Origin: a virus
Length of the DNA stretch: 51,888 nucleotides
Virus record (IMG/VR): IMGVR_UViG_3300035584_000037
Span: 1 to 51,888 of that record
Direction: 5' to 3' (one strand)
A program made the translations under genes and the position numbers. Of this stretch, positions 1 to 51,888 are shown in pieces. The notes below the pieces were generated by a model that was not told the DNA's origin, ran no database searches, and saw only the letters and a program-made list of their open reading frames with translations. How positions within the stretch are numbered: position 1 is the stretch's first letter; every line of letters begins with the position of its first letter.

Positions 1-384
1 AAAGGTAAGATTACTAAGATTGTTTTAGATGGTGATGTTACGATTGATGGGATGGTTGGTAGCAATAGTTATTGCCGGTCATATGATGACAGTCACCTAA
101 CCTCGAACAATCAAAAAGGTGGGGTTTGTGAGTCATTCAATGACAGTCACCTAACCTCGAACAATCAAAAGGGTGGGCGTTGCCGGTCATATAATGATAG
201 TCAATTAACCTCGAATAATCAAAAGGGCGGGGATTGTTGGTCACATGATGACAGTCACCTAACCTCGAATGATCAACAAGGTGGAGAATGCCGGTCATCC
301 AATACCAGTCACCTAACTTCGAATTATCAGCAAGGTGGATATTGCCGGTCATGGAGCAAAAATGATGTTATTTATAAAAATTAG
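1..384 (+). CDS. C-terminal part of an 18-residue-repeat protein (5' partial)
   Basis: The frame is open from base 1, so the gene starts before the window; the Met at 52 is internal. After a short beta-like lead-in (KITKIVLDGDVTIDG) come five 18-residue units with the scaffold D-S-H-L-T-S-N-x-Q-x-G-G-x-C-x-S-x-x. Each unit repeats Leu, Asn, Gly-Gly and Cys at fixed places, as in beta-solenoid coils. The residue before Cys (V,R,D,E,Y) and the one after CxS (Y,F,Y,H,S,W) vary. The gene ends with TAG at 382-384. I do not recognise a family. A fibre or adhesin tip is an inference from the repeat style and from the lead-in, which resembles beta-helix proteins. The opposite-strand frame over the same repeats is a shadow. 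Confidence 0.7.
   Translation, partial: KGKITKIVLDGDVTIDGMVGSNSYCRSYDDSHLTSNNQKGGVCESFNDSHLTSNNQKGGRCRSYNDSQLTSNNQKGGDCWSHDDSHLTSNDQQGGECRSSNTSHLTSNYQQGGYCRSWSKNDVIYKN
88..357 (+). repeat. Five tandem 54-bp repeats
   Basis: Units begin at 88, 142, 196, 250 and 304. The block AGTCACCTAACCTCGAA is nearly unchanged between copies, including at silent positions, which points to recent duplication. The variable codons cluster in the last third of each unit. The 54-bp period is a multiple of three and keeps the reading frame. Confidence 0.92.
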
Positions 385-407
385 TATAAATTTTTTAGTA
401 TAACTCT

Positions 408-436
408 TATATTTTAAACGTATTAATAGATATAAT
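408..436 (+). promoter_or_regulatory. Candidate promoter upstream of 466 gene
   Basis: A TATAAT hexamer at 431-436 follows TTTTAAACGTATTA. A similar TTTTAAAACGTATTA followed by TATAAT lies at 9789-9810, and a looser relative (GGACGTATTA) is near 9966. The -35 position is poor, so this may be a weak or phage-specific promoter. In AT-rich DNA a lone TATAAT is weak evidence; the shared CGTATTA block is what makes it worth listing. Confidence 0.35.
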
Positions 437-465
437 AGTAGTATTTATAAATGTGAGGGTACTTT

Positions 466-801
466 ATGTCATTATCTAGAGAAGATATAGCTTTAGTAGG
501 GGAGGCTTTACAATTATATGTACAAGTTATATCGAAGCAAGCTCCCCCACAGCATGTTAATCAATTAGTTTCCGTAGTTCAAAATCTTTTTCATAAGATT
601 GAAAGTATGGCATCTATTATTGATTCCTCTGGAAAACCTAATAATATTTCTGATGAGTGGTTTGAGAAGGTATGTGTTAAGTGTAAAAGTTTAAGTAGAA
701 GTGGATGTACAGATAAAGTTACTGAAAAATTTCCTGGTAAATGCGACCCTATTTTACATTATGAAAAAGGTAAGAATTTAATTATTGGGGATAATAAATG
801 A
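466..801 (+). CDS. Hypothetical protein with Cys-rich C-terminal half
   Basis: 111 residues, not recognised. The N-terminal half looks helical (residues 1-55). The C-terminal half carries four cysteines (CVKCKSLSRSGC and a later KC) that could bind a metal, though the spacing fits no finger I know. A GAGGG ribosome site precedes the ATG. The stop overlaps the start of the next gene (ATGA), so the two are translationally coupled. The 4173-4508 product is also a small helical protein with clustered cysteines, but I see no clear homology between them. Confidence 0.75.
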   Translation: MSLSREDIALVGEALQLYVQVISKQAPPQHVNQLVSVVQNLFHKIESMASIIDSSGKPNNISDEWFEKVCVKCKSLSRSGCTDKVTEKFPGKCDPILHYEKGKNLIIGDNK

Positions 802-1367
802 GTATTTTAAAAATAGCGTGTGATATTGATGGGGTTATAGCGGATCAGTTTCCCGCTATGCGTAATATAATTAAAATTATTTGTGGTAAAGATATTAGAA
901 AAGAAGATAATTTGTATTATAGTTTTGAGCAAACTTTTTGTTTACGGGAAGGTTCTGATAAATTAATTGTTGATGAATATAATAAAAATTATTTATTGGA
1001 TTTAGAAGCAATAAATGGATCTGTAGAAGGCATAAGATATCTATATGATAATCATTGCATAGTATTTTGTACTAGTAGATATAATAGGGTAGATACTGAG
1101 AAATGGTTGATTGATAAAGATTTTAAATATCATAATTTGTTTTTTATAGACGGAAAAGATAAAGTTAAATTTTGTATTGATAATAATTTTGATTTATTAA
1201 TTGAAGATTGTGGGGAAATATGTGTTGAGGCTAGTGAGTGAGGTTTAATTTCTTTACTACTTGATCAACCCTGGAATAAAGAATTTCATGGGTATAATAT
1301 AATTAGGTGTTTTGATTGGAATGAAATTATTAGTACTATATATAGGTTAGGAAAGGAAAGTATATGA
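798..1367 (+). pseudogene. 5'(3')-deoxyribonucleotidase-like HAD phosphatase, interrupted by in-frame TGA
   Basis: HAD phosphatases of the NT5C type remove phosphate from deoxynucleotides, which would adjust dNTP pools. HAD motif I is DIDGVIAD (residues 9-16, nucleophile D9), motif II is T92-S-R and the acidic motif is E136-D137. Reading stops at TGA 1239-1241 after VEASE. The same frame then continues as GLISLLLDQPWNKEF and a C-terminal W-x-E-I helix, which are hallmarks of this family's end, and finishes at TGA 1365-1367. That final stop overlaps the next ATG by the usual ATGA. The intact gene would therefore be 189 residues, normal for the family. Whether the internal UGA is a mutation, a sequence error or read through cannot be told here. 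Confidence 0.82.
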
Positions 1368-1591
1368 AAAAGTTTTTTATTATATTAGGTTTATTTTTAA
1401 TGTTGAGTGGATGCGTTATCTCTGATAAGAGAAATACTGAGTTAGTCCTTATTAAAAGTAAAGAATTTAAAAGTTATTATATTATAGGTACTGAGTACTC
1501 TATTGCTGTTGATACCTCCGGCAATGTATGGTATTTAGAACATGGTAATCTTTTTAATGGAAATATAACAAAACGAGTACTTGTAAAATAA
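1364..1591 (+). CDS. Small putative lipoprotein
   Basis: 75 residues. The N-terminus has a short basic start (MKK), a hydrophobic stretch and the lipobox L-S-G-C with Cys at residue 17, so a lipid-anchored exported protein is likely. The remainder (about 58 residues) is not recognised. The ATG overlaps the stop of the interrupted nucleotidase frame by 4 bp, with AGGAAAGG upstream. Phage lipoproteins may act in superinfection exclusion or as outer spanins; nothing in the sequence decides this. Confidence 0.75.
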   Translation: MKKFFIILGLFLMLSGCVISDKRNTELVLIKSKEFKSYYIIGTEYSIAVDTSGNVWYLEHGNLFNGNITKRVLVK

Positions 1592-1610
1592 TTTGATAGG
1601 TTTATTGGTA

Positions 1611-4145
1611 ATGAAAGAACGTAAAATAATTTTTGAGCATCATAGAGCATTAGGTGATTGCCTAATGTTTACTTCTGGGATAAGGGATTTTAAACTTTTA
1701 TTTCCTCATTGTAGAATTAATGTAAAAACAAATTTCCCCTATTTATGGTTAAATAATCCTTATATTGATAAAGATGTTAAGATGGGTGATCCTGATGTCG
1801 AATTCTATAATGTAGGGTATCCAACTATACAGCATTCTAATCGTACATTCAACCATTTTTCCTCAGCTTTTTTATTTGATATGATTACGCAAGTAGATGC
1901 AAAGGAATCTTTAGGAATTTCTGTGGGAGAGTTTTGCTCTTCTTTTAGTGGGGGAAGGTGTGGTGACGGGGAAGATAAGCTATTTGAGGGTAAGAGTGCA
2001 GTAGAGCCTTTCTTTTCTTATAGAAATAGATATAAGGATATTACTAAATATGCTTTCATGAAAAGACCTGATGTACATCTTTCTCAAGAAGAAAAGAGTA
2101 ATAATTTAATTAAGAAGGAATATGGGATCGATAGATACTGGGTGATAGCTCCAGGCGGTAAATCTGATTGTGTTTGTAAAATATGGGATTGGAGACGTTT
2201 TCAAAAAGTAGTAGATTATTTTAAAGATTACTTAACTTTTGTTGTTATAGGGAAGCATGACCATATAGTTGAACCTATTAATGGTGTGATTAGTTTAGTA
2301 GATAAATTAGAAATAAGAGAGATTTTTCCCTTAGTATACCATTCTGAAGGGTGTGTATCCGGAGTTAGTTTTTTGATGCATTTAGCCGCTGGTATACCTA
2401 TAGAGCGTAATGGCCCAGCTTATACAGGGTATATGCGACCATGTGTTTCTATATATGGCGGTAGAGAGTGTGTATCTTTTACTTGTTATGAAGGTCATCA
2501 AATCCTTCATACTATAGGAGCGTTATCTTGTTGCGATAATGGGGGATGTTGGCAATCAAGAGTTGTTTCAGTTTATAAAAGTGGTAAAAATCCTAAAGAT
2601 GAGGATAATTGTAATAAAAAATTATGTAGTTATACAGTAAAGGACAATGATCGTACTATACAGAAATGCATGGACATGATTAAAGCAGAGGATGTGATTA
2701 GAGCAATTAGTTATTATTATGAGGGAGATTTATTTAAATTGAGGCATATACAGTCAGGTATAGAATTTAAAAATGATACGCAATTATTAGTAAATAAGGA
2801 TTTAGAAGTTATGAGTAATGAAAGTAAAGAAATTAATGTTCTCGCTTCCTTAAAATCACAGGGAGGGGGAGAACAATCATCTGTTAAAATTGTTCAGATG
2901 TTAAGAGAAAATGGTTGGAAGGTTAATTTTTATCCGTGGTGCCATGTTCATAATAATTACAAAGATGTAGAGGTTTGTAAAGAATCTTTTATAAATGGCA
3001 TGAAAGATGTTATGAAACCCGGATTACCCTTATTATTTTATGCTAATGATAATATTGGAGATTTTTGCAATAAAGAAAAGTCGGAATGGTTGATAGATAA
3101 ATCGTCAAGTATAATTATAGGCATAAACTATGTTAACGGTAAATTACCAAAGTCTTCGTGGGTAGCTAAAAAAGTTACAGCTATTATTTTTCAAAATCAT
3201 GAGAAAAAAAATGAGTTTAGTAGAGATGCTATAGGATTTGAGGATACTAAATTAATTACTTTATTTGGCGCTATTGATTTGGGTAAGTTTTTAGAGGTTT
3301 ATCCACAAGGAAGAAAAGAAGATGATGAAATGGTAGTTCTGAAGCACTGTACCCCGGATTATAGGAAATATGTTACTCTTGAGAGTGCTAATATGGGGGA
3401 TAAGGTACATTTATGGCAGAAATATATGGCTAAAGATCCTGATATCCGATTCTACGCACGCTTGCTTGCAGATGTAAAGAATGTTAGATTTGAATTTATG
3501 GAAGCTCATCCTGAATTGGTAGAAGCGTTTAAGGATGAAAAAAGAATGGTTTTTCATAAATGGAATTCAATGCCAGTTGAAGAATTTTTAAAGAGAGGTC
3601 ATGTATATTTGTACCGTTCTTCTAATGCATGGCGTGATCAGTATCCTCGTGTAGTTGCGGAAGCCCTAGCGGTAGGTTTACCAGTATTATCTGAGCCTAG
3701 AGATGGTACATATGATCGTATAGTTCATGGCGATACTGGATTTTATTGTATTGATTACGATTCATACGCATACTCATTAAAACTTTTATGTAGGAAAGAA
3801 TCATATCGTTTTAATATGGGTAATAATGCAAAAAGTTGGGCTAAGGATAATTTGAACCCTAAAAAATGGGTATCTTTAATTAATTCAATATTAGGATGTA
3901 AAGATGATATTAATAAACGTATAACTAGTGTAGATAATGATAATTTAACTTATGATGATATAGTATCTATAGATAATACGGATTTTAATACTATGTTAAA
4001 ACAATGTAATAATTTTAATTTCGAGAGTGAGGAATTTAATTCAATATATTTTGGCGGGCGTAGAAGATATTTTTTAAAATCTATTAAAGATAAATTAAAA
4101 AATATTTCTTATGAGGAAAGAAAAAATATTTTAATTAATATATAA
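1611..4145 (+). CDS. Two-domain glycosyltransferase (GT9-like N-terminus, GT4-like C-terminus)
   Basis: 844 residues from ATG 1611. A TTG at 1593 in the same frame is possible, but ATG 1611 sits better behind AGG at 1598-1600. The N-terminal half resembles heptosyltransferase-type GT9 enzymes: a start IIFEHHRALGDCLMFTSGIRD, the donor-side segment WVIAPGGKSDCVCKIWDWRRF, and later a GVSFLMHLAAGIP motif. The C-terminal half is a GT-B fold of GT4 type: it begins INVLASLKSQGGGEQSSVK and has the donor-site signature VVAEALAVGLPVLSEPRDG. Both halves therefore look like complete transferases that could add two successive sugars. The last 120 residues are low-complexity and Asp/Asn-rich. Acceptor and donor are unknown. 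Confidence 0.85.
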   Translation: MKERKIIFEHHRALGDCLMFTSGIRDFKLLFPHCRINVKTNFPYLWLNNPYIDKDVKMGDPDVEFYNVGYPTIQHSNRTFNHFSSAFLFDMITQVDAKESLGISVGEFCSSFSGGRCGDGEDKLFEGKSAVEPFFSYRNRYKDITKYAFMKRPDVHLSQEEKSNNLIKKEYGIDRYWVIAPGGKSDCVCKIWDWRRFQKVVDYFKDYLTFVVIGKHDHIVEPINGVISLVDKLEIREIFPLVYHSEGCVSGVSFLMHLAAGIPIERNGPAYTGYMRPCVSIYGGRECVSFTCYEGHQILHTIGALSCCDNGGCWQSRVVSVYKSGKNPKDEDNCNKKLCSYTVKDNDRTIQKCMDMIKAEDVIRAISYYYEGDLFKLRHIQSGIEFKNDTQLLVNKDLEVMSNESKEINVLASLKSQGGGEQSSVKIVQMLRENGWKVNFYPWCHVHNNYKDVEVCKESFINGMKDVMKPGLPLLFYANDNIGDFCNKEKSEWLIDKSSSIIIGINYVNGKLPKSSWVAKKVTAIIFQNHEKKNEFSRDAIGFEDTKLITLFGAIDLGKFLEVYPQGRKEDDEMVVLKHCTPDYRKYVTLESANMGDKVHLWQKYMAKDPDIRFYARLLADVKNVRFEFMEAHPELVEAFKDEKRMVFHKWNSMPVEEFLKRGHVYLYRSSNAWRDQYPRVVAEALAVGLPVLSEPRDGTYDRIVHGDTGFYCIDYDSYAYSLKLLCRKESYRFNMGNNAKSWAKDNLNPKKWVSLINSILGCKDDINKRITSVDNDNLTYDDIVSIDNTDFNTMLKQCNNFNFESEEFNSIYFGGRRRYFLKSIKDKLKNISYEERKNILINI

Positions 4146-4172
4146 TAAATTTTTTGAAAGGCGGGATATTTT

Positions 4173-4508
4173 ATGAGTTTCGTAAATATAGCAGAGAATT
4201 CTAGGCTTATGCCAGAAAAATTGGGTAGAAAAGAGATGCCAATAGATAGTAAAAAGGAAACTTTAAATAATTTTCAAGTTATGACTGAAAGATGTATGAC
4301 TAGGGTGGAAGATTTATATGAAATTTTATTAAGTTTAGGTGACGTTATTGGTCCTATACTTAAATGTCCTCATCCTACTTGTAAGGAAGAAGAAAATAAA
4401 TTAGAAGCAGAGAGTTCTATGGAACAATTTATTGATAGGCAGTGTATAAAAATTGATTCTTGTATTTCTTTAGTTAATAGTTATATTGATAGATGTTGTT
4501 TAAAATAA
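4173..4508 (+). CDS. Hypothetical protein
   Basis: 111 residues, mostly helical by appearance, with clustered cysteines (KCPHPTC at about 68-74, then RQC, DSC and RCC). I see no known domain. The leader TTTTTTGAAAGGCGGG supplies the ribosome site, and almost the same leader (TTTTTTGAAAGGTTAGG) stands before the next gene. The two may be regulated alike or have arisen by duplication of the leader. Confidence 0.72.
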   Translation: MSFVNIAENSRLMPEKLGRKEMPIDSKKETLNNFQVMTERCMTRVEDLYEILLSLGDVIGPILKCPHPTCKEEENKLEAESSMEQFIDRQCIKIDSCISLVNSYIDRCCLK

Positions 4509-4534
4509 TAATTTTTTGAAAGGTTAGGTATTTT

Positions 4535-4819
4535 ATGGAAGAGCGTAGTGTTGTTGTAAATATTTTGAATGATTTGTCAAGTAGTGTTAATTTTGAAGGT
4601 AATATGGGAGATCCATCTAAAGGTACAGTTTTATCTAAATATTTATTTGCCCGTAGAAGTGAGAAAGGTTATTCTGTTCAAACCGTAGCTAATATGACAG
4701 GTTTATCTATATTTAAGATCAATAAAATGGAAGATGTGGAGGACGGAAAACAAGATTTGGGTAACGTGGTTAAGTATTGTAAAGTTCTTAATATTAAATT
4801 CGAGTTAAAGGTTAGTTAA
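4535..4819 (+). CDS. Helix-turn-helix (XRE-type) DNA-binding protein
   Basis: 94 residues. Residues about 32-90 fit a Cro/CI-type HTH: LSKYLFARRSEKGYSVQTVA is the first helix plus helix 2, MTGLSIFKINKMED the turn and recognition helix, then a short C-terminal beta segment. A regulator of phage transcription is the natural reading, but the targets are unknown. The 30 N-terminal residues contain the phrase GDPSKGT, echoed as DDPSKGR in the next (broken) gene. Ribosome site GAAAGG within the repeated leader. Confidence 0.7.
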   Translation: MEERSVVVNILNDLSSSVNFEGNMGDPSKGTVLSKYLFARRSEKGYSVQTVANMTGLSIFKINKMEDVEDGKQDLGNVVKYCKVLNIKFELKVS

Positions 4820-4823
4820 AATT

Positions 4824-5132
4824 ATGGATGAGATTAAAAAAGCTTTATTATTAAATATTTTAAATAAAATGATAAAATATAGTGATCCTATTTTATTAGA
4901 AGATTTTAATAAAGTTATTAAATGTCAAGATGAACTAGTTAAGTTAGAAAAAATATATAGTTAAATAGGGATAAGATATTTTGATTATGATGATCCATCA
5001 AAAGGCCGTGCTATTTCTACGTTATCAATAATGGCTACTATAATAGATATTTTAATTGGTAGTAGAATAGGATTTCTTGTTGATGATAAAGGTTTTATAA
5101 AAGAAGTACAATGGGTGATAGAGGATAATTAA
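4824..5132 (+). pseudogene. Small hypothetical gene interrupted by in-frame TAA
   Basis: The first reading frame gives 46 residues (MDEIKKALLLNILNK...EKIYS) and stops at TAA 4962-4964. The very next codons in the same frame continue as IGIRYFDYDDPSKGRAIS and run to TAA 5130-5132, giving a potential 102-residue protein. The second half has no start codon or ribosome site of its own. Its DDPSKGR phrase resembles GDPSKGT of the upstream HTH protein. No function is recognised. One in-frame stop in a single gene is the simplest reading. Confidence 0.6.
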
Positions 5133-5176
5133 AAATATTTTTATACATACTTTTCATTATATATTATAGTTGTAGG

Positions 5177-5192
5177 TATTATAATTATAATA
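5177..5192. repeat. 16-bp perfect palindrome upstream of holin-like gene
   Basis: TATTATAATTATAATA reads the same on both strands and ends 17 bases before the ATG at 5210. It could be an operator or a chance AT palindrome. The copy of TATATATTATAG at 5158-5169 lies just upstream. Confidence 0.4.
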
Positions 5193-5209
5193 TTTTTATT
5201 GGAGGTTTT

Positions 5210-5422
5210 ATGGTAAAACTTTTAGAACTTTTACAACAGCGTAGGATATGGATAGCAATAATTTCTGTTATTGCTTTTATGCTGGATTCTTTTCAGGTTT
5301 TCCATATCGATAATGTTGATCTTTTGACGGATAACATTATGGCTATTGTAGGTGGAGTTGTATCAATTATTTCTGCTGTATTAGCTATTTGGTCATATTT
5401 TAAACCTAAAGCTACTAAGTAA
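5210..5422 (+). CDS. Small membrane protein, holin-like
   Basis: 70 residues with two hydrophobic segments (about 13-30 and 40-62) separated by a polar turn and a basic C-terminus (KPKATK). This matches the size and shape of small phage holins, which form membrane lesions for endolysin release. No endolysin is seen next to it, so the role is inferred from topology only. GGAGG gives a strong ribosome site. A terminator follows directly, so the gene ends its transcription unit. Confidence 0.6.
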   Translation: MVKLLELLQQRRIWIAIISVIAFMLDSFQVFHIDNVDLLTDNIMAIVGGVVSIISAVLAIWSYFKPKATK

Positions 5423-5434
5423 ATTTTATAACAT

Positions 5435-5460
5435 AGGCGTATGATTTTTATACGCCTTTT
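5435..5460 (+). terminator. Rho-independent terminator
   Basis: The stem AGGCGTAT (5435-5442) pairs with ATACGCCT (5450-5457) over a 7-base loop and is followed by a short T-run. It ends the unit that closes with the holin-like gene. Confidence 0.85.
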
Positions 5461-5471
5461 ATCTAAATTTT

Positions 5472-5969
5472 ATGATTAAATTATTTTTTTTTGTTGTATT
5501 TGGGGTATCTTTTGTTTATGATGGGAATGTTTTTGAGAGTAATGATGGTATTATTGGGGAAAAAGAGGTAGCTTATAAAATATTGAATAATGATTCTTTA
5601 GTAGTAGAAGATTTTATTATCTTTATTAAAGATAATTATAAAATTATAAATACATTATGCACTACTAAATTAGGGTATTTATATGATCTCCCAGCAATAT
5701 ATGTGCATTATAAATTAAATTATTTTGATTTTTATATAACTAAAATACTGGATGATCCCGATAGGGAGGCTATACCTATAATTATAGAATTTTTTGTTGA
5801 AGGCAGACCTTTTACTATAGTTAACCCGGATTTATTTTTAAGTGCTTTATTATACGGTGAATATAATAGAAGTTTTATAGATTTGATTGATAAGTATGAT
5901 TATATTTACAAACAATTTAAAAAAGAACATAATAAAAAACATATTTCAAATATAGAATATAATATTTAA
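5472..5969 (+). CDS. Hypothetical protein with hydrophobic N-terminus
   Basis: 165 residues. The N-terminus (MIKLFFFVVFGVSFVYDGNV) is hydrophobic and may be a signal peptide or anchor, but the basic start is short. The rest is acidic and aromatic with no motif I recognise. The gene starts only 12 bases after the terminator and has no visible ribosome site, so the start or even its expression mode is uncertain. The unbroken frame and codon pattern fit its neighbours. Confidence 0.55.
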   Translation: MIKLFFFVVFGVSFVYDGNVFESNDGIIGEKEVAYKILNNDSLVVEDFIIFIKDNYKIINTLCTTKLGYLYDLPAIYVHYKLNYFDFYITKILDDPDREAIPIIIEFFVEGRPFTIVNPDLFLSALLYGEYNRSFIDLIDKYDYIYKQFKKEHNKKHISNIEYNI

Positions 5970-6040
5970 TTAAAATAGATTTCTTCAAGTTTTATAATTC
6001 CCAATAAAATATTTTTTAGTTGCTTTTTAGGAGCCTTGTT

Positions 6041-9000
6041 ATGATTATTGATATAATTAAACGTAATGGTGATATTGTACCGTTTGATGAGAATAAAATT
6101 AAAAAAGCTATTTTAAGTGCAGTACATTCAGTTGATATTTCTTTATTAAATGAAAATCCTATTAATATAGATACTTTATTCATTAATATTTTTGATGATT
6201 TATATAAAAAATTCAATGTTAGCGTAATACCTTCTGTTGAACAAGTACAGGATATAATAGAAAGGAATTTAGTAAAAGTAAACTATTTTGATGTAGCTAA
6301 ATCTTATATACTTTATAGAGAGCAAAGAAGAAAAATTAGGGATACAGCTAATTTTTGTTGTAATTTATCAAATACAATGGATTTATATTTAGGTAGAGAG
6401 GATTGGCGGGTAAATGAAAATTCTAATGTTGACTATTCATTAGGAGGCTTAATTCTTCACAATAGTGGAACTATTACAGCTAATCACTGGTTAGAGCATA
6501 TTTATCTCAAAGAGATATCAGATGCACATAAAGAGGGTTATTTTCATATACATGATTTACAACTTTTAAGTAGCTATTGTTGTGGGTGGTCTTTACGTCA
6601 ATTAATAATGGAAGGTTTAGGAGGGGTATCAGGAAAAATATCTTCTAGGCCAGCTAGACATTTATCTACTTTAGTTAATCAGATGGTTAATTTTTTAGGG
6701 ATACTTCAGAATGAGTGGGCGGGTGCCCAAGCTTTTTCATCCGTGGATACTTATTTAGCTCCGTATGTTAGAAGAGATAATTTGACATATGAAGGAGTTA
6801 AGCAATGTATTCAATCATTAGTATTTGGTTTAAATGTGTCATCTAGATGGGGGTGTGTAGATGATAGTACAGATATGCTAACTCCAGAAGGTTTTAAATC
6901 ATATAAGGATTTAAAAGAAGGTGATCTTACTTATGTAGTAAATAATGGTAAATTAGAAATAGAGCCTATATTGAAGATGAATATTTATGATTATGAAGGA
7001 GATATGATTAATTTTTATAATAGGTCATATTCTCAAATAGTTACACCTAACCATAGATGTTTATATAGAACGGATGATAATTCTTGGCAAATAAAAAGTG
7101 CAGAAGATATATATAATTACTCTGAGTTTGTATTCCCAATAGCTCCTGAAGAGTATGTTAAGGATGGCATTGGTTTAACAGATGATGAGATTAGATTTTG
7201 TGTACTTGTTCTTACTGAAGGTTCTTTTGATTATAGGGGAGGTTCTTTACATAAAGTAACTATATATAAGTCTAAAAGAAGATTAAGGTTATTTGATATA
7301 GAGGGATTATTTGATAGATTAGATATTAAATACTCTGTATCAAGTAAAAAATCTAGTTTTCCTAGAGATTATAAAGGTCATTATGATGTAAATGTATATA
7401 CTATATATAAACCAGCTTTTGATAAATTTTTACCTATTGTATCTGATAAAAAATCTATTTCTCCCATATTTTTTAATATGAGTAGACATCAGGCTAATGT
7501 ATTTATCAATACATGGTCATTGTTAGACGGTAATGGAAAAAACAAGTTTACTTGTCAATGTGATTCTGAATTAATTCAAGATCAGATTCAACATATAGCT
7601 ATTTTATCCGGGCATGGATCGAAAAAATTTAGTAAAGTTTTTAAGTTAAATAAAAATCCTACTTTATATATTAGAATTTTTAAGGCTATTACAAAGTCTA
7701 TGGATAAAAAAATAGTAGCGTATAAAGGAAAGGTATGGTGTCCTACAACTAGTACTGGGATAGTTATATTTAGAAGTAATGGTAGTGTATTTATTTCAGG
7801 AAATTCTCAATCTCCCTTCACTAACTTTACTTTTGATTGGGTTGTACCTAATGATTTAAAGGATAATCCCGCTATTATAGGAGATGAAGTATTAGATAAT
7901 TCATATAGTGATTATCAATACGAGATGGATATAATTAATAAGGCGTTTTTAGAGGTGATGTTAGAAGGCGATGCTGAAAAAAGAGGATTTTCATATCCTA
8001 TACCAACATATAATTTAACAAAAGAATTTGATTGGGATAATAGAAATTGTGATTTGCTTTTTAAATTGACAGCTAAATATGGTACACCTTATTTTCAGAA
8101 TTTTATAAATTCAGATTTAGATCCATCACATGTTAGGTCGATGTGTTGTCGTCTTAGTTTAGATAAGCGGGAATTGCGTAAACGAGGGGGAGGATTATTT
8201 GGTTCTAATGAGTTTGTAGGGTCATTGGGAGTTATAACTTTAAATATGGGTAGAATAGGGTACTTATCCGATACTAAAGAAGAGTATTTTTCTATGTTAG
8301 GTGAGTATATGGATATAGCTTACAATGCCTCTGAGATTAAGAGAAAGACACTTAAAAAATTATTTAATGAAGGTTTGTATCCTTATACAAAAAAGTATTT
8401 AAGAAATTTTGATAACTATTTTTCTACCATAGGTCTTATAGGTATGAATGAATCGATGCTTAATTTTTTAGGCAAAGATATATCTGATAAAGAATCAATA
8501 GATTTTTCTATTGAGGTATTAGATTATATGAAATCAAAATTATTAAAGTATCAAGAAATTTCTGGAAATCTCTATAATTTAGAAGCTACTCCGGGAGAGG
8601 GTACTTCTTATAGATTAGCTAAGATTGATAAATCTAAGTACCCTGATATTGTATTGTCAGGAGAAGGAGATTCTTACTATACTAATTCCACTCAATTACC
8701 AGTAGGAATAACTGATGATATTTTTGAAGCATTAGAGATGCAAAATGATATACAAAAAATGTACACTGGAGGAACTGTATTTCATGGATTTTTAGATACT
8801 GCTATATCTGATTCGTCTACATGTAAAAATTTAGTAAGAAAAATAGCTGAAAATTTTGAAGTGCCTTATTTTACTATAACTCCTACGTATTCTATATGTC
8901 ATAATCATGGGTATATCAGCGGAGAGCAATTTAATTGCCCCTCATGTAATGAGGTTACTGAGGTATATTCTAGGATAGTAGGATATTATAGGCCCGTTAA

Positions 9001-9082
9001 GAGTTGGAATAAGGGTAAGAAGTCGGAGTACAAGGAAAGAAAACCATATAGTATTTCTAATAAGGAGTGTATTAATAAGTAA
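6041..9082 (+). CDS. nrdD: Anaerobic ribonucleoside-triphosphate reductase NrdD with intein
   Basis: NrdD reduces ribonucleoside triphosphates to dNTPs with a glycyl radical and only works without oxygen. The ATG at 6041 follows AGGAG; a TTG at 6020 is less likely. The precursor has 1013 residues, of which the intein takes 317, leaving 696, normal for the family. It has an N-terminal ATP-cone (IIKRNGDIVPFDENKIKKAI to about 110). The reductase core includes FHIHDLQ and, after splicing, SSRWG-SQSPFTNFTFDW. A C-terminal zinc site CHNHGYISGEQFNCPSC follows, then the glycyl radical loop RIVGYYRPV. The stop shares a base with the next ATG. No NrdG activase is recognised in this window. Confidence 0.95.
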   Translation: MIIDIIKRNGDIVPFDENKIKKAILSAVHSVDISLLNENPINIDTLFINIFDDLYKKFNVSVIPSVEQVQDIIERNLVKVNYFDVAKSYILYREQRRKIRDTANFCCNLSNTMDLYLGREDWRVNENSNVDYSLGGLILHNSGTITANHWLEHIYLKEISDAHKEGYFHIHDLQLLSSYCCGWSLRQLIMEGLGGVSGKISSRPARHLSTLVNQMVNFLGILQNEWAGAQAFSSVDTYLAPYVRRDNLTYEGVKQCIQSLVFGLNVSSRWGCVDDSTDMLTPEGFKSYKDLKEGDLTYVVNNGKLEIEPILKMNIYDYEGDMINFYNRSYSQIVTPNHRCLYRTDDNSWQIKSAEDIYNYSEFVFPIAPEEYVKDGIGLTDDEIRFCVLVLTEGSFDYRGGSLHKVTIYKSKRRLRLFDIEGLFDRLDIKYSVSSKKSSFPRDYKGHYDVNVYTIYKPAFDKFLPIVSDKKSISPIFFNMSRHQANVFINTWSLLDGNGKNKFTCQCDSELIQDQIQHIAILSGHGSKKFSKVFKLNKNPTLYIRIFKAITKSMDKKIVAYKGKVWCPTTSTGIVIFRSNGSVFISGNSQSPFTNFTFDWVVPNDLKDNPAIIGDEVLDNSYSDYQYEMDIINKAFLEVMLEGDAEKRGFSYPIPTYNLTKEFDWDNRNCDLLFKLTAKYGTPYFQNFINSDLDPSHVRSMCCRLSLDKRELRKRGGGLFGSNEFVGSLGVITLNMGRIGYLSDTKEEYFSMLGEYMDIAYNASEIKRKTLKKLFNEGLYPYTKKYLRNFDNYFSTIGLIGMNESMLNFLGKDISDKESIDFSIEVLDYMKSKLLKYQEISGNLYNLEATPGEGTSYRLAKIDKSKYPDIVLSGEGDSYYTNSTQLPVGITDDIFEALEMQNDIQKMYTGGTVFHGFLDTAISDSSTCKNLVRKIAENFEVPYFTITPTYSICHNHGYISGEQFNCPSCNEVTEVYSRIVGYYRPVKSWNKGKKSEYKERKPYSISNKECINK
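6854..7804 (+). other. Intein inside NrdD, with degenerate LAGLIDADG domain
   Basis: 317 residues inserted after residue 271, between ...NVSSRWG and SQSPFTNFTFDW. It starts with Cys1 in block A (CVDDSTDMLTPEGF), has block B T-P-N-H at about residue 64, and ends in S-G-N before Ser+1. The usual penultimate His is Gly. The middle holds two weak LAGLIDADG-like helices (CVLVLTEGSF and TWSLLDGNG), each keeping an acidic residue (E and D), so homing endonuclease activity may be reduced but is not excluded. Block F is VWCPTTSTGIVIFRSNGSVF. Removal restores a continuous NrdD core. Confidence 0.93.
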
Positions 9083-9774
9083 TGGTACTATCTATTCATC
9101 AACCTCAATATATGCCTTGGATTGGTTATTTTCATAAAATAGCTAGTTCAGATATCTTTGTTTTTCTTGATGATGTGCAGTTTAAGAAAAATGAGTGGCA
9201 ACATAGAAACAGAGTAAGAAGTTCTCAGGGTTGGCAATGGTTAAGCGTTCCTAATCATTATAGGTTCCCTCAGTTAATAAATGAGGTTAAGGTTTTTGAA
9301 GGAAATAAGTGGAAAAAAGATCATTTAAATTCCATAAAATCTTGTTATGGCAGGGCTAATTATTTTGATAATTACATAGATATCATTGAGAAGTTTTATA
9401 ATAATTCGTGGGAAACTATGGGTGATCTATGTATGGACTCCGTTAAAATGTTGTTAGGTATTTTGGGGATAGGTACAAAGATTGAGGTATCTTCAAATTA
9501 TGATATATCTGGAGTTTCTAGTATAAGGTTAAAAAATATTTGCGAACATTTTAATTCTGCTGTATATTTATCAGGTATTGGAGGTAGGGATTATTTAGAT
9601 GAGTCTATATTTAGAGATGTAAATATAGAGGTAATATATCAAGATTTTATATGTCCCTCATATGATCAGTATTGGAGTGATATGAGTACTTTTATACATA
9701 GTTTATCTGTATTAGATTTAATATTTAATTGCGGTGATAAGTCTTATGGTATTTTGATGAGTAGTAAAAAATAG
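9082..9774 (+). CDS. WbqC-like family protein
   Basis: 230 residues. The start LSIHQPQYMPWIGYFHKIASSDIFVFLDDVQF, the following NRVRSSQGWQWLSVP and the LSGIGGRDYL stretch are typical of the WbqC family found in O-antigen and glycan clusters. Its exact reaction is not well settled; a role in making or attaching an unusual sugar is the family expectation. It overlaps nrdD by one base and closes that unit before the terminator at 9816. Its company of many glycosyltransferases supports a glycan role. Confidence 0.88.
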   Translation: MVLSIHQPQYMPWIGYFHKIASSDIFVFLDDVQFKKNEWQHRNRVRSSQGWQWLSVPNHYRFPQLINEVKVFEGNKWKKDHLNSIKSCYGRANYFDNYIDIIEKFYNNSWETMGDLCMDSVKMLLGILGIGTKIEVSSNYDISGVSSIRLKNICEHFNSAVYLSGIGGRDYLDESIFRDVNIEVIYQDFICPSYDQYWSDMSTFIHSLSVLDLIFNCGDKSYGILMSSKK

Positions 9775-9815
9775 ATGCTAAAATTTAGTTTTAAAACGTA
9801 TTAGTATAATAGATG

Positions 9816-9847
9816 TTCATATTACGGCGTAATATGAGTATTTTTTT
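9816..9847 (+). terminator. Rho-independent terminator
   Basis: TCATATTAC (9817-9825) pairs with GTAATATGA (9829-9837) over a GGC loop. T at 9841-9847 forms the U-tract. It ends the nrdD-WbqC unit. Confidence 0.82.
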
Positions 9848-9958
9848 ATGGGTGTAGGGCAGTGAATGTAGATTAATTGTAAGCTCTAAGTCCAAAGGAA
9901 TGTGACACGGCCATTCATATCTTACAATTTATACTGATTTGTCTACCACCCATTTTTT
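9848..9958 (+). ncRNA. Candidate structured RNA in a gene-free gap
   Basis: Bases 9775-9984 hold no credible gene. After the terminator the sequence folds into nested helices. P1 pairs 9848-9857 with 9943-9953 (one bulged C). P2 is CAGT 9860-9863 with ACTG 9933-9936. P3 is AATTGTAAG 9875-9883 with CTTACAATT 9921-9929. P4 is GAATG 9898-9902 with CATTC 9912-9916. A TTTTTT run follows P1, as in a terminated transcript. TGAATG at 9863-9868 could instead pair with CATTCA 9912-9917, an alternative fold. It is not a tRNA and I know no matching family; a small RNA or a leader switch for the following genes are both possible. Confidence 0.6.
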
Positions 9959-9984
9959 AAATTTAGGACGTATTAGATATTGTT

Positions 9985-10170
9985 ATGATAGAGGAAATAA
10001 AAGAAATTTTATATGATTTAAATTTAGCTTTAAATAGGGCTGTAGTTAAAAATCATATAATAGCATATTGTGAGTGCGAGTTTTGTAGAGATTATAAAAA
10101 CATTAAAAATAAAATAGAATGTTTATCAACCGAAAAAGATATAGTTATTTATTATGATTCGGAAAAATAG
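9985..10170 (+). CDS. Hypothetical small protein with CxCxxC
   Basis: 61 residues, charged and helical. A cysteine cluster C-E-C-E-F-C at about residues 29-34 might bind metal. There is no strong ribosome site (AGGA is 17 bases upstream), so the start is uncertain. It is the first gene after the structured RNA candidate and may be controlled by it. No family recognised. Confidence 0.55.
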   Translation: MIEEIKEILYDLNLALNRAVVKNHIIAYCECEFCRDYKNIKNKIECLSTEKDIVIYYDSEK

Positions 10171-10173
10171 TTT

Positions 10174-10890
10174 ATGACATACAATAAGATTAACCTAATG
10201 CTTCCTACCTATAAACGTGTTTTAAATATGCGTTTACCTGTGCATATTCAATCAGCAATAGAGTGTGTCTCTGATTTAAATAACATAGCATATACTTTTT
10301 TAGTTAATGATTACGATGATGAGACTATAAATTATTTACATGGATTAGAAGGATCTTTTGAGTTTCAAGTTTTATACACTAATTTAAAATTTCCTAATTT
10401 ATCAAATTTTTATAATCAGCTATATTCCGAAACAAAATTTAATGATCCTGGTATTATTGTATCTATGATAGGTGATGATATGATATGGAAAACTAAAAAT
10501 TTTGATTTGATAATATTAGAAAAAATAAATGAGTGTGATGGAAAAGGTATAGTATGGTGTAATGATGATTATATAGGTAAAGATAAATGCTGTATTAATT
10601 TATTTACAACTAGAAAAATAGTAGAAGCTTCTAATCACCCTTTTATGTGTGAGATGTTCACCGCAGATTATATTGATGTTATTTGGTATAAGATTGCGAA
10701 AGCTATGAAAATTGATTATTATTTATCTGATGTTATTTTAAGACATGAGCATAATAGAAGATTACCAAAAGAGCAATGGGATGTTACTAGGAATAGGTTA
10801 GTAGAGCAAATTAAAATTTCTAGAGGTAATGAAAGTAAAATAGATGCGTATGTCAATGAAATAGTAGAGGAGTTGAAAAAGAATCTATGA
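10174..10890 (+). CDS. Glycosyltransferase-like protein (GT-A fold)
   Basis: 238 residues. It opens with INLMLPTYKRVLNMRLPVHI, the beginning of many GT2-type sugar transferases. It has an acidic site VSMIGDDMIW at about residues 92-101 where a metal-binding D-x-D is expected, followed by CNDDYIG. The acceptor is unknown. It is the first of three transferase-like genes between 10174 and 12568. The next gene starts inside its stop (ATGA). Confidence 0.68.
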   Translation: MTYNKINLMLPTYKRVLNMRLPVHIQSAIECVSDLNNIAYTFLVNDYDDETINYLHGLEGSFEFQVLYTNLKFPNLSNFYNQLYSETKFNDPGIIVSMIGDDMIWKTKNFDLIILEKINECDGKGIVWCNDDYIGKDKCCINLFTTRKIVEASNHPFMCEMFTADYIDVIWYKIAKAMKIDYYLSDVILRHEHNRRLPKEQWDVTRNRLVEQIKISRGNESKIDAYVNEIVEELKKNL

Positions 10891-11099
10891 AAATTTTAGT
10901 ACCTATAGAGATTAATAGAAGTACAAATATAGGGTATGTTACATCTTATGATGGGGGTATAGAGTATTTTCCTATAGATGGTTTAGTTATACAAGAAAAA
11001 GGGGGCAAGGAATTTATTGAGTTATTTGTAACTAAGATTTTGAATGATAGTTATTGGGTTATTCTACCAAATGATATTTTTGTAAAGGTTAAAAAATGA
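10887..11099 (+). CDS. Hypothetical small protein
   Basis: 70 residues, beta-rich by appearance (KILVPIEINRSTNIGYVTSY..., then ...YWVILPNDIFVKVKK). No motif recognised. It overlaps the upstream and downstream genes by 4 bp each (ATGA), so it is translated as part of the same unit. Confidence 0.68.
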   Translation: MKILVPIEINRSTNIGYVTSYDGGIEYFPIDGLVIQEKGGKEFIELFVTKILNDSYWVILPNDIFVKVKK

Positions 11100-11773
11100 A
11101 AGCAATTAGTTTTTCATTGTGGGGTTCTGATCATACCTATACATTTGGAGCTATTAAAAATATTTATTTAGCCGACTTATACTATCCCGGATGGAAATGT
11201 GTTTTTTATGTAGATGATACCGTACCTAAAGATATTGTAAATAATATTCAATATGATGGAGGTATCGTAAAATCTAAGGAAAGATCAAAAGGATATTTTG
11301 GGCTATATTGGAGATATGAGATTGCTTTTGATGATTCTAAAGTAGAGAGATTTATAATTAGGGATTGTGATTCAAGATTAAATGAGCGTGAAGCTAATGC
11401 GGTCAAGGAATGGGAGAAGTCTGGAAGCTCATTTCATATTATGCGGGATCATGAGTACCATTCTGTACCAATTCTAGGAGGTATGTGGGGTGCGGTAAAT
11501 AAAGGTATACCTTTTTTTAAAAATTTATATTTTAATTGGATTAATACTATGTCTAAAAAGGGTATTAAAGGGGGTATTAATAGGGGTGAGTATTTTGGTA
11601 CAGATCAGGATTTTTTTGAAGGTAGTATATGGCCCTTAATTAAAGATAATCATATAGCTCATGATGATTTAAAGAGGTTTACAGGATTAGAAAAATGTTA
11701 CCCTACAAAGCTTCAAAACGAGTACTTTGTAGGTCAACAATTTGATGAGAATGATAAGCCGTTATTGAGGTAA
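11096..11773 (+). CDS. Glycosyltransferase-like protein with DCD site
   Basis: 225 residues. The pattern ISFSLWGSDHTYTFGAIKN at the start, the acidic signature FIIRDCDSRLNEREANAV (D-x-D at about 86-88), MRDHEYHSVPILGGMWGA and YFGTDQDFF resembles a group of nucleotide-diphospho-sugar transferases seen in phages and capsule clusters. The D-x-D would hold the metal and sugar nucleotide. It overlaps the preceding gene by 4 bp. The sugar and acceptor are unknown. Confidence 0.76.
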   Translation: MKAISFSLWGSDHTYTFGAIKNIYLADLYYPGWKCVFYVDDTVPKDIVNNIQYDGGIVKSKERSKGYFGLYWRYEIAFDDSKVERFIIRDCDSRLNEREANAVKEWEKSGSSFHIMRDHEYHSVPILGGMWGAVNKGIPFFKNLYFNWINTMSKKGIKGGINRGEYFGTDQDFFEGSIWPLIKDNHIAHDDLKRFTGLEKCYPTKLQNEYFVGQQFDENDKPLLR

Positions 11774-11795
11774 TATATTTAACAAAGGTAATGTT

Positions 11796-12020
11796 ATGAA
11801 GGGGATTTCATGTAATTTTAATGATTTTGATATGAGAAAAATTGTACCTCTTAAATGGTACTATATATTTTTACCTTGGTATTGGAAATGGTTCTTTCTT
11901 TATAAGAAAAGAAAACTTAAAGCAGTTTTTTCTATAGATAAGCCTTTTAAAGTAGATAAATTGAAATTAAAAGAATTTAAAAAAATAATTAAATCAAATA
12001 TTATAAATAATAGGTTTTAA
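11796..12020 (+). CDS. Hypothetical basic protein with aromatic segment
   Basis: 74 residues. The middle has an aromatic, hydrophobic stretch (WYYIFLPWYWKWFFLYKK) that could lie in or on a membrane, followed by a lysine-rich tail. No family recognised. It lies between two transferase genes with gaps of 22 and 2 bp, so it is probably in the same operon. AAAGG upstream supplies a ribosome site. Confidence 0.65.
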   Translation: MKGISCNFNDFDMRKIVPLKWYYIFLPWYWKWFFLYKKRKLKAVFSIDKPFKVDKLKLKEFKKIIKSNIINNRF

Positions 12021-12022
12021 CC

Positions 12023-12568
12023 ATGTTTTTATTATCAATTTTAGTATGTTCTTTACAAGAGCGAAAAGAGCAGCTAGATATTTTATTGGGTATCTTGTAT
12101 GATCAAATAGGTGATAATAGTAATGTAGAAGTTATTACTAGTGTTGATAATCGTGAAATTACTACGGGCGAAAAAAGAAATAGATTATTAAATTTATGTA
12201 GTTCCGAGTATTGTTGTTTTATTGACGATGACGACAGTGTTTCTGAGGATTACATAGATTCTATAGTAGAGACTTTACAATCAAGACCGGATTGTCTGGG
12301 TATTGAAGGTATCTACACTGTCAACGGAGAGAATCCCAGAAAATTTATTCATTCAATTAAGTATAGTTCCTGGTTTAAAGAAAAAGAAATATTCTATAGA
12401 CCCCCCAATCATCTGAATCCTATAAAAACAGAGATAGCTAAAAAAGTAGGTTTTCCTAATAAGGTTTTACAAGAGGATAAGGCATTTTCTTTAGGGTTAG
12501 TGGGTAAGTTAATTACAGAAGTATATATAGATCATCCAATTTATTTTTATAATAAGATTAAAAAGTAG
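12023..12568 (+). CDS. GT2-type glycosyltransferase
   Basis: 181 residues. The start LLSILVCSLQERKEQLDILL and the catalytic segment CCFIDDDDSVSEDYID (D-D-D-D at about 72-75) are classic for GT2 GT-A enzymes. TTGEKRNRLLNLCSSEY just before it is the typical nucleotide-side helix. It is shorter than most GT2 enzymes but appears complete. A nucleotide-sugar-dependent transfer is expected; the acceptor is unknown. Confidence 0.83.
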   Translation: MFLLSILVCSLQERKEQLDILLGILYDQIGDNSNVEVITSVDNREITTGEKRNRLLNLCSSEYCCFIDDDDSVSEDYIDSIVETLQSRPDCLGIEGIYTVNGENPRKFIHSIKYSSWFKEKEIFYRPPNHLNPIKTEIAKKVGFPNKVLQEDKAFSLGLVGKLITEVYIDHPIYFYNKIKK

Positions 12569-12571
12569 TTT

Positions 12572-12661
12572 ATGGATAATTTTATTGTTTTAGGACTTAT
12601 GATGTTAGTAATAATCATTGCAATTATTGTGGATGATAACAATCCTAGAAAGGATGAGTAG
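12572..12661 (+). CDS. Single-pass membrane peptide (29 aa)
   Basis: A very small frame encodes one hydrophobic segment (residues 4-20, IVLGLMMLVIIIAIIV) and a charged tail DDNNPRKDE. It follows the glycosyltransferase by 3 bases and its TAG shares its last base with the GTG of the next gene, so coupled translation is likely. There is no strong ribosome site. A holin-like or regulatory membrane peptide is possible but unproven. Confidence 0.5.
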   Translation: MDNFIVLGLMMLVIIIAIIVDDNNPRKDE

Positions 12662-13170
12662 TGAAAACAGTTCAGATAGTAACTATAGCATTAGTTTCAA
12701 TTTTATCTATTATTATTGGAATTTTTATAGGTAACAAAACTAAAAAATGTCCTGAAATTACTATAGGTAAAGAGACTACCCTTGTTACGGTTTTAAAACA
12801 TGATACTGTTAATACTATAAAAACAATTAAAGAGATAGTTTATAAACAAAAAATAGTTGTGGATACTTTGATTAGAGATTCAATATTGTTTAAACAACGG
12901 GATACACAGAATTGCTACAGTGTATCAAAGATAGAAGATGATGGGGCGTATGTAGAAGCTGGAGTATGCTCTAAAAATTTTCCACCGATAGATTCTGTTA
13001 AGGATTTAAATGGATATATTAATTATGTTCCTGGTAACGATACTAATAAAATAATATATAGTAAAGATACTGTAGTAATTAATAAGAGTAAAGTAGATAG
13101 AAAGATTTATTATATAGGTATATTAGGTGTAATAATAGTATATTTAAGTGGTTTTATTTCTCATAAATAA
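12661..13170 (+). CDS. Membrane protein with hydrophobic segments at both ends
   Basis: 169 residues starting with GTG. Hydrophobic helices at about residues 5-24 and 149-165 flank a polar domain with K-T-I-K-E-I-V-Y-K-Q repeats and four cysteines (one just after the first helix, then NC, VC). The middle would lie on one side of the membrane. No family recognised. It could be a lysis accessory or inner-membrane protein; the 29-residue membrane peptide directly upstream suggests a pair. Confidence 0.68.
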   Translation: MKTVQIVTIALVSILSIIIGIFIGNKTKKCPEITIGKETTLVTVLKHDTVNTIKTIKEIVYKQKIVVDTLIRDSILFKQRDTQNCYSVSKIEDDGAYVEAGVCSKNFPPIDSVKDLNGYINYVPGNDTNKIIYSKDTVVINKSKVDRKIYYIGILGVIIVYLSGFISHK

Positions 13171-13186
13171 TTAAAGGGGAGGTGGT

Positions 13187-13432
13187 ATGAGTTATATAGA
13201 AAAGATTTTGAATAGATCGGGATATATTAAAAAGAGTAGATGTTTTAATGAAGTTTTTGAAGATATAAGGAATGATGAAGGTTTGTATATAGCTTGGAAA
13301 TCTAATATTGCAATGGCTTTTTATGACGAGGCTAGAAGGAGTAATAGTAGAGATTCTAGGAAAAAACTCCATGAAATTTCTAATAGAGCTGCGGATAATT
13401 TTCTTCAATTGTTACTTAAAAAAGTAGGTTGA
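13187..13432 (+). CDS. Hypothetical helical protein
   Basis: 81 residues, charged and helical throughout (YIEKILNRSGYIKK... to ...ADNFLQLLLKKVG). GGGGAGG gives a strong ribosome site. No family recognised, though the length and composition match small phage proteins of unknown role. The broken DNA methyltransferase begins 4 bases after it. Confidence 0.72.
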   Translation: MSYIEKILNRSGYIKKSRCFNEVFEDIRNDEGLYIAWKSNIAMAFYDEARRSNSRDSRKKLHEISNRAADNFLQLLLKKVG

Positions 13433-13436
13433 TTTA

Positions 13437-14204
13437 ATGGAATTGAATAATATTTACTGTGGTAACTGTATTGATATTATTAAAATATTAGATGATGATT
13501 CTATTGATTTAGTAGTTACATCTCCTCCTTATAATGTTGATTTAGGAAATAATAAGTTTAATAATGATAGGAAGTATGATCTTTATGATGATAATAAATG
13601 TCATGAAGAGTATATTTTATTTTTAAAACAGGTTTTTGAAGGGATATTTTTAAAGTTAAAGTTGGGTGGTAGGGTATGTATAAATATAGGAGATAGTAAA
13701 AATGGTAAGATATGTACTCATTCAGATATAATTCAATTGATGAAAGATATAGGATACTTGGTTTATACTACTATAATATGGGATAAAATGAATACAAGTA
13801 ATCGTACTGCATGGGGTTCATGGCTATCACCTTCCTGCCCTAGTTTCCCTACTTCTTTTTAATATATTTTAATTTTTTGTAAAGGTGATTTTAGATTACA
13901 GGATAAAGGATGCACTGATCTTATTAAAGAAAAATTTATAGAATGGTCTTTAGCTCATTGGAAGATGAAATGTGAAACAAATCAGAAAGATATAGGTCAT
14001 CCCGCTATGTTTCCGGTAGAGTTACCTATTAGATGTATAAAGATGTTATCATACATAGGAGCTACTGTACTTGATCCTTTTTTTGGTAGTGGTAGTACAG
14101 GAGTAGCATGTAAGATGTTAAAAAGAAATTATATTGGTATAGATATTTCTGAAAAATATTGTGAGATAGCTAAAAATCGTATTGATAATATGGAGATAAT
14201 TTAA
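13437..14204 (+). pseudogene. DNA methyltransferase (beta class) interrupted by in-frame TAA
   Basis: The first part gives 141 residues with the catalytic motif TSPPYN (28-33), the segment GGRVCINIGD and the conserved RTAWGSWLSPSCPSFPTSF, then TAA 13860-13862. The same frame continues without a start codon as YILIFCKGDFRLQDKG, then GHPAMFPVELPIRCIKMLSY and the SAM-binding DPFFGSGST, ending at 14204. Related enzymes read F-E-Y-I-L-x-F-x-K here, so the stop most likely replaces a Glu codon (GAA to TAA). Motif order (catalytic first, SAM site last) is beta class, N4-cytosine or N6-adenine. Without readthrough neither half would be active. Confidence 0.88.
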
Positions 14205-14858
14205 ATGAGTGATTTTGATTTTAACGAGTCATATAAAGTATTTAATAAAGATTCTGATATAGTAGTTTTTGATGTTGGATCTTATGATGGTAAAGAGGCA
14301 ATTGATTTTAGAAAGAATTATCCTAATTCTAAAATATATGCCTTTGATGCGGATATTGATAATTACAAAAAGACATTAAATAGATGCAAAAATTACAATA
14401 TTATAGTTGAAAATTATGCGGTTTCTGATGTATATGATGTTGTAAAGTTTTACCCAACAAAAGGTAAATATCCTGGTAGTGGATCAATATTAAGAAGTAC
14501 TGATCTTTTGAATAAAAGATTTCCTGATATGAAAATAAAAGATTCAGTTAAAGTTTTTTCTATTTCTCTATATGAATATTGTAATAAGAATAGTATAGAA
14601 AAAATTGATATTCTTCATATGGATGTACAAGGAGCTGAAGCATTAGTTTTGAAAGGTTTGGAGGGTATTAGGCCAAAAATAATATTTTCTGAGACGGTGG
14701 CGTTTGGTGAGTATGAATCGGGGTTAAAATTTGATCGTGATGAGGAGCCAGTACATGAGGCAAATCATTATAAATCCTTTGATGAATTATTATTTAATAT
14801 GGGATATAGCATAATTAAAAGAACACGTAATGATACAATGTATGTTTTAAATAGTTGA
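14205..14858 (+). CDS. FkbM-family methyltransferase
   Basis: 217 residues. FVFDVGSYDGKEAI-like SAM-binding motif I (VVFDVGSYDGKEA at about 21-33), IYAFDADIDNY as motif II and the characteristic IDILHMDVQGAEALVLKGLE place it in the FkbM group. These enzymes usually O-methylate sugars or small metabolites. It starts directly after the broken DNA methyltransferase. Its stop lies at the start of the duplicated promoter-leader block. A role in capping or decorating the glycan made by the phage transferases is an inference. Confidence 0.88.
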   Translation: MSDFDFNESYKVFNKDSDIVVFDVGSYDGKEAIDFRKNYPNSKIYAFDADIDNYKKTLNRCKNYNIIVENYAVSDVYDVVKFYPTKGKYPGSGSILRSTDLLNKRFPDMKIKDSVKVFSISLYEYCNKNSIEKIDILHMDVQGAEALVLKGLEGIRPKIIFSETVAFGEYESGLKFDRDEEPVHEANHYKSFDELLFNMGYSIIKRTRNDTMYVLNS

Positions 14859-14897
14859 TTCTTAATTTTTTATATATATAGATGAAATATAAAGGTA

Positions 14898-14926
14898 TTG
14901 ACGTCTCTTCTTTTTGATGTTATAAT
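14898..14926 (+). promoter_or_regulatory. Sigma-70 promoter
   Basis: TTGACG at 14898-14903 and TATAAT at 14921-14926 are separated by 17 bases, one base from consensus. The short leader carries AGGAGG at 14945-14950 before ATG 14955. It should be read by host RNA polymerase early in infection. Confidence 0.9.
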
Positions 14927-14954
14927 ATATAGGAACATTAAATAAGGAGGAAGT

Positions 14955-15086
14955 ATGATAGTGAGAATATTTCGTAAATTAAAAAAGTATATTTATGGGG
15001 AAACATTTGATATTCTTAAAGTTAAGAATTTTAAGATTTGTAGCAGTAATATTAAATTTTATGGCAACAAATCTATTGTAAAATAA
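14955..15086 (+). CDS. Small basic protein (43 aa)
   Basis: A 43-residue frame directly behind a near-consensus promoter and AGGAGG site (MIVRIFRKLKKYIYGET... to ...YGNKSIVK). It is rich in Lys, Ile and Phe. No family recognised. The strong expression signals are the best evidence that it is real. An early host-takeover peptide is a reasonable guess only. Confidence 0.66.
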   Translation: MIVRIFRKLKKYIYGETFDILKVKNFKICSSNIKFYGNKSIVK

Positions 15087-15163
15087 TATGCTAATTCTGT
15101 AGTACGTAAGTATAGTTAGTAGTTGATTTTTAATGTTTTATATATAGATGAAATATAAAGGTA

Positions 15164-15192
15164 TTGACATTCCTTCTTTTTGTTGTTATAAT
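15164..15192 (+). promoter_or_regulatory. Consensus sigma-70 promoter
   Basis: Perfect TTGACA (15164-15169), 17-base spacer and perfect TATAAT (15187-15192). AGGAGG follows at 15211-15216 before ATG 15221. This is the strongest promoter visible in the window and the second copy of the duplicated block. Confidence 0.94.
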
Positions 15193-15220
15193 ATGTAAGA
15201 ATGTTAAATAAGGAGGAAGT

Positions 15221-15484
15221 ATGAAGTGGTATAAACTAAAAGAAGATGATTTATCAGGTAGACCTACTTGTAATAAATTAGTTGATAAGTACGGTAATGT
15301 ATGCTATGAGAGTGATAAGGTATTAATAATCTGTGATAGAGGGGTTGTAGAAACAGCAATATTTCAATATAGGTTTGATGAAATAGGGAATAGGATTGAG
15401 GTGTGGTGGAATTATTCAATTAGAGATGTTATAAATACTATCCAAGTTTTATATTGGACTGATGATTTTAATTTACCGGAATAA
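15221..15484 (+). CDS. Small DUF551-like protein, copy 1
   Basis: 87 residues. The start MKWYKLKEDDL and the ending VLYWTDDFNLPE resemble DUF551-type phage proteins, which begin W-I-x-V and end with a W-x-x-L-P-E-like motif. Function unknown. It lies directly behind the consensus promoter and is followed by a related gene. The two products share the same last 12 residues and the same Tyr-Glu-Ser core (CYESDKVLI and WYESNPVLI), so they are tandem paralogues. Confidence 0.75.
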   Translation: MKWYKLKEDDLSGRPTCNKLVDKYGNVCYESDKVLIICDRGVVETAIFQYRFDEIGNRIEVWWNYSIRDVINTIQVLYWTDDFNLPE

Positions 15485-15497
15485 GAGGAGAGTACAT

Positions 15498-15740
15498 ATG
15501 AAATGGATAAAAGTAGAGAATAGTAGTCTTCCAGTATGTAAAAAAGTTGTATCTGAGGATAAGGAATACATTTGGTACGAGAGTAATCCGGTATTGATTT
15601 ATTTAGATAAGGATACAATTATGTTAGCAAGATATACATATGATGATGTAAATAGAGCATGGTTTTCTTTATCCATTCAGGATAGCTTAGATTTTGAACA
15701 AGTATTATATTGGACTGATGATTTTAATTTACCGGAATAA
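15498..15740 (+). CDS. Small DUF551-like protein, copy 2
   Basis: 80 residues from ATG 15498, placed 5 bases after GAGGAGAG-type ribosome sequence; an upstream in-frame codon at 15462 lies inside copy 1 and has no site. It starts MKWIKVENSSL and ends VLYWTDDFNLPE like copy 1, and the DNA coding for that end is identical in both genes. Function unknown. Probably co-transcribed from the promoter at 15164. Confidence 0.75.
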   Translation: MKWIKVENSSLPVCKKVVSEDKEYIWYESNPVLIYLDKDTIMLARYTYDDVNRAWFSLSIQDSLDFEQVLYWTDDFNLPE

Positions 15741-15755
15741 GATAGGAGATGGTAT

Positions 15756-15974
15756 ATGAAAAGTTTTTATGTTACAATACCAATTGCGGGGCATATTTAT
15801 GTTTCTGTGGAAGCGTAAAACAAGGAACAAGTCCTTGAAAAAGCATACGCTATAGTAGATGAAGATAAGCAAGATAATGTTGAATGGGAAATACTAGAAA
15901 GATTTAATGATGGGAATGTCTGCTATTGTCCTAGTCCCTGGCAAATAGATATTGAGGATGGGAGGGGATATTGA
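15756..15974 (+). pseudogene. Small conserved phage-type protein interrupted by in-frame TAA
   Basis: The frame starts MKSFYVTIPIAGHIYVSVEA and meets TAA at 15816-15818. It then continues in the same frame as NKEQVLEKAYAIVDEDKQ to WEILERF and ends at TGA 15972-15974 (72 codons plus stop). Proteins of the form 'I-A-G-H-x-x-V-x-V-E-A-E-x-x-E-x-A-x-x-K-A' are common in phages, and in them the residue after V-E-A is usually Glu, so GAA to TAA is the likely change. GGAGATGG upstream gives a ribosome site for the first part only. Function unknown. Confidence 0.72.
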
Positions 15975-16017
15975 AGATTAGGTGGATATTAGGGATATTT
16001 ATTAGAGAGGAGATAAT

Positions 16018-16224
16018 ATGTCAGAGCAACTAAAAGAAGGTACTGATGTTACTATTACTTATAAAGGATATGCTAAAGGAGTAATTTGTGGAGTAGCGTC
16101 TTCTCTTGATGTTGTTGGCAATGTTTATATAATAAAATTGACTTATCGTGATGATTCAGAATATTGGAGAAGTTTCCCATATTCTTGTGTTGCTTTGCCG
16201 GAATCTTTATTTGCTCATAGTTAA
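16018..16224 (+). CDS. Small beta-rich hypothetical protein
   Basis: 68 residues with alternating beta strands (TDVTITYKGYAKGVICGV, then NVYIIKLTYRDD), suggestive of a small barrel. AGAGGAG gives a strong ribosome site. No family recognised. It closes the group of tiny genes downstream of the consensus promoter and lies 4 bases before the helicase gene. Confidence 0.72.
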   Translation: MSEQLKEGTDVTITYKGYAKGVICGVASSLDVVGNVYIIKLTYRDDSEYWRSFPYSCVALPESLFAHS

Positions 16225-16228
16225 TTAT

Positions 16229-17893
16229 ATGAAACTTCTAAAAATTAAAGATCGGTATGTTTTTCAATGTACTTTTCAAGAAAAAGATATCCCAAAAAAT
16301 GTTGGTTTTAGGTGGGATAAGACTTTGAGACATTGGTACACTTTTGATGTGCATATGGCTAATAAATTATTATCTTATTCCGATGAGAGTACTTTGAATA
16401 ATATTAATTATGATCTTAGGTTAAAAGAGGATTCATTAAATAGTTCTCAGAATAGTACTTCTGACATATATATTCCCCATAATGATGGTTTAGAGTATTT
16501 ACCATATCAAAAAGCTGGAATAAAATATGCGCTTGATCATGGCAATACATTAATAGCTGATGAGATGGGTTTAGGTAAGACAATACAGGCTATAGGTTAT
16601 ATTAATGCAAAGAATGATATAAAATCTATTTTAGTAATATGCCCCGCATCGTTAAAAATTAATTGGAAACGTGAGTTAGAAAAATGGTTAGTGAATAAGT
16701 ATACAATAGATATAGTTTATGGTGAGTTTCCTATGTCTGATATTGTTATTTGTAGCTATAATATTTTAAAAAATTTTCATGAGCAGTTGGTATCAAGAGT
16801 ATGGGATTTAAAAATTTTAGATGAGGCTCATTACTTAAAAAATAATAAGACATTACGTACAAAGCATGTTTTTGGTTATCGCAATAATACTCCTGGAAAA
16901 GTAGAAAACATATCTCCTATAAAATCCAACATTACTATAGCTTTAACTGGTACTCCTATACTTAATAGACCTAGTGAGTTATGGCCGTTATTAAAGCATA
17001 TGGATAATAAGACATGGAGTAACTGGACTCATTACGTAGAGAGGTATTGCGCGGCAGAGCATACAAGATATGGTTGGGATACTAAAGGATCGTCGAATGA
17101 GGAAGAGCTACAAATAAAATTACGTGAAACTATAATGGTAAGAAGATTAAAAAAAGATGTTCTAAAAGACTTGCCACCTAAAAGAAGAGCTACAATAATA
17201 TTACCTTCTGATGAGGTTAGAGACGTATTATATAATGAGAGTGAGAGATATGAAAAGATAAAGAATCGGCTATATAAGCTAAAATCCTTTGTAGAGGAAT
17301 GTAAAAATATAGTAGATAAGGAAGACTTATATAAAGAAGCTATTGAAAATTTAAATAAAGAATATTTGGCATCGTTTGAAGAGGTATCTAAAATATGTCA
17401 TGAAACTGCATTAATTAAAGCTGATTATGCTATTGATTACATTAAGAATTTTATGGAAAGTGTTGATAAGATAGTTGTATTTGCTCATCATCATGATGTT
17501 ATTGATAAGCTTTACGATGGGTTAAAGGAATTTAATCCGGTAAAAGTTGTAGGAGGTATGTCTGATAATGACAAGCAGAGTTCTGTAGACTCTTTTCAAA
17601 ATGATGTTAATACTAAAATTTTTATAGGATCAATCACTGCTGCTGGAGTGGGATATACATTGACAGCCTCTTCTAATGTTATTTTTATTGAGCTTAACTG
17701 GGTTCCTGGAGTTATGTCACAGGCAGAGGACCGGTGCCACAGAATTGGAACTGTTAACTCTGTACTTTGTCAATATCTTGTGTTGGAAGGAAGCATAGAT
17801 GAAAAAATAGCAAATGAATTGATAAGTAAGCAAGATATAATTGATAAATGTTTAGATAATAAAATAGCAACTGAAAAGATTTCTTTATTTTAA
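16229..17893 (+). CDS. SNF2-family helicase/ATPase
   Basis: 554 residues from ATG 16229; an upstream in-frame ATG at 16148 lies inside the previous gene and lacks a site. Residues about 5-50 form a small HARP/DUF5710-like module (IPKNVGFRWDKTLRHWYTFD). Motif I is DEMGLGKT (111-118), Ia ICPASLKINW, II DEAH (198-201), III LTGTPILNRP, V AAGVGYTLTAS and VI QAEDRCHRIGT. Such single-chain SNF2 enzymes move or remodel DNA junctions (SMARCAL1-like annealing helicases are the nearest well-known type). Next to the sliding clamp it is probably a replication or fork-repair factor. Confidence 0.93.
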   Translation: MKLLKIKDRYVFQCTFQEKDIPKNVGFRWDKTLRHWYTFDVHMANKLLSYSDESTLNNINYDLRLKEDSLNSSQNSTSDIYIPHNDGLEYLPYQKAGIKYALDHGNTLIADEMGLGKTIQAIGYINAKNDIKSILVICPASLKINWKRELEKWLVNKYTIDIVYGEFPMSDIVICSYNILKNFHEQLVSRVWDLKILDEAHYLKNNKTLRTKHVFGYRNNTPGKVENISPIKSNITIALTGTPILNRPSELWPLLKHMDNKTWSNWTHYVERYCAAEHTRYGWDTKGSSNEEELQIKLRETIMVRRLKKDVLKDLPPKRRATIILPSDEVRDVLYNESERYEKIKNRLYKLKSFVEECKNIVDKEDLYKEAIENLNKEYLASFEEVSKICHETALIKADYAIDYIKNFMESVDKIVVFAHHHDVIDKLYDGLKEFNPVKVVGGMSDNDKQSSVDSFQNDVNTKIFIGSITAAGVGYTLTASSNVIFIELNWVPGVMSQAEDRCHRIGTVNSVLCQYLVLEGSIDEKIANELISKQDIIDKCLDNKIATEKISLF

Positions 17894-17906
17894 AAAGGAG
17901 TATTAT

Positions 17907-19085
17907 ATGGTATTAAATAGGAAAATATTGTTGGATGCTTTGAAGTATGCAAGTAATTTTGTACCTAAAAAAACTACAATACCTTCTTTATTGAATTTTA
18001 AACTAATTTTTGATAAGGATAAGTTAACAATTATATCTACAGATTTAGATAATTGGATGAAGGTATATGTATCTATAGTAAACCAAGATATAGTTACTAT
18101 ATTAATTAATGCAAAAAATTTTATTAATATAGTAGAAAAGATTAGTAGTGATGAGATTTATTTGAATATAGTTAATGATTGCTTAAAAATAGTTGCTGAC
18201 AATATGGAGTTTAAGATTACTGTAATATTCGGATCATTAATAGATAAGTACCCTAATTTTCAAGATCAGGAATTTACAAAAGATACCACTATAAGTACGG
18301 AAGATTTTAATGATATGGTGAAATGTTCTTCTTTTGCAGCAAGTAAATATGATATGGAAGTTTTGAAACATATTTTATTAAGAATTTCTTCAAAGCAAGT
18401 GGGTATGGTAGCTACAGATGGTCATATGTTGGGGATGTGTTATAAGGAATACAAAGGTAATTCTGATGTTGATTTAATTGTAAATCCTAATTTTTTGAAT
18501 GCATGCACAAAGATTTTTAAAAGCGGTTTTGATAATAAATTATCTGAAAGTATGTGTGTATGTCATATTAGTCATGTTTGTAAGGAAGTAGATTTAAAGA
18601 AAATCCCTTCATGGATTTGTATTGAGTACAATTTATCTGAAAATATTTTTGTATTATTATATTCTAAGTTAGGTGAAGGTCCGTACCCGGAGTATGAAAA
18701 GGTTATTCCTCAAAATAAAGATAAAAAAGTTATTGTTAGTAGATATTCTTTATTAGATGCGCTGAAACAATTATTACCATTTTCTAACGAGAATACTAAT
18801 CTTATTAAATTTAAATATACATGTAATAATTTAGAACTATATATTAAAAATATAGATATCGGATGTGATGTAAATAAAAATTTAAATGTGGAATATAGCG
18901 GGGAAGATTTTATTATAGGTTTTAATGGTAAATATTTTATAAAGGAGTTAGAAATATTAGATTGTGATGTAGTTATTATCACAATGGGTACAGTACTTGG
19001 TCCGTGTTTAATTTTTGATAATTCTTGTGAAGGAAAGTTATTATTGATTATGCCTTTACGAATAATTGAAGAAGATGGAGAATGA
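17907..19085 (+). CDS. dnaN: DNA polymerase III beta-type sliding clamp
   Basis: 392 residues, typical for a bacterial beta clamp with three repeated domains. Visible markers are an N-terminal helix and PSLLNFKLIF, the central GMVATDGHMLGMCY, the inter-domain GPYPEYEKVIP, and the C-terminal IGFNGKYFIKELE and IMPLR. A dimer would encircle DNA and tether polymerase. Most T4-like phages carry a trimeric gp45 clamp instead, so a bacterial-type clamp suggests use of a polymerase III-like enzyme or capture from a host. AAAAGGAG precedes the ATG. Confidence 0.93.
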   Translation: MVLNRKILLDALKYASNFVPKKTTIPSLLNFKLIFDKDKLTIISTDLDNWMKVYVSIVNQDIVTILINAKNFINIVEKISSDEIYLNIVNDCLKIVADNMEFKITVIFGSLIDKYPNFQDQEFTKDTTISTEDFNDMVKCSSFAASKYDMEVLKHILLRISSKQVGMVATDGHMLGMCYKEYKGNSDVDLIVNPNFLNACTKIFKSGFDNKLSESMCVCHISHVCKEVDLKKIPSWICIEYNLSENIFVLLYSKLGEGPYPEYEKVIPQNKDKKVIVSRYSLLDALKQLLPFSNENTNLIKFKYTCNNLELYIKNIDIGCDVNKNLNVEYSGEDFIIGFNGKYFIKELEILDCDVVIITMGTVLGPCLIFDNSCEGKLLLIMPLRIIEEDGE

Positions 19086-19087
19086 TT

Positions 19088-19576
19088 ATGGATATTAAAT
19101 TTGGAGGTTCTGGTGTAGATAAAGAGGTATGTGATTGGATTCATGACAATATAAAGCATGGAAGTACTATTTTAGAAATAGGTAGTGGAGATGTTAGTAC
19201 ACCTTTTTTATCTCAATTTTTTAATGTGTTTTCAATAGAAGATGATAAAAGATATTGCTATAAATATAATTCAACTTATATTTATGCCCCAATTAGTAGG
19301 TATGGTTGGTATGATTTAGATGAATTGTTTAATAGCATGTTATTTAAAGATCATGCTATAAATAAGTTTTATGATGCAATTCTTATTGATGGTCCGTCTA
19401 GAGAAGAAACAAGGTTAGGATTTTTAATTAATTCTTATTTATTTGATTATAGTGTACCATTAATTTTTCATGATACTAATAGACCAACAGAGCAAGCCCT
19501 AGTAAAATTAGTATCTGAAAAAGTAAAAAGACCTATACAGTACTTTGAAGACAAGAATTTTTTTGCAGTTATTTAA
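19088..19576 (+). CDS. Class I SAM-dependent methyltransferase-like protein
   Basis: 162 residues. ATG 19088 is preferred because GGAG ends 7 bases before it; ATG 19082 is in frame but too close. Motif I is STILEIGSGDVSTPFL and motif II VFSIEDD, followed by DAILIDGPSREETR and IFHDTNRP. The acidic IDGP and HDTN residues are like metal-dependent sugar or small-molecule methyltransferases. It begins at the stop of dnaN and opens the long glycan-type operon. Confidence 0.78.
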   Translation: MDIKFGGSGVDKEVCDWIHDNIKHGSTILEIGSGDVSTPFLSQFFNVFSIEDDKRYCYKYNSTYIYAPISRYGWYDLDELFNSMLFKDHAINKFYDAILIDGPSREETRLGFLINSYLFDYSVPLIFHDTNRPTEQALVKLVSEKVKRPIQYFEDKNFFAVI

Positions 19577-19592
19577 TTAATAGAGGTATAAT

Positions 19593-20126
19593 ATGCTTTT
19601 TAGATTTGATGATATGTGTAAAAATACGGATATGCGTAAGGCTACCTATATGGCAGAATATTTGAAAAATAGATTTTCTGGTTGTGAAATTTTATTCTGT
19701 ATTTCCCCTATAGGTAATAATGTAGATAAAAAAGAGAATGTTTTTCCTCTTGAATATATGCCGTATAGTGATCCATGTATTTTTTATGATGTAGATTATT
19801 GTTATGTACCCGAATTTCCTAAATTTATTAGTATAGCTAATCATGGTTTGATCCATGTTGATCATAGATTATTATCTTACGGCGCTCAGGAGATGAGTAT
19901 TTTAGTAGCTGCTAGCTTGACTAAATCAAATATTTTTGTTCCTCCTTTTCATCACTGGAATAAAGATACTGAGGATATCTGTAGGAAACATGGTATTGAT
20001 TTGATTAAATATGAGGATGGGTGGTATAATTTAAAGTATAGTAAATTTGATAGTAGTTTAAATAATTGGTATTTACATTCATATGAGTTTACAATAGATA
20101 GTTTTTTGTATGTAATGGGTAATTAA
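19593..20126 (+). CDS. Polysaccharide deacetylase-like protein
   Basis: 177 residues. MLFRFDDMCK at the start, SIANHGLIHVDHRLL in the middle, FVPPFHHWNKDTEDICRKHGI and WYLHSYEF near the end match the carbohydrate esterase 4-like / DUF2334 layout: catalytic Asp, metal His residues, and a barrel-ending His. It would remove acetyl or related groups from a sugar polymer. It is short for the family, so activity is uncertain. AGAGG supplies a ribosome site. Confidence 0.68.
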   Translation: MLFRFDDMCKNTDMRKATYMAEYLKNRFSGCEILFCISPIGNNVDKKENVFPLEYMPYSDPCIFYDVDYCYVPEFPKFISIANHGLIHVDHRLLSYGAQEMSILVAASLTKSNIFVPPFHHWNKDTEDICRKHGIDLIKYEDGWYNLKYSKFDSSLNNWYLHSYEFTIDSFLYVMGN

Positions 20127-20129
20127 TAT

Positions 20130-21020
20130 ATGTTTGATATATACAAAAACTTAACTAAAGATTTATATACTGATATTGATAAAGCAGTACAATACTGTAA
20201 ATCAGTATCTAATTGTAAATATCAAGATCGTACAATATTTCATTGTTATTGGAGAGTTCCTAAAGCATTTACAGTTAAGCATTTACTACCAATTAAAAGT
20301 TATTTTGTAACTCAGGATTTAGATAATACGGAATTATGGTTATGGAGTAATGTTGATTTAACAAAGAATGAATTATTAAAGCCTTTTTTAAATAGGATTA
20401 ATTTTAAGATTTATGATCCTATTAATGAATCAAAAAATACAATATTAGAAGGAAAGAATAACATATTACATTCCTCCGATGAATTATGCTATTTAGATGG
20501 AGATTTATTCAGACTATTAGCTTTGAATAATTATGGAGGAGTATATTTTGATTTAGATGTGGTTCTATTAAGAGATTTTTCTCCTCTTTTACATAAAGAG
20601 TTCGCATATCAATGGGGTACTACTCAGGACGTAAATGGTGCTGTAATGAGGTTATTTAAGGATAGTGACCTATCTAAATTTTTATTAAAAGAGCTGTCCA
20701 TTAAAAATCCTAGTAAAAGAAGTACTTGTTGGGGTTCTTTTTTGCTTACTAAAGCGTATTATAGTAGTATGATTAAAGTATTACCCGCTGCATTTTTTAA
20801 TACTGAGTGGCAATATACTGATGAACAGTTGAATAAGGATGAGGAATTAAAAAATTTTGTTTTTTATCCATTTAAGAAAACAAAGTATAGTAGTGAGTTT
20901 TATGAGGGGGTTTTTAGCTGGCATTGGCATAATCAGTGGGATGCTGTAATAGAGGACGGATCTAAATTTAATTTGTTAAACAAGGCGATAAGTAAGAAAT
21001 TCGAGGAAATGTTTGAATAA
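20130..21020 (+). CDS. DXD glycosyltransferase (GT32-like, Gly_transf_sug type)
   Basis: 296 residues. The segment CYLDGDLFRLLALNNYGGVYFDLDVVLLRDFSPL is diagnostic: the R-x-x-x-L-x-x-x-G-G-x-Y-x-D-x-D signature of capsular and mannosyl or galactosyl transferases. The N-terminal FHCYWRVPKAFTVKHL precedes the nucleotide site. SWHWHNQW near the C-terminus is also family-like. Transfer of hexose from a nucleotide sugar is expected; specificity is unknown. The next gene overlaps its end. Confidence 0.88.
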   Translation: MFDIYKNLTKDLYTDIDKAVQYCKSVSNCKYQDRTIFHCYWRVPKAFTVKHLLPIKSYFVTQDLDNTELWLWSNVDLTKNELLKPFLNRINFKIYDPINESKNTILEGKNNILHSSDELCYLDGDLFRLLALNNYGGVYFDLDVVLLRDFSPLLHKEFAYQWGTTQDVNGAVMRLFKDSDLSKFLLKELSIKNPSKRSTCWGSFLLTKAYYSSMIKVLPAAFFNTEWQYTDEQLNKDEELKNFVFYPFKKTKYSSEFYEGVFSWHWHNQWDAVIEDGSKFNLLNKAISKKFEEMFE

Positions 21021-21627
21021 AAAATATCTTAATATCTCTGATTTTTATAATAATCTTTATATGTATTATAGAGGTAATAATTCTTTATTAGTAGGATGGA
21101 AATCTAAAGTTGGACAATATTTAAGATTTAAAACTATTATTGAATGCGGACTAAAAAACACTGATTATATATTAGATGTAGGTTGTGGTGTGGGAGATTT
21201 TTTAGCGTATTGTAAAGAAAATAATTTAATCTTTGATTATATTGGTATAGATTTTTATGAAGATTTTGTAAATATATGTAAGAAGTATTATCCTGAAAAT
21301 CTTTTTATAAAAGATAGTTTAGAAGAGCATAGTTTTGATAAAAGGTTTGATTGGTGTATAGCTTCTGGTACTTATAATGTTATTTTAACATACAATTATT
21401 TTGATAATATTGAATATATTAAACAAAATATAATTAAGATGTATAAACTATGTAAGAAGGGATGTATTTTTAATTTGTTATTTGGAGAAAAGAATTCTAT
21501 GGATGATAGTGTATTATATTTTGATGCGTTTACTATATTGAAAAATTTTATTGTTCCAATAACAAATAAATTTTTATTTAGAACAGATTATAAGGAAAAT
21601 GATTGTACAATTTGTTTATATAAGTAG
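21013..21627 (+). CDS. Class I SAM-dependent methyltransferase
   Basis: 204 residues starting with TTG inside the last codons of the upstream gene, behind GAGGAAA. Motif I is YILDVGCGVGDFLAYC (about 52-67), motif II YIGIDFYEDFV and motif IV DWCIASGTYN. The small-molecule acceptor is unknown; a sugar or sugar lipid would fit the neighbourhood. No DNA target motifs (PPY) are present. Confidence 0.85.
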   Translation: MNKKYLNISDFYNNLYMYYRGNNSLLVGWKSKVGQYLRFKTIIECGLKNTDYILDVGCGVGDFLAYCKENNLIFDYIGIDFYEDFVNICKKYYPENLFIKDSLEEHSFDKRFDWCIASGTYNVILTYNYFDNIEYIKQNIIKMYKLCKKGCIFNLLFGEKNSMDDSVLYFDAFTILKNFIVPITNKFLFRTDYKENDCTICLYK

Positions 21628-21639
21628 ATTGGATAGGGT

Positions 21640-22269
21640 ATGAGGCGTTTAGGAAGTCTAAGATCAATTATAGAGGGTTGTTATGGGATGTATAATCAGG
21701 ATGTATTATTAGAAGTCAATCATGTAATGGAGAGACATTGGTATATATTGACTTTTGGTAAAGAGATTTTTTTTAATTGTGGATGTAATGATATTTTAGA
21801 AATAGGTGCATATGAGGGTCTCTCTACGATAGTATATTTGAGATATGCTTTTGAGCATATGTTTCATACTAGTATTATTGATCCGTGGAATGGAGCAGGA
21901 TTAGGAACTGATAAAATATTTAAGGTATTTAAAGATAGAGTGGAGCCTTATAAAGAAAATTTAACTGTAAAAAGATTAGATTCTACTTCAGATGAAGCTA
22001 AGAAGTATATAAGTAGATTAAGTTTATGTTTTTCTTATGTTGATGGGTTACATACATACGATAATGCGTTGAGCGATATTAGTAATTGTATGGAAGTTGG
22101 ATCATTGATTATTTCAGTTGATGATGTGAGAGGGTACGATTTTTCAAAAGGTGTCATGGAGGCTGTTAGGGTATGCGAGAAGAAGTACTCTGATAGCTAT
22201 GAATTAGTACATTCCCCAGAAAATATTCAAGAAACTTATTTTGTAAAAAGGGATACGGGATCATGTTGA
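21640..22269 (+). CDS. Class I methyltransferase (Methyltransf_24 / CmcI-like)
   Basis: 209 residues. NDILEIGAYEGLSTIVYL is motif I; SIIDPWNGAG, LCFSYVDGLHTYDNALSDI and GSLIISVDDVRGYDF follow the order seen in the Methyltransf_24 group, whose members often methylate sugars or antibiotics and use a metal held by the second and third acidic motifs. It overlaps the next gene by 7 bases. The substrate is unknown. Confidence 0.83.
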   Translation: MRRLGSLRSIIEGCYGMYNQDVLLEVNHVMERHWYILTFGKEIFFNCGCNDILEIGAYEGLSTIVYLRYAFEHMFHTSIIDPWNGAGLGTDKIFKVFKDRVEPYKENLTVKRLDSTSDEAKKYISRLSLCFSYVDGLHTYDNALSDISNCMEVGSLIISVDDVRGYDFSKGVMEAVRVCEKKYSDSYELVHSPENIQETYFVKRDTGSC

Positions 22270-23279
22270 AAATAGGTATTACATATGATTTGAGGTCAAG
22301 ATATATAGCAGAAGGATACAGTGAAGAAGATGTTATAGAATTTGATAGTGATAGTACAGTTTATGCTATTGAAAATTCTATAAATAGTTTAGGGTATGTA
22401 CCAGATCATATAGGTAATATTAAAGATTTAGTAAATAGATTAAGCAAAGGCGATAAATGGGATTTAGTATTTAATATTGCAGAAGGTATGCATGGTTTTA
22501 GTAGAGAATCTCAGATACCTAATTTATTAGATGCGTATAATATACCATACACCTTTTCTGATTCGCATGTTTTGGCATTGTCTTTGAATAAAGATATTAC
22601 TAAGCGAGTTTTGTCTACACACAGTATACCTATTGCTGATTGGACTATAGTATCAAATATAAAAGATATAGATGAAAAAGATATAGATGAAGAGGGTGTA
22701 TGGAATTTTAATGGTTACCCTCTCTTTATTAAACCTGTTTTTGAGGGAACAAGTAAAGGAATTACTTCAAAATCAATAGTGCATAATTGGGAAGAATTTT
22801 ATGATGTGTGTAAAGATTTATTGTTTAAATATAATCAGCCAGTATTAGTAGAAGATTATCTTGATGGTAGGGAATTTACAGTTGGTATATTAGGTACAGG
22901 TAAAGAATCTAAAGCAATAGGGTGTTTAGAAATTATAATTAATAATAAAGATGGATTTGATAAAGAAATTTATTCCTATAAAAATAAAAAACAATATGAA
23001 GAAGTTATTGAGTACAGGTTAGTAGAAGATGATTTATCCCATAGAGCGCTTGAAATAGCTTTGATTACATGGGAAGTTTTAGGATGTAGGGATGCCGGTA
23101 GAGTAGATTTAAGGGCTGATAAAAAAGGTAATTTATATGTTTTAGAAGTTAATCCATTATCCGGTTTGAACCCAATATATTCTGATCTATGTATCTTATG
23201 TAATAAAATAGGTATGACATATACCGAATTAATAAAACAAATTATTGAGAGTGCTTTAAAAAGAAACGGGTTGAGGTAG
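22263..23279 (+). CDS. D-alanine-D-alanine ligase-like ATP-grasp enzyme
   Basis: 338 residues. The N-terminal domain (KIGITYDLRS..., DLVFNIAEGMHGFSRESQIP) and the ATP-grasp core (FIKPVFEGTSKGI, VLVEDYLDGREFTVGILG, CRDAGRVDLRADKKGNLYVLEVNPLSGLNP) match the D-Ala-D-Ala ligase group, which joins two amino acids, or an amino acid and a hydroxy acid, with ATP. Metal ligands are present in R-V-D and E-V-N. In a phage with so many sugar enzymes it may make a peptide or amino-acyl decoration, or alter the host wall; this is inference. Confidence 0.9.
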   Translation: MLKIGITYDLRSRYIAEGYSEEDVIEFDSDSTVYAIENSINSLGYVPDHIGNIKDLVNRLSKGDKWDLVFNIAEGMHGFSRESQIPNLLDAYNIPYTFSDSHVLALSLNKDITKRVLSTHSIPIADWTIVSNIKDIDEKDIDEEGVWNFNGYPLFIKPVFEGTSKGITSKSIVHNWEEFYDVCKDLLFKYNQPVLVEDYLDGREFTVGILGTGKESKAIGCLEIIINNKDGFDKEIYSYKNKKQYEEVIEYRLVEDDLSHRALEIALITWEVLGCRDAGRVDLRADKKGNLYVLEVNPLSGLNPIYSDLCILCNKIGMTYTELIKQIIESALKRNGLR

Positions 23280-23289
23280 TATTTTTATT

Positions 23290-23913
23290 ATGGATAAAGT
23301 TAATGATGTATTTTTAAATTTTGTAGGAGAAAGAAAGTTTAAAACTATTCTTGTTGATCCTCCTTGGAAATTTACTAATAGTACCGGTAAAGTTGCTCCA
23401 GAGCATAAGCGTCTTAATAGATACAGTACATTGTCTATAAACGAAATATGTAATATTGATGTCGAAAGTATTGCTGATAGTCAGGCACATTTATATTTAT
23501 GGGTTCCTAATGCTTTATTGCCGGAGGGGTTAAAAGTTATGAAAGCATGGGGATTTGAGTATAAGACGAATATTATATGGCATAAGGTTAGAAAAGATGG
23601 TGGTCCTGATGGTAGAGGAGTAGGATTTTATTTCAGGAATACCACTGAAATAGTTTTATTTGGAATTAAGGGACATATGAGAACTTTGTCACCTGGTAGA
23701 TCACAAGTTAATATTATACGAACTATGAAACAAGAGCATTCTAGAAAACCAAAAGAACTTTATGAAATAATTGAAAGTTGTAGTCCTTATCCTTACATTG
23801 AATTATTTGCAAGAGGTAGTAGGGATAATTGGGAATCATGGGGGAATCAAGCTAGAGATTATAATATAACTTGGGACACATACAGTAATAATAGTCATGG
23901 AGGTATTTTTTGA
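23290..23913 (+). CDS. MT-A70-type N6-adenine methyltransferase
   Basis: 207 residues. LVDPPWKFTN (about 21-30) is the DPPW catalytic motif. LYLWVPNALLPEGLKVMKAWGFEYKTNIIWHKV and PKELYEIIESCSPYPYIELFARG with GWESWGNQ-like ending (DNWESWGNQ) are all family hallmarks, in the order of MT-A70. It would methylate adenine in DNA, protecting the phage genome or marking it. Target site not deducible. It overlaps the next gene by 4 bases. Confidence 0.93.
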   Translation: MDKVNDVFLNFVGERKFKTILVDPPWKFTNSTGKVAPEHKRLNRYSTLSINEICNIDVESIADSQAHLYLWVPNALLPEGLKVMKAWGFEYKTNIIWHKVRKDGGPDGRGVGFYFRNTTEIVLFGIKGHMRTLSPGRSQVNIIRTMKQEHSRKPKELYEIIESCSPYPYIELFARGSRDNWESWGNQARDYNITWDTYSNNSHGGIF

Positions 23914-24704
23914 AATTAAAGCTAATTCTTAGTTCTGATGATAGTTATTACATAAATTTTCTGCCCCTAGTATCACAAGCATGGAGTAAATTTTTTGATA
24001 TTTCTGTATCTTGCATGATTATTTCGGATAAGCCTGAGTCGTATTTTGTAGATTTTAGTAAGTATGCTGATTTACATATAGAGAAACCAGTAGAAGGTGT
24101 ACCAAAATCAAGCCAAGGTATGACTGCTAGACTTTGGTTAGCTTCTTTATATAGTGTTCATTTGTGTATTATTAATGATTTAGATTTAATTCCTTTACAA
24201 AGTGAATATTTAAATAATTTAATAAAGAATAAACCAAAAGATTGTTTATTAGCTATAGGAGCAGAGGATCATTTTAAGAATCCAGAAGATAAAGGTAAGT
24301 TCCCTATGGGGTATTGTATGGGTGAGGGGCGTATTTTTAATAAAATAGTTAATCCTAAAAATTTATCTTATGAAGAATGGATTAGGTCTTTTATAGGAAT
24401 GAAGGTTTTTGATTCTAAGGAGGATATATCTAAAGAACCCCCGGAATATTCCGATGAGTCATTAATACGAGCTTTAATTAGTAAATCTAATGTTAATGTG
24501 TGCCATGTTCCATTAGGGTTTAAATTATTTGAGGATAATATAGATAGATATAAATGGAAAATTGATGCGGATAGGTTATATAGGGGGGATTATATTGAAT
24601 CACATATGTTAAGACCTTTTCATAATTATATTTCTGAATTGACTCCGTTGATTGAATTTATTAATCCTAGTTATTTTAAGGATAGTTATTTAGAGCCATT
24701 ATGA
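23910..24704 (+). CDS. Glycosyltransferase-like protein with DLD site
   Basis: 264 residues from TTG 23910 in the TTGA overlap with the methyltransferase stop, behind GGAGG. It starts LKLILSSDDSYYINFLPL; MTARLWLASLYSVHLCIINDLDLIPL resembles the R-x-x-L...D-x-D core of GT-A transferases (D-L-D at about 91-93). YSDESLIRALIS is the second acidic element. Specificity unknown. TTG starts recur in this operon. Confidence 0.68.
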   Translation: MKLKLILSSDDSYYINFLPLVSQAWSKFFDISVSCMIISDKPESYFVDFSKYADLHIEKPVEGVPKSSQGMTARLWLASLYSVHLCIINDLDLIPLQSEYLNNLIKNKPKDCLLAIGAEDHFKNPEDKGKFPMGYCMGEGRIFNKIVNPKNLSYEEWIRSFIGMKVFDSKEDISKEPPEYSDESLIRALISKSNVNVCHVPLGFKLFEDNIDRYKWKIDADRLYRGDYIESHMLRPFHNYISELTPLIEFINPSYFKDSYLEPL

Positions 24705-25555
24705 AAATTTTATTAGTTCAAGAAGCCGGTAGACATCCTGAAAATTATTTATATAGAGAATGTCTATGTTTTAAACGTGCATTTGAACAAATAGATAGTT
24801 CTATAGAATGTGTATTATATGGTAAGGGATTTAATACCACTGAGGAAGTTTTATTTAATTGTGATGTAATTTTTATAATCGAGAATTATTCCTACAATGA
24901 GTGGTTGCCGAATTTAGCTAATATAGGTAAGCCTAAAATATTTTGGTCAATAGATGCTCATGTTGCGTATGAAGAACATTTAAAATTTTGCGGATATAAT
25001 AAGATAGATGTTGTCCTTGTAGCTCCGTATAGTTATGTAAATAAGTTTCAAAAAGAGGGGTTCTTATCATACTGGTTGCCAGGAGCGTATCCCTCTGATT
25101 TAATAAAGCCAACACATGGAGATAAGTTATATAATTTAGGTTTTTGTGGTAGTGTTGGATTAAGAAAGAATTATCTTACTGAGCTATCAAAAATATTTAG
25201 TATAAAAAAAGATATTAATGTTTTGGGTGATAGTATGGTTAATGCAATAAATTCTTATAAAATTCATTGGAATATGAATCGAGCAGATGACATTAACTAT
25301 CGAACATTTGAGACAGTGGGATGCGGTACTTGTTTAATAACCAATGATACCCCAGGATTAGATTGGTTGTTTAATTTAGGGGAGGACTTAGTTACCTACA
25401 ATACGTTTGATGAGTGTGTAGATAAAATAAATTTTTTGTTGAAGCATGAAAGTGAGATTGAAAGAATAGCTAAAAATGGGTTTTATGCGTCACAATTGCA
25501 TACATATTATGAACGGTCTAGGCAGTTTTTAGATATTGTTAAGGAGTGTTTGTAG
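24701..25555 (+). CDS. CgeB-like glycosyltransferase (GT-B fold)
   Basis: 284 residues. The start MKILLVQEAGRHPENYLYRE, the middle KPKIFWSIDAHVAYEEHL and YWLPGAYP, then NLGFCGSVGLRKNYL and the C-terminal FETVGCGTCLITNDTPGLDWLF followed by a Y-x-x-F-D-E-C helix match the Glyco_trans_1_2 / CgeB group. The G-C-G-T plus following Asp segment binds the sugar nucleotide. It overlaps the upstream gene by ATGA. Confidence 0.87.
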   Translation: MKILLVQEAGRHPENYLYRECLCFKRAFEQIDSSIECVLYGKGFNTTEEVLFNCDVIFIIENYSYNEWLPNLANIGKPKIFWSIDAHVAYEEHLKFCGYNKIDVVLVAPYSYVNKFQKEGFLSYWLPGAYPSDLIKPTHGDKLYNLGFCGSVGLRKNYLTELSKIFSIKKDINVLGDSMVNAINSYKIHWNMNRADDINYRTFETVGCGTCLITNDTPGLDWLFNLGEDLVTYNTFDECVDKINFLLKHESEIERIAKNGFYASQLHTYYERSRQFLDIVKECL

Positions 25556-25557
25556 GT

Positions 25558-25734
25558 ATGAGAAAAAGATTTTGGATATCATCAATAAAGAATTGTGGTA
25601 TGTATTGTATAATGGATACTAAAAAAGGGTATAGCACATTATCGGTTTCTGATAAAAGGTACGGTAATATGGTTGTAAAGGCTCTAAATTTTTATAATGA
25701 TAATAAAAAGATAGGTAAAAATAATGGAAAATAA
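25558..25734 (+). CDS. Hypothetical small basic protein
   Basis: 58 residues from ATG 25558, 11 bases after AGGAG; an in-frame GTG at 25546 is closer to that site but lies before it in function. Strongly basic (MRKRFWISSIKN..., KIGKNNGK). Not recognised. It overlaps the next gene by 11 bases, so it is part of the same unit. Confidence 0.6.
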   Translation: MRKRFWISSIKNCGMYCIMDTKKGYSTLSVSDKRYGNMVVKALNFYNDNKKIGKNNGK

Positions 25735-26536
25735 AGTAGAAATATATTTAGGTGATAGTAAAGAAAAGTTATTATTAGTACCGGATAATACCGTAGATTT
25801 AATTGTAACTTCACCACCTTATTTTGATCAAAGAAAAAATACATATGGAGGTATATGTGTTGAAGAGTATATAGAGTGGTTTTTACCTATATCCGAACAA
25901 TTATTGAGAGTGCTTAAGTCTTCCGGTACGTTTATATTAAACATAAAAGAAAAATGTGTTAATGGTGAGCGTAGTACTTATGTTATTGAGTTAATATTAG
26001 CGCTACGTAAACAAGGATGGTTGTGGACAGAAGAATTTATATGGTATAAGAAAAATGCTATGCCTGGTAAATGGCATAATAGATTTCGGGATGCTTGGGA
26101 AAGACTTATACAGCTTAATAAATCAAAAATATTCAATATGTATCAAGATGAGGTTATGGTTCCTATAGGGGATTGGGCTAATACAAGATTAAAAAATTTA
26201 AGTAACATTGATAAAATACGGAATTATTCTAAAACTGGTAGTGGTTTTAGTAGAAATTTATCTAATTGGGAAAATAGAGATTGGGTTTATCCAACAAATG
26301 TATTGAATATTGCGACTGGATGTAAGAATAAAAATCATAGTGCTGTGTTTCCTGAAGGTTTACCAGAGTGGTTTATTAAACTATTTACAAAAGAAAATGA
26401 TATTGTTTTAGATCCTTTTATGGGGTCAGGTACTACAATTATTGTAGCAAATAGGATGAATAGAAAAGCAATTGGGATAGATATAGTACCGGAATATTAT
26501 GAAAAGGTAAAAAGTAAAATGGGAGTATCATGTTAA
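25724..26536 (+). CDS. DNA methyltransferase (beta class)
   Basis: 270 residues. The catalytic motif is IVTSPPYFDQR (about 28-38). LRVLKSSGTFILNI is motif V-VI, FIWYKKNAMPGKW and RDAWERL follow, and the SAM site DPFMGSGTTIIVANRMNRKAIGIDI lies near the C-terminus. Motif order is beta class (N4-cytosine or N6-adenine). Near-complete length and all motifs present, unlike the broken copy at 13437. No restriction enzyme partner is visible. Modification of phage DNA against host restriction is likely. Confidence 0.92.
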   Translation: MENKVEIYLGDSKEKLLLVPDNTVDLIVTSPPYFDQRKNTYGGICVEEYIEWFLPISEQLLRVLKSSGTFILNIKEKCVNGERSTYVIELILALRKQGWLWTEEFIWYKKNAMPGKWHNRFRDAWERLIQLNKSKIFNMYQDEVMVPIGDWANTRLKNLSNIDKIRNYSKTGSGFSRNLSNWENRDWVYPTNVLNIATGCKNKNHSAVFPEGLPEWFIKLFTKENDIVLDPFMGSGTTIIVANRMNRKAIGIDIVPEYYEKVKSKMGVSC

Positions 26537-27285
26537 TAAGCATAATTACCCCGCTGACTTCTGGTAGAGAGTCACGTATTGATGGCATGGTTTATAATAT
26601 TAGGACTTTTTTTAAGGATGTCGATATTGAAATTATTTTTGCAGAACAGGAAGAGGGTGAAGCTTTTAAACCCGGACAACTAAGAAATCTTGGATACAGG
26701 CATTCTAATGGGGATGTTTTAGTATTTTTTGATATTGATATGAGATTGAAGAATGAGATTTATTTAGATAATAATTATATATTAAATAGGCATGGGTCTT
26801 TTATATCATGGAAAAGAATAACACAAATAGAAGGTGAATCGCATTTAAATTTTAAAATAAAGTCAAATCCTATTGATGGTGTAGGTCATGGAGGTTGTCT
26901 AGTAGTAAGAAAAGATGTATTTATTTCCAGTAATGGGTACTCTAATTTATGCATAGGTTGGGGTAAAGAAGATGATTTATTTTATAGAAGATTGAGTTAT
27001 CCTTCTAGGTTGAATAATGAGATTTATCATATAGAGCATCCTAAAGGTAGAGAATTATATAATGTAAAACCAGAAGCTTTAAGGCATAATGTTTATATGG
27101 TAAATAAGGACGGTAGTAAAGATAGGAGTAAAGATTCATTTAATCATACAATAGCAGATATATCTTCTATAAATATTGATCCTAATTATACACGAATATT
27201 ATTTAAAGATATTAGAGTAAGTGATGATTTTGGATATATGGATGATTATAATATTATGAAGTCATTTGAGGTTAAGAGTGTATGA
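26530..27285 (+). CDS. Glycosyltransferase (GT2/GT7-like)
   Basis: 251 residues. ISIITPLTSGRESRIDGM begins the GT-A fold; FKPGQLRNLGYRHSNGDVLVFFDIDMRL has the D-x-D. The later LCIGWGKEDDLFYRRL is like the W-G-x-E-D-D motif of beta-1,4-galactosyltransferase and chondroitin-type enzymes. Donor and acceptor unknown. GGGAG gives a ribosome site and the start lies inside the preceding stop region. Confidence 0.86.
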   Translation: MLISIITPLTSGRESRIDGMVYNIRTFFKDVDIEIIFAEQEEGEAFKPGQLRNLGYRHSNGDVLVFFDIDMRLKNEIYLDNNYILNRHGSFISWKRITQIEGESHLNFKIKSNPIDGVGHGGCLVVRKDVFISSNGYSNLCIGWGKEDDLFYRRLSYPSRLNNEIYHIEHPKGRELYNVKPEALRHNVYMVNKDGSKDRSKDSFNHTIADISSINIDPNYTRILFKDIRVSDDFGYMDDYNIMKSFEVKSV

Positions 27286-28070
27286 TAGATATAAATAAAA
27301 TTTATAATGAAGATTGTTTAATTACAATGTCAAAAATGAACGATAATTTTATAGATTTAACAGTAACATCCCCTCCCTACGATAATTTAAGGGAGTATAA
27401 AGGATTTAATTTTAATTTTGAAAATACTGCTAAAGAATTGTATAGAATTACTAAATTAGGAGGTACTATTGTATGGGTAGTAGGGGATGCTACTATAAAT
27501 GGTAGTGAAACAGGTACAAGTTTTAAACAAGCATTGTTTTTTAAAGAAATTGGTTTTAATTTACATGATACTATGATATGGAAAAAAACAAATCCACCCC
27601 CGCAAACTAAAGTTGGAAAAAGATATACTTTAAGTCATGAATATATGTTTATTTTCTGTAAAAATAAAATTAGTAAATTTAATCCTATCATGATACCTTG
27701 TAAACAGGCTGGTAAAAAAAGTGGTACTGGAACTAATTTAAAACAAGACGGAACTATTAGAATAGATAGGATACTCGCACGAAAAGATTCAAAGATTAAA
27801 GATTTTAAGCAATTATTATCAGTATGGGAATACCCAGTTATTAACAATAAATTAAAACATCCAGCCTCGTTTCCCGAAAAGCTTACAAATGATCATATAA
27901 TATCTTGGAGTAATGTGGGGGATTTAATATATGATCCTTTTATGGGAAGTGGTACAACTGCAAAAATGGCACTTTTAAATAAACGAAATTTTATTGGTAG
28001 TGAGATAAGTAAAGAGTATTGTGATATAGCAGAAAAAAGAATAAGAGATTTTGAGGTAAAGAATATATGA
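27282..28070 (+). CDS. DNA methyltransferase (beta class)
   Basis: 262 residues. Catalytic LTVTSPPYDNLREY (about 26-39), then LGGTIVWVVGDATINGSETG, MIWKKTNPPPQ, and a C-terminal SAM site LIYDPFMGSGTTAKMALLNKRNFIGSEI. HPASFPEKL before it is the usual bridge. It differs in spacing from the 25724 enzyme, so it probably recognises a different sequence. Overlaps both neighbours by 4 bases. Confidence 0.92.
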   Translation: MIDINKIYNEDCLITMSKMNDNFIDLTVTSPPYDNLREYKGFNFNFENTAKELYRITKLGGTIVWVVGDATINGSETGTSFKQALFFKEIGFNLHDTMIWKKTNPPPQTKVGKRYTLSHEYMFIFCKNKISKFNPIMIPCKQAGKKSGTGTNLKQDGTIRIDRILARKDSKIKDFKQLLSVWEYPVINNKLKHPASFPEKLTNDHIISWSNVGDLIYDPFMGSGTTAKMALLNKRNFIGSEISKEYCDIAEKRIRDFEVKNI

Positions 28071-28777
28071 ATATATGTGTATGTGGATGGCACTTATTTC
28101 CAGATTTTTTAAATACCTTGAATAGTGTTAATAAAAAATATTCTGTATCAATGGTATCACATAAATTATTACCCTTTATCTATGCTATAGATAAGGAATA
28201 TGATTTTGTAGAATTAGAAAATAGGGGTTTAGAGTTCGGGGCATATGATTATTATATAAAAAAATTATGGGACGGGAAATCAGATGTTTTATTTATGCAT
28301 GATGATGTGAAGATTTTAGACATTTCTTTCTTTGATAAAGTTAATTTATTTAAAGATTCTAATATTGATCAGGCGTATATTTTTAAAAGTCAAGCTGAGG
28401 AAGTAAATAATGGTGGGAAGCATGGTAGAGCTATTTATATGAGTTCTAAATTAATTAATTTTATGCTCAATTATGAATGTACGTGTAATCAATCAGAGGA
28501 TCATTATGATACCCATAATCCTGATTATCTATTAAAAGGTACAGGTAAACATACTGGTTTTTGGGTGGATTATGAAAATGTGGATCATGTTAGTGGTAAA
28601 CCTCCTAAAGGTATTAGGCATTATAATGATATGATTTATCATTATCATAGTTTTTTGGGCAGAATAAGAGATAAAAAATTATTTAATGATCCTATGAATG
28701 TTTTGAACAGAATAATTTTACCTGAATTAGATTGTGCCCGAAGAGGTGAATTTAGGATAGAGAGGGATAGAGGTTAG
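28067..28777 (+). CDS. Glycosyltransferase-like protein
   Basis: 236 residues. MNICVCGWHLFPDFLNTLN opens a Rossmann-type fold. FVELENRGLEFGAYDYYIKKLWDGKSDVLFMHDDVKILD contains the acidic HDD metal-type site (about 82-84), with an N-x-G-x-x-x-G-A-x-D-Y approach as in rhamnan-type transferases. IRHYNDMIYHYHSF may form the second metal or acceptor site. No exact family is claimed. It overlaps the preceding methyltransferase by ATGA. Confidence 0.62.
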   Translation: MNICVCGWHLFPDFLNTLNSVNKKYSVSMVSHKLLPFIYAIDKEYDFVELENRGLEFGAYDYYIKKLWDGKSDVLFMHDDVKILDISFFDKVNLFKDSNIDQAYIFKSQAEEVNNGGKHGRAIYMSSKLINFMLNYECTCNQSEDHYDTHNPDYLLKGTGKHTGFWVDYENVDHVSGKPPKGIRHYNDMIYHYHSFLGRIRDKKLFNDPMNVLNRIILPELDCARRGEFRIERDRG

Positions 28778-28780
28778 TTA

Positions 28781-29566
28781 ATGAAGTGTTCTATAGTAAT
28801 AGCTGTTTTAGAGTCCTATGAAGTGGTTGTTAGACAGATTAAACATTTTTCAAAGTTTCTGACAAAAGAGCCTTTTTTAAGTTCTTGTGAATTGGTTATA
28901 GTTGATGATGGTAGTAGACCAAATTTACTAGATAATATTTTAGATAGATTTTTTTATAATAGTAAAGTAGATTCTTCTCCTAAAGAAAAAATAGTATATA
29001 ACGTATGTCCTTCTATACAAGAATTTTGGTTTTATGGTATGAAAGAATTATTTGGTTTTAATTTTGTTTTAGCTCAAACTAATGATTTTAGACCTTGGAC
29101 TCAGCCCCTTGCTAGAAATAAGGGAGCATACTTATCTTCTGGAGAATACCTATATTTTACTGATATTGATCATATATTGACAGAGGAGTCAATTTTATCT
29201 GTAATTAATTTTACAGGAGATAAAATGGAATTTAGTCGTACTTGGGCAATATTAAATGAAGAAGGTATAATAATTAGAGATAAAGATATTTTAATAGATT
29301 ATGGATGTAAGGAAAATGAATTAAATAAGATTTCATCTCATTGCAATACTTTTGCTATTAAGAAAGAAATTTTTAATAGATTGGGTGGGTATGATCAAAA
29401 ATTTTGTGGTAAGTACGGTGGTGATGATGTAGATTTTAATAAAAGATATGCTGAATTGTATTATAAAGGCGAAGTAAAGTCCTCAGAAAAAGGTCCTCTT
29501 ATATATGTTTATCCCGATCCACGTAAGGATAAAAAGAAAATTTTTCATTCTCTTCGTAGTAAGTAG
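28781..29566 (+). CDS. GT2-type glycosyltransferase
   Basis: 261 residues. CSIVIAVLESYEVVVRQIKHF and CELVIVDDGSRPNLL (D-D-G-S at about 42-45) are classic GT2. ARNKGAYLSSGEYLYFTDIDHIL carries the D-x-D, and FNRLGGYDQKFCGKYGGDDVDFNKR the late G-G-D-D acidic motif. The sugar is unknown. It is the last gene of the large modification operon; a 67-base gap separates it from the virion genes. Confidence 0.9.
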   Translation: MKCSIVIAVLESYEVVVRQIKHFSKFLTKEPFLSSCELVIVDDGSRPNLLDNILDRFFYNSKVDSSPKEKIVYNVCPSIQEFWFYGMKELFGFNFVLAQTNDFRPWTQPLARNKGAYLSSGEYLYFTDIDHILTEESILSVINFTGDKMEFSRTWAILNEEGIIIRDKDILIDYGCKENELNKISSHCNTFAIKKEIFNRLGGYDQKFCGKYGGDDVDFNKRYAELYYKGEVKSSEKGPLIYVYPDPRKDKKKIFHSLRSK

Positions 29567-29592
29567 TTCAAACATAATGAAACCCTAATTTT

Positions 29593-29610
29593 AAGTATAT
29601 ATTACATTAT
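29593..29610 (+). promoter_or_regulatory. Candidate AT-rich phage promoter motif
   Basis: AAGTATATATTACATTATAG in the gap before the virion genes resembles TATATATTATAG found exactly at 5158-5169, 35439-35450 and 37221-37232. All four copies lie between genes. A late promoter is a guess. Confidence 0.35.
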
Positions 29611-29633
29611 AGTAAAGTAATTTTACTCTTAAT

Positions 29634-30005
29634 GTGGTATGTATCGCTGTGATAACTCCCTATGCTTCGTATCCGTATTTAGATATATATTTATTTAAAG
29701 GAGCATCACTAGGTCTTGATTTTGAAGTTAGACAAATAAATAACTTAAATCAAGATGTAGTTTTTCCTTTAAGCGGATATAATGTTAGGATGATTGTAGA
29801 GGATTTATTAATAAAGTCATCCACGGTTTTATCTGATGGGGTTGTTATAACAAATCCGACATTAGGTTTAGGAATAATCCATCTATATCCTTCTGATACT
29901 GATCTTTTCTATGATGGTGTGGGGTATAGAATAGAAGCTTATGATTCTGTAAATGTTTATCCCTTTTTATATGGAACAATAAAACTTTTAACTTCTGTTG
30001 TATAA
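29634..30005 (+). CDS. Putative virion-associated protein (beta-sandwich type)
   Basis: 123 residues from GTG 29634; a second in-frame GTG at 29649 is also possible, and neither has a strong ribosome site. VEDLLIKSSTVLSD, TNPTLGLGIIHLYPSDTDLF and GYRIEAYDSVNVYPFLYGTIKL resemble the BppU-N-type beta sandwich of phage receptor or baseplate proteins, in which a material description (G-V-x-x-x-x-P-x-x-G-x-x-x-x-x-P-S-D-T) recurs. It is the first gene of the structural block. Confidence 0.62.
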   Translation: MVCIAVITPYASYPYLDIYLFKGASLGLDFEVRQINNLNQDVVFPLSGYNVRMIVEDLLIKSSTVLSDGVVITNPTLGLGIIHLYPSDTDLFYDGVGYRIEAYDSVNVYPFLYGTIKLLTSVV

Positions 30006-30020
30006 TTTTGGAGGTTTACA

Positions 30021-30281
30021 ATGCCGTATGTTACTGTAACAGTTAATTCTGGAATAGGTTCAAGTAGTGGTGATACAGGTGCTAATGCTTATGCTTCTCA
30101 AAGTTCGGTGGAGAGTACTATTGCTGCTATGTTTGGGTCAATTAAAGAAGTGCATTCTAATGCAAGTGCCGCTACTATTGCTGCTAAATTAAATGAATTT
30201 TTAACCAAGCTATCTTATACACGTATAGCAACGATTACATCTGATTCCTCAGAATCTTCGGAATCAAGCGTTTCTATATAA
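30021..30281 (+). CDS. Small virion protein with Ser-rich tail, paralogue 1
   Basis: 86 residues behind GGAGG. The core HSNASAATIAAKLNEFLTKLSYTRI is clearly related to SNADAAASAAKINEIIDKISITRM in the next gene, so the two are tandem paralogues. The end is a short serine tract (SDSSESSESSVSI). Location before the protease, scaffold and capsid genes suggests a head-decoration or head-fibre role. The Ser tail may be an acceptor for sugars; that is inference. Confidence 0.72.
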   Translation: MPYVTVTVNSGIGSSSGDTGANAYASQSSVESTIAAMFGSIKEVHSNASAATIAAKLNEFLTKLSYTRIATITSDSSESSESSVSI

Positions 30282-30300
30282 TTTAAAGGAGATTATTAAA

Positions 30301-30657
30301 ATGGTTGTATACACTAATCCCCTTGTCAATAACTCTGATGAGGGGTCGAATGCTATAGCTGGGCAAGTTTCATTAGAGGACGGGCTTCGTCGTAAGATTG
30401 GTACGATAGCAATGTTAGCATCGAATGCTGATGCTGCTGCATCTGCGGCTAAAATTAATGAGATTATTGATAAGATTTCGATTACTAGGATGATAGTGAC
30501 ATATTCCGATTCGTCTTTGTCGAGTTCTAGTATGTCTAGTGAATCTTCAGATTCCAGTATATCTTCTTTATCAAGCGATTCATCGGTATCATCAATTTCT
30601 AGTGTATCATCGGGAAGCTCCCATTCCAGCGCTAGTTCTCATTCTAGTACGGTATAA
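30301..30657 (+). CDS. Small virion protein with long (Ser-Ser-x)n tail, paralogue 2
   Basis: 118 residues behind AAAGGAG. Residues 1-66 match the previous gene's core. Residues from about 70 on are a tract with period three in which about two of three residues are Ser and the third varies (L,S,M,E,D,I,L,D,V,I,V,G,H,A,H). Mixed Ser codons (TCN and AGY) show the tract is kept at protein level and is not a DNA slippage product. Such tails may extend from the capsid surface. Confidence 0.75.
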   Translation: MVVYTNPLVNNSDEGSNAIAGQVSLEDGLRRKIGTIAMLASNADAAASAAKINEIIDKISITRMIVTYSDSSLSSSSMSSESSDSSISSLSSDSSVSSISSVSSGSSHSSASSHSSTV

Positions 30658-30815
30658 TGTTTAATATTAAACTTATAGAAGCTAAAATTGGGAAATCTTC
30701 TAGTGAGCTTAATAGGTTATGGAAATCAGTTAAGCTCACTATTAAAGATATAAATCCTAAATCTAGTGAATGGTATTTGGTAGCAATGAATAAATTTAAA
30801 GGCTTAATTAAATAA
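30657..30815 (+). CDS. Small basic protein (52 aa)
   Basis: The ATG overlaps the last base of the preceding TAA. The product (MFNIKLIEAKIGKSSSEL..., ...SEWYLVAMNKFKGLIK) is basic and helical. Not recognised. Its position just ahead of the protease-scaffold gene is where T4-like phages carry small prohead core proteins, so a core role is possible. Confidence 0.55.
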   Translation: MFNIKLIEAKIGKSSSELNRLWKSVKLTIKDINPKSSEWYLVAMNKFKGLIK

Positions 30816-30839
30816 TTTTAAATTCTAGGAAATTGTAAC

Positions 30840-32357
30840 ATGCATTTAATTGATGAATCTAAATTTTCTGAGTTTGAGATTCTTAAGGAATCTGATCAAC
30901 CGTTGCCTCCCGGTGTTATAGCTAGAGGTAAGGGTCCTATAGGGATAACAGAGACAGAAAATAAAAATGGTAGATGGTATAGTAACGATTTTTGGGAGAG
31001 TGTACTAAGTAATCCTGAAACTCAAAAATCCTTAAAAGAGAGATCAATGGTAGGTTCTGCTGATCACCCCTCCTCTTATTTACCGCCTTTTCATATGATA
31101 TCCCATGTTATAACTGATGCTAAAGTTGATCGTAATAGTAATGCTCTTTTAGCGGATTTTGATATACTTGATACTCCTATGGGTAAGATAGTTAAGACAT
31201 TATTTGATGCCAAGGTTAAAGTTGGGGCATCTACTAGAGCACTAGGTAAGACTAAGTTAGAGAGTGGTAGAAATAAAGTTCAAAAAGAGGGGTATCATTG
31301 GGGGGGATTTGATTTTGTTTTAGACCCATCTTGTCAGAATGCATACCCGTCGATTAAAGAAAATATTGAGAAGGTTATATCTGAATCTTCTTGTGATTCA
31401 TTATTTTCATCTAAGGAATCAGTAAAAGATGCTGTTAAATTATATGAAAATTTTATGAATAAATTTGGGTGCGATACTAAGTTGCTTTTTGAGAAAGCTC
31501 AACAAATGGATTCTATAAATGAAGATGTTATGCAAAAAAATATTATTGCATTGCAATCTCAACAACTAGTTTTAGATTCTGAATATAAGGATTCTTTATC
31601 TACTATTAATGATATGGAAATTAAGATAAAGGAATTATCAGATGTAAATGAGAGTAATTCCAAAAAGTTAGATCAAGTAAATTTAGAATTAGAGAATAGT
31701 AAAAAAGAAATTTCTTCTTATAGAGATACAATTGAAAAATTGAGCACTAAAATCAATTTTTTAAAAGAATTGTATTTAGAATCAGGTATTGATGATCTTA
31801 AAAAGATTCAAATAAATAATGAATCCATTATAGAGTCAAAAACTGATATTAAAAAAGAAGAGGTAAAAAGTCAATCTTCTGATACTAAGATTGAAGGAAT
31901 ATCTTCACTATTAGATAATAAAAAAGATAATAGTATCAATGTAAAGGATGATAAAATAATTTCTTTAGAGAAGTCTAATATTGAATTAAAGAGATTAAAT
32001 CGTTCTTTGACGGAGAAGAATGCACAATTAGTTCTTCAATTTGGGTATGACAAGAATATGTATGAAGTTAGTTTGAATGCTCTTAAAGAAAAGGTAGAGG
32101 ATGGTAATTTTGTTATTGAATCCCTTAAAGAAGATTTGGGTCTTGCTAAAATAGAAATCGATAAACTAAGAAAACCTATAAATGAATCTGTAGAAATTAA
32201 GAAAGTTGTAAACAAACTATCTTCAGATGTATTGGATGAATCGCCTATTAATGCTACTTTTATTCTTAATGAGGATAAAAAAGATAGTAAGAAAAGTGAT
32301 TCTAAAATAAGAGATAATGTAAAATCAATTTATTCTAATGTTAAGAAAGGTCGATAG
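30840..32357 (+). CDS. Prohead protease fused to scaffold
   Basis: 505 residues. Residues about 20-180 resemble gp21-type prohead serine proteases: GSADHPSSY gives catalytic His (about 76) and KVKVGASTRALGK gives the Ser (about 131), with WGGFDFVLDPSCQNAYP closing the domain. Residues about 190-490 are long, charged, coiled-coil-like helices, as expected for a scaffold core. T4 encodes protease (gp21) and scaffold (gp22) separately; here they look like one chain. It would drive prohead assembly and then digest the core. The stop precedes the capsid gene by one base. Confidence 0.88.
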   Translation: MHLIDESKFSEFEILKESDQPLPPGVIARGKGPIGITETENKNGRWYSNDFWESVLSNPETQKSLKERSMVGSADHPSSYLPPFHMISHVITDAKVDRNSNALLADFDILDTPMGKIVKTLFDAKVKVGASTRALGKTKLESGRNKVQKEGYHWGGFDFVLDPSCQNAYPSIKENIEKVISESSCDSLFSSKESVKDAVKLYENFMNKFGCDTKLLFEKAQQMDSINEDVMQKNIIALQSQQLVLDSEYKDSLSTINDMEIKIKELSDVNESNSKKLDQVNLELENSKKEISSYRDTIEKLSTKINFLKELYLESGIDDLKKIQINNESIIESKTDIKKEEVKSQSSDTKIEGISSLLDNKKDNSINVKDDKIISLEKSNIELKRLNRSLTEKNAQLVLQFGYDKNMYEVSLNALKEKVEDGNFVIESLKEDLGLAKIEIDKLRKPINESVEIKKVVNKLSSDVLDESPINATFILNEDKKDSKKSDSKIRDNVKSIYSNVKKGR

Positions 32358-32358
32358 T

Positions 32359-33762
32359 ATGGGTATTAATTTATCCCAAGAACAATTGAATGAGGCTTAT
32401 AGTCAGCTTTATGGTGAATGTGTCGGGTTAGTAGAAAAATATAATAGCTATATTGATCCTATTAAAGAGGTTTCTCCCGGTATTAGTGATTTTACTGTAG
32501 AGAATATTGCTATTGTTATGGAAAATTTGGATAGATGGTTACATAATAAACGTATGGATGAAACTACTACGGCAGTTAATGTAGGTAGTTTTATTAATTA
32601 TGGTTTTGAGCTTCTTGCTGCAATGTTTCCAGCTTTGATTGCAAATGATATAGTATCAGTTCAACCAATGACTAGACGAGTTGGGGAAATTTTCTTTATG
32701 GAATTTCTTTATGGTACTACTAAAGGAAACATCACTAAAGGTCAAAAGATGTTTTCTTTTGAGACTGTTGGTAATAAAAATACTTATTATACCGGAGATT
32801 TTGATATTACTGAGACAGTAGGTACTGGTGATGCTGCAACAAAAACTTTTCATGGTTTTTTGAATAATATCCCGATGGTAGCCGGTTCAGCGGTTATTAC
32901 TGATGGGGTAGAAACTTTTTCTGAGCCAGTAACACCGGATGGAACTTTGTCAGGTGATTTGGGGGGTAGTGGTACTATTAATTCTAATAACGGTGCTTTT
33001 TCAGTAACTTTTAATACCGCTCCGGTTCTTTCTCAGGCTATCACGGCTACATGGAATATTGATTATCAGAAGAATACTGATCTTATTCCTGAAGTTGATA
33101 TTAGCATTACGTCAAGTACTGTTACAGCTACTAATCGTAAGCTTAGAGCTAAATATTCACTTGACGCTGCTTATGATGTTGAGCAAGGTCATGGAAGATC
33201 AATTGATAATGAGCTTAAGGTTGCAACAGCTAGTGAAGTGAGAATGGAAACCGATTCTGGAATTTTAAATCAGCTTTACGCACAAGGTACGGCTCCTGCT
33301 ACGGCATGGTCGCGTACTCCACCTAGCACCGCTGTTGCTTGGGCTGATCATAAATGGTCATTCTATGATCAGGCTATTTTGCAAGTAAAGAATGATATTT
33401 TTGAGCAGACTCGCAAGGTAGAGGGTAATTTTATAGTAGTGGGTTCCTCAGTTGCTTCCGTAGTAGAATCCTTGGCTCCTATTTATAAAAGTGATGCTTC
33501 TGTACAACCCGGTCCTCATTATATGGGTATGTTGGGGGATTTTAGGGTATACAAGAATCCTATGTATGATGCTTTGAAATGGCTTATGGGATATAAAGGA
33601 TCGATGTTTCTTGAAGCGGGATTTGTTTGGGCACCTTATTTACCTCTTTACGTATCAAGAACTATTGTTCTTGATGATCTTCTTGGTAGGTTTGGTATGA
33701 TGCAGAGTGATGCACGTAAGATGGTAAATTCTTTGTTTTATTCCCCGAACATCATTTCGTAA
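32359..33762 (+). CDS. Major capsid protein (gp23-type)
   Basis: 467 residues from ATG 32359, placed 8 bases after GAAAGG; an in-frame codon at 32338 lies inside the scaffold gene. Key T4-gp23-like segments are ENIAIVMENLDRWLH, TTTAVNVGSFINYGF, ALIANDIVSVQPMTRRVGEIF and FMEFLYGTTKGNI. A beta-rich insertion at about residues 150-235 (TKTFHGFLNNIPMVAGS to AITATWNIDY) looks like an Ig-like insertion domain. The late YKNPMYDALKWLMGYKGSMF and PLYVSRTIVLDDL complete the HK97-type fold. A terminator follows, so this gene can be expressed at a high level on its own. Confidence 0.93.
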   Translation: MGINLSQEQLNEAYSQLYGECVGLVEKYNSYIDPIKEVSPGISDFTVENIAIVMENLDRWLHNKRMDETTTAVNVGSFINYGFELLAAMFPALIANDIVSVQPMTRRVGEIFFMEFLYGTTKGNITKGQKMFSFETVGNKNTYYTGDFDITETVGTGDAATKTFHGFLNNIPMVAGSAVITDGVETFSEPVTPDGTLSGDLGGSGTINSNNGAFSVTFNTAPVLSQAITATWNIDYQKNTDLIPEVDISITSSTVTATNRKLRAKYSLDAAYDVEQGHGRSIDNELKVATASEVRMETDSGILNQLYAQGTAPATAWSRTPPSTAVAWADHKWSFYDQAILQVKNDIFEQTRKVEGNFIVVGSSVASVVESLAPIYKSDASVQPGPHYMGMLGDFRVYKNPMYDALKWLMGYKGSMFLEAGFVWAPYLPLYVSRTIVLDDLLGRFGMMQSDARKMVNSLFYSPNIIS

Positions 33763-33774
33763 TAATTTTTAACT

Positions 33775-33805
33775 AAGTAGGATAGACTTTTCTATCCTAC
33801 TTTTT
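33775..33805 (+). terminator. Strong rho-independent terminator after the capsid gene
   Basis: AAGTAGGATAGA (33775-33786) pairs exactly with TCTATCCTACTT (33791-33802) over a CTTT loop, with T at 33801-33805. Twelve base pairs make it the strongest hairpin in the window. Confidence 0.93.
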
Positions 33806-33816
33806 GGAGTATTTTT

Positions 33817-34194
33817 ATGTCAACAGTTATCAGACTGTATAATAATAATAAATTTATTTTAACTATTCCTTTTTGTGAGGGAAGGAAAACAGTTATTATT
33901 CAAGCTAAATCGGTGGCTTTTTTTGGTGGGGATTTAAATAGTAGGGATAAAGGGATGATAAAATCCTCCAATTGCATATGTTCTATTGTATTAGAAGAAG
34001 ATATGAATAAAGAATTGAGATGTCTTTTGAATCCTAGATATAGACCCAATCCTTTTAAATTTATTGATCCTAATCCAGTAATTTCTGTTATAAAGGATTC
34101 TATTATAGAAATAAAGCAGGATGATCATATAGATAGGCCAAAATTGAGAAAAGTTAGAGAATTGAAAATTAAAGATAATAGTCCACAAATTTAG
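33817..34194 (+). CDS. Hypothetical virion protein
   Basis: 125 residues behind GGAG. VIRLYNNNKFILTIPFCEGRKTVIIQ is beta-rich; the last third is basic (RPKLRKVRELKIKD). No family recognised. Placement between the capsid and neck genes suggests a head-completion or head-vertex role. It is the first gene past the strong terminator. Confidence 0.7.
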   Translation: MSTVIRLYNNNKFILTIPFCEGRKTVIIQAKSVAFFGGDLNSRDKGMIKSSNCICSIVLEEDMNKELRCLLNPRYRPNPFKFIDPNPVISVIKDSIIEIKQDDHIDRPKLRKVRELKIKDNSPQI

Positions 34195-34199
34195 GTATT

Positions 34200-34886
34200 A
34201 TGACTAGGAATGATATTCTAACTTATGTAAAGAATAAATTAACTGCTGGCGGTAAAGTAGATTTAGAAGTAGCCGATCAAGCAATTGATACTTATATTTA
34301 TGATGCTTTTATAAAGGCTCAACCTTGGTATACTGAGCCTTTATTTGGCGAAACATTAGAAGTAACTTTTAGTGAAGCTGATTCTTCTTATATATTATTC
34401 TCCCAATTTTCTAAAATTCCCGATTTAGTTTATAAAGTGTATCCTTCTGCACAGACGGGGATGGGATCGTTTGATAATGATGTTGCTGGTTTATTGAGTT
34501 TAGAAGGTAAGCATATCATATCTCAAAACATGGTATCCGCTGCTTATGCATTAGAATTTGAGAGACAGGCTGACACTTTTTTAAATTCTACTTTAAAAAA
34601 TTTTATGGGAATAGATAGGCTTTATATAAGTGGTGCAGTAGTATATGATTCTGTAACTGTTTTATACTATCCCAAAGTTGATTCTATGGAGGATGTAACT
34701 AATCCTAAAGCGGTAGCATGGATGTTGGATTATGTATTAGCTTCTACTAAAGTTGCAGTAGGTATGATAAGATCAAAATTTAGGGGAGGGGATTTAGGGT
34801 TAGATAATGATGGTATAGAAATGAAAATTGAAGGTAACACTAAAATAGATTCATTAATGGAAGAACTCCCAAAATTGAGTTTTTAA
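34200..34886 (+). CDS. Neck / head-tail connector protein (tentative)
   Basis: 228 residues. DILTYVKNKLTAGGKVDLEVADQAIDTYIYDAFIKAQPWY, then FSKIPDLVYKVYPS and YISGAVVYDSVTVLYYPKV match the general layout of neck or connector proteins near gp13/gp14 of T4-like phages, with a helical start and beta core. The assignment rests on position and layout more than on a firm motif. It is followed with a one-base overlap by the next connector gene. Confidence 0.58.
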   Translation: MTRNDILTYVKNKLTAGGKVDLEVADQAIDTYIYDAFIKAQPWYTEPLFGETLEVTFSEADSSYILFSQFSKIPDLVYKVYPSAQTGMGSFDNDVAGLLSLEGKHIISQNMVSAAYALEFERQADTFLNSTLKNFMGIDRLYISGAVVYDSVTVLYYPKVDSMEDVTNPKAVAWMLDYVLASTKVAVGMIRSKFRGGDLGLDNDGIEMKIEGNTKIDSLMEELPKLSF

Positions 34887-35437
34887 TGTTAGAGTTTAGA
34901 TTTGATGCAAATTTACCAAAAAAATTAAGTGTAGATTTAAATACATATAAGCATTTATTGTTAGAAAAGTATACCACTCGATATCCGCAAGTTTTATTTT
35001 ATTCTTTATTATTGCCAAATATTTCGGCTGTTAATAATATTCAATACCAGGACGGGAAAACTGTTGTTGATGATTTGTGGGGGGATATTATACCTTTTGA
35101 GTTAGCTTCTGGATTTGTACAACCTCATACTAATAATATTAATCCTAATGAATTGGAGGTATTTAGTAATCCTTATAAGATAAATATGAGGATAGCATAT
35201 ACTCCAAAACAACAAAAACAATTAAAACATGGTCAAGATTGGTCGCATGAGTTAAATGTTTATTTTTTAATACCTCAGTTTGAGAATTTTAATTTAATTA
35301 TTAAGCAAGGTGATAGATTTGTATGGAAAGATGCTATTTATGAGATTGTTAGACATGAATTAAAGGGGAGATGGGGGGATACCGATTATTTTTTATATTG
35401 GTCAGTTTATTCAGAGCCTAAACAAATAGGTTCATAA
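34886..35437 (+). CDS. Head-tail connector-type protein
   Basis: 183 residues. LPKKLSVDLNTYKHLLLEKY and the central Pro-rich beta segments lead to NLIIKQGDRFVWKDAIYEIVRHELKGRWGDTDYFLYWSV. The latter resembles head-closure proteins that describe an interface with 'G-D-R-x-x-x-x-x-x-Y-E-I'. It overlaps the previous gene by one base. Exact role in the neck is inferred from position. Confidence 0.58.
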   Translation: MLEFRFDANLPKKLSVDLNTYKHLLLEKYTTRYPQVLFYSLLLPNISAVNNIQYQDGKTVVDDLWGDIIPFELASGFVQPHTNNINPNELEVFSNPYKINMRIAYTPKQQKQLKHGQDWSHELNVYFLIPQFENFNLIIKQGDRFVWKDAIYEIVRHELKGRWGDTDYFLYWSVYSEPKQIGS

Positions 35438-35438
35438 G

Positions 35439-35450
35439 TATATATTATAG
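35439..35450 (+). promoter_or_regulatory. TATATATTATAG motif
   Basis: Exact 12-mer also found at 5158-5169 and 37221-37232. Here it ends 4 bases before an ATG that lacks a ribosome site. Candidate promoter or processing site. Confidence 0.35.
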
Positions 35451-35454
35451 ATAT

Positions 35455-35985
35455 ATGGTAAAACCTGTAATTAAGGTTAAAGTAAAAACTTTTGGCATCG
35501 AGTCTACTAGTAATTTTCTTAGTAGTTTACAACAGCAATTACCAGAAGTAGTATCGGGAGTAGTAGAAGATATAGCTAATGATGTGGTAGAAGGTATAAA
35601 ATCAAATATAGAAAATCAAAGTTACAAACATAAGCCTTTAACACCTAATTATAAAAGATATAAAATTTTACATGGTTTGGATTCTAGGATTCTGATAAGA
35701 ACTAAGTTTTATTTAAATAAGATAAATGTATTTTCAGGAAAAATAAAAAATGAGTTTTTATATCATATAGGTGTATCTAAGTTAGAAGAATATTCTGATG
35801 GTAAGAAACTATATGATATAGCTAAATGGCTGGAATATGGTACAACTAAAATGGTAGCTAGACCAATATATGCTCCTGAATTAAAGAATATAAAAGAAAA
35901 TCTTAGTGTGTATATAAAGTTTATAAATGGTAAGATAGGTAAATTTATAAAGATCAGTAAGAAAAATTCAAAATTAAAAAAGTGA
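35455..35985 (+). CDS. Tail-completion protein (HK97-gp10-like)
   Basis: 176 residues. SGVVEDIANDVVEGIKSNIENQ opens a helix typical of HK97-gp10 type proteins, and IAKWLEYGTTKMVARPIYAPELK is the diagnostic W-x-E-Y-G-T-x-x-M-x-A-R-P. These proteins join the tail end to the neck. There is no visible ribosome site; the 12-mer TATATATTATAG directly precedes the ATG. The last 30 residues are strongly basic. Confidence 0.83.
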   Translation: MVKPVIKVKVKTFGIESTSNFLSSLQQQLPEVVSGVVEDIANDVVEGIKSNIENQSYKHKPLTPNYKRYKILHGLDSRILIRTKFYLNKINVFSGKIKNEFLYHIGVSKLEEYSDGKKLYDIAKWLEYGTTKMVARPIYAPELKNIKENLSVYIKFINGKIGKFIKISKKNSKLKK

Positions 35986-35993
35986 GTTAATAA

Positions 35994-36596
35994 ATGCGTT
36001 TAACTACATCTAGAAAAGATTTTCACAGACATTCATTTGAGGTCTCTCCTTGTGGTAATGGAGTTACTACTCTTAATTTAGATCATCGTCATGAGATTAA
36101 AGGTTTTGTAGTACATGAGGTTAATGGTCATAGTCATATTTTATATGGTATTCCTGATAAATGTACGGAATCTTCTAAGAAGGCGAAATATACAGGTAGT
36201 ACATCACAATCCATAGAAGAAAAATCAATTAATGTTTATGGTGAAATTCCTCATGATCGTGAATATGGTGATCATCGAAGGGTAGCAGCAATTAAAAAAT
36301 TGATTTATGGAATTAATGAATCAAGTAAAATTAATGAAGAAAAATATCTTATGAATGTAAAAACTGGTTCTGTAGACACTTACGATAATTGGAAGAGTGA
36401 TTCTGAGAATGATGGATGGAATTTTGATAAAGAGTTATCTAGTGGTAATTTAGTTAGTGTTAAGAAAGATAATAGTGGTGATTGGGTAGAAGAAAAATCA
36501 ATTAATGTTTATGGTGAAATTCCTCATGATCGTGAATATGGTGATCATCGAAGGGTAGCAGCAATTAAAAAATTGATTTATGGAGAGGATAAATAA
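35994..36596 (+). CDS. His-rich virion-associated protein with an exact internal duplication
   Basis: 200 residues. The N-terminal part (HRHSFEVSPCGNG..., LDHRHEIKGFV, GHSHILYG) has a spaced pattern of His residues that would bind metal. After that, a 32-residue unit starting EEKSINVYGEIPHDREYGDH occurs twice, at about residues 75-106 and 166-197. A segment KTGSVDTYDNWKSDSENDGW lies between. The unit HDREYGDHRRVAAIKKL may be a binding motif. No enzyme family recognised. Confidence 0.72.
   Translation: MRLTTSRKDFHRHSFEVSPCGNGVTTLNLDHRHEIKGFVVHEVNGHSHILYGIPDKCTESSKKAKYTGSTSQSIEEKSINVYGEIPHDREYGDHRRVAAIKKLIYGINESSKINEEKYLMNVKTGSVDTYDNWKSDSENDGWNFDKELSSGNLVSVKKDNSGDWVEEKSINVYGEIPHDREYGDHRRVAAIKKLIYGEDK
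36214..36311 (+). repeat. 98-bp perfect direct repeat, copy 1
   Basis: The 98 bases here are identical to 36487-36584, 273 bases (91 codons) away in the same gene. No silent change separates the copies, which means very recent duplication or continuous conversion. Confidence 0.95.
36487..36584 (+). repeat. 98-bp perfect direct repeat, copy 2
   Basis: Second copy of the repeat at 36214-36311, ending 12 bases before the stop of the same gene. Recombination between the copies would delete exactly 91 codons without a frameshift. Confidence 0.95.
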
Positions 36597-36598
36597 TT

Positions 36599-36793
36599 AT
36601 GGATTTATTGACAAAGATGTATGAGGATAAGATATTGAAAGAGGATGTTAATCCTTTAGATAGTGAACTTGATGAAGTTTATAAGAAAATAGATGCGGCA
36701 TTGAGATATACCAATATTTCTATTGACAAGAAAAAAAGTTTTTGTTCTTCAGTTATAGCTTATGTAAATTTAAAGAGATTACAGATTAAATAA
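36599..36793 (+). CDS. Hypothetical small helical protein
   Basis: 64 residues (MDLLTKMYEDKILKEDVNPL ... YVNLKRLQIK), charged, entirely helical by appearance. The ATG lies 2 bases after the previous stop, behind GAGAGG. No family recognised. Lies among neck and tail genes, so likely structural or assembly-related. Confidence 0.65.
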   Translation: MDLLTKMYEDKILKEDVNPLDSELDEVYKKIDAALRYTNISIDKKKSFCSSVIAYVNLKRLQIK

Positions 36794-36807
36794 AATAATT
36801 TATTTAT

Positions 36808-37194
36808 ATGGAATGGTTATTTAGAGCTAAGGTTATAAAAGTATTAGATTATAATAAAATTGATTTATTTTTTGATCTTGGTTTTGGTATTAAATTTAGA
36901 AATATAGTAACCATTTCTGATTTTAGTATAGATGAAGATAAAAAATTACAAGCAAAGAATTGTCTTGTTGTACTAATTGGTGGTCATAGGGTAGTAATTT
37001 CTTCAATTAAAAATAAATACAGTAATTTATATGATGTTAGGGTGTATTTATACAATCCTATAAAATTAGAAAATGTGTATGAATGTATCAATGATTTTAA
37101 ATTGCCTTGTGTTAATAAGATAATGAATAAATTGAAGGATTTTGATTATGATCCAGAAATTTTAAAGTCATATATTCCCCAGATGTTACCTTAG
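36808..37194 (+). CDS. SNase-like fold protein (degenerate)
   Basis: 128 residues. FRAKVIKVLDYNKIDLFFDLGFGIKFRNIV closely follows the N-terminal strand pattern of phage thermonuclease-like proteins (A-x-V-x-K-V-x-D-G-D-T-x-x-x-x-x-D-L-G-F-G-I), but the catalytic D-G-D is replaced by D-Y-N and the usual later Arg/Glu are not evident. Nuclease activity is therefore unlikely. A structural use of the fold or a scaffold role is possible. Confidence 0.62.
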   Translation: MEWLFRAKVIKVLDYNKIDLFFDLGFGIKFRNIVTISDFSIDEDKKLQAKNCLVVLIGGHRVVISSIKNKYSNLYDVRVYLYNPIKLENVYECINDFKLPCVNKIMNKLKDFDYDPEILKSYIPQMLP

Positions 37195-37336
37195 ATTTTC
37201 TTTTAATCATAGTTTTATAGTATATATTATAGATGATAGAGCTAATAAAATAGTTCAAATATATAATAGTGTAATACTATTACGCAATATTTCTACACCA
37301 TAGTTGTTAAATTAAATTTGTTTGAGGTTATAGTTT
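37195..37336. other. Gene-free gap with promoter-like motif and hairpin
   Basis: The gap holds TATATATTATAG at 37221-37232 and a hairpin GTGTAAT (37269-37275) with ATTACGC (37279-37285, one G-U pair). No T-run follows the hairpin, so it is not a clear terminator. GAGG at 37324-37327 is the ribosome site for the next gene. Confidence 0.45.
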
Positions 37337-38629
37337 TTGTCGTACCCATATACATTGAACGATACGTTTAGGTCATATGATCAGCTTATCTATGAATGGT
37401 TAGACAAGCTTAAAATCAATTATGGTAGTTTAGGAGGAGTACCTCGTACTAATTTTGGAATATTGCGATGTTTTGCTACTCCTAGAAGGGCGTTTGCTAC
37501 TATGGAGGAGATGTTGATAAGGAAGAATTGGTTAGATTCTTCTAGTCCCGAAGATGGATCAGGTTCGGGTATTAAGACAGTACATTCTTATCAACGAATA
37601 CCTTTACCTTTTTGTTCTATCGAGAGAACGGATTATATTGTAGATAAATCAAGATTTAGTACTGGGGAATTTACAGTTTATTCTAATAATGGGTATACAT
37701 CAAATAAATATAAGTTTCCATTTCCTATTGATTTATCTTATAAATTAGAATTTTGGTGTAAGCAAAGATTTACAGTAATGCATATTTTAGAATGGGTAGT
37801 ATCTCAATTATCCCCAAAAGGTATGGGACATAGTGAAATGTTGTTCAAGGTAACACCTATTGATCATAGTGGTAATACCCCATATGGTAGTAAGACAGTG
37901 CCTTTTATTATGGATACTTTCACGGACAATTCTGATATAGAACCTGGTGAAAATCAAAGAACTTTAAGACTTACTTTTATTTTTACATTGAAGGCATGGT
38001 TATTCTATCCACCCCTGTCAACAGATGGTAGATATGGCATGTTGAATGGTCCTTTGGATGTAGTAAGTCAATCAAGTACACCTACATTAGACATAAAAGA
38101 ATTTACTACAACTATGGAGATTAATACTGATATAAAAAGACAAGATGATAATAAGCCATATTGTACGGGGGAGTTGTTTGACACTCATTCTGAATATGGT
38201 TTTAATTATATAAATGCGGAAGATGTGTTACTAGAGAATATTTCTGAATTATCAAAATATGTAGTAACTGATGATAATGAGATTAAATTTTATTCAAAAT
38301 CAGAAGATGATTATTTGTATTTTAATTTATTACCATTATTACCCGAAACCTATTCTATAGGCGGTATATATTATTCTTTTGGTAATGTAATTATAGATGT
38401 ACTGTCTAAAGAAGGTATTTTATTAGATTCTTTTGTATTGGGTATGGTAGATGAACCGACATTATTTAATCATGATTTTATTAATGAAGAAAATGAAGTA
38501 GATATAAGAATATTCTCTGATCAAAGGTTAACATTAAAAAATTTTTATTTTAAAAGATCAACACATTCTTATCAAAGTAATTCAAGTACATCTAGTTTTT
38601 CAAGTGTATCAAGTTATTCTAGTATATAA
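37337..38629 (+). CDS. Virion structural protein with Ser-rich tail
   Basis: 430 residues from TTG 37337, 9 bases after GAGG. Beta-rich throughout; no firm family. Regions such as LPFCSIERTDYIVDKSRFST and FPFPIDLSYKLEFWCKQRF resemble T4-like neck or tail-terminator-type proteins of metagenomic phages. The last 20 residues (STHSYQSNSSTSSFSSVS...) form an (S-x-S)n tract like those of the genes at 30021, 30301 and 50786. Located directly before the sheath gene, so a tail terminator or collar role is possible. Confidence 0.68.
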   Translation: MSYPYTLNDTFRSYDQLIYEWLDKLKINYGSLGGVPRTNFGILRCFATPRRAFATMEEMLIRKNWLDSSSPEDGSGSGIKTVHSYQRIPLPFCSIERTDYIVDKSRFSTGEFTVYSNNGYTSNKYKFPFPIDLSYKLEFWCKQRFTVMHILEWVVSQLSPKGMGHSEMLFKVTPIDHSGNTPYGSKTVPFIMDTFTDNSDIEPGENQRTLRLTFIFTLKAWLFYPPLSTDGRYGMLNGPLDVVSQSSTPTLDIKEFTTTMEINTDIKRQDDNKPYCTGELFDTHSEYGFNYINAEDVLLENISELSKYVVTDDNEIKFYSKSEDDYLYFNLLPLLPETYSIGGIYYSFGNVIIDVLSKEGILLDSFVLGMVDEPTLFNHDFINEENEVDIRIFSDQRLTLKNFYFKRSTHSYQSNSSTSSFSSVSSYSSI

Positions 38630-38721
38630 TTTTTTATATAGAGTCTACCTATATTCAATAGGGTTTATAAAATAATATTCGACTTATATACTATAAGTAA
38701 ATAAATTTTTGGAGGTTTATT

Positions 38722-40296
38722 ATGGCAAGTCCTGGTTTTAAATGGAGAGAATTAGATTATTCTACTTATGCAATACAGTTATCAAAGACGGTACTAGCAT
38801 TATGTGGCGAATCTTATAAAGGACCAGAGTATCCCATTGAGGTTAGAGGCGTTAATGATATGCTTAATAAATTAGGGAAACCTAGTACCGATTTTAAAGA
38901 TTATGCTTTATATGCGATTGATAATTTTTTTACTATAGGTAATAAAGTTATTTTTCAACGTGTAGTTAGACCGGATGCAATAAGAGCAGAGACTCCTTAT
39001 GTTGTAGATGGTAGTGATAATAATATTTTTAAGTGTAAAGCTACGTCTAAAGGATCGTGGGCTAATGATTACGCTATAGTTATTAGTGATGTTAATGTTA
39101 CAACCCATGAATTCGATTTTTTTGTTTCTATATTAGACCCTACGGGTAATACATCCGATTATATTCAGCAAGAAAAGTTTGAAGCCGTGAGTTTAGACCC
39201 TACTTCTGAGAGATATATCGAGACAGTGGTAAATGATGGTATTAACGGTATTCTTAAATCAGAGATAGTTACTTTACATCTAGACCCCGGATTTACGTGG
39301 GATTCTGATAACCCCGTTGATCCTGTAGATGGTAATTATGTTATGGGTGATGTAGCTAATGGCGGGGTACTGGGAGTACATGGTGTAGTACAGCCCACTA
39401 CATCACAATATACTACTGCTTTAGATAAACTTAAAGATCCAGAGACATATGATTTTAATCTTATAGCTATTCCCGGAATATTTACTAATATTAGTGGTGG
39501 GGATGATGTAACTTTAGCAGCTAAACTTAAAGAAATTTGTGAATTTAGAAGGCAGGATTGTCTAGCAGTCATTGATCCTCCTAAATCATTGAGTACCCCG
39601 GATTATAGTGGTTCAGATATTATTACAGATGTTAGGACATGGAGATCCAATCTTGCTCATGATAGCTCTTATACCTGTATTTGGTGGCCTTGGGTTAAGA
39701 TTCTTGATACTTACAATAATAAGATAGTGTGGGTTCCGGCGTCTGGTTTTTTTGCTCAGAGATGTGCTTATACGGATAGTATAAGTTTTCCTTGGTTTGC
39801 TGAAGGGGGATTGAATAGGGGTGTTTTATCAAGTGTACAAGACATAGGATACATAACTAATCAGGATGAGAGAGATGATTTATATGATAGACGTGTTAAT
39901 ATTAATGTAATAAAAAAAGATCCGGATGTTGGATTTGTATTGTGGGGTAATTGTACTAATCAATCTAAACCTTCCGCAAGACAACAAATATCTGTACGTA
40001 GGATGCTTTTGTATCTGCAAAAATTAGTAGCTACTTCTGTAAAGTATTTAATTTTTGAACCTAATGATCCTATTATGTGGCAAGCTTTTAAAGCTATAGT
40101 TACACCCTATTTCGAAGAAGTTAAGATTGGGAGAGGTATGGCAGATTATCAGATTATAATGGATGCTTCTACAAATACACCGCAGGTTATTTCTAGAAAA
40201 GAGGCTTATGGTATTTTTAAAATTATACCTATGGATACAGCAGAAAGTATTAATGTAGATTATGTATTATATCCATCTGGAGCTTCTTTTAAATAA
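38722..40296 (+). CDS. Tail sheath protein
   Basis: 524 residues behind GGAGG. MASPGFKWRELDYSTYAIQ at the N-terminus, VLALCGESYKGPEYPIEV and NKVIFQRVV, and the C-terminal MLLYLQKLVATSVKYLIFEPNDPIMWQAFKAIV followed by G-R-G-M-A-D-Y are the shared core of contractile sheath proteins (gp18 type). The contracting sheath drives the tail tube through the host envelope. The tube gene follows at once. Confidence 0.95.
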   Translation: MASPGFKWRELDYSTYAIQLSKTVLALCGESYKGPEYPIEVRGVNDMLNKLGKPSTDFKDYALYAIDNFFTIGNKVIFQRVVRPDAIRAETPYVVDGSDNNIFKCKATSKGSWANDYAIVISDVNVTTHEFDFFVSILDPTGNTSDYIQQEKFEAVSLDPTSERYIETVVNDGINGILKSEIVTLHLDPGFTWDSDNPVDPVDGNYVMGDVANGGVLGVHGVVQPTTSQYTTALDKLKDPETYDFNLIAIPGIFTNISGGDDVTLAAKLKEICEFRRQDCLAVIDPPKSLSTPDYSGSDIITDVRTWRSNLAHDSSYTCIWWPWVKILDTYNNKIVWVPASGFFAQRCAYTDSISFPWFAEGGLNRGVLSSVQDIGYITNQDERDDLYDRRVNINVIKKDPDVGFVLWGNCTNQSKPSARQQISVRRMLLYLQKLVATSVKYLIFEPNDPIMWQAFKAIVTPYFEEVKIGRGMADYQIIMDASTNTPQVISRKEAYGIFKIIPMDTAESINVDYVLYPSGASFK

Positions 40297-40329
40297 TATT
40301 GAAATTAATGTATAATTGGAGGTTATTTT

Positions 40330-40887
40330 ATGAATGATTTAAGTGCTTCTCATATAGCAAGTAGAAATTATGAGCCTCAGAGATCGAATAATGGTATGTT
40401 TAGAATTTATAATATACCTAGTAATGTTTCTGGGGTTAAGGGTGAGACTGTATTATCTTTATCTTTGAAAAGTTTTCCAATACCTACGGTTACTATAGAT
40501 GCTTTAGAAATTTCATTTTTAAATGAGAATCGTAAAGTAGCTGGTAAGGTTTCTTTTGGTGATATGGAAATAAAGTTCCATGATTATGTAGATATTAATA
40601 CCGCCCATATTTGTAAATTATGGCATGAGCAAGTTTATAATCCTTTTACTGGTAAAATAGGTCTTGCTAGAAATTATAAAAAAGATGGTATTATTGAACT
40701 TTTTGCACCAGAGGGTTCTTATAGTAGGTATTATTATGTACAGCAATGTTGGCCCAAATCTTTTGATCATGGTAGTATAGATATGGATACTTCTGATTCA
40801 GTTCTTATTACTATGACATTAGCAGTTGACAAAGCTTATGCTGCTCAAACCCCCGGAATTGTTAATTTGGTGAGTGGTTTGATCTAA
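40330..40887 (+). CDS. Tail tube protein (gp19-type)
   Basis: 185 residues behind GGAGG. SFPIPTVTIDALEISFLNENRKVAGKVSFGDMEIKFHDY is the beta-hairpin core, ICKLWHEQVYNPFTGKIGLARNYKKDG the middle, and CWPKSFDHGSIDMDTSDSVLITMTLAVDKA the ending, all gp19-like. It stacks as hexamers inside the sheath. Length is close to T4 gp19. Confidence 0.93.
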   Translation: MNDLSASHIASRNYEPQRSNNGMFRIYNIPSNVSGVKGETVLSLSLKSFPIPTVTIDALEISFLNENRKVAGKVSFGDMEIKFHDYVDINTAHICKLWHEQVYNPFTGKIGLARNYKKDGIIELFAPEGSYSRYYYVQQCWPKSFDHGSIDMDTSDSVLITMTLAVDKAYAAQTPGIVNLVSGLI

Positions 40888-40924
40888 TTAATTTTTTCTC
40901 TCACATTCGTGAAAGGTTTTTATT

Positions 40925-41701
40925 ATGTCAGAATTTAATATTACTCTACCTAGTAGGGGTAAGTTGTATGGTGATAAGTTGCCTGGTGGTAGTTTAACTT
41001 TGAAACCCCTAACTACTAAAGAGCAGAGTATTTTGTTTAACCCATCGGGAGATACTATTCAAAAATTTGATTCTATATTAAATAATTGTATAGTAAAATC
41101 TCCCATACCTGTTCAAGATATGTTGATGACTGATAGATTGTATGTAATGATTATTTTACGTACTCGATCTTTTGGTTCAATATATAAAATTCCCTCTATG
41201 CGATGTTCTTCTTGTAAATCCCAGTATTCAATAGATGTTGATTTATCTAAGGATTTAAAAGTAAAGGTATATGATAAAGAATCAGTTGATGATACTTATA
41301 TTTCATTAGGTGATAATATCGAAGAGCCTATATGTTTTCATTTATCGGATTTTGATTCGGATGTAGAGTATAGGTTTTTGAGGGGGTATGATGAAAGACA
41401 GATTGCTCAAAATTCAAAAAGAATGCTTATGCAATCAACCGATATTTCTGACCCATCTTTTCAGTTAAGATTAATGTTGATGATTCAGAAAATAAATGGT
41501 AAAGAAGTTTCTATGCAAGAAAAAACAATATTTGTTAATTCTATGAGTGCTAGAGATGAAACATTGTTATCTGCTGATATTGATTCAAAAGAATCCGGTA
41601 TGGATCTTACTTTTATTAGTACATGTAGATCTTGCGGTAATGAAGAGGAGTCGATATTGCCTTTTACGGCAGAATTTTTTCGCCCAAAACGTATCAGGTA
41701 A
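40925..41701 (+). CDS. Baseplate protein (T4 gp26-type) with two Cys pairs
   Basis: 258 residues behind GAAAGG. FNITLPSRGKLYGDKLPGGSLTLKPLTTKEQSIL begins, MRCSSCKSQYSIDVDLSKD holds one zinc-type pair, CRSCGNEEESILPFTAEFFRP the second with the FFRP ending typical of the T4_baseplate family. The protein helps assemble the baseplate hub or act as chaperone. The next small frame overlaps its end and may be reached by frameshifting. Confidence 0.88.
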   Translation: MSEFNITLPSRGKLYGDKLPGGSLTLKPLTTKEQSILFNPSGDTIQKFDSILNNCIVKSPIPVQDMLMTDRLYVMIILRTRSFGSIYKIPSMRCSSCKSQYSIDVDLSKDLKVKVYDKESVDDTYISLGDNIEEPICFHLSDFDSDVEYRFLRGYDERQIAQNSKRMLMQSTDISDPSFQLRLMLMIQKINGKEVSMQEKTIFVNSMSARDETLLSADIDSKESGMDLTFISTCRSCGNEEESILPFTAEFFRPKRIR

Positions 41702-41867
41702 GCAATCCGATATAGATGATGAGATATACTATTTAGTTAAGTATGCGGGATTTTCAGCGGAATATGTGGAGAGCCTTGAAATTGATAGAAGGATGTATTT
41801 TGTAAGAAAACTTAGTGAAGATATACAAAGAGAGAATGATGAAATTAAAAAATCTTCAAAGAAGTAA
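41640..41867 (+). CDS. Small overlapping frame, possible frameshift extension of the gp26-type gene
   Basis: Reading frame +1 relative to the gp26-type gene. The conserved-looking part (SDIDDEIYYLVKYAGFSAEYVESLEIDRRMYFVRKLSEDIQ) lies after 41701. In this frame the nearest ATG is 41640, which gives an unnatural 18-residue lead-in (MKRSRYCLLRQNFFAQNV) over the zinc motif of the upstream protein. No ribosome site fits a later start. The domain (E-I-x-Y-L-V-x-Y...R-R-x-x-F/Y-x-x-x-L) commonly follows gp26-type genes in T4-like phages. Synthesis from its own start or by frameshift (+1 or -2) near 41690 are both possible. The ATG 41640 is the formal start. Confidence 0.6.
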   Translation: MKRSRYCLLRQNFFAQNVSGKQSDIDDEIYYLVKYAGFSAEYVESLEIDRRMYFVRKLSEDIQRENDEIKKSSKK

Positions 41868-41876
41868 GGTGCAATA

Positions 41877-44360
41877 ATGGGTGCTGGGGTGGGAGCTTCA
41901 AATGTAGGTTTTGTTTTGTCTTTTATAGATGAAGCTTCTAAACCTTTACGTACTGTAACTAATGCATACAATAAATTAACTAAATCAATAGATGCAGCAA
42001 TTAAAAAAGCTTCTGAAGTAGCAAGATTTGTAATGAGCATGGATGCTATTTCTAAATCGCTTGAAAAAGTTAATAGAGCTGGAGCTAAAGCATATTTTTC
42101 ATTACATTCTTTATCTGGGGTTACTTCTAAGGGTGTTAAAATTCCAAAAATGGCAGAAGGAGGAATTGTAAATAAACCTACAGTTGCTCAGATAGGGGAG
42201 AAAGGTCCAGAAGCAGTAGTACCTTTAGATAGGTATAATGAGTTTATGGGTCAGAGTATTGGTGTGTTCATGGAAGGAACTGAAGCATTATTTAAGACTG
42301 CTACTGATATGTTTGAAAAATTTAAATTAGTTAAAAATGAATGGGAAAATTCTTTTGGTAAAGATTCTAAAGAGAATTGGGAGAAGATAGATAAGAGTAG
42401 TAAGAATACTAGCAAATCTTTGAAGGATGTTTTTAATGTAGTTAAGGATGTTAAGGTTATGACTGCATTAAATAATTTAAATAATGCTTTTGAGTCTATT
42501 TTTAATGTAGGTAAGATAGGTGATGCAGATCAGGCTATCCAATCATTTCAAAAATCAACTAATAGACTATCTCAATCTAGGGGATATAATAGAAAACAAG
42601 TTATGGAGATGAGGGATTTAGAGAGAGATGCATATAGGGGGTTAATAATAGATGTAAATAGGGCTTCTGACGTATTATCAGATCTTGCTGATGATACTAG
42701 TATTAAATTAGATAATAATTTAATAAAATTATCCGCTAGAATGGCGGGTTTTGGGGAGATTTCTGGAGTAGATGTAACTAATAATGTTGTTAAATTACAG
42801 AGACAGATATCATTGATGGGAGATGATTTTTTGGATATAGTTACACTATCTAGGAAGACATCTAATTCTATGGAGATTAATTTTAAAAATGTTTATAAAT
42901 ATGTTGATCCTGTTTTGGATTCTTTATCCGTTATTAAAAAAGATTTATCTGATATGGATAAGAAATCTGTTGTTAGGGGATTATTTTCCATTGCATCTTC
43001 TTTAGAAAAAGCTGGTATAAAGGGAGAAGCTGCTAGTAAAGTTATGGATTTATTGACTGCATCATTGATAGATTTAGATACTAGAAAAGCTTTTATGAGA
43101 GCTGGTTTTGATCCATTAAAAGCTTTAAAAGAGGGACATCCTGAAAAAGTTATTGAACAATTACAGGGCATGTCAGAAGCAGTTAGGGCAGGAACATTAG
43201 GTGGATTAAAGATGGGTCAAGTATATCAAGATAAATTTAATGTTGCATCAGATATACTTCTAAATTTAAGGGGTAATACTGAGGGTATGATAAAGACAAC
43301 AGAGGAGTATAATAAAAGATTATTTGGTACTGGGCAGACTTTAAAAGAGATTAATGATGAATTAAAAAATCAGAAGGCTCTAGGGGATCAAGTAAAGAGG
43401 GGTTTTACAAACTGGACTTCGGTTCAACCTATATTATCTTTTATTTCCGATCATCTTGAAAGTATTCCGGCTTTATTATTGGGCATCCATGCTGGTTTTA
43501 TGTTGTTAAAAGATGTTCCAGATTCTATTAAGGGCATGAATAAGAGTATAGGTAATTTTCGTAAAAATATTAAAAATACAATAAAAGATGTAAGGGGATT
43601 ACATTTAGGTACAATGTTATTAAGTAAGGCGAAACTGGTTTTATCCTCTGTAACTAGTGTATTAAGTAAATCCATTAAAATGCTTAATCTATCTTTTCTT
43701 GCTTCACCTTTATTTTGGATACCGGCTGCTATAGCTTTAGTAGTAGGTGGGTTTATATTATTATATAAACATTGTGATGCTTTTAGGAATGTAGTAGATA
43801 AAGTTTGGTCGGGTATTAAGATTTTTGGAAATTTTTTATTAGGTGTTGGTATAAAAGCACTACATTTTTATATAGGTTATTGGAAGTTACTATTTAAGGT
43901 CGTTATGATACCTATAAATTTTCTTATAAAATCGGGTAAATATTTATGGGAAATATTCTCAAAAACTTCTCCTGGTAAGGGTCTTATTCATTGGATTAAA
44001 TCTGGTATTGATTTATTAATGAAACCCTTGGGGTGGTTATGGGATAAATTAAGTGGTATATGGGGCTTACTTTTTTCTGGAAAAACATCTAATATAGATA
44101 TAAATAAAAAAATAATGGAATCACCTAGTACAGTTTTAGAGAAGCCATCCCTTGTTTCTCCTGAAAAGAAGTCTAATATTGAAGTATCTAGTTCAAATGG
44201 TAAAATGGATATTAATATAAATCAAGAAGATGTTGTGGATAGATTGGATAAGATTTTGGTAGCTTTAATGAATGGAAATAAGAATAAAAAAAGTGCATTC
44301 AGGAGTAGTAATTCAGGATATTTATCACCCGATAGATTAGCTATAAATGGGGAAATGTAA
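41877..44360 (+). CDS. Tail tape measure protein
   Basis: 827 residues. Near residue 90 it has the typical MAEGGIVNKPTVAQIGEKGPEAVVPLDRY motif. Long helices follow to about 560. Hydrophobic stretches at about 605-630 (LFWIPAAIALVVGGFILLYK) and 650-690 resemble membrane-insertion segments of tape measures. The size would set tail length. It follows the small gp26-associated frame by 9 bases, the usual order of assembly gene then tape measure. Confidence 0.92.
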   Translation: MGAGVGASNVGFVLSFIDEASKPLRTVTNAYNKLTKSIDAAIKKASEVARFVMSMDAISKSLEKVNRAGAKAYFSLHSLSGVTSKGVKIPKMAEGGIVNKPTVAQIGEKGPEAVVPLDRYNEFMGQSIGVFMEGTEALFKTATDMFEKFKLVKNEWENSFGKDSKENWEKIDKSSKNTSKSLKDVFNVVKDVKVMTALNNLNNAFESIFNVGKIGDADQAIQSFQKSTNRLSQSRGYNRKQVMEMRDLERDAYRGLIIDVNRASDVLSDLADDTSIKLDNNLIKLSARMAGFGEISGVDVTNNVVKLQRQISLMGDDFLDIVTLSRKTSNSMEINFKNVYKYVDPVLDSLSVIKKDLSDMDKKSVVRGLFSIASSLEKAGIKGEAASKVMDLLTASLIDLDTRKAFMRAGFDPLKALKEGHPEKVIEQLQGMSEAVRAGTLGGLKMGQVYQDKFNVASDILLNLRGNTEGMIKTTEEYNKRLFGTGQTLKEINDELKNQKALGDQVKRGFTNWTSVQPILSFISDHLESIPALLLGIHAGFMLLKDVPDSIKGMNKSIGNFRKNIKNTIKDVRGLHLGTMLLSKAKLVLSSVTSVLSKSIKMLNLSFLASPLFWIPAAIALVVGGFILLYKHCDAFRNVVDKVWSGIKIFGNFLLGVGIKALHFYIGYWKLLFKVVMIPINFLIKSGKYLWEIFSKTSPGKGLIHWIKSGIDLLMKPLGWLWDKLSGIWGLLFSGKTSNIDINKKIMESPSTVLEKPSLVSPEKKSNIEVSSSNGKMDININQEDVVDRLDKILVALMNGNKNKKSAFRSSNSGYLSPDRLAINGEM

Positions 44361-44362
44361 TT

Positions 44363-44950
44363 GTGTATAATGAACCTAATAGTACATATACAAATGCAAA
44401 TAAATTTGAAGGTAATCATGAGGCTTTTGCGTACCTTGAGATTGATTTAGATTATCCAAAAATATTAAGAGATAAGTTCCCTATTCAGAGATTAACATTT
44501 ACATATTTACCAACAGAGATTTCTGATAGCGGATCTGATCCAGTATGGAATGAAATTTCTGTTATGGGCAGATATTCCCCTTATATGGTTTATGGTGGTA
44601 CATCAGTAAATGATATATCTTTTACATTACATTTTTATGCTACTGGTAATCCTGTATCTGATGTAAAGCAAAAAGTTGATTGGTTAAGATCGATGAAATA
44701 CCCCGTTTTACACGAAAATGTTTCTTATAGACCCCCCACATTGATTTTTTATTGGGGTAATTTAATTAGAAGAAGAGTTATATTGAAATCAGCACATCCT
44801 ATATATAGATCTCCTTGGTATGTGGAGGATATAAGTGATGTAGCTGTAGTATATCCGTTACATGCTATGATTGCGGAAGTATCCATTATTTTAACTGTAG
44901 TAGAGAATGATTTTATTTCTGGTCCTGATGTTATGAGAGGTATTAGATAA
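44363..44950 (+). CDS. Baseplate/tail tube-initiator type protein
   Basis: 195 residues from GTG 44363 with GGGG upstream. AFAYLEIDLDYPKILRDKFPIQRLTFTYLPTEIS and YGGTSVNDISFTLHFYATG, then WLRSMKYPVLHENVSYRPPTLIFYWGNLIRRRVIL look like the beta-barrel of tube-initiator or LysM-adjacent baseplate proteins (gp48/gp54-like role). The exact T4 equivalent is uncertain. Confidence 0.65.
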   Translation: MYNEPNSTYTNANKFEGNHEAFAYLEIDLDYPKILRDKFPIQRLTFTYLPTEISDSGSDPVWNEISVMGRYSPYMVYGGTSVNDISFTLHFYATGNPVSDVKQKVDWLRSMKYPVLHENVSYRPPTLIFYWGNLIRRRVILKSAHPIYRSPWYVEDISDVAVVYPLHAMIAEVSIILTVVENDFISGPDVMRGIR

Positions 44951-44956
44951 TATTAT

Positions 44957-45475
44957 ATGGTTGATCTTAGAGTAGATTCTAGATATTTATTAACCAATAT
45001 TCTTACTGATGAAAATGGTAAAGAATATTTTGATGTATGGGAATCTATAGATATCAAATCACAGAATGACGATAGAGTTTTATCCGTATCAGAAATTGAT
45101 TTGGGAAGATTTGATAGGATTACTAATAATTTATATTCCAATCCTTCTTATTGGTGGTCTATTTTTCATTTTAATGATATTGAAGATCCTTTTTCTGAGA
45201 TTGATTTTAGTGATGCTGATCATCAGATTTCTTATCCTAATTATTATTTACAGGGGGGTAATTCTAAGGTATCTTTACCAGAAGAGTTTTCAAATACTAA
45301 TTTGATAGCATTAGGTATTGACCCTTTAAATATAGAGTTATCCGATTTACCTAAAATAATGAAATATATAAAAGTTCCAGAATACGATTCTAACACTAAA
45401 TTTAATGTCCCATCTAGAAATAATTTACAAGAGGTTATGTCAGATGCTCAAAACAGATCTACAGCCAATAGTTGA
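44957..45475 (+). CDS. Baseplate wedge protein (gp53-like)
   Basis: 172 residues. YFDVWESIDIKSQNDDRVLSVSEIDLGRFDRITNNLYSNPSYWWSIFHFNDIEDPFSEIDF is the gp53-type pattern: 'D-R-I-x-x-x-x-Y-x-x-P-x-Y-W-W-x-I-x-x-x-N-x-I-x-D-P'. It stabilises contact between wedge subunits. The last 32 bases overlap the start of the hub gene. Confidence 0.84.
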   Translation: MVDLRVDSRYLLTNILTDENGKEYFDVWESIDIKSQNDDRVLSVSEIDLGRFDRITNNLYSNPSYWWSIFHFNDIEDPFSEIDFSDADHQISYPNYYLQGGNSKVSLPEEFSNTNLIALGIDPLNIELSDLPKIMKYIKVPEYDSNTKFNVPSRNNLQEVMSDAQNRSTANS

Positions 45476-46643
45476 TTTATATATAGATGGGCATAGAATA
45501 CCTACACATGAATATTTGACTAAATTAGAAGTTAAACGTTCAATTGGTGTAGGGGGGTATGAGGGCAATCTTGAATTATTTGATCCGACATGGACTTTTT
45601 TAGAAAGTTTTATTCTTGAAAAAGGGGTAAATACTTCTATAGATTTTTCTTATGGGTGGGGTAGTGATTCATCTATTCAAGTAGAAGCAAAATTGATGAA
45701 TTATAAACCACAATTTTCGGAGGACGGTGTTCATATTTATATAGAGTTTGCTTTAGGTAGTAGAGTTGAAAATAGAGTAAAGCATAACATTTGTTGGCCT
45801 GGATCTATGACTATTTCTGATATAGTTACAAATATAGCAAAAAATAATGGCTGGCAATATGAAATAGAGCCAACAAAGGGAATTTTTGATAGATCTTTTG
45901 TTCAAGATAGTGTATCGGATGCTTATTTTATAAAGAATATTTTATCTCCTAGAGCTATTAATCATTCTAATGTTGGGGGATATAAATTTTATTTAGAGAA
46001 TAATAAGTTATTTTTTTCTACGAAGAGTTATAAAAGAGATAATATTTACAAAAGTTATGTTTTTCAACGTGGGGATATGCATGAGGTAATAAGTTTCTCT
46101 CCCTCTGATAATGTGGCTGATATGGCTCAGTTTGGGGGTACTAAAGTTAAAGTAACGGGGTATGACCCCAAAGAAAAAAAGATTTTATCAAGTGAAGTAT
46201 CCACTTCTAACAATTCTGGTTCTGTACCAATAGAAGGTAATAAGGTAACAAAAGTAATTAAAGATATTAATGGTGATGTAAGAGTTATCTCTAAACCGTT
46301 CCATCGTAAAGAAGATGTGGATAGTTATGCAAATTCTCAGTATTGTGAATTTGCACAATGGAGATATAATGTAGATGCTGAAATAATTGGTGATCCTAGA
46401 ATACCATTAATGAGTAATTTGGAATTTATATTGATAACATCAATGGGTTCAGTGCATTATATGTCCGGGGTATATCAATTATTTGAAGCTACAGATAAAA
46501 TTGAAAATGGGTCTTTTAAATCCCAGTTATCATTAATGAGAAGTTCCATATCGAGAGGATCTGAAACGGTTAAAGGAATAATAAAAAAGTTAGTCAAAAC
46601 CGAACCTATAAATATTAGTAAAATTAGAAAGGTATCAAAATAA
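45444..46643 (+). CDS. Baseplate hub protein (gp27/gpD-like)
   Basis: 399 residues from ATG 45444, 9 bases after GAGG; the earlier in-frame ATG 45405 lies deep in the previous gene. LQPIVDLYIDGHRIPTHEYLTKLEVKRSIGVGGYEGNLELFDPT begins like gpD/gp27 tube-shaped hub proteins. MTISDIVTNIAKNNGWQYEIE is the helical element between barrels. SVHYMSGVYQLFEATDKIENGSFKSQLSLMR is the conserved ending. It overlaps the next gene by one base. The hub would link the tail tube to the spike. Confidence 0.88.
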   Translation: MLKTDLQPIVDLYIDGHRIPTHEYLTKLEVKRSIGVGGYEGNLELFDPTWTFLESFILEKGVNTSIDFSYGWGSDSSIQVEAKLMNYKPQFSEDGVHIYIEFALGSRVENRVKHNICWPGSMTISDIVTNIAKNNGWQYEIEPTKGIFDRSFVQDSVSDAYFIKNILSPRAINHSNVGGYKFYLENNKLFFSTKSYKRDNIYKSYVFQRGDMHEVISFSPSDNVADMAQFGGTKVKVTGYDPKEKKILSSEVSTSNNSGSVPIEGNKVTKVIKDINGDVRVISKPFHRKEDVDSYANSQYCEFAQWRYNVDAEIIGDPRIPLMSNLEFILITSMGSVHYMSGVYQLFEATDKIENGSFKSQLSLMRSSISRGSETVKGIIKKLVKTEPINISKIRKVSK

Positions 46644-47308
46644 TGCCGGGACTGTCTTTAATTGATCTTGTTAATAATAGAGACAATATTTTACCTAAAG
46701 ATACTGTATCGGGTATATATAGAGCTATTGTTAAGGATAATGATGATCCAGAGAAGAGATTAAGATTAAAAGTCCTAATACCTTCTATACATCCAAGCAA
46801 TGTTCCTGTATCTTCACTTCCTTGGGCCGATTGTTGTACTAGTGTAGCTGGACCGTCAAGATGTGCTACTATGCGCCCTAAGATTGGGGATGTAGTATAT
46901 ATTATATTTGAGATGGGTGATAAGCATTATCCGGTATGGCTAGGTTCGTGGTTTGCTGCACCTAGCAATCAATCGGAATTACCTAAAACTTTACAAGATA
47001 GTTCAGATCATTATCTGATTCATACTGATAACGGTAATTTAATAGATATTTCTGATGAGTCCGGAAAAATAAGCATAAATATTAGTACAAAAAATGGAAA
47101 TAAGATTGTATTAGATGATACAGGGGGTAAGATTGATATTATAGCTGGGGAGACTAATGCAATAATTAACATCAAGCCATCTTCTACGGGATCAATTAAT
47201 TTAGGTAATAATCCAATAACACCTTGTAATGATTTTCCATTATGTCCAATTTTAGGGAAACATTCTATAGGTACGGATATTTCTGGTAATAAGGTAATAG
47301 TACCATAA
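46643..47308 (+). CDS. Baseplate spike protein with OB fold (gp5-like)
   Basis: 221 residues. An OB-fold domain (YRAIVKDNDDPEKRLRLKVLIPSIHP, LPWADCCTSVAGPSRCATMRPKIGDVVYIIFEMGDKHYPVWLGSW) is followed by beta-helix-like short repeats (LIDISDESGKISINISTKNGNKIVLDDTGGKIDIIAG). No lysozyme domain is present, unlike T4 gp5. This would be the membrane-piercing tip. The C-terminal region has several cysteines (CNDFPLC) that could bind a metal at the tip. Confidence 0.9.
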   Translation: MPGLSLIDLVNNRDNILPKDTVSGIYRAIVKDNDDPEKRLRLKVLIPSIHPSNVPVSSLPWADCCTSVAGPSRCATMRPKIGDVVYIIFEMGDKHYPVWLGSWFAAPSNQSELPKTLQDSSDHYLIHTDNGNLIDISDESGKISINISTKNGNKIVLDDTGGKIDIIAGETNAIINIKPSSTGSINLGNNPITPCNDFPLCPILGKHSIGTDISGNKVIVP

Positions 47309-47309
47309 T

Positions 47310-47612
47310 ATGAATTCTACAGTATTAATAACTGCTATTAAAGCTGATTTATCAATAAAGTTATTAGGTAAAACTATAACATTTACAAAGCCTGATGGTA
47401 CACATGATGTTAGAAATGCTTTTGATTTAACTACTGCGGTATTAGATAGTGGTGAAAATTATTTAAAATTTTTATTGGATTCTTTAGTAGAATCAATTGC
47501 TACACAGACTATATCCCATATACAAAATTCGGGAGTAATCTCTATTTCATCTGTGTCACTTGTTACTCCCGGCACTGGAATATCTGGTCCTGGTGTGGGA
47601 ACTATTAGTTAG
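47310..47612 (+). CDS. Small baseplate-associated protein
   Basis: 100 residues: an N-terminal helix, then TFTKPDGTHDVRNAFDLTTAVLDSG and a small-residue-rich ending (SLVTPGTGISGPGVGTIS). No firm family. Position between the spike and gp25-type genes suggests a baseplate role. Starts one base after the spike stop. Confidence 0.62.
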   Translation: MNSTVLITAIKADLSIKLLGKTITFTKPDGTHDVRNAFDLTTAVLDSGENYLKFLLDSLVESIATQTISHIQNSGVISISSVSLVTPGTGISGPGVGTIS

Positions 47613-47621
47613 GTTACAATT

Positions 47622-48032
47622 ATGGCAATTATAGTTGAAGATAAATGGAGAGGTATAGGTGCTCCTTTTAGTAGAGGGGTTCACGGGCATTTTACTTCTA
47701 AGACGACAAAAGATTTAATAAAATCTTCTCTTACTATGATTTTATCTACATATTTAGGTAGTAGAATAATGAGGCCGGATTTTGGTTCGGTATTACCCGA
47801 AATACTTTTTGATCCTATAGATTCAATAATGATCTCTAAAATTCAAATATATGTTCCAGATGCTATAAGAAAATATGAGCCTAGGTTATCAAATGTTTCG
47901 GTTTCGTCCTCCATTAAGAATAAAGAAGTTAATATTACTATTTCTGCTACTATAGTTGAAACAGGTGATCCAGTAAAATTTTATTTAAATGCTATTAAAA
48001 ATAAAGATAATTCTCTTCAAATGGTGGTTTAA
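47622..48032 (+). CDS. Baseplate wedge protein (gp25-like)
   Basis: 136 residues. TTKDLIKSSLTMILSTYLGSRIMRPDFGSVLPEILFDPIDSIMISKIQIYVPDAIRKYEPRLS is the gp25/GPW family signature, with the E-P-R-L motif (Arg/Glu residues important for sheath-baseplate signalling) intact. It links the baseplate to the start of the sheath. Confidence 0.95.
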   Translation: MAIIVEDKWRGIGAPFSRGVHGHFTSKTTKDLIKSSLTMILSTYLGSRIMRPDFGSVLPEILFDPIDSIMISKIQIYVPDAIRKYEPRLSNVSVSSSIKNKEVNITISATIVETGDPVKFYLNAIKNKDNSLQMVV

Positions 48033-48035
48033 TAG

Positions 48036-49979
48036 ATGTCAAGTACTAGAGATTTTTTGCCAAGTATCAGCTATCTTTCTAAAGATTTTTTTGCTATTGT
48101 TGATGATCTTAATGCTTATATACAAGAAAATTACAAGGATTTTTGGAATGATTTTACACAATCGAATTTAGGGGAGGCTTTAATTGATCTTTTAGCTTAT
48201 ATAGGTGATCAATTAAATTTTTATCTTGATAAACGTGTAAATAATATGTATTGGGATACAGTATCAAGATATGAATCAATTCTTAGATTATGTCGTCTAA
48301 TAGGGTATTATCCTACTGGGACGGTAGGTTCTCGTGTTAATGTTGTAGCTAGGAGAGGTGGGATTAATATTTATACAGAGTATCCTAGTTATGGTAGTAC
48401 TAGTAGCAGATATTTTTTAATTAAGGGGGGTCATTGGGGCGAAGCTCCTAATAAGCAAACTTTTATTCCCGGTCAATCTATAACAGTCGGGGATTTAATT
48501 TTTGAAGTTTTAGAGGATACTAAGATATATAATAGTTTACCACATGTAGGTGATATAGAATCAATATTAAGTAGATTGGAGCATGAAGTAAAAGATAACG
48601 ATCATCCATCTACAGTTTATGATATTATACAATTTTTTATGTATCAAGGTCAAACTGTACAAGACACTTTTGTATCCGATGGAACAGCCTTTCAGATTTT
48701 TGAAACTTCCCGCGATTCTATTATTGACAATTCTTGGAAATTCTGTATAAATAATGTGGGGCATGATGATGGAGAGCCGGGTGGTAGTAGTTCTAGTGAT
48801 GGGTGGATACAAGCCACTGATAATACTTTTGTAAAACATGTAGCCGGATCACATGTTTATACCATAGATTATATAGAAGATGGAAAAATTAGAGCTAAAT
48901 TCGGTAATGGTTCTGATTATGGGTCTATCCCATTAGAGGGTGCTAATATAACTATTGCTTACCGTATAGGAGGAGGTTTTAGTACTAATATTATTAGCGG
49001 TGTTATAAAAGCATTAGAAAATAATGTTTTTGCAGACTTATATGAGTATAATTCGGGTGGGGATATACTCATATCTTCTGGTATTAGTATACCTATAAAT
49101 AATGATTCATATTTTTTAGAATCTAATAATACTAGTATTAATGATTATGGTGGTAAAGGGCAATATGGTGCGGATAAGGAGTCTATAGATAATATAAAGA
49201 TAAGAGCACCTAATCATTTATCATCTACTAATAGAGCAATTACTAAATTAGATATTCAGACATTAGTGAGTGATTTCAGATATTATGACGAATCTAGTCA
49301 ATTGACTTACCAAGTATCAAAAGTTTCAGTATCTAGAGTTGAAGGTGTTTTAAGATATGTAGATTATGAACCAGGTAGCCCCACTTTTGGGTGGTTATAT
49401 ACTCAACCTAGTGATGGTAGGACTGAGATAAAATATGAGGGTCAGGCTATACCTATATATATACCTAGTTATGGATGTAATATTATACAAATTTATGTAT
49501 GGCAATTGGGGAATAACGGGGAAGATGTTGTTGCAGATGATATTTTAATTAATGCTTTGAGGGATTATCTAAATAAGGGAACACTATTTTCTACTGATAC
49601 TAGACTAGGTGATATAGGTATGACTTCTGTTTATTATAGTGTTAATAAGGGTAGTTTCCAAGATATTATTGTTAATTTAAATACCACATTAACTTCCGGG
49701 GCTAGTGGTGTATCGTATGATCCGGTCTTTAAAAAGATGGGTACTAATAGTTTAGATACCCAGATTAACACAGCAATATCTAATTTATTTTTGAATAAGG
49801 AGCCGGGGATAAAATTTTCTACTTTGAGTGTGTGGAGAGCAATATCCGCTATTAGTGGTATACTAGATTTTGCTGTAACGTTGAATGGTGGTTCCGTAGA
49901 CATAGTTGTTACCTCTGATAAGATAGCTAGACTTGCTTTATCAGGAGGTTTAGTTTTTAATCTTGTTCCAGAAGTATAA
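48036..49979 (+). CDS. Baseplate wedge protein (gp6/gpJ-type)
   Basis: 647 residues. FWNDFTQSNLGEALIDLLAYIGDQLNFYLDKRVNNMYWDTVSRYESILRLCRLIGYYPTG is the characteristic N-terminal wedge domain. NIKIRAPNHLSSTNRAITKLDIQTLVSDF is the BaseplateJ-like core. The size matches T4 gp6. It follows the gp25-type gene in the usual order and starts 4 bases after it. Confidence 0.93.
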   Translation: MSSTRDFLPSISYLSKDFFAIVDDLNAYIQENYKDFWNDFTQSNLGEALIDLLAYIGDQLNFYLDKRVNNMYWDTVSRYESILRLCRLIGYYPTGTVGSRVNVVARRGGINIYTEYPSYGSTSSRYFLIKGGHWGEAPNKQTFIPGQSITVGDLIFEVLEDTKIYNSLPHVGDIESILSRLEHEVKDNDHPSTVYDIIQFFMYQGQTVQDTFVSDGTAFQIFETSRDSIIDNSWKFCINNVGHDDGEPGGSSSSDGWIQATDNTFVKHVAGSHVYTIDYIEDGKIRAKFGNGSDYGSIPLEGANITIAYRIGGGFSTNIISGVIKALENNVFADLYEYNSGGDILISSGISIPINNDSYFLESNNTSINDYGGKGQYGADKESIDNIKIRAPNHLSSTNRAITKLDIQTLVSDFRYYDESSQLTYQVSKVSVSRVEGVLRYVDYEPGSPTFGWLYTQPSDGRTEIKYEGQAIPIYIPSYGCNIIQIYVWQLGNNGEDVVADDILINALRDYLNKGTLFSTDTRLGDIGMTSVYYSVNKGSFQDIIVNLNTTLTSGASGVSYDPVFKKMGTNSLDTQINTAISNLFLNKEPGIKFSTLSVWRAISAISGILDFAVTLNGGSVDIVVTSDKIARLALSGGLVFNLVPEV

Positions 49980-49984
49980 TTATT

Positions 49985-50782
49985 ATGTACTATCCTTTTA
50001 TTTTATTTCCTATAACATATAAATGTAATTTACATTGTAGTAATTGTGTTGTTAAAGATTTTAATCAGGAATTGGACATAGAGAAATCTATTAAAATTTT
50101 AAAAAGTATCCCTGTAGAGTGGGTATACTTAACTGGAGGGGAGCCTTTTTTAAATAACAATTTAATGGATATTTGTAAAGAATTAAAATCTATTAATAAA
50201 AAGATAGGTATTACTACTAATGGTACAATTCATAATTTTGATGTTTTAGAATATGTTGATAGAGTAGGTGTATCAATTGATGGATTAAAGGAGTATCATG
50301 ATGAGTATAGGGGTAATGGAGTTTTTGATTTAGCTATAGAATTTTTAAATCATTGTAAATATAAAGAATCTGTTTTGATGTCAACTATATATAAAGATTC
50401 TTATAATAAAGTAATAGAATTAAAATCAGTATTATATGATTTAGGTGTAAAATATTGGCAAGTTTCTAGAGATGTTAATGATTTATCAATTAATTTAAAA
50501 AAAGAAGATTTTAATGTGAATAATATAATAACTAAAGTAATTAATAATTATATGAATCATACTTTAGTTTTATATGGTAATAACATATCATTGACAAAGT
50601 GTAATAGTAATGAAGTTTTATCTGGGGTAATATCTAACCCCGCTTTTAAGAGTATGGGATGGGTAAGAACATTTTTTTCCCAAATTTTTCAGAATAGTAC
50701 TTATGATCCTGATGGAATTTTAAAAGCATACTTGGATATTATAAATGCCTGTTGTATAACGGGGGCTAAATCTAGGTTATAG
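49985..50782 (+). CDS. Radical SAM protein
   Basis: 265 residues. The N-terminal CNLHCSNC is C-x3-C-x2-C for the 4Fe-4S cluster and SAM. VEWVYLTGGEPFLNNNLMDIC is the GGEP motif and KIGITTNGT and VDRVGVSIDGLKEYHDEYRG complete the partial TIM barrel. The family is MoaA/SPASM-like. The C-terminus has only scattered Cys (KCNSN, ACC) and no clear second cluster site, so the target is unknown. It starts 6 bases after the wedge gene stop and shares the same unit. Confidence 0.9.
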   Translation: MYYPFILFPITYKCNLHCSNCVVKDFNQELDIEKSIKILKSIPVEWVYLTGGEPFLNNNLMDICKELKSINKKIGITTNGTIHNFDVLEYVDRVGVSIDGLKEYHDEYRGNGVFDLAIEFLNHCKYKESVLMSTIYKDSYNKVIELKSVLYDLGVKYWQVSRDVNDLSINLKKEDFNVNNIITKVINNYMNHTLVLYGNNISLTKCNSNEVLSGVISNPAFKSMGWVRTFFSQIFQNSTYDPDGILKAYLDIINACCITGAKSRL

Positions 50783-50785
50783 ATT

Positions 50786-51888
50786 ATGAGTGACTATATT
50801 ACCGGTACTACATATTATGTAGAAGTTAGTTTAAGTGATACTTATGTAAAGACAACTGAAACTAACTTTTTATTTGTTTTTCCTTTGTCATTAATTACAG
50901 ATCCCTTGTTTTGGGGGGAAATAAGTTCGTCTTCTAATATAGGTATTTGGGATGTAGATAATTCATTAAAAAGACCCCGATATATTGGATCATATTTAGA
51001 TATAGTAAATAAGGGTGGTGTCGTATATTGGGATGCTCCATTAACAACAACAAATAAATTTAGGATTTGTGTAGGTCATGATTTATCCGAAATTGATTCT
51101 AATTCCGCATTTACTAATAGTTCAATATATGAATGTTGGCCGATGTGTGAAACTTCTGGGGCTATTTTTACTGGGATATTAAATAATTTAACTTTACATG
51201 GCAATGTTACTCCTGGAGAAGTTGGAAAGATATATAAAGCTGCTAGCATAGTTTCTGGGGGGTATATAGATGGTACACATGTAATAAATACTGGAGCACA
51301 TACGGTAAGTTTTATTATGAATATTTCAACAGATAATGGTATTATTTTTTCATTAAATAACCTGGCATTTGAAGTATATTTTGGGGGAACTATACTTATA
51401 GCTAATTTTGGGGGTGCGTGGGCATACAGTCATGATGGGGATATAGGAAAGAATAATTTTTATTTAGTAACGGTTGTCAAAGATGCAACACATTTGATAT
51501 CTATATATATAAATGGATTGTTGTCTGGTACACCATTATTTAATTTTGATAATTTCAATTCCACATTTTTATCTATAGGTAAAAGAATAAATCCAGGGGA
51601 TGATTTTCCATTTAGCGGAAGCATAGAACAGATATCATTTACAAATGATACAAAAAGTTCGGAAAATATATTAACAACATATAATATGTTGTACTATTCA
51701 TCAAATTTTTACGGTAATAATTTTTCAGTTAATTTGGGGTCGATTTCAAGTTATAGTTCAATTTTATCTTATTCATCAATTTCATCATTAAGTCATTCAT
51801 CAATTTCATCATTAAGTCATTCATCAATTTCATCATTAAGTCATTCATCAATTTCATCATTAAGTCATTCATCAATTTCATCATTAAG
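50786..51888 (+). CDS. Tail adhesin-like protein with LamG/DUF2341-type domains and Ser-rich repeats (3' partial)
   Basis: The frame is open to the window end. After a short N-terminal beta region comes FRICVGHDLSEIDSNSAFTNSS and YECWPMCETSGAIF, resembling the DUF2341/Ig-type region of surface and tail proteins. GAHTVSFIMNISTDNGIIFSLNN, YLVTVVKDATHLISIYINGL and FPFSGSIEQISFTND match a concanavalin-like (LamG) domain that often binds sugars. From about residue 315 it becomes serine-rich, finally in perfect 8-residue repeats. A receptor-binding or virion-surface protein is likely. It starts 3 bases after the radical SAM gene. Confidence 0.78.
   Translation, partial: MSDYITGTTYYVEVSLSDTYVKTTETNFLFVFPLSLITDPLFWGEISSSSNIGIWDVDNSLKRPRYIGSYLDIVNKGGVVYWDAPLTTTNKFRICVGHDLSEIDSNSAFTNSSIYECWPMCETSGAIFTGILNNLTLHGNVTPGEVGKIYKAASIVSGGYIDGTHVINTGAHTVSFIMNISTDNGIIFSLNNLAFEVYFGGTILIANFGGAWAYSHDGDIGKNNFYLVTVVKDATHLISIYINGLLSGTPLFNFDNFNSTFLSIGKRINPGDDFPFSGSIEQISFTNDTKSSENILTTYNMLYYSSNFYGNNFSVNLGSISSYSSILSYSSISSLSHSSISSLSHSSISSLSHSSISSLSHSSISSL
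51773..51888 (+). repeat. 24-bp perfect tandem repeat running off the window
   Basis: Units start at 51773, 51797, 51821, 51845 and 51869 (the last cut after 20 bases), each encoding S-S-I-S-S-L-S-H. The copies are identical. Repeat number probably varies and the true length beyond 51888 cannot be seen. Confidence 0.95.

Follow-up and report, generated by a model that had tools for sequence, protein, structure and literature searches.

The analysed window, that is, the whole stretch of DNA considered here, is a 51,888-base virus record of IMG/VR (IMGVR_UViG_3300035584_000037) from an uncultured phage, with a GC content of about 30% and all main genes on one strand. T4-like myovirus genes are present (head protease, gp23-type capsid protein, gp15-like sheath stabiliser, tail sheath and baseplate), and a large sugar-enzyme region fills the first 30 kb. 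The major capsid family is phrog_138. Used as a single query, the major capsid protein retrieved no relatives among viral contigs, and the tail sheath retrieved two distant relatives only. A 54-bp tandem repeat of 5.2 copies (52-384) adjoins the contig start and encodes a protein of 18-aa repeats without a Pfam match. At 6020-9082, about 300 intein-looking residues split the Pfam match of an anaerobic ribonucleotide reductase (NRDD), and positions 35994-36596 encode a 200-aa protein in which the segment EEKSINVYGEIPHDREYGDHRRVAAIKKLIYG occurs twice.

Four genes encode proteins with serine tracts:

30021-30281, + strand: 86-aa protein with a C-terminal (SSx) tail, paralog of the 30301 protein
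30301-30657, + strand: 118-aa protein with a 43-aa C-terminal (SSx)n tract, six Ser codons all mixed
37337-38629, + strand: gp15-like tail-sheath stabiliser (Pfam T4-gp15_tss) with an added C-terminal Ser tail
50786-51888, + strand: LamG (concanavalin A-like) protein with a Ser tract, open at the contig end

The first-pass annotation had reported these tracts, and they are present where it placed them, with period-3 Ser scores of 8 (30021), 29 (30301), 11 (37337) and 9 (50786); every other window ORF of at least 50 aa scores at most 4. The tracts are SDSSESSESSVS at residues 74-85 of 86 in the 30021 protein, residues 74-116 of 118 in the 30301 protein, and SNSSTSSFSSVSSYSS at residues 414-429 of 430 in the 37337 protein. 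The C-terminal or near-terminal position claimed for all four is thus seen in these three, whereas the 50786 tract, which runs from residue 319 on, meets no stop within the contig. Similarly, the claimed period of three is found in the tracts generally but not at the end of 50786, where the last ~118 bp form an exact 24-bp tandem repeat encoding an 8-aa unit, so the tract there is not strictly period 3.

When the residues of each tract protein were shuffled, 0 of 1000 shuffles reached its own score. In a joint shuffle of every + strand ORF, the window-wide maximum was at least 8 in about 2% of runs; hence the 30021 tract, the shortest, is weaker alone and leans partly on the paralogy with 30301 (46% identity over 52 aa, E=2e-9). 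The (Ser-Ser-x)n tracts of the window are far beyond chance. This paralogy also means the four are not, as had been stated, otherwise different proteins. As for their being virion proteins, homology supports this for one of them, 37337 (T4-gp15_tss, E=1e-9), while position and relatives suggest it for 30021, 30301 and 50786. Given three gp15-like relatives of the 37337 protein (L238, L276 and L285) have a C-terminus without a Ser tail, the tail of 37337 is an added module, and Ser tails native to gp15 proteins are ruled out. Neither the gp15-like protein nor the 30301 protein had a match in cultured phages, a search that low-complexity filtering limits for 30301. A radical SAM protein (49985-50782) is encoded between a baseplate gene and 50786.

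The remaining genes of interest are the sugar enzymes, among which the first-pass annotation had counted about ten glycosyltransferases:

1593-4145, + strand: fusion of a GT9-like domain (four invariant Cys) and a GT4 GT-B half, proposed Ser glycosyltransferase
9082-9774, + strand: WbqC-like protein, possible sugar-modifying accessory
10174-10890, + strand: putative glycan-cassette gene, homolog immediately after the 1593 homolog in locus L331
11096-11773, + strand: putative glycan-cassette gene, homolog following that of 10174 in the L331 cassette
12023-12568, + strand: GT2 glycosyltransferase (Pfam)
20130-21020, + strand: DXD-type glycosyltransferase (Pfam, Gly_transf_sug)
24701-25555, + strand: GT4-like glycosyltransferase (Pfam, Glyco_trans_1_2)
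26530-27285, + strand: galactosyltransferase-like (Pfam, Glyco_transf_7C)
28067-28777, + strand: glycosyltransferase-cassette gene, family unassigned, homologs beside a 1593 homolog in seven loci
28781-29566, + strand: GT2-like glycosyltransferase (Pfam)

Six of these have Pfam support as glycosyltransferases (1593, 12023, 20130, 24701, 26530 and 28781); 10174, 11096 and 28067 have no Pfam match, and their homologs lie near a 1593 homolog. DNA methyltransferase-like genes are scattered among the sugar enzymes (13437-14204, 23290-23913, 25724-26536 and 27282-28070), with Pfam confirming two N6_N4_Mtase and one MT-A70; those at 13437 and 13965 resemble a single split gene.

The enzyme at 1593-4145 is 850 aa long, or 844 aa from the ATG at 1611, with an N-terminal GT9-like domain and a C-terminal GT4 GT-B half. 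A single-sequence search of the PDB with this enzyme gave nothing useful, unlike a profile of 36 relatives, for which the best match is TibC (4RB4/4RAP, E=1.8e-5), above LPS heptosyltransferases. The AlphaFold2 model is confident (pLDDT 84), and Foldseek assigns it the GT9 fold, with a TM of about 0.5 to TibC, which is among the top matches, although two GT9 enzymes that do not modify proteins rank above it by E-value. The invariant Asp, Lys and four Cys of the family are all retained in the window copy. The invariant G15-D16 pair falls on the GD motif of GT9 3tov, which suggests D16 as the counterpart of the catalytic Asp of TibC (D110), and the invariant K190 aligns with the sugar-binding Lys of TibC (K230). 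All four cysteines (C307, C313, C339 and C353) are invariant in alignment A3; three align with TibC C342, C358 and C370 in the profile match and the fourth is shifted. On sequence grounds they recall the iron finger of TibC, in which four cysteines hold iron and which puts heptose on Ser, not Thr (PMC4358343).

This family is almost absent outside uncultured viruses. A tblastn search of 50,697 phage records gave no match, and a scan of cellular genomes found the family at two loci only. One of these, possibly viral, has a full cassette together with a 912-aa Ser protein. A GT9-domain homolog occurs, with a ribonucleotide reductase and other glycosyltransferase-like genes, in a MAG labelled Candidatus Lokiarchaeota (L338, WJMJ01000101.1), where it may sit on a virus contig in the bin.

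The lead towards this enzyme came from a scan of viral contigs for mixed-codon Ser tracts (at least 120 stretches), with which the main window genes were compared. The 1593 enzyme stood out, with homologs in L040, L086, L087 and L107, each near Ser-rich ORFs. In the reverse test, relatives of the enzyme were fetched from 2.9 million viral contigs regardless of serine, yielding 72 loci, two of which (L040 and L107) had first been met through their tracts. Ser tracts were found in the fetched flanks (~10 kb) of 44 of the 72 loci or, once redundancy was removed, of 39 of the 62 clusters; among random loci chosen by an arbitrary 14- or 16-base string, the count was 1 of 132 (Fisher p ~1e-23). The density of tract ORFs was 65 versus 1.8 per Mb. 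Upon further reading of the enzyme contigs, 51 of 62 clusters presented tracts, compared with one of the 14 random contigs, 40-77 kb in length: most of the initially negative contigs that were read further, including L154, had tracts elsewhere. Five enzyme-bearing contigs (L126, L164, L166, L182 and L187) have none and L162 only a doubtful one; several of the remaining tract-negative contigs are short fragments.

In the forward test, the enzyme is found in 9 of 38 tract contigs and, as a weak partial match, in 1 of 50 random contigs (p=0.002). The p values apply to each test separately and take no account of phylogenetic relatedness. Tails in relatives without glycosyltransferase genes had been named in the first-pass annotation as evidence against its proposal; 29 of the 38 tract contigs do lack the 1593 enzyme, yet many are short fragments and several carry Ser/Gly-rich tails. 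The latter are of a different kind: L013, L016, L045, L056 and L074, which lack the enzyme, encode proteins that match the window's 48036 baseplate protein at their N-terminus and finish in a tail rich in Ser and Gly, some of them with SSG repeats.

These values indicate the 1593 enzyme and Ser tracts are associated across unrelated phages. Tight physical linkage was dropped as the main evidence, given proximity within loci is only mildly non-random (permutation p=0.04); in the window itself, ~26 kb separate the enzyme from the first tract gene. In most enzyme-bearing relatives the tracts are far longer than those of the window.

The association is specific to this enzyme. GT2 genes are present in 7 of 38 tract contigs and in 8 of 50 random contigs, i.e., without enrichment, and the GT2-rich random contigs G042, G043 and G050 have no Ser tract, which rules out a link between tracts and just any glycosyltransferase. 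Hence, the co-occurrence of Ser tails and glycosyltransferases that the first-pass annotation suggested checking holds for one fusion enzyme, located outside the coordinates given there (30021-51888), and not for GT2; its phage-encoded glycosylation of the tracts has strong comparative support, yet glycosyltransferases in general are not linked to them. It is also specific to serine: around the enzyme family, no excess of tracts was seen for T, G, A, N, P, E, K, D or Q.

In composition, the tracts are 85.7% Ser and 0.62% Thr, in comparison with 6.2% and 5.7% elsewhere in the same loci. Codons of the AGY and TCN types are mixed in 66 of 68 tracts, as had been observed for 30301, so selection acts at the protein level. 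This rules out DNA slippage as the source of the tracts, although the last part of 50786 in the contig is an exact 24-bp array of recent origin. One could read the tracts as unmodified flexible linkers or spacers, with the glycosyltransferases acting elsewhere, since Ser-rich linkers are common in general and gp6-like baseplate proteins bear (SSG)n tails in contigs that lack the enzyme. However, an unmodified linker should tolerate Thr, Gly and Pro, and should not follow one rare enzyme across unrelated phages; we therefore hold this reading to be unlikely. Another modification, e.g., phosphorylation of Arg/Ser-rich runs, is given almost no weight: although Arg and Lys rank first and third in frequency among the non-Ser residues of the tracts, no kinase was noticed beside the inspected tract genes, whose recurrent neighbours are sugar enzymes. 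Likewise, we deem it highly improbable that the glycosyltransferases glucosylate phage DNA. Phages do use such enzymes for DNA hypermodification (Pyle 2024, cited in PMC12619734) and the window has several DNA methyltransferases, but no gene for hydroxymethyl-nucleotide synthesis was recognised by inspection among the window ORFs, and the Ser-tract association would be left unexplained.

Regarding the breadth of the association, comparing lineages through gene sharing was uninformative, given cassette genes connect nearly all loci, and capsid families were compared instead. The association is found with major-capsid families phrog_138 (the window), 334 (L183), 267 (L138), 371 (L137) and 9953 (L181), and also in long-tailed phages with a tail fiber J or tape-measure protein. 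Locus L183 presents the order terminase, portal, capsid protein, Ser-tail protein, DegT aminotransferase, GT9-GT4 fusion, methyltransferases, two Ser-tract proteins and a structural gene; its cassette is thus inside the structural module, flanked on both sides by Ser-tract genes, and one of its Ser-tract proteins has LamG, like 50786. The cassettes of other loci add an epimerase, a hexapeptide transferase and a GT29-like gene. Homologs of 28067 and 28781 co-occur with a 1593 homolog in 7 of the 10 loci fetched as relatives of 28781, and L331 has homologs of 1593, 10174, 11096, 28067 and 28781 in the same order as the window.

GT9 enzymes are mostly LPS heptosyltransferases, and O-antigen loci typically contain genes of the WbqC, FkbM and DegT types. 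Hence, the enzyme and its cassette might alter the host surface polysaccharide (receptor masking), with shared hosts or lineage explaining the link to the tracts. We find this quite improbable in view of the placement of the cassette within structural modules, between tract genes, the absence of a link between generic glycosyltransferases and tracts, the involvement of at least five capsid families, and the closest PDB sequence relative, TibC, modifying protein serine.

Taken together, the sequence comparisons make it likely that a phage-encoded O-glycosylation system directed at Ser uses the tracts as its acceptors. During infection, the GT9-like half of the 1593 enzyme would attach the first sugar to tract serines, as its TibC-like relationship suggests, and the GT4 half would probably add a second; the identity of the sugars, like the order of the two halves, we infer. 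Neighbouring glycosyltransferases and methyltransferases would then lengthen and modify the chain. The small head-region proteins, the gp15-like neck protein and the LamG adhesin of the virion would consequently carry flexible arms with dense glycosylation, with shielding, solubility or glycan adhesion as likely uses.

The proposed system resembles the bacterial autotransporter heptosyltransferases (BAHT; TibC and Aah, with TibA/AIDA-I) in having a GT9-type enzyme with four conserved cysteines encoded together with its acceptor, a repetitive surface protein modified at many serines and not threonines in the BAHT case. However, the phage enzyme carries a fused GT4 domain and no N-terminal beta-barrel (its GT9 domain starts at residue 5, counted from the ATG at 1611), differs in Cys spacing, and has low identity to TibC, to which it is only distantly related; the acceptors are phage Ser-tract proteins, not autotransporters. 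No autotransporter gene is found among the annotated neighbours, which are phage head and tail genes. Without barrel or autotransporter, the phage enzyme is not a BAHT member, yet it probably works like one.

In Gram-positive serine-rich repeat glycoproteins, too, a dedicated set of glycosyltransferases, encoded alongside, O-glycosylates long Ser-rich repeats; there the acceptors are cell-wall adhesins that an accessory Sec system exports. The present system shares the repeats and the co-encoded set, and differs in its phage protein acceptors and GT9-GT4 enzyme. Virion glycosylation in mycobacteriophages uses phage-encoded glycosyltransferases. Such glycans have been placed at the C-terminal ends of the head and tail proteins of a phage (Freeman et al. 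2023, cited in PMC12619734). Phages of the window's type similarly encode glycosyltransferases together with head and tail genes, but the 1593 enzyme has no homolog in the phage records searched and the acceptors are long Ser-only tracts on different proteins. Given virion glycosylation is already known from mycobacteriophages, the present system is a variant, new in its enzyme and acceptors. A literature search, with most subscription journals and preprints outside its reach, returned no paper on such a GT9-GT4/Ser-tract system.

More broadly, we give about even chances to a virus-specific hyper-O-glycosylation, in which a GT9-GT4 family nearly confined to uncultured phages glycosylates head, neck and tail proteins on Ser-only tracts that can run to hundreds of serines, the result being a mucin-like coat in many unrelated phages and a cassette that spreads between capsid lineages. 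Uncultured phages often encode glycosyltransferases, whose acceptors are mostly a matter of guesswork. With one enzyme family now tied to one type of acceptor by comparative evidence, virion glycosylation in phages becomes open to direct testing. If the proposed system is real, it would provide a compact Ser-specific protein glycosylation tool, and many environmental phages would have sugar-coated particles, bearing on their adsorption, stability and immune recognition.
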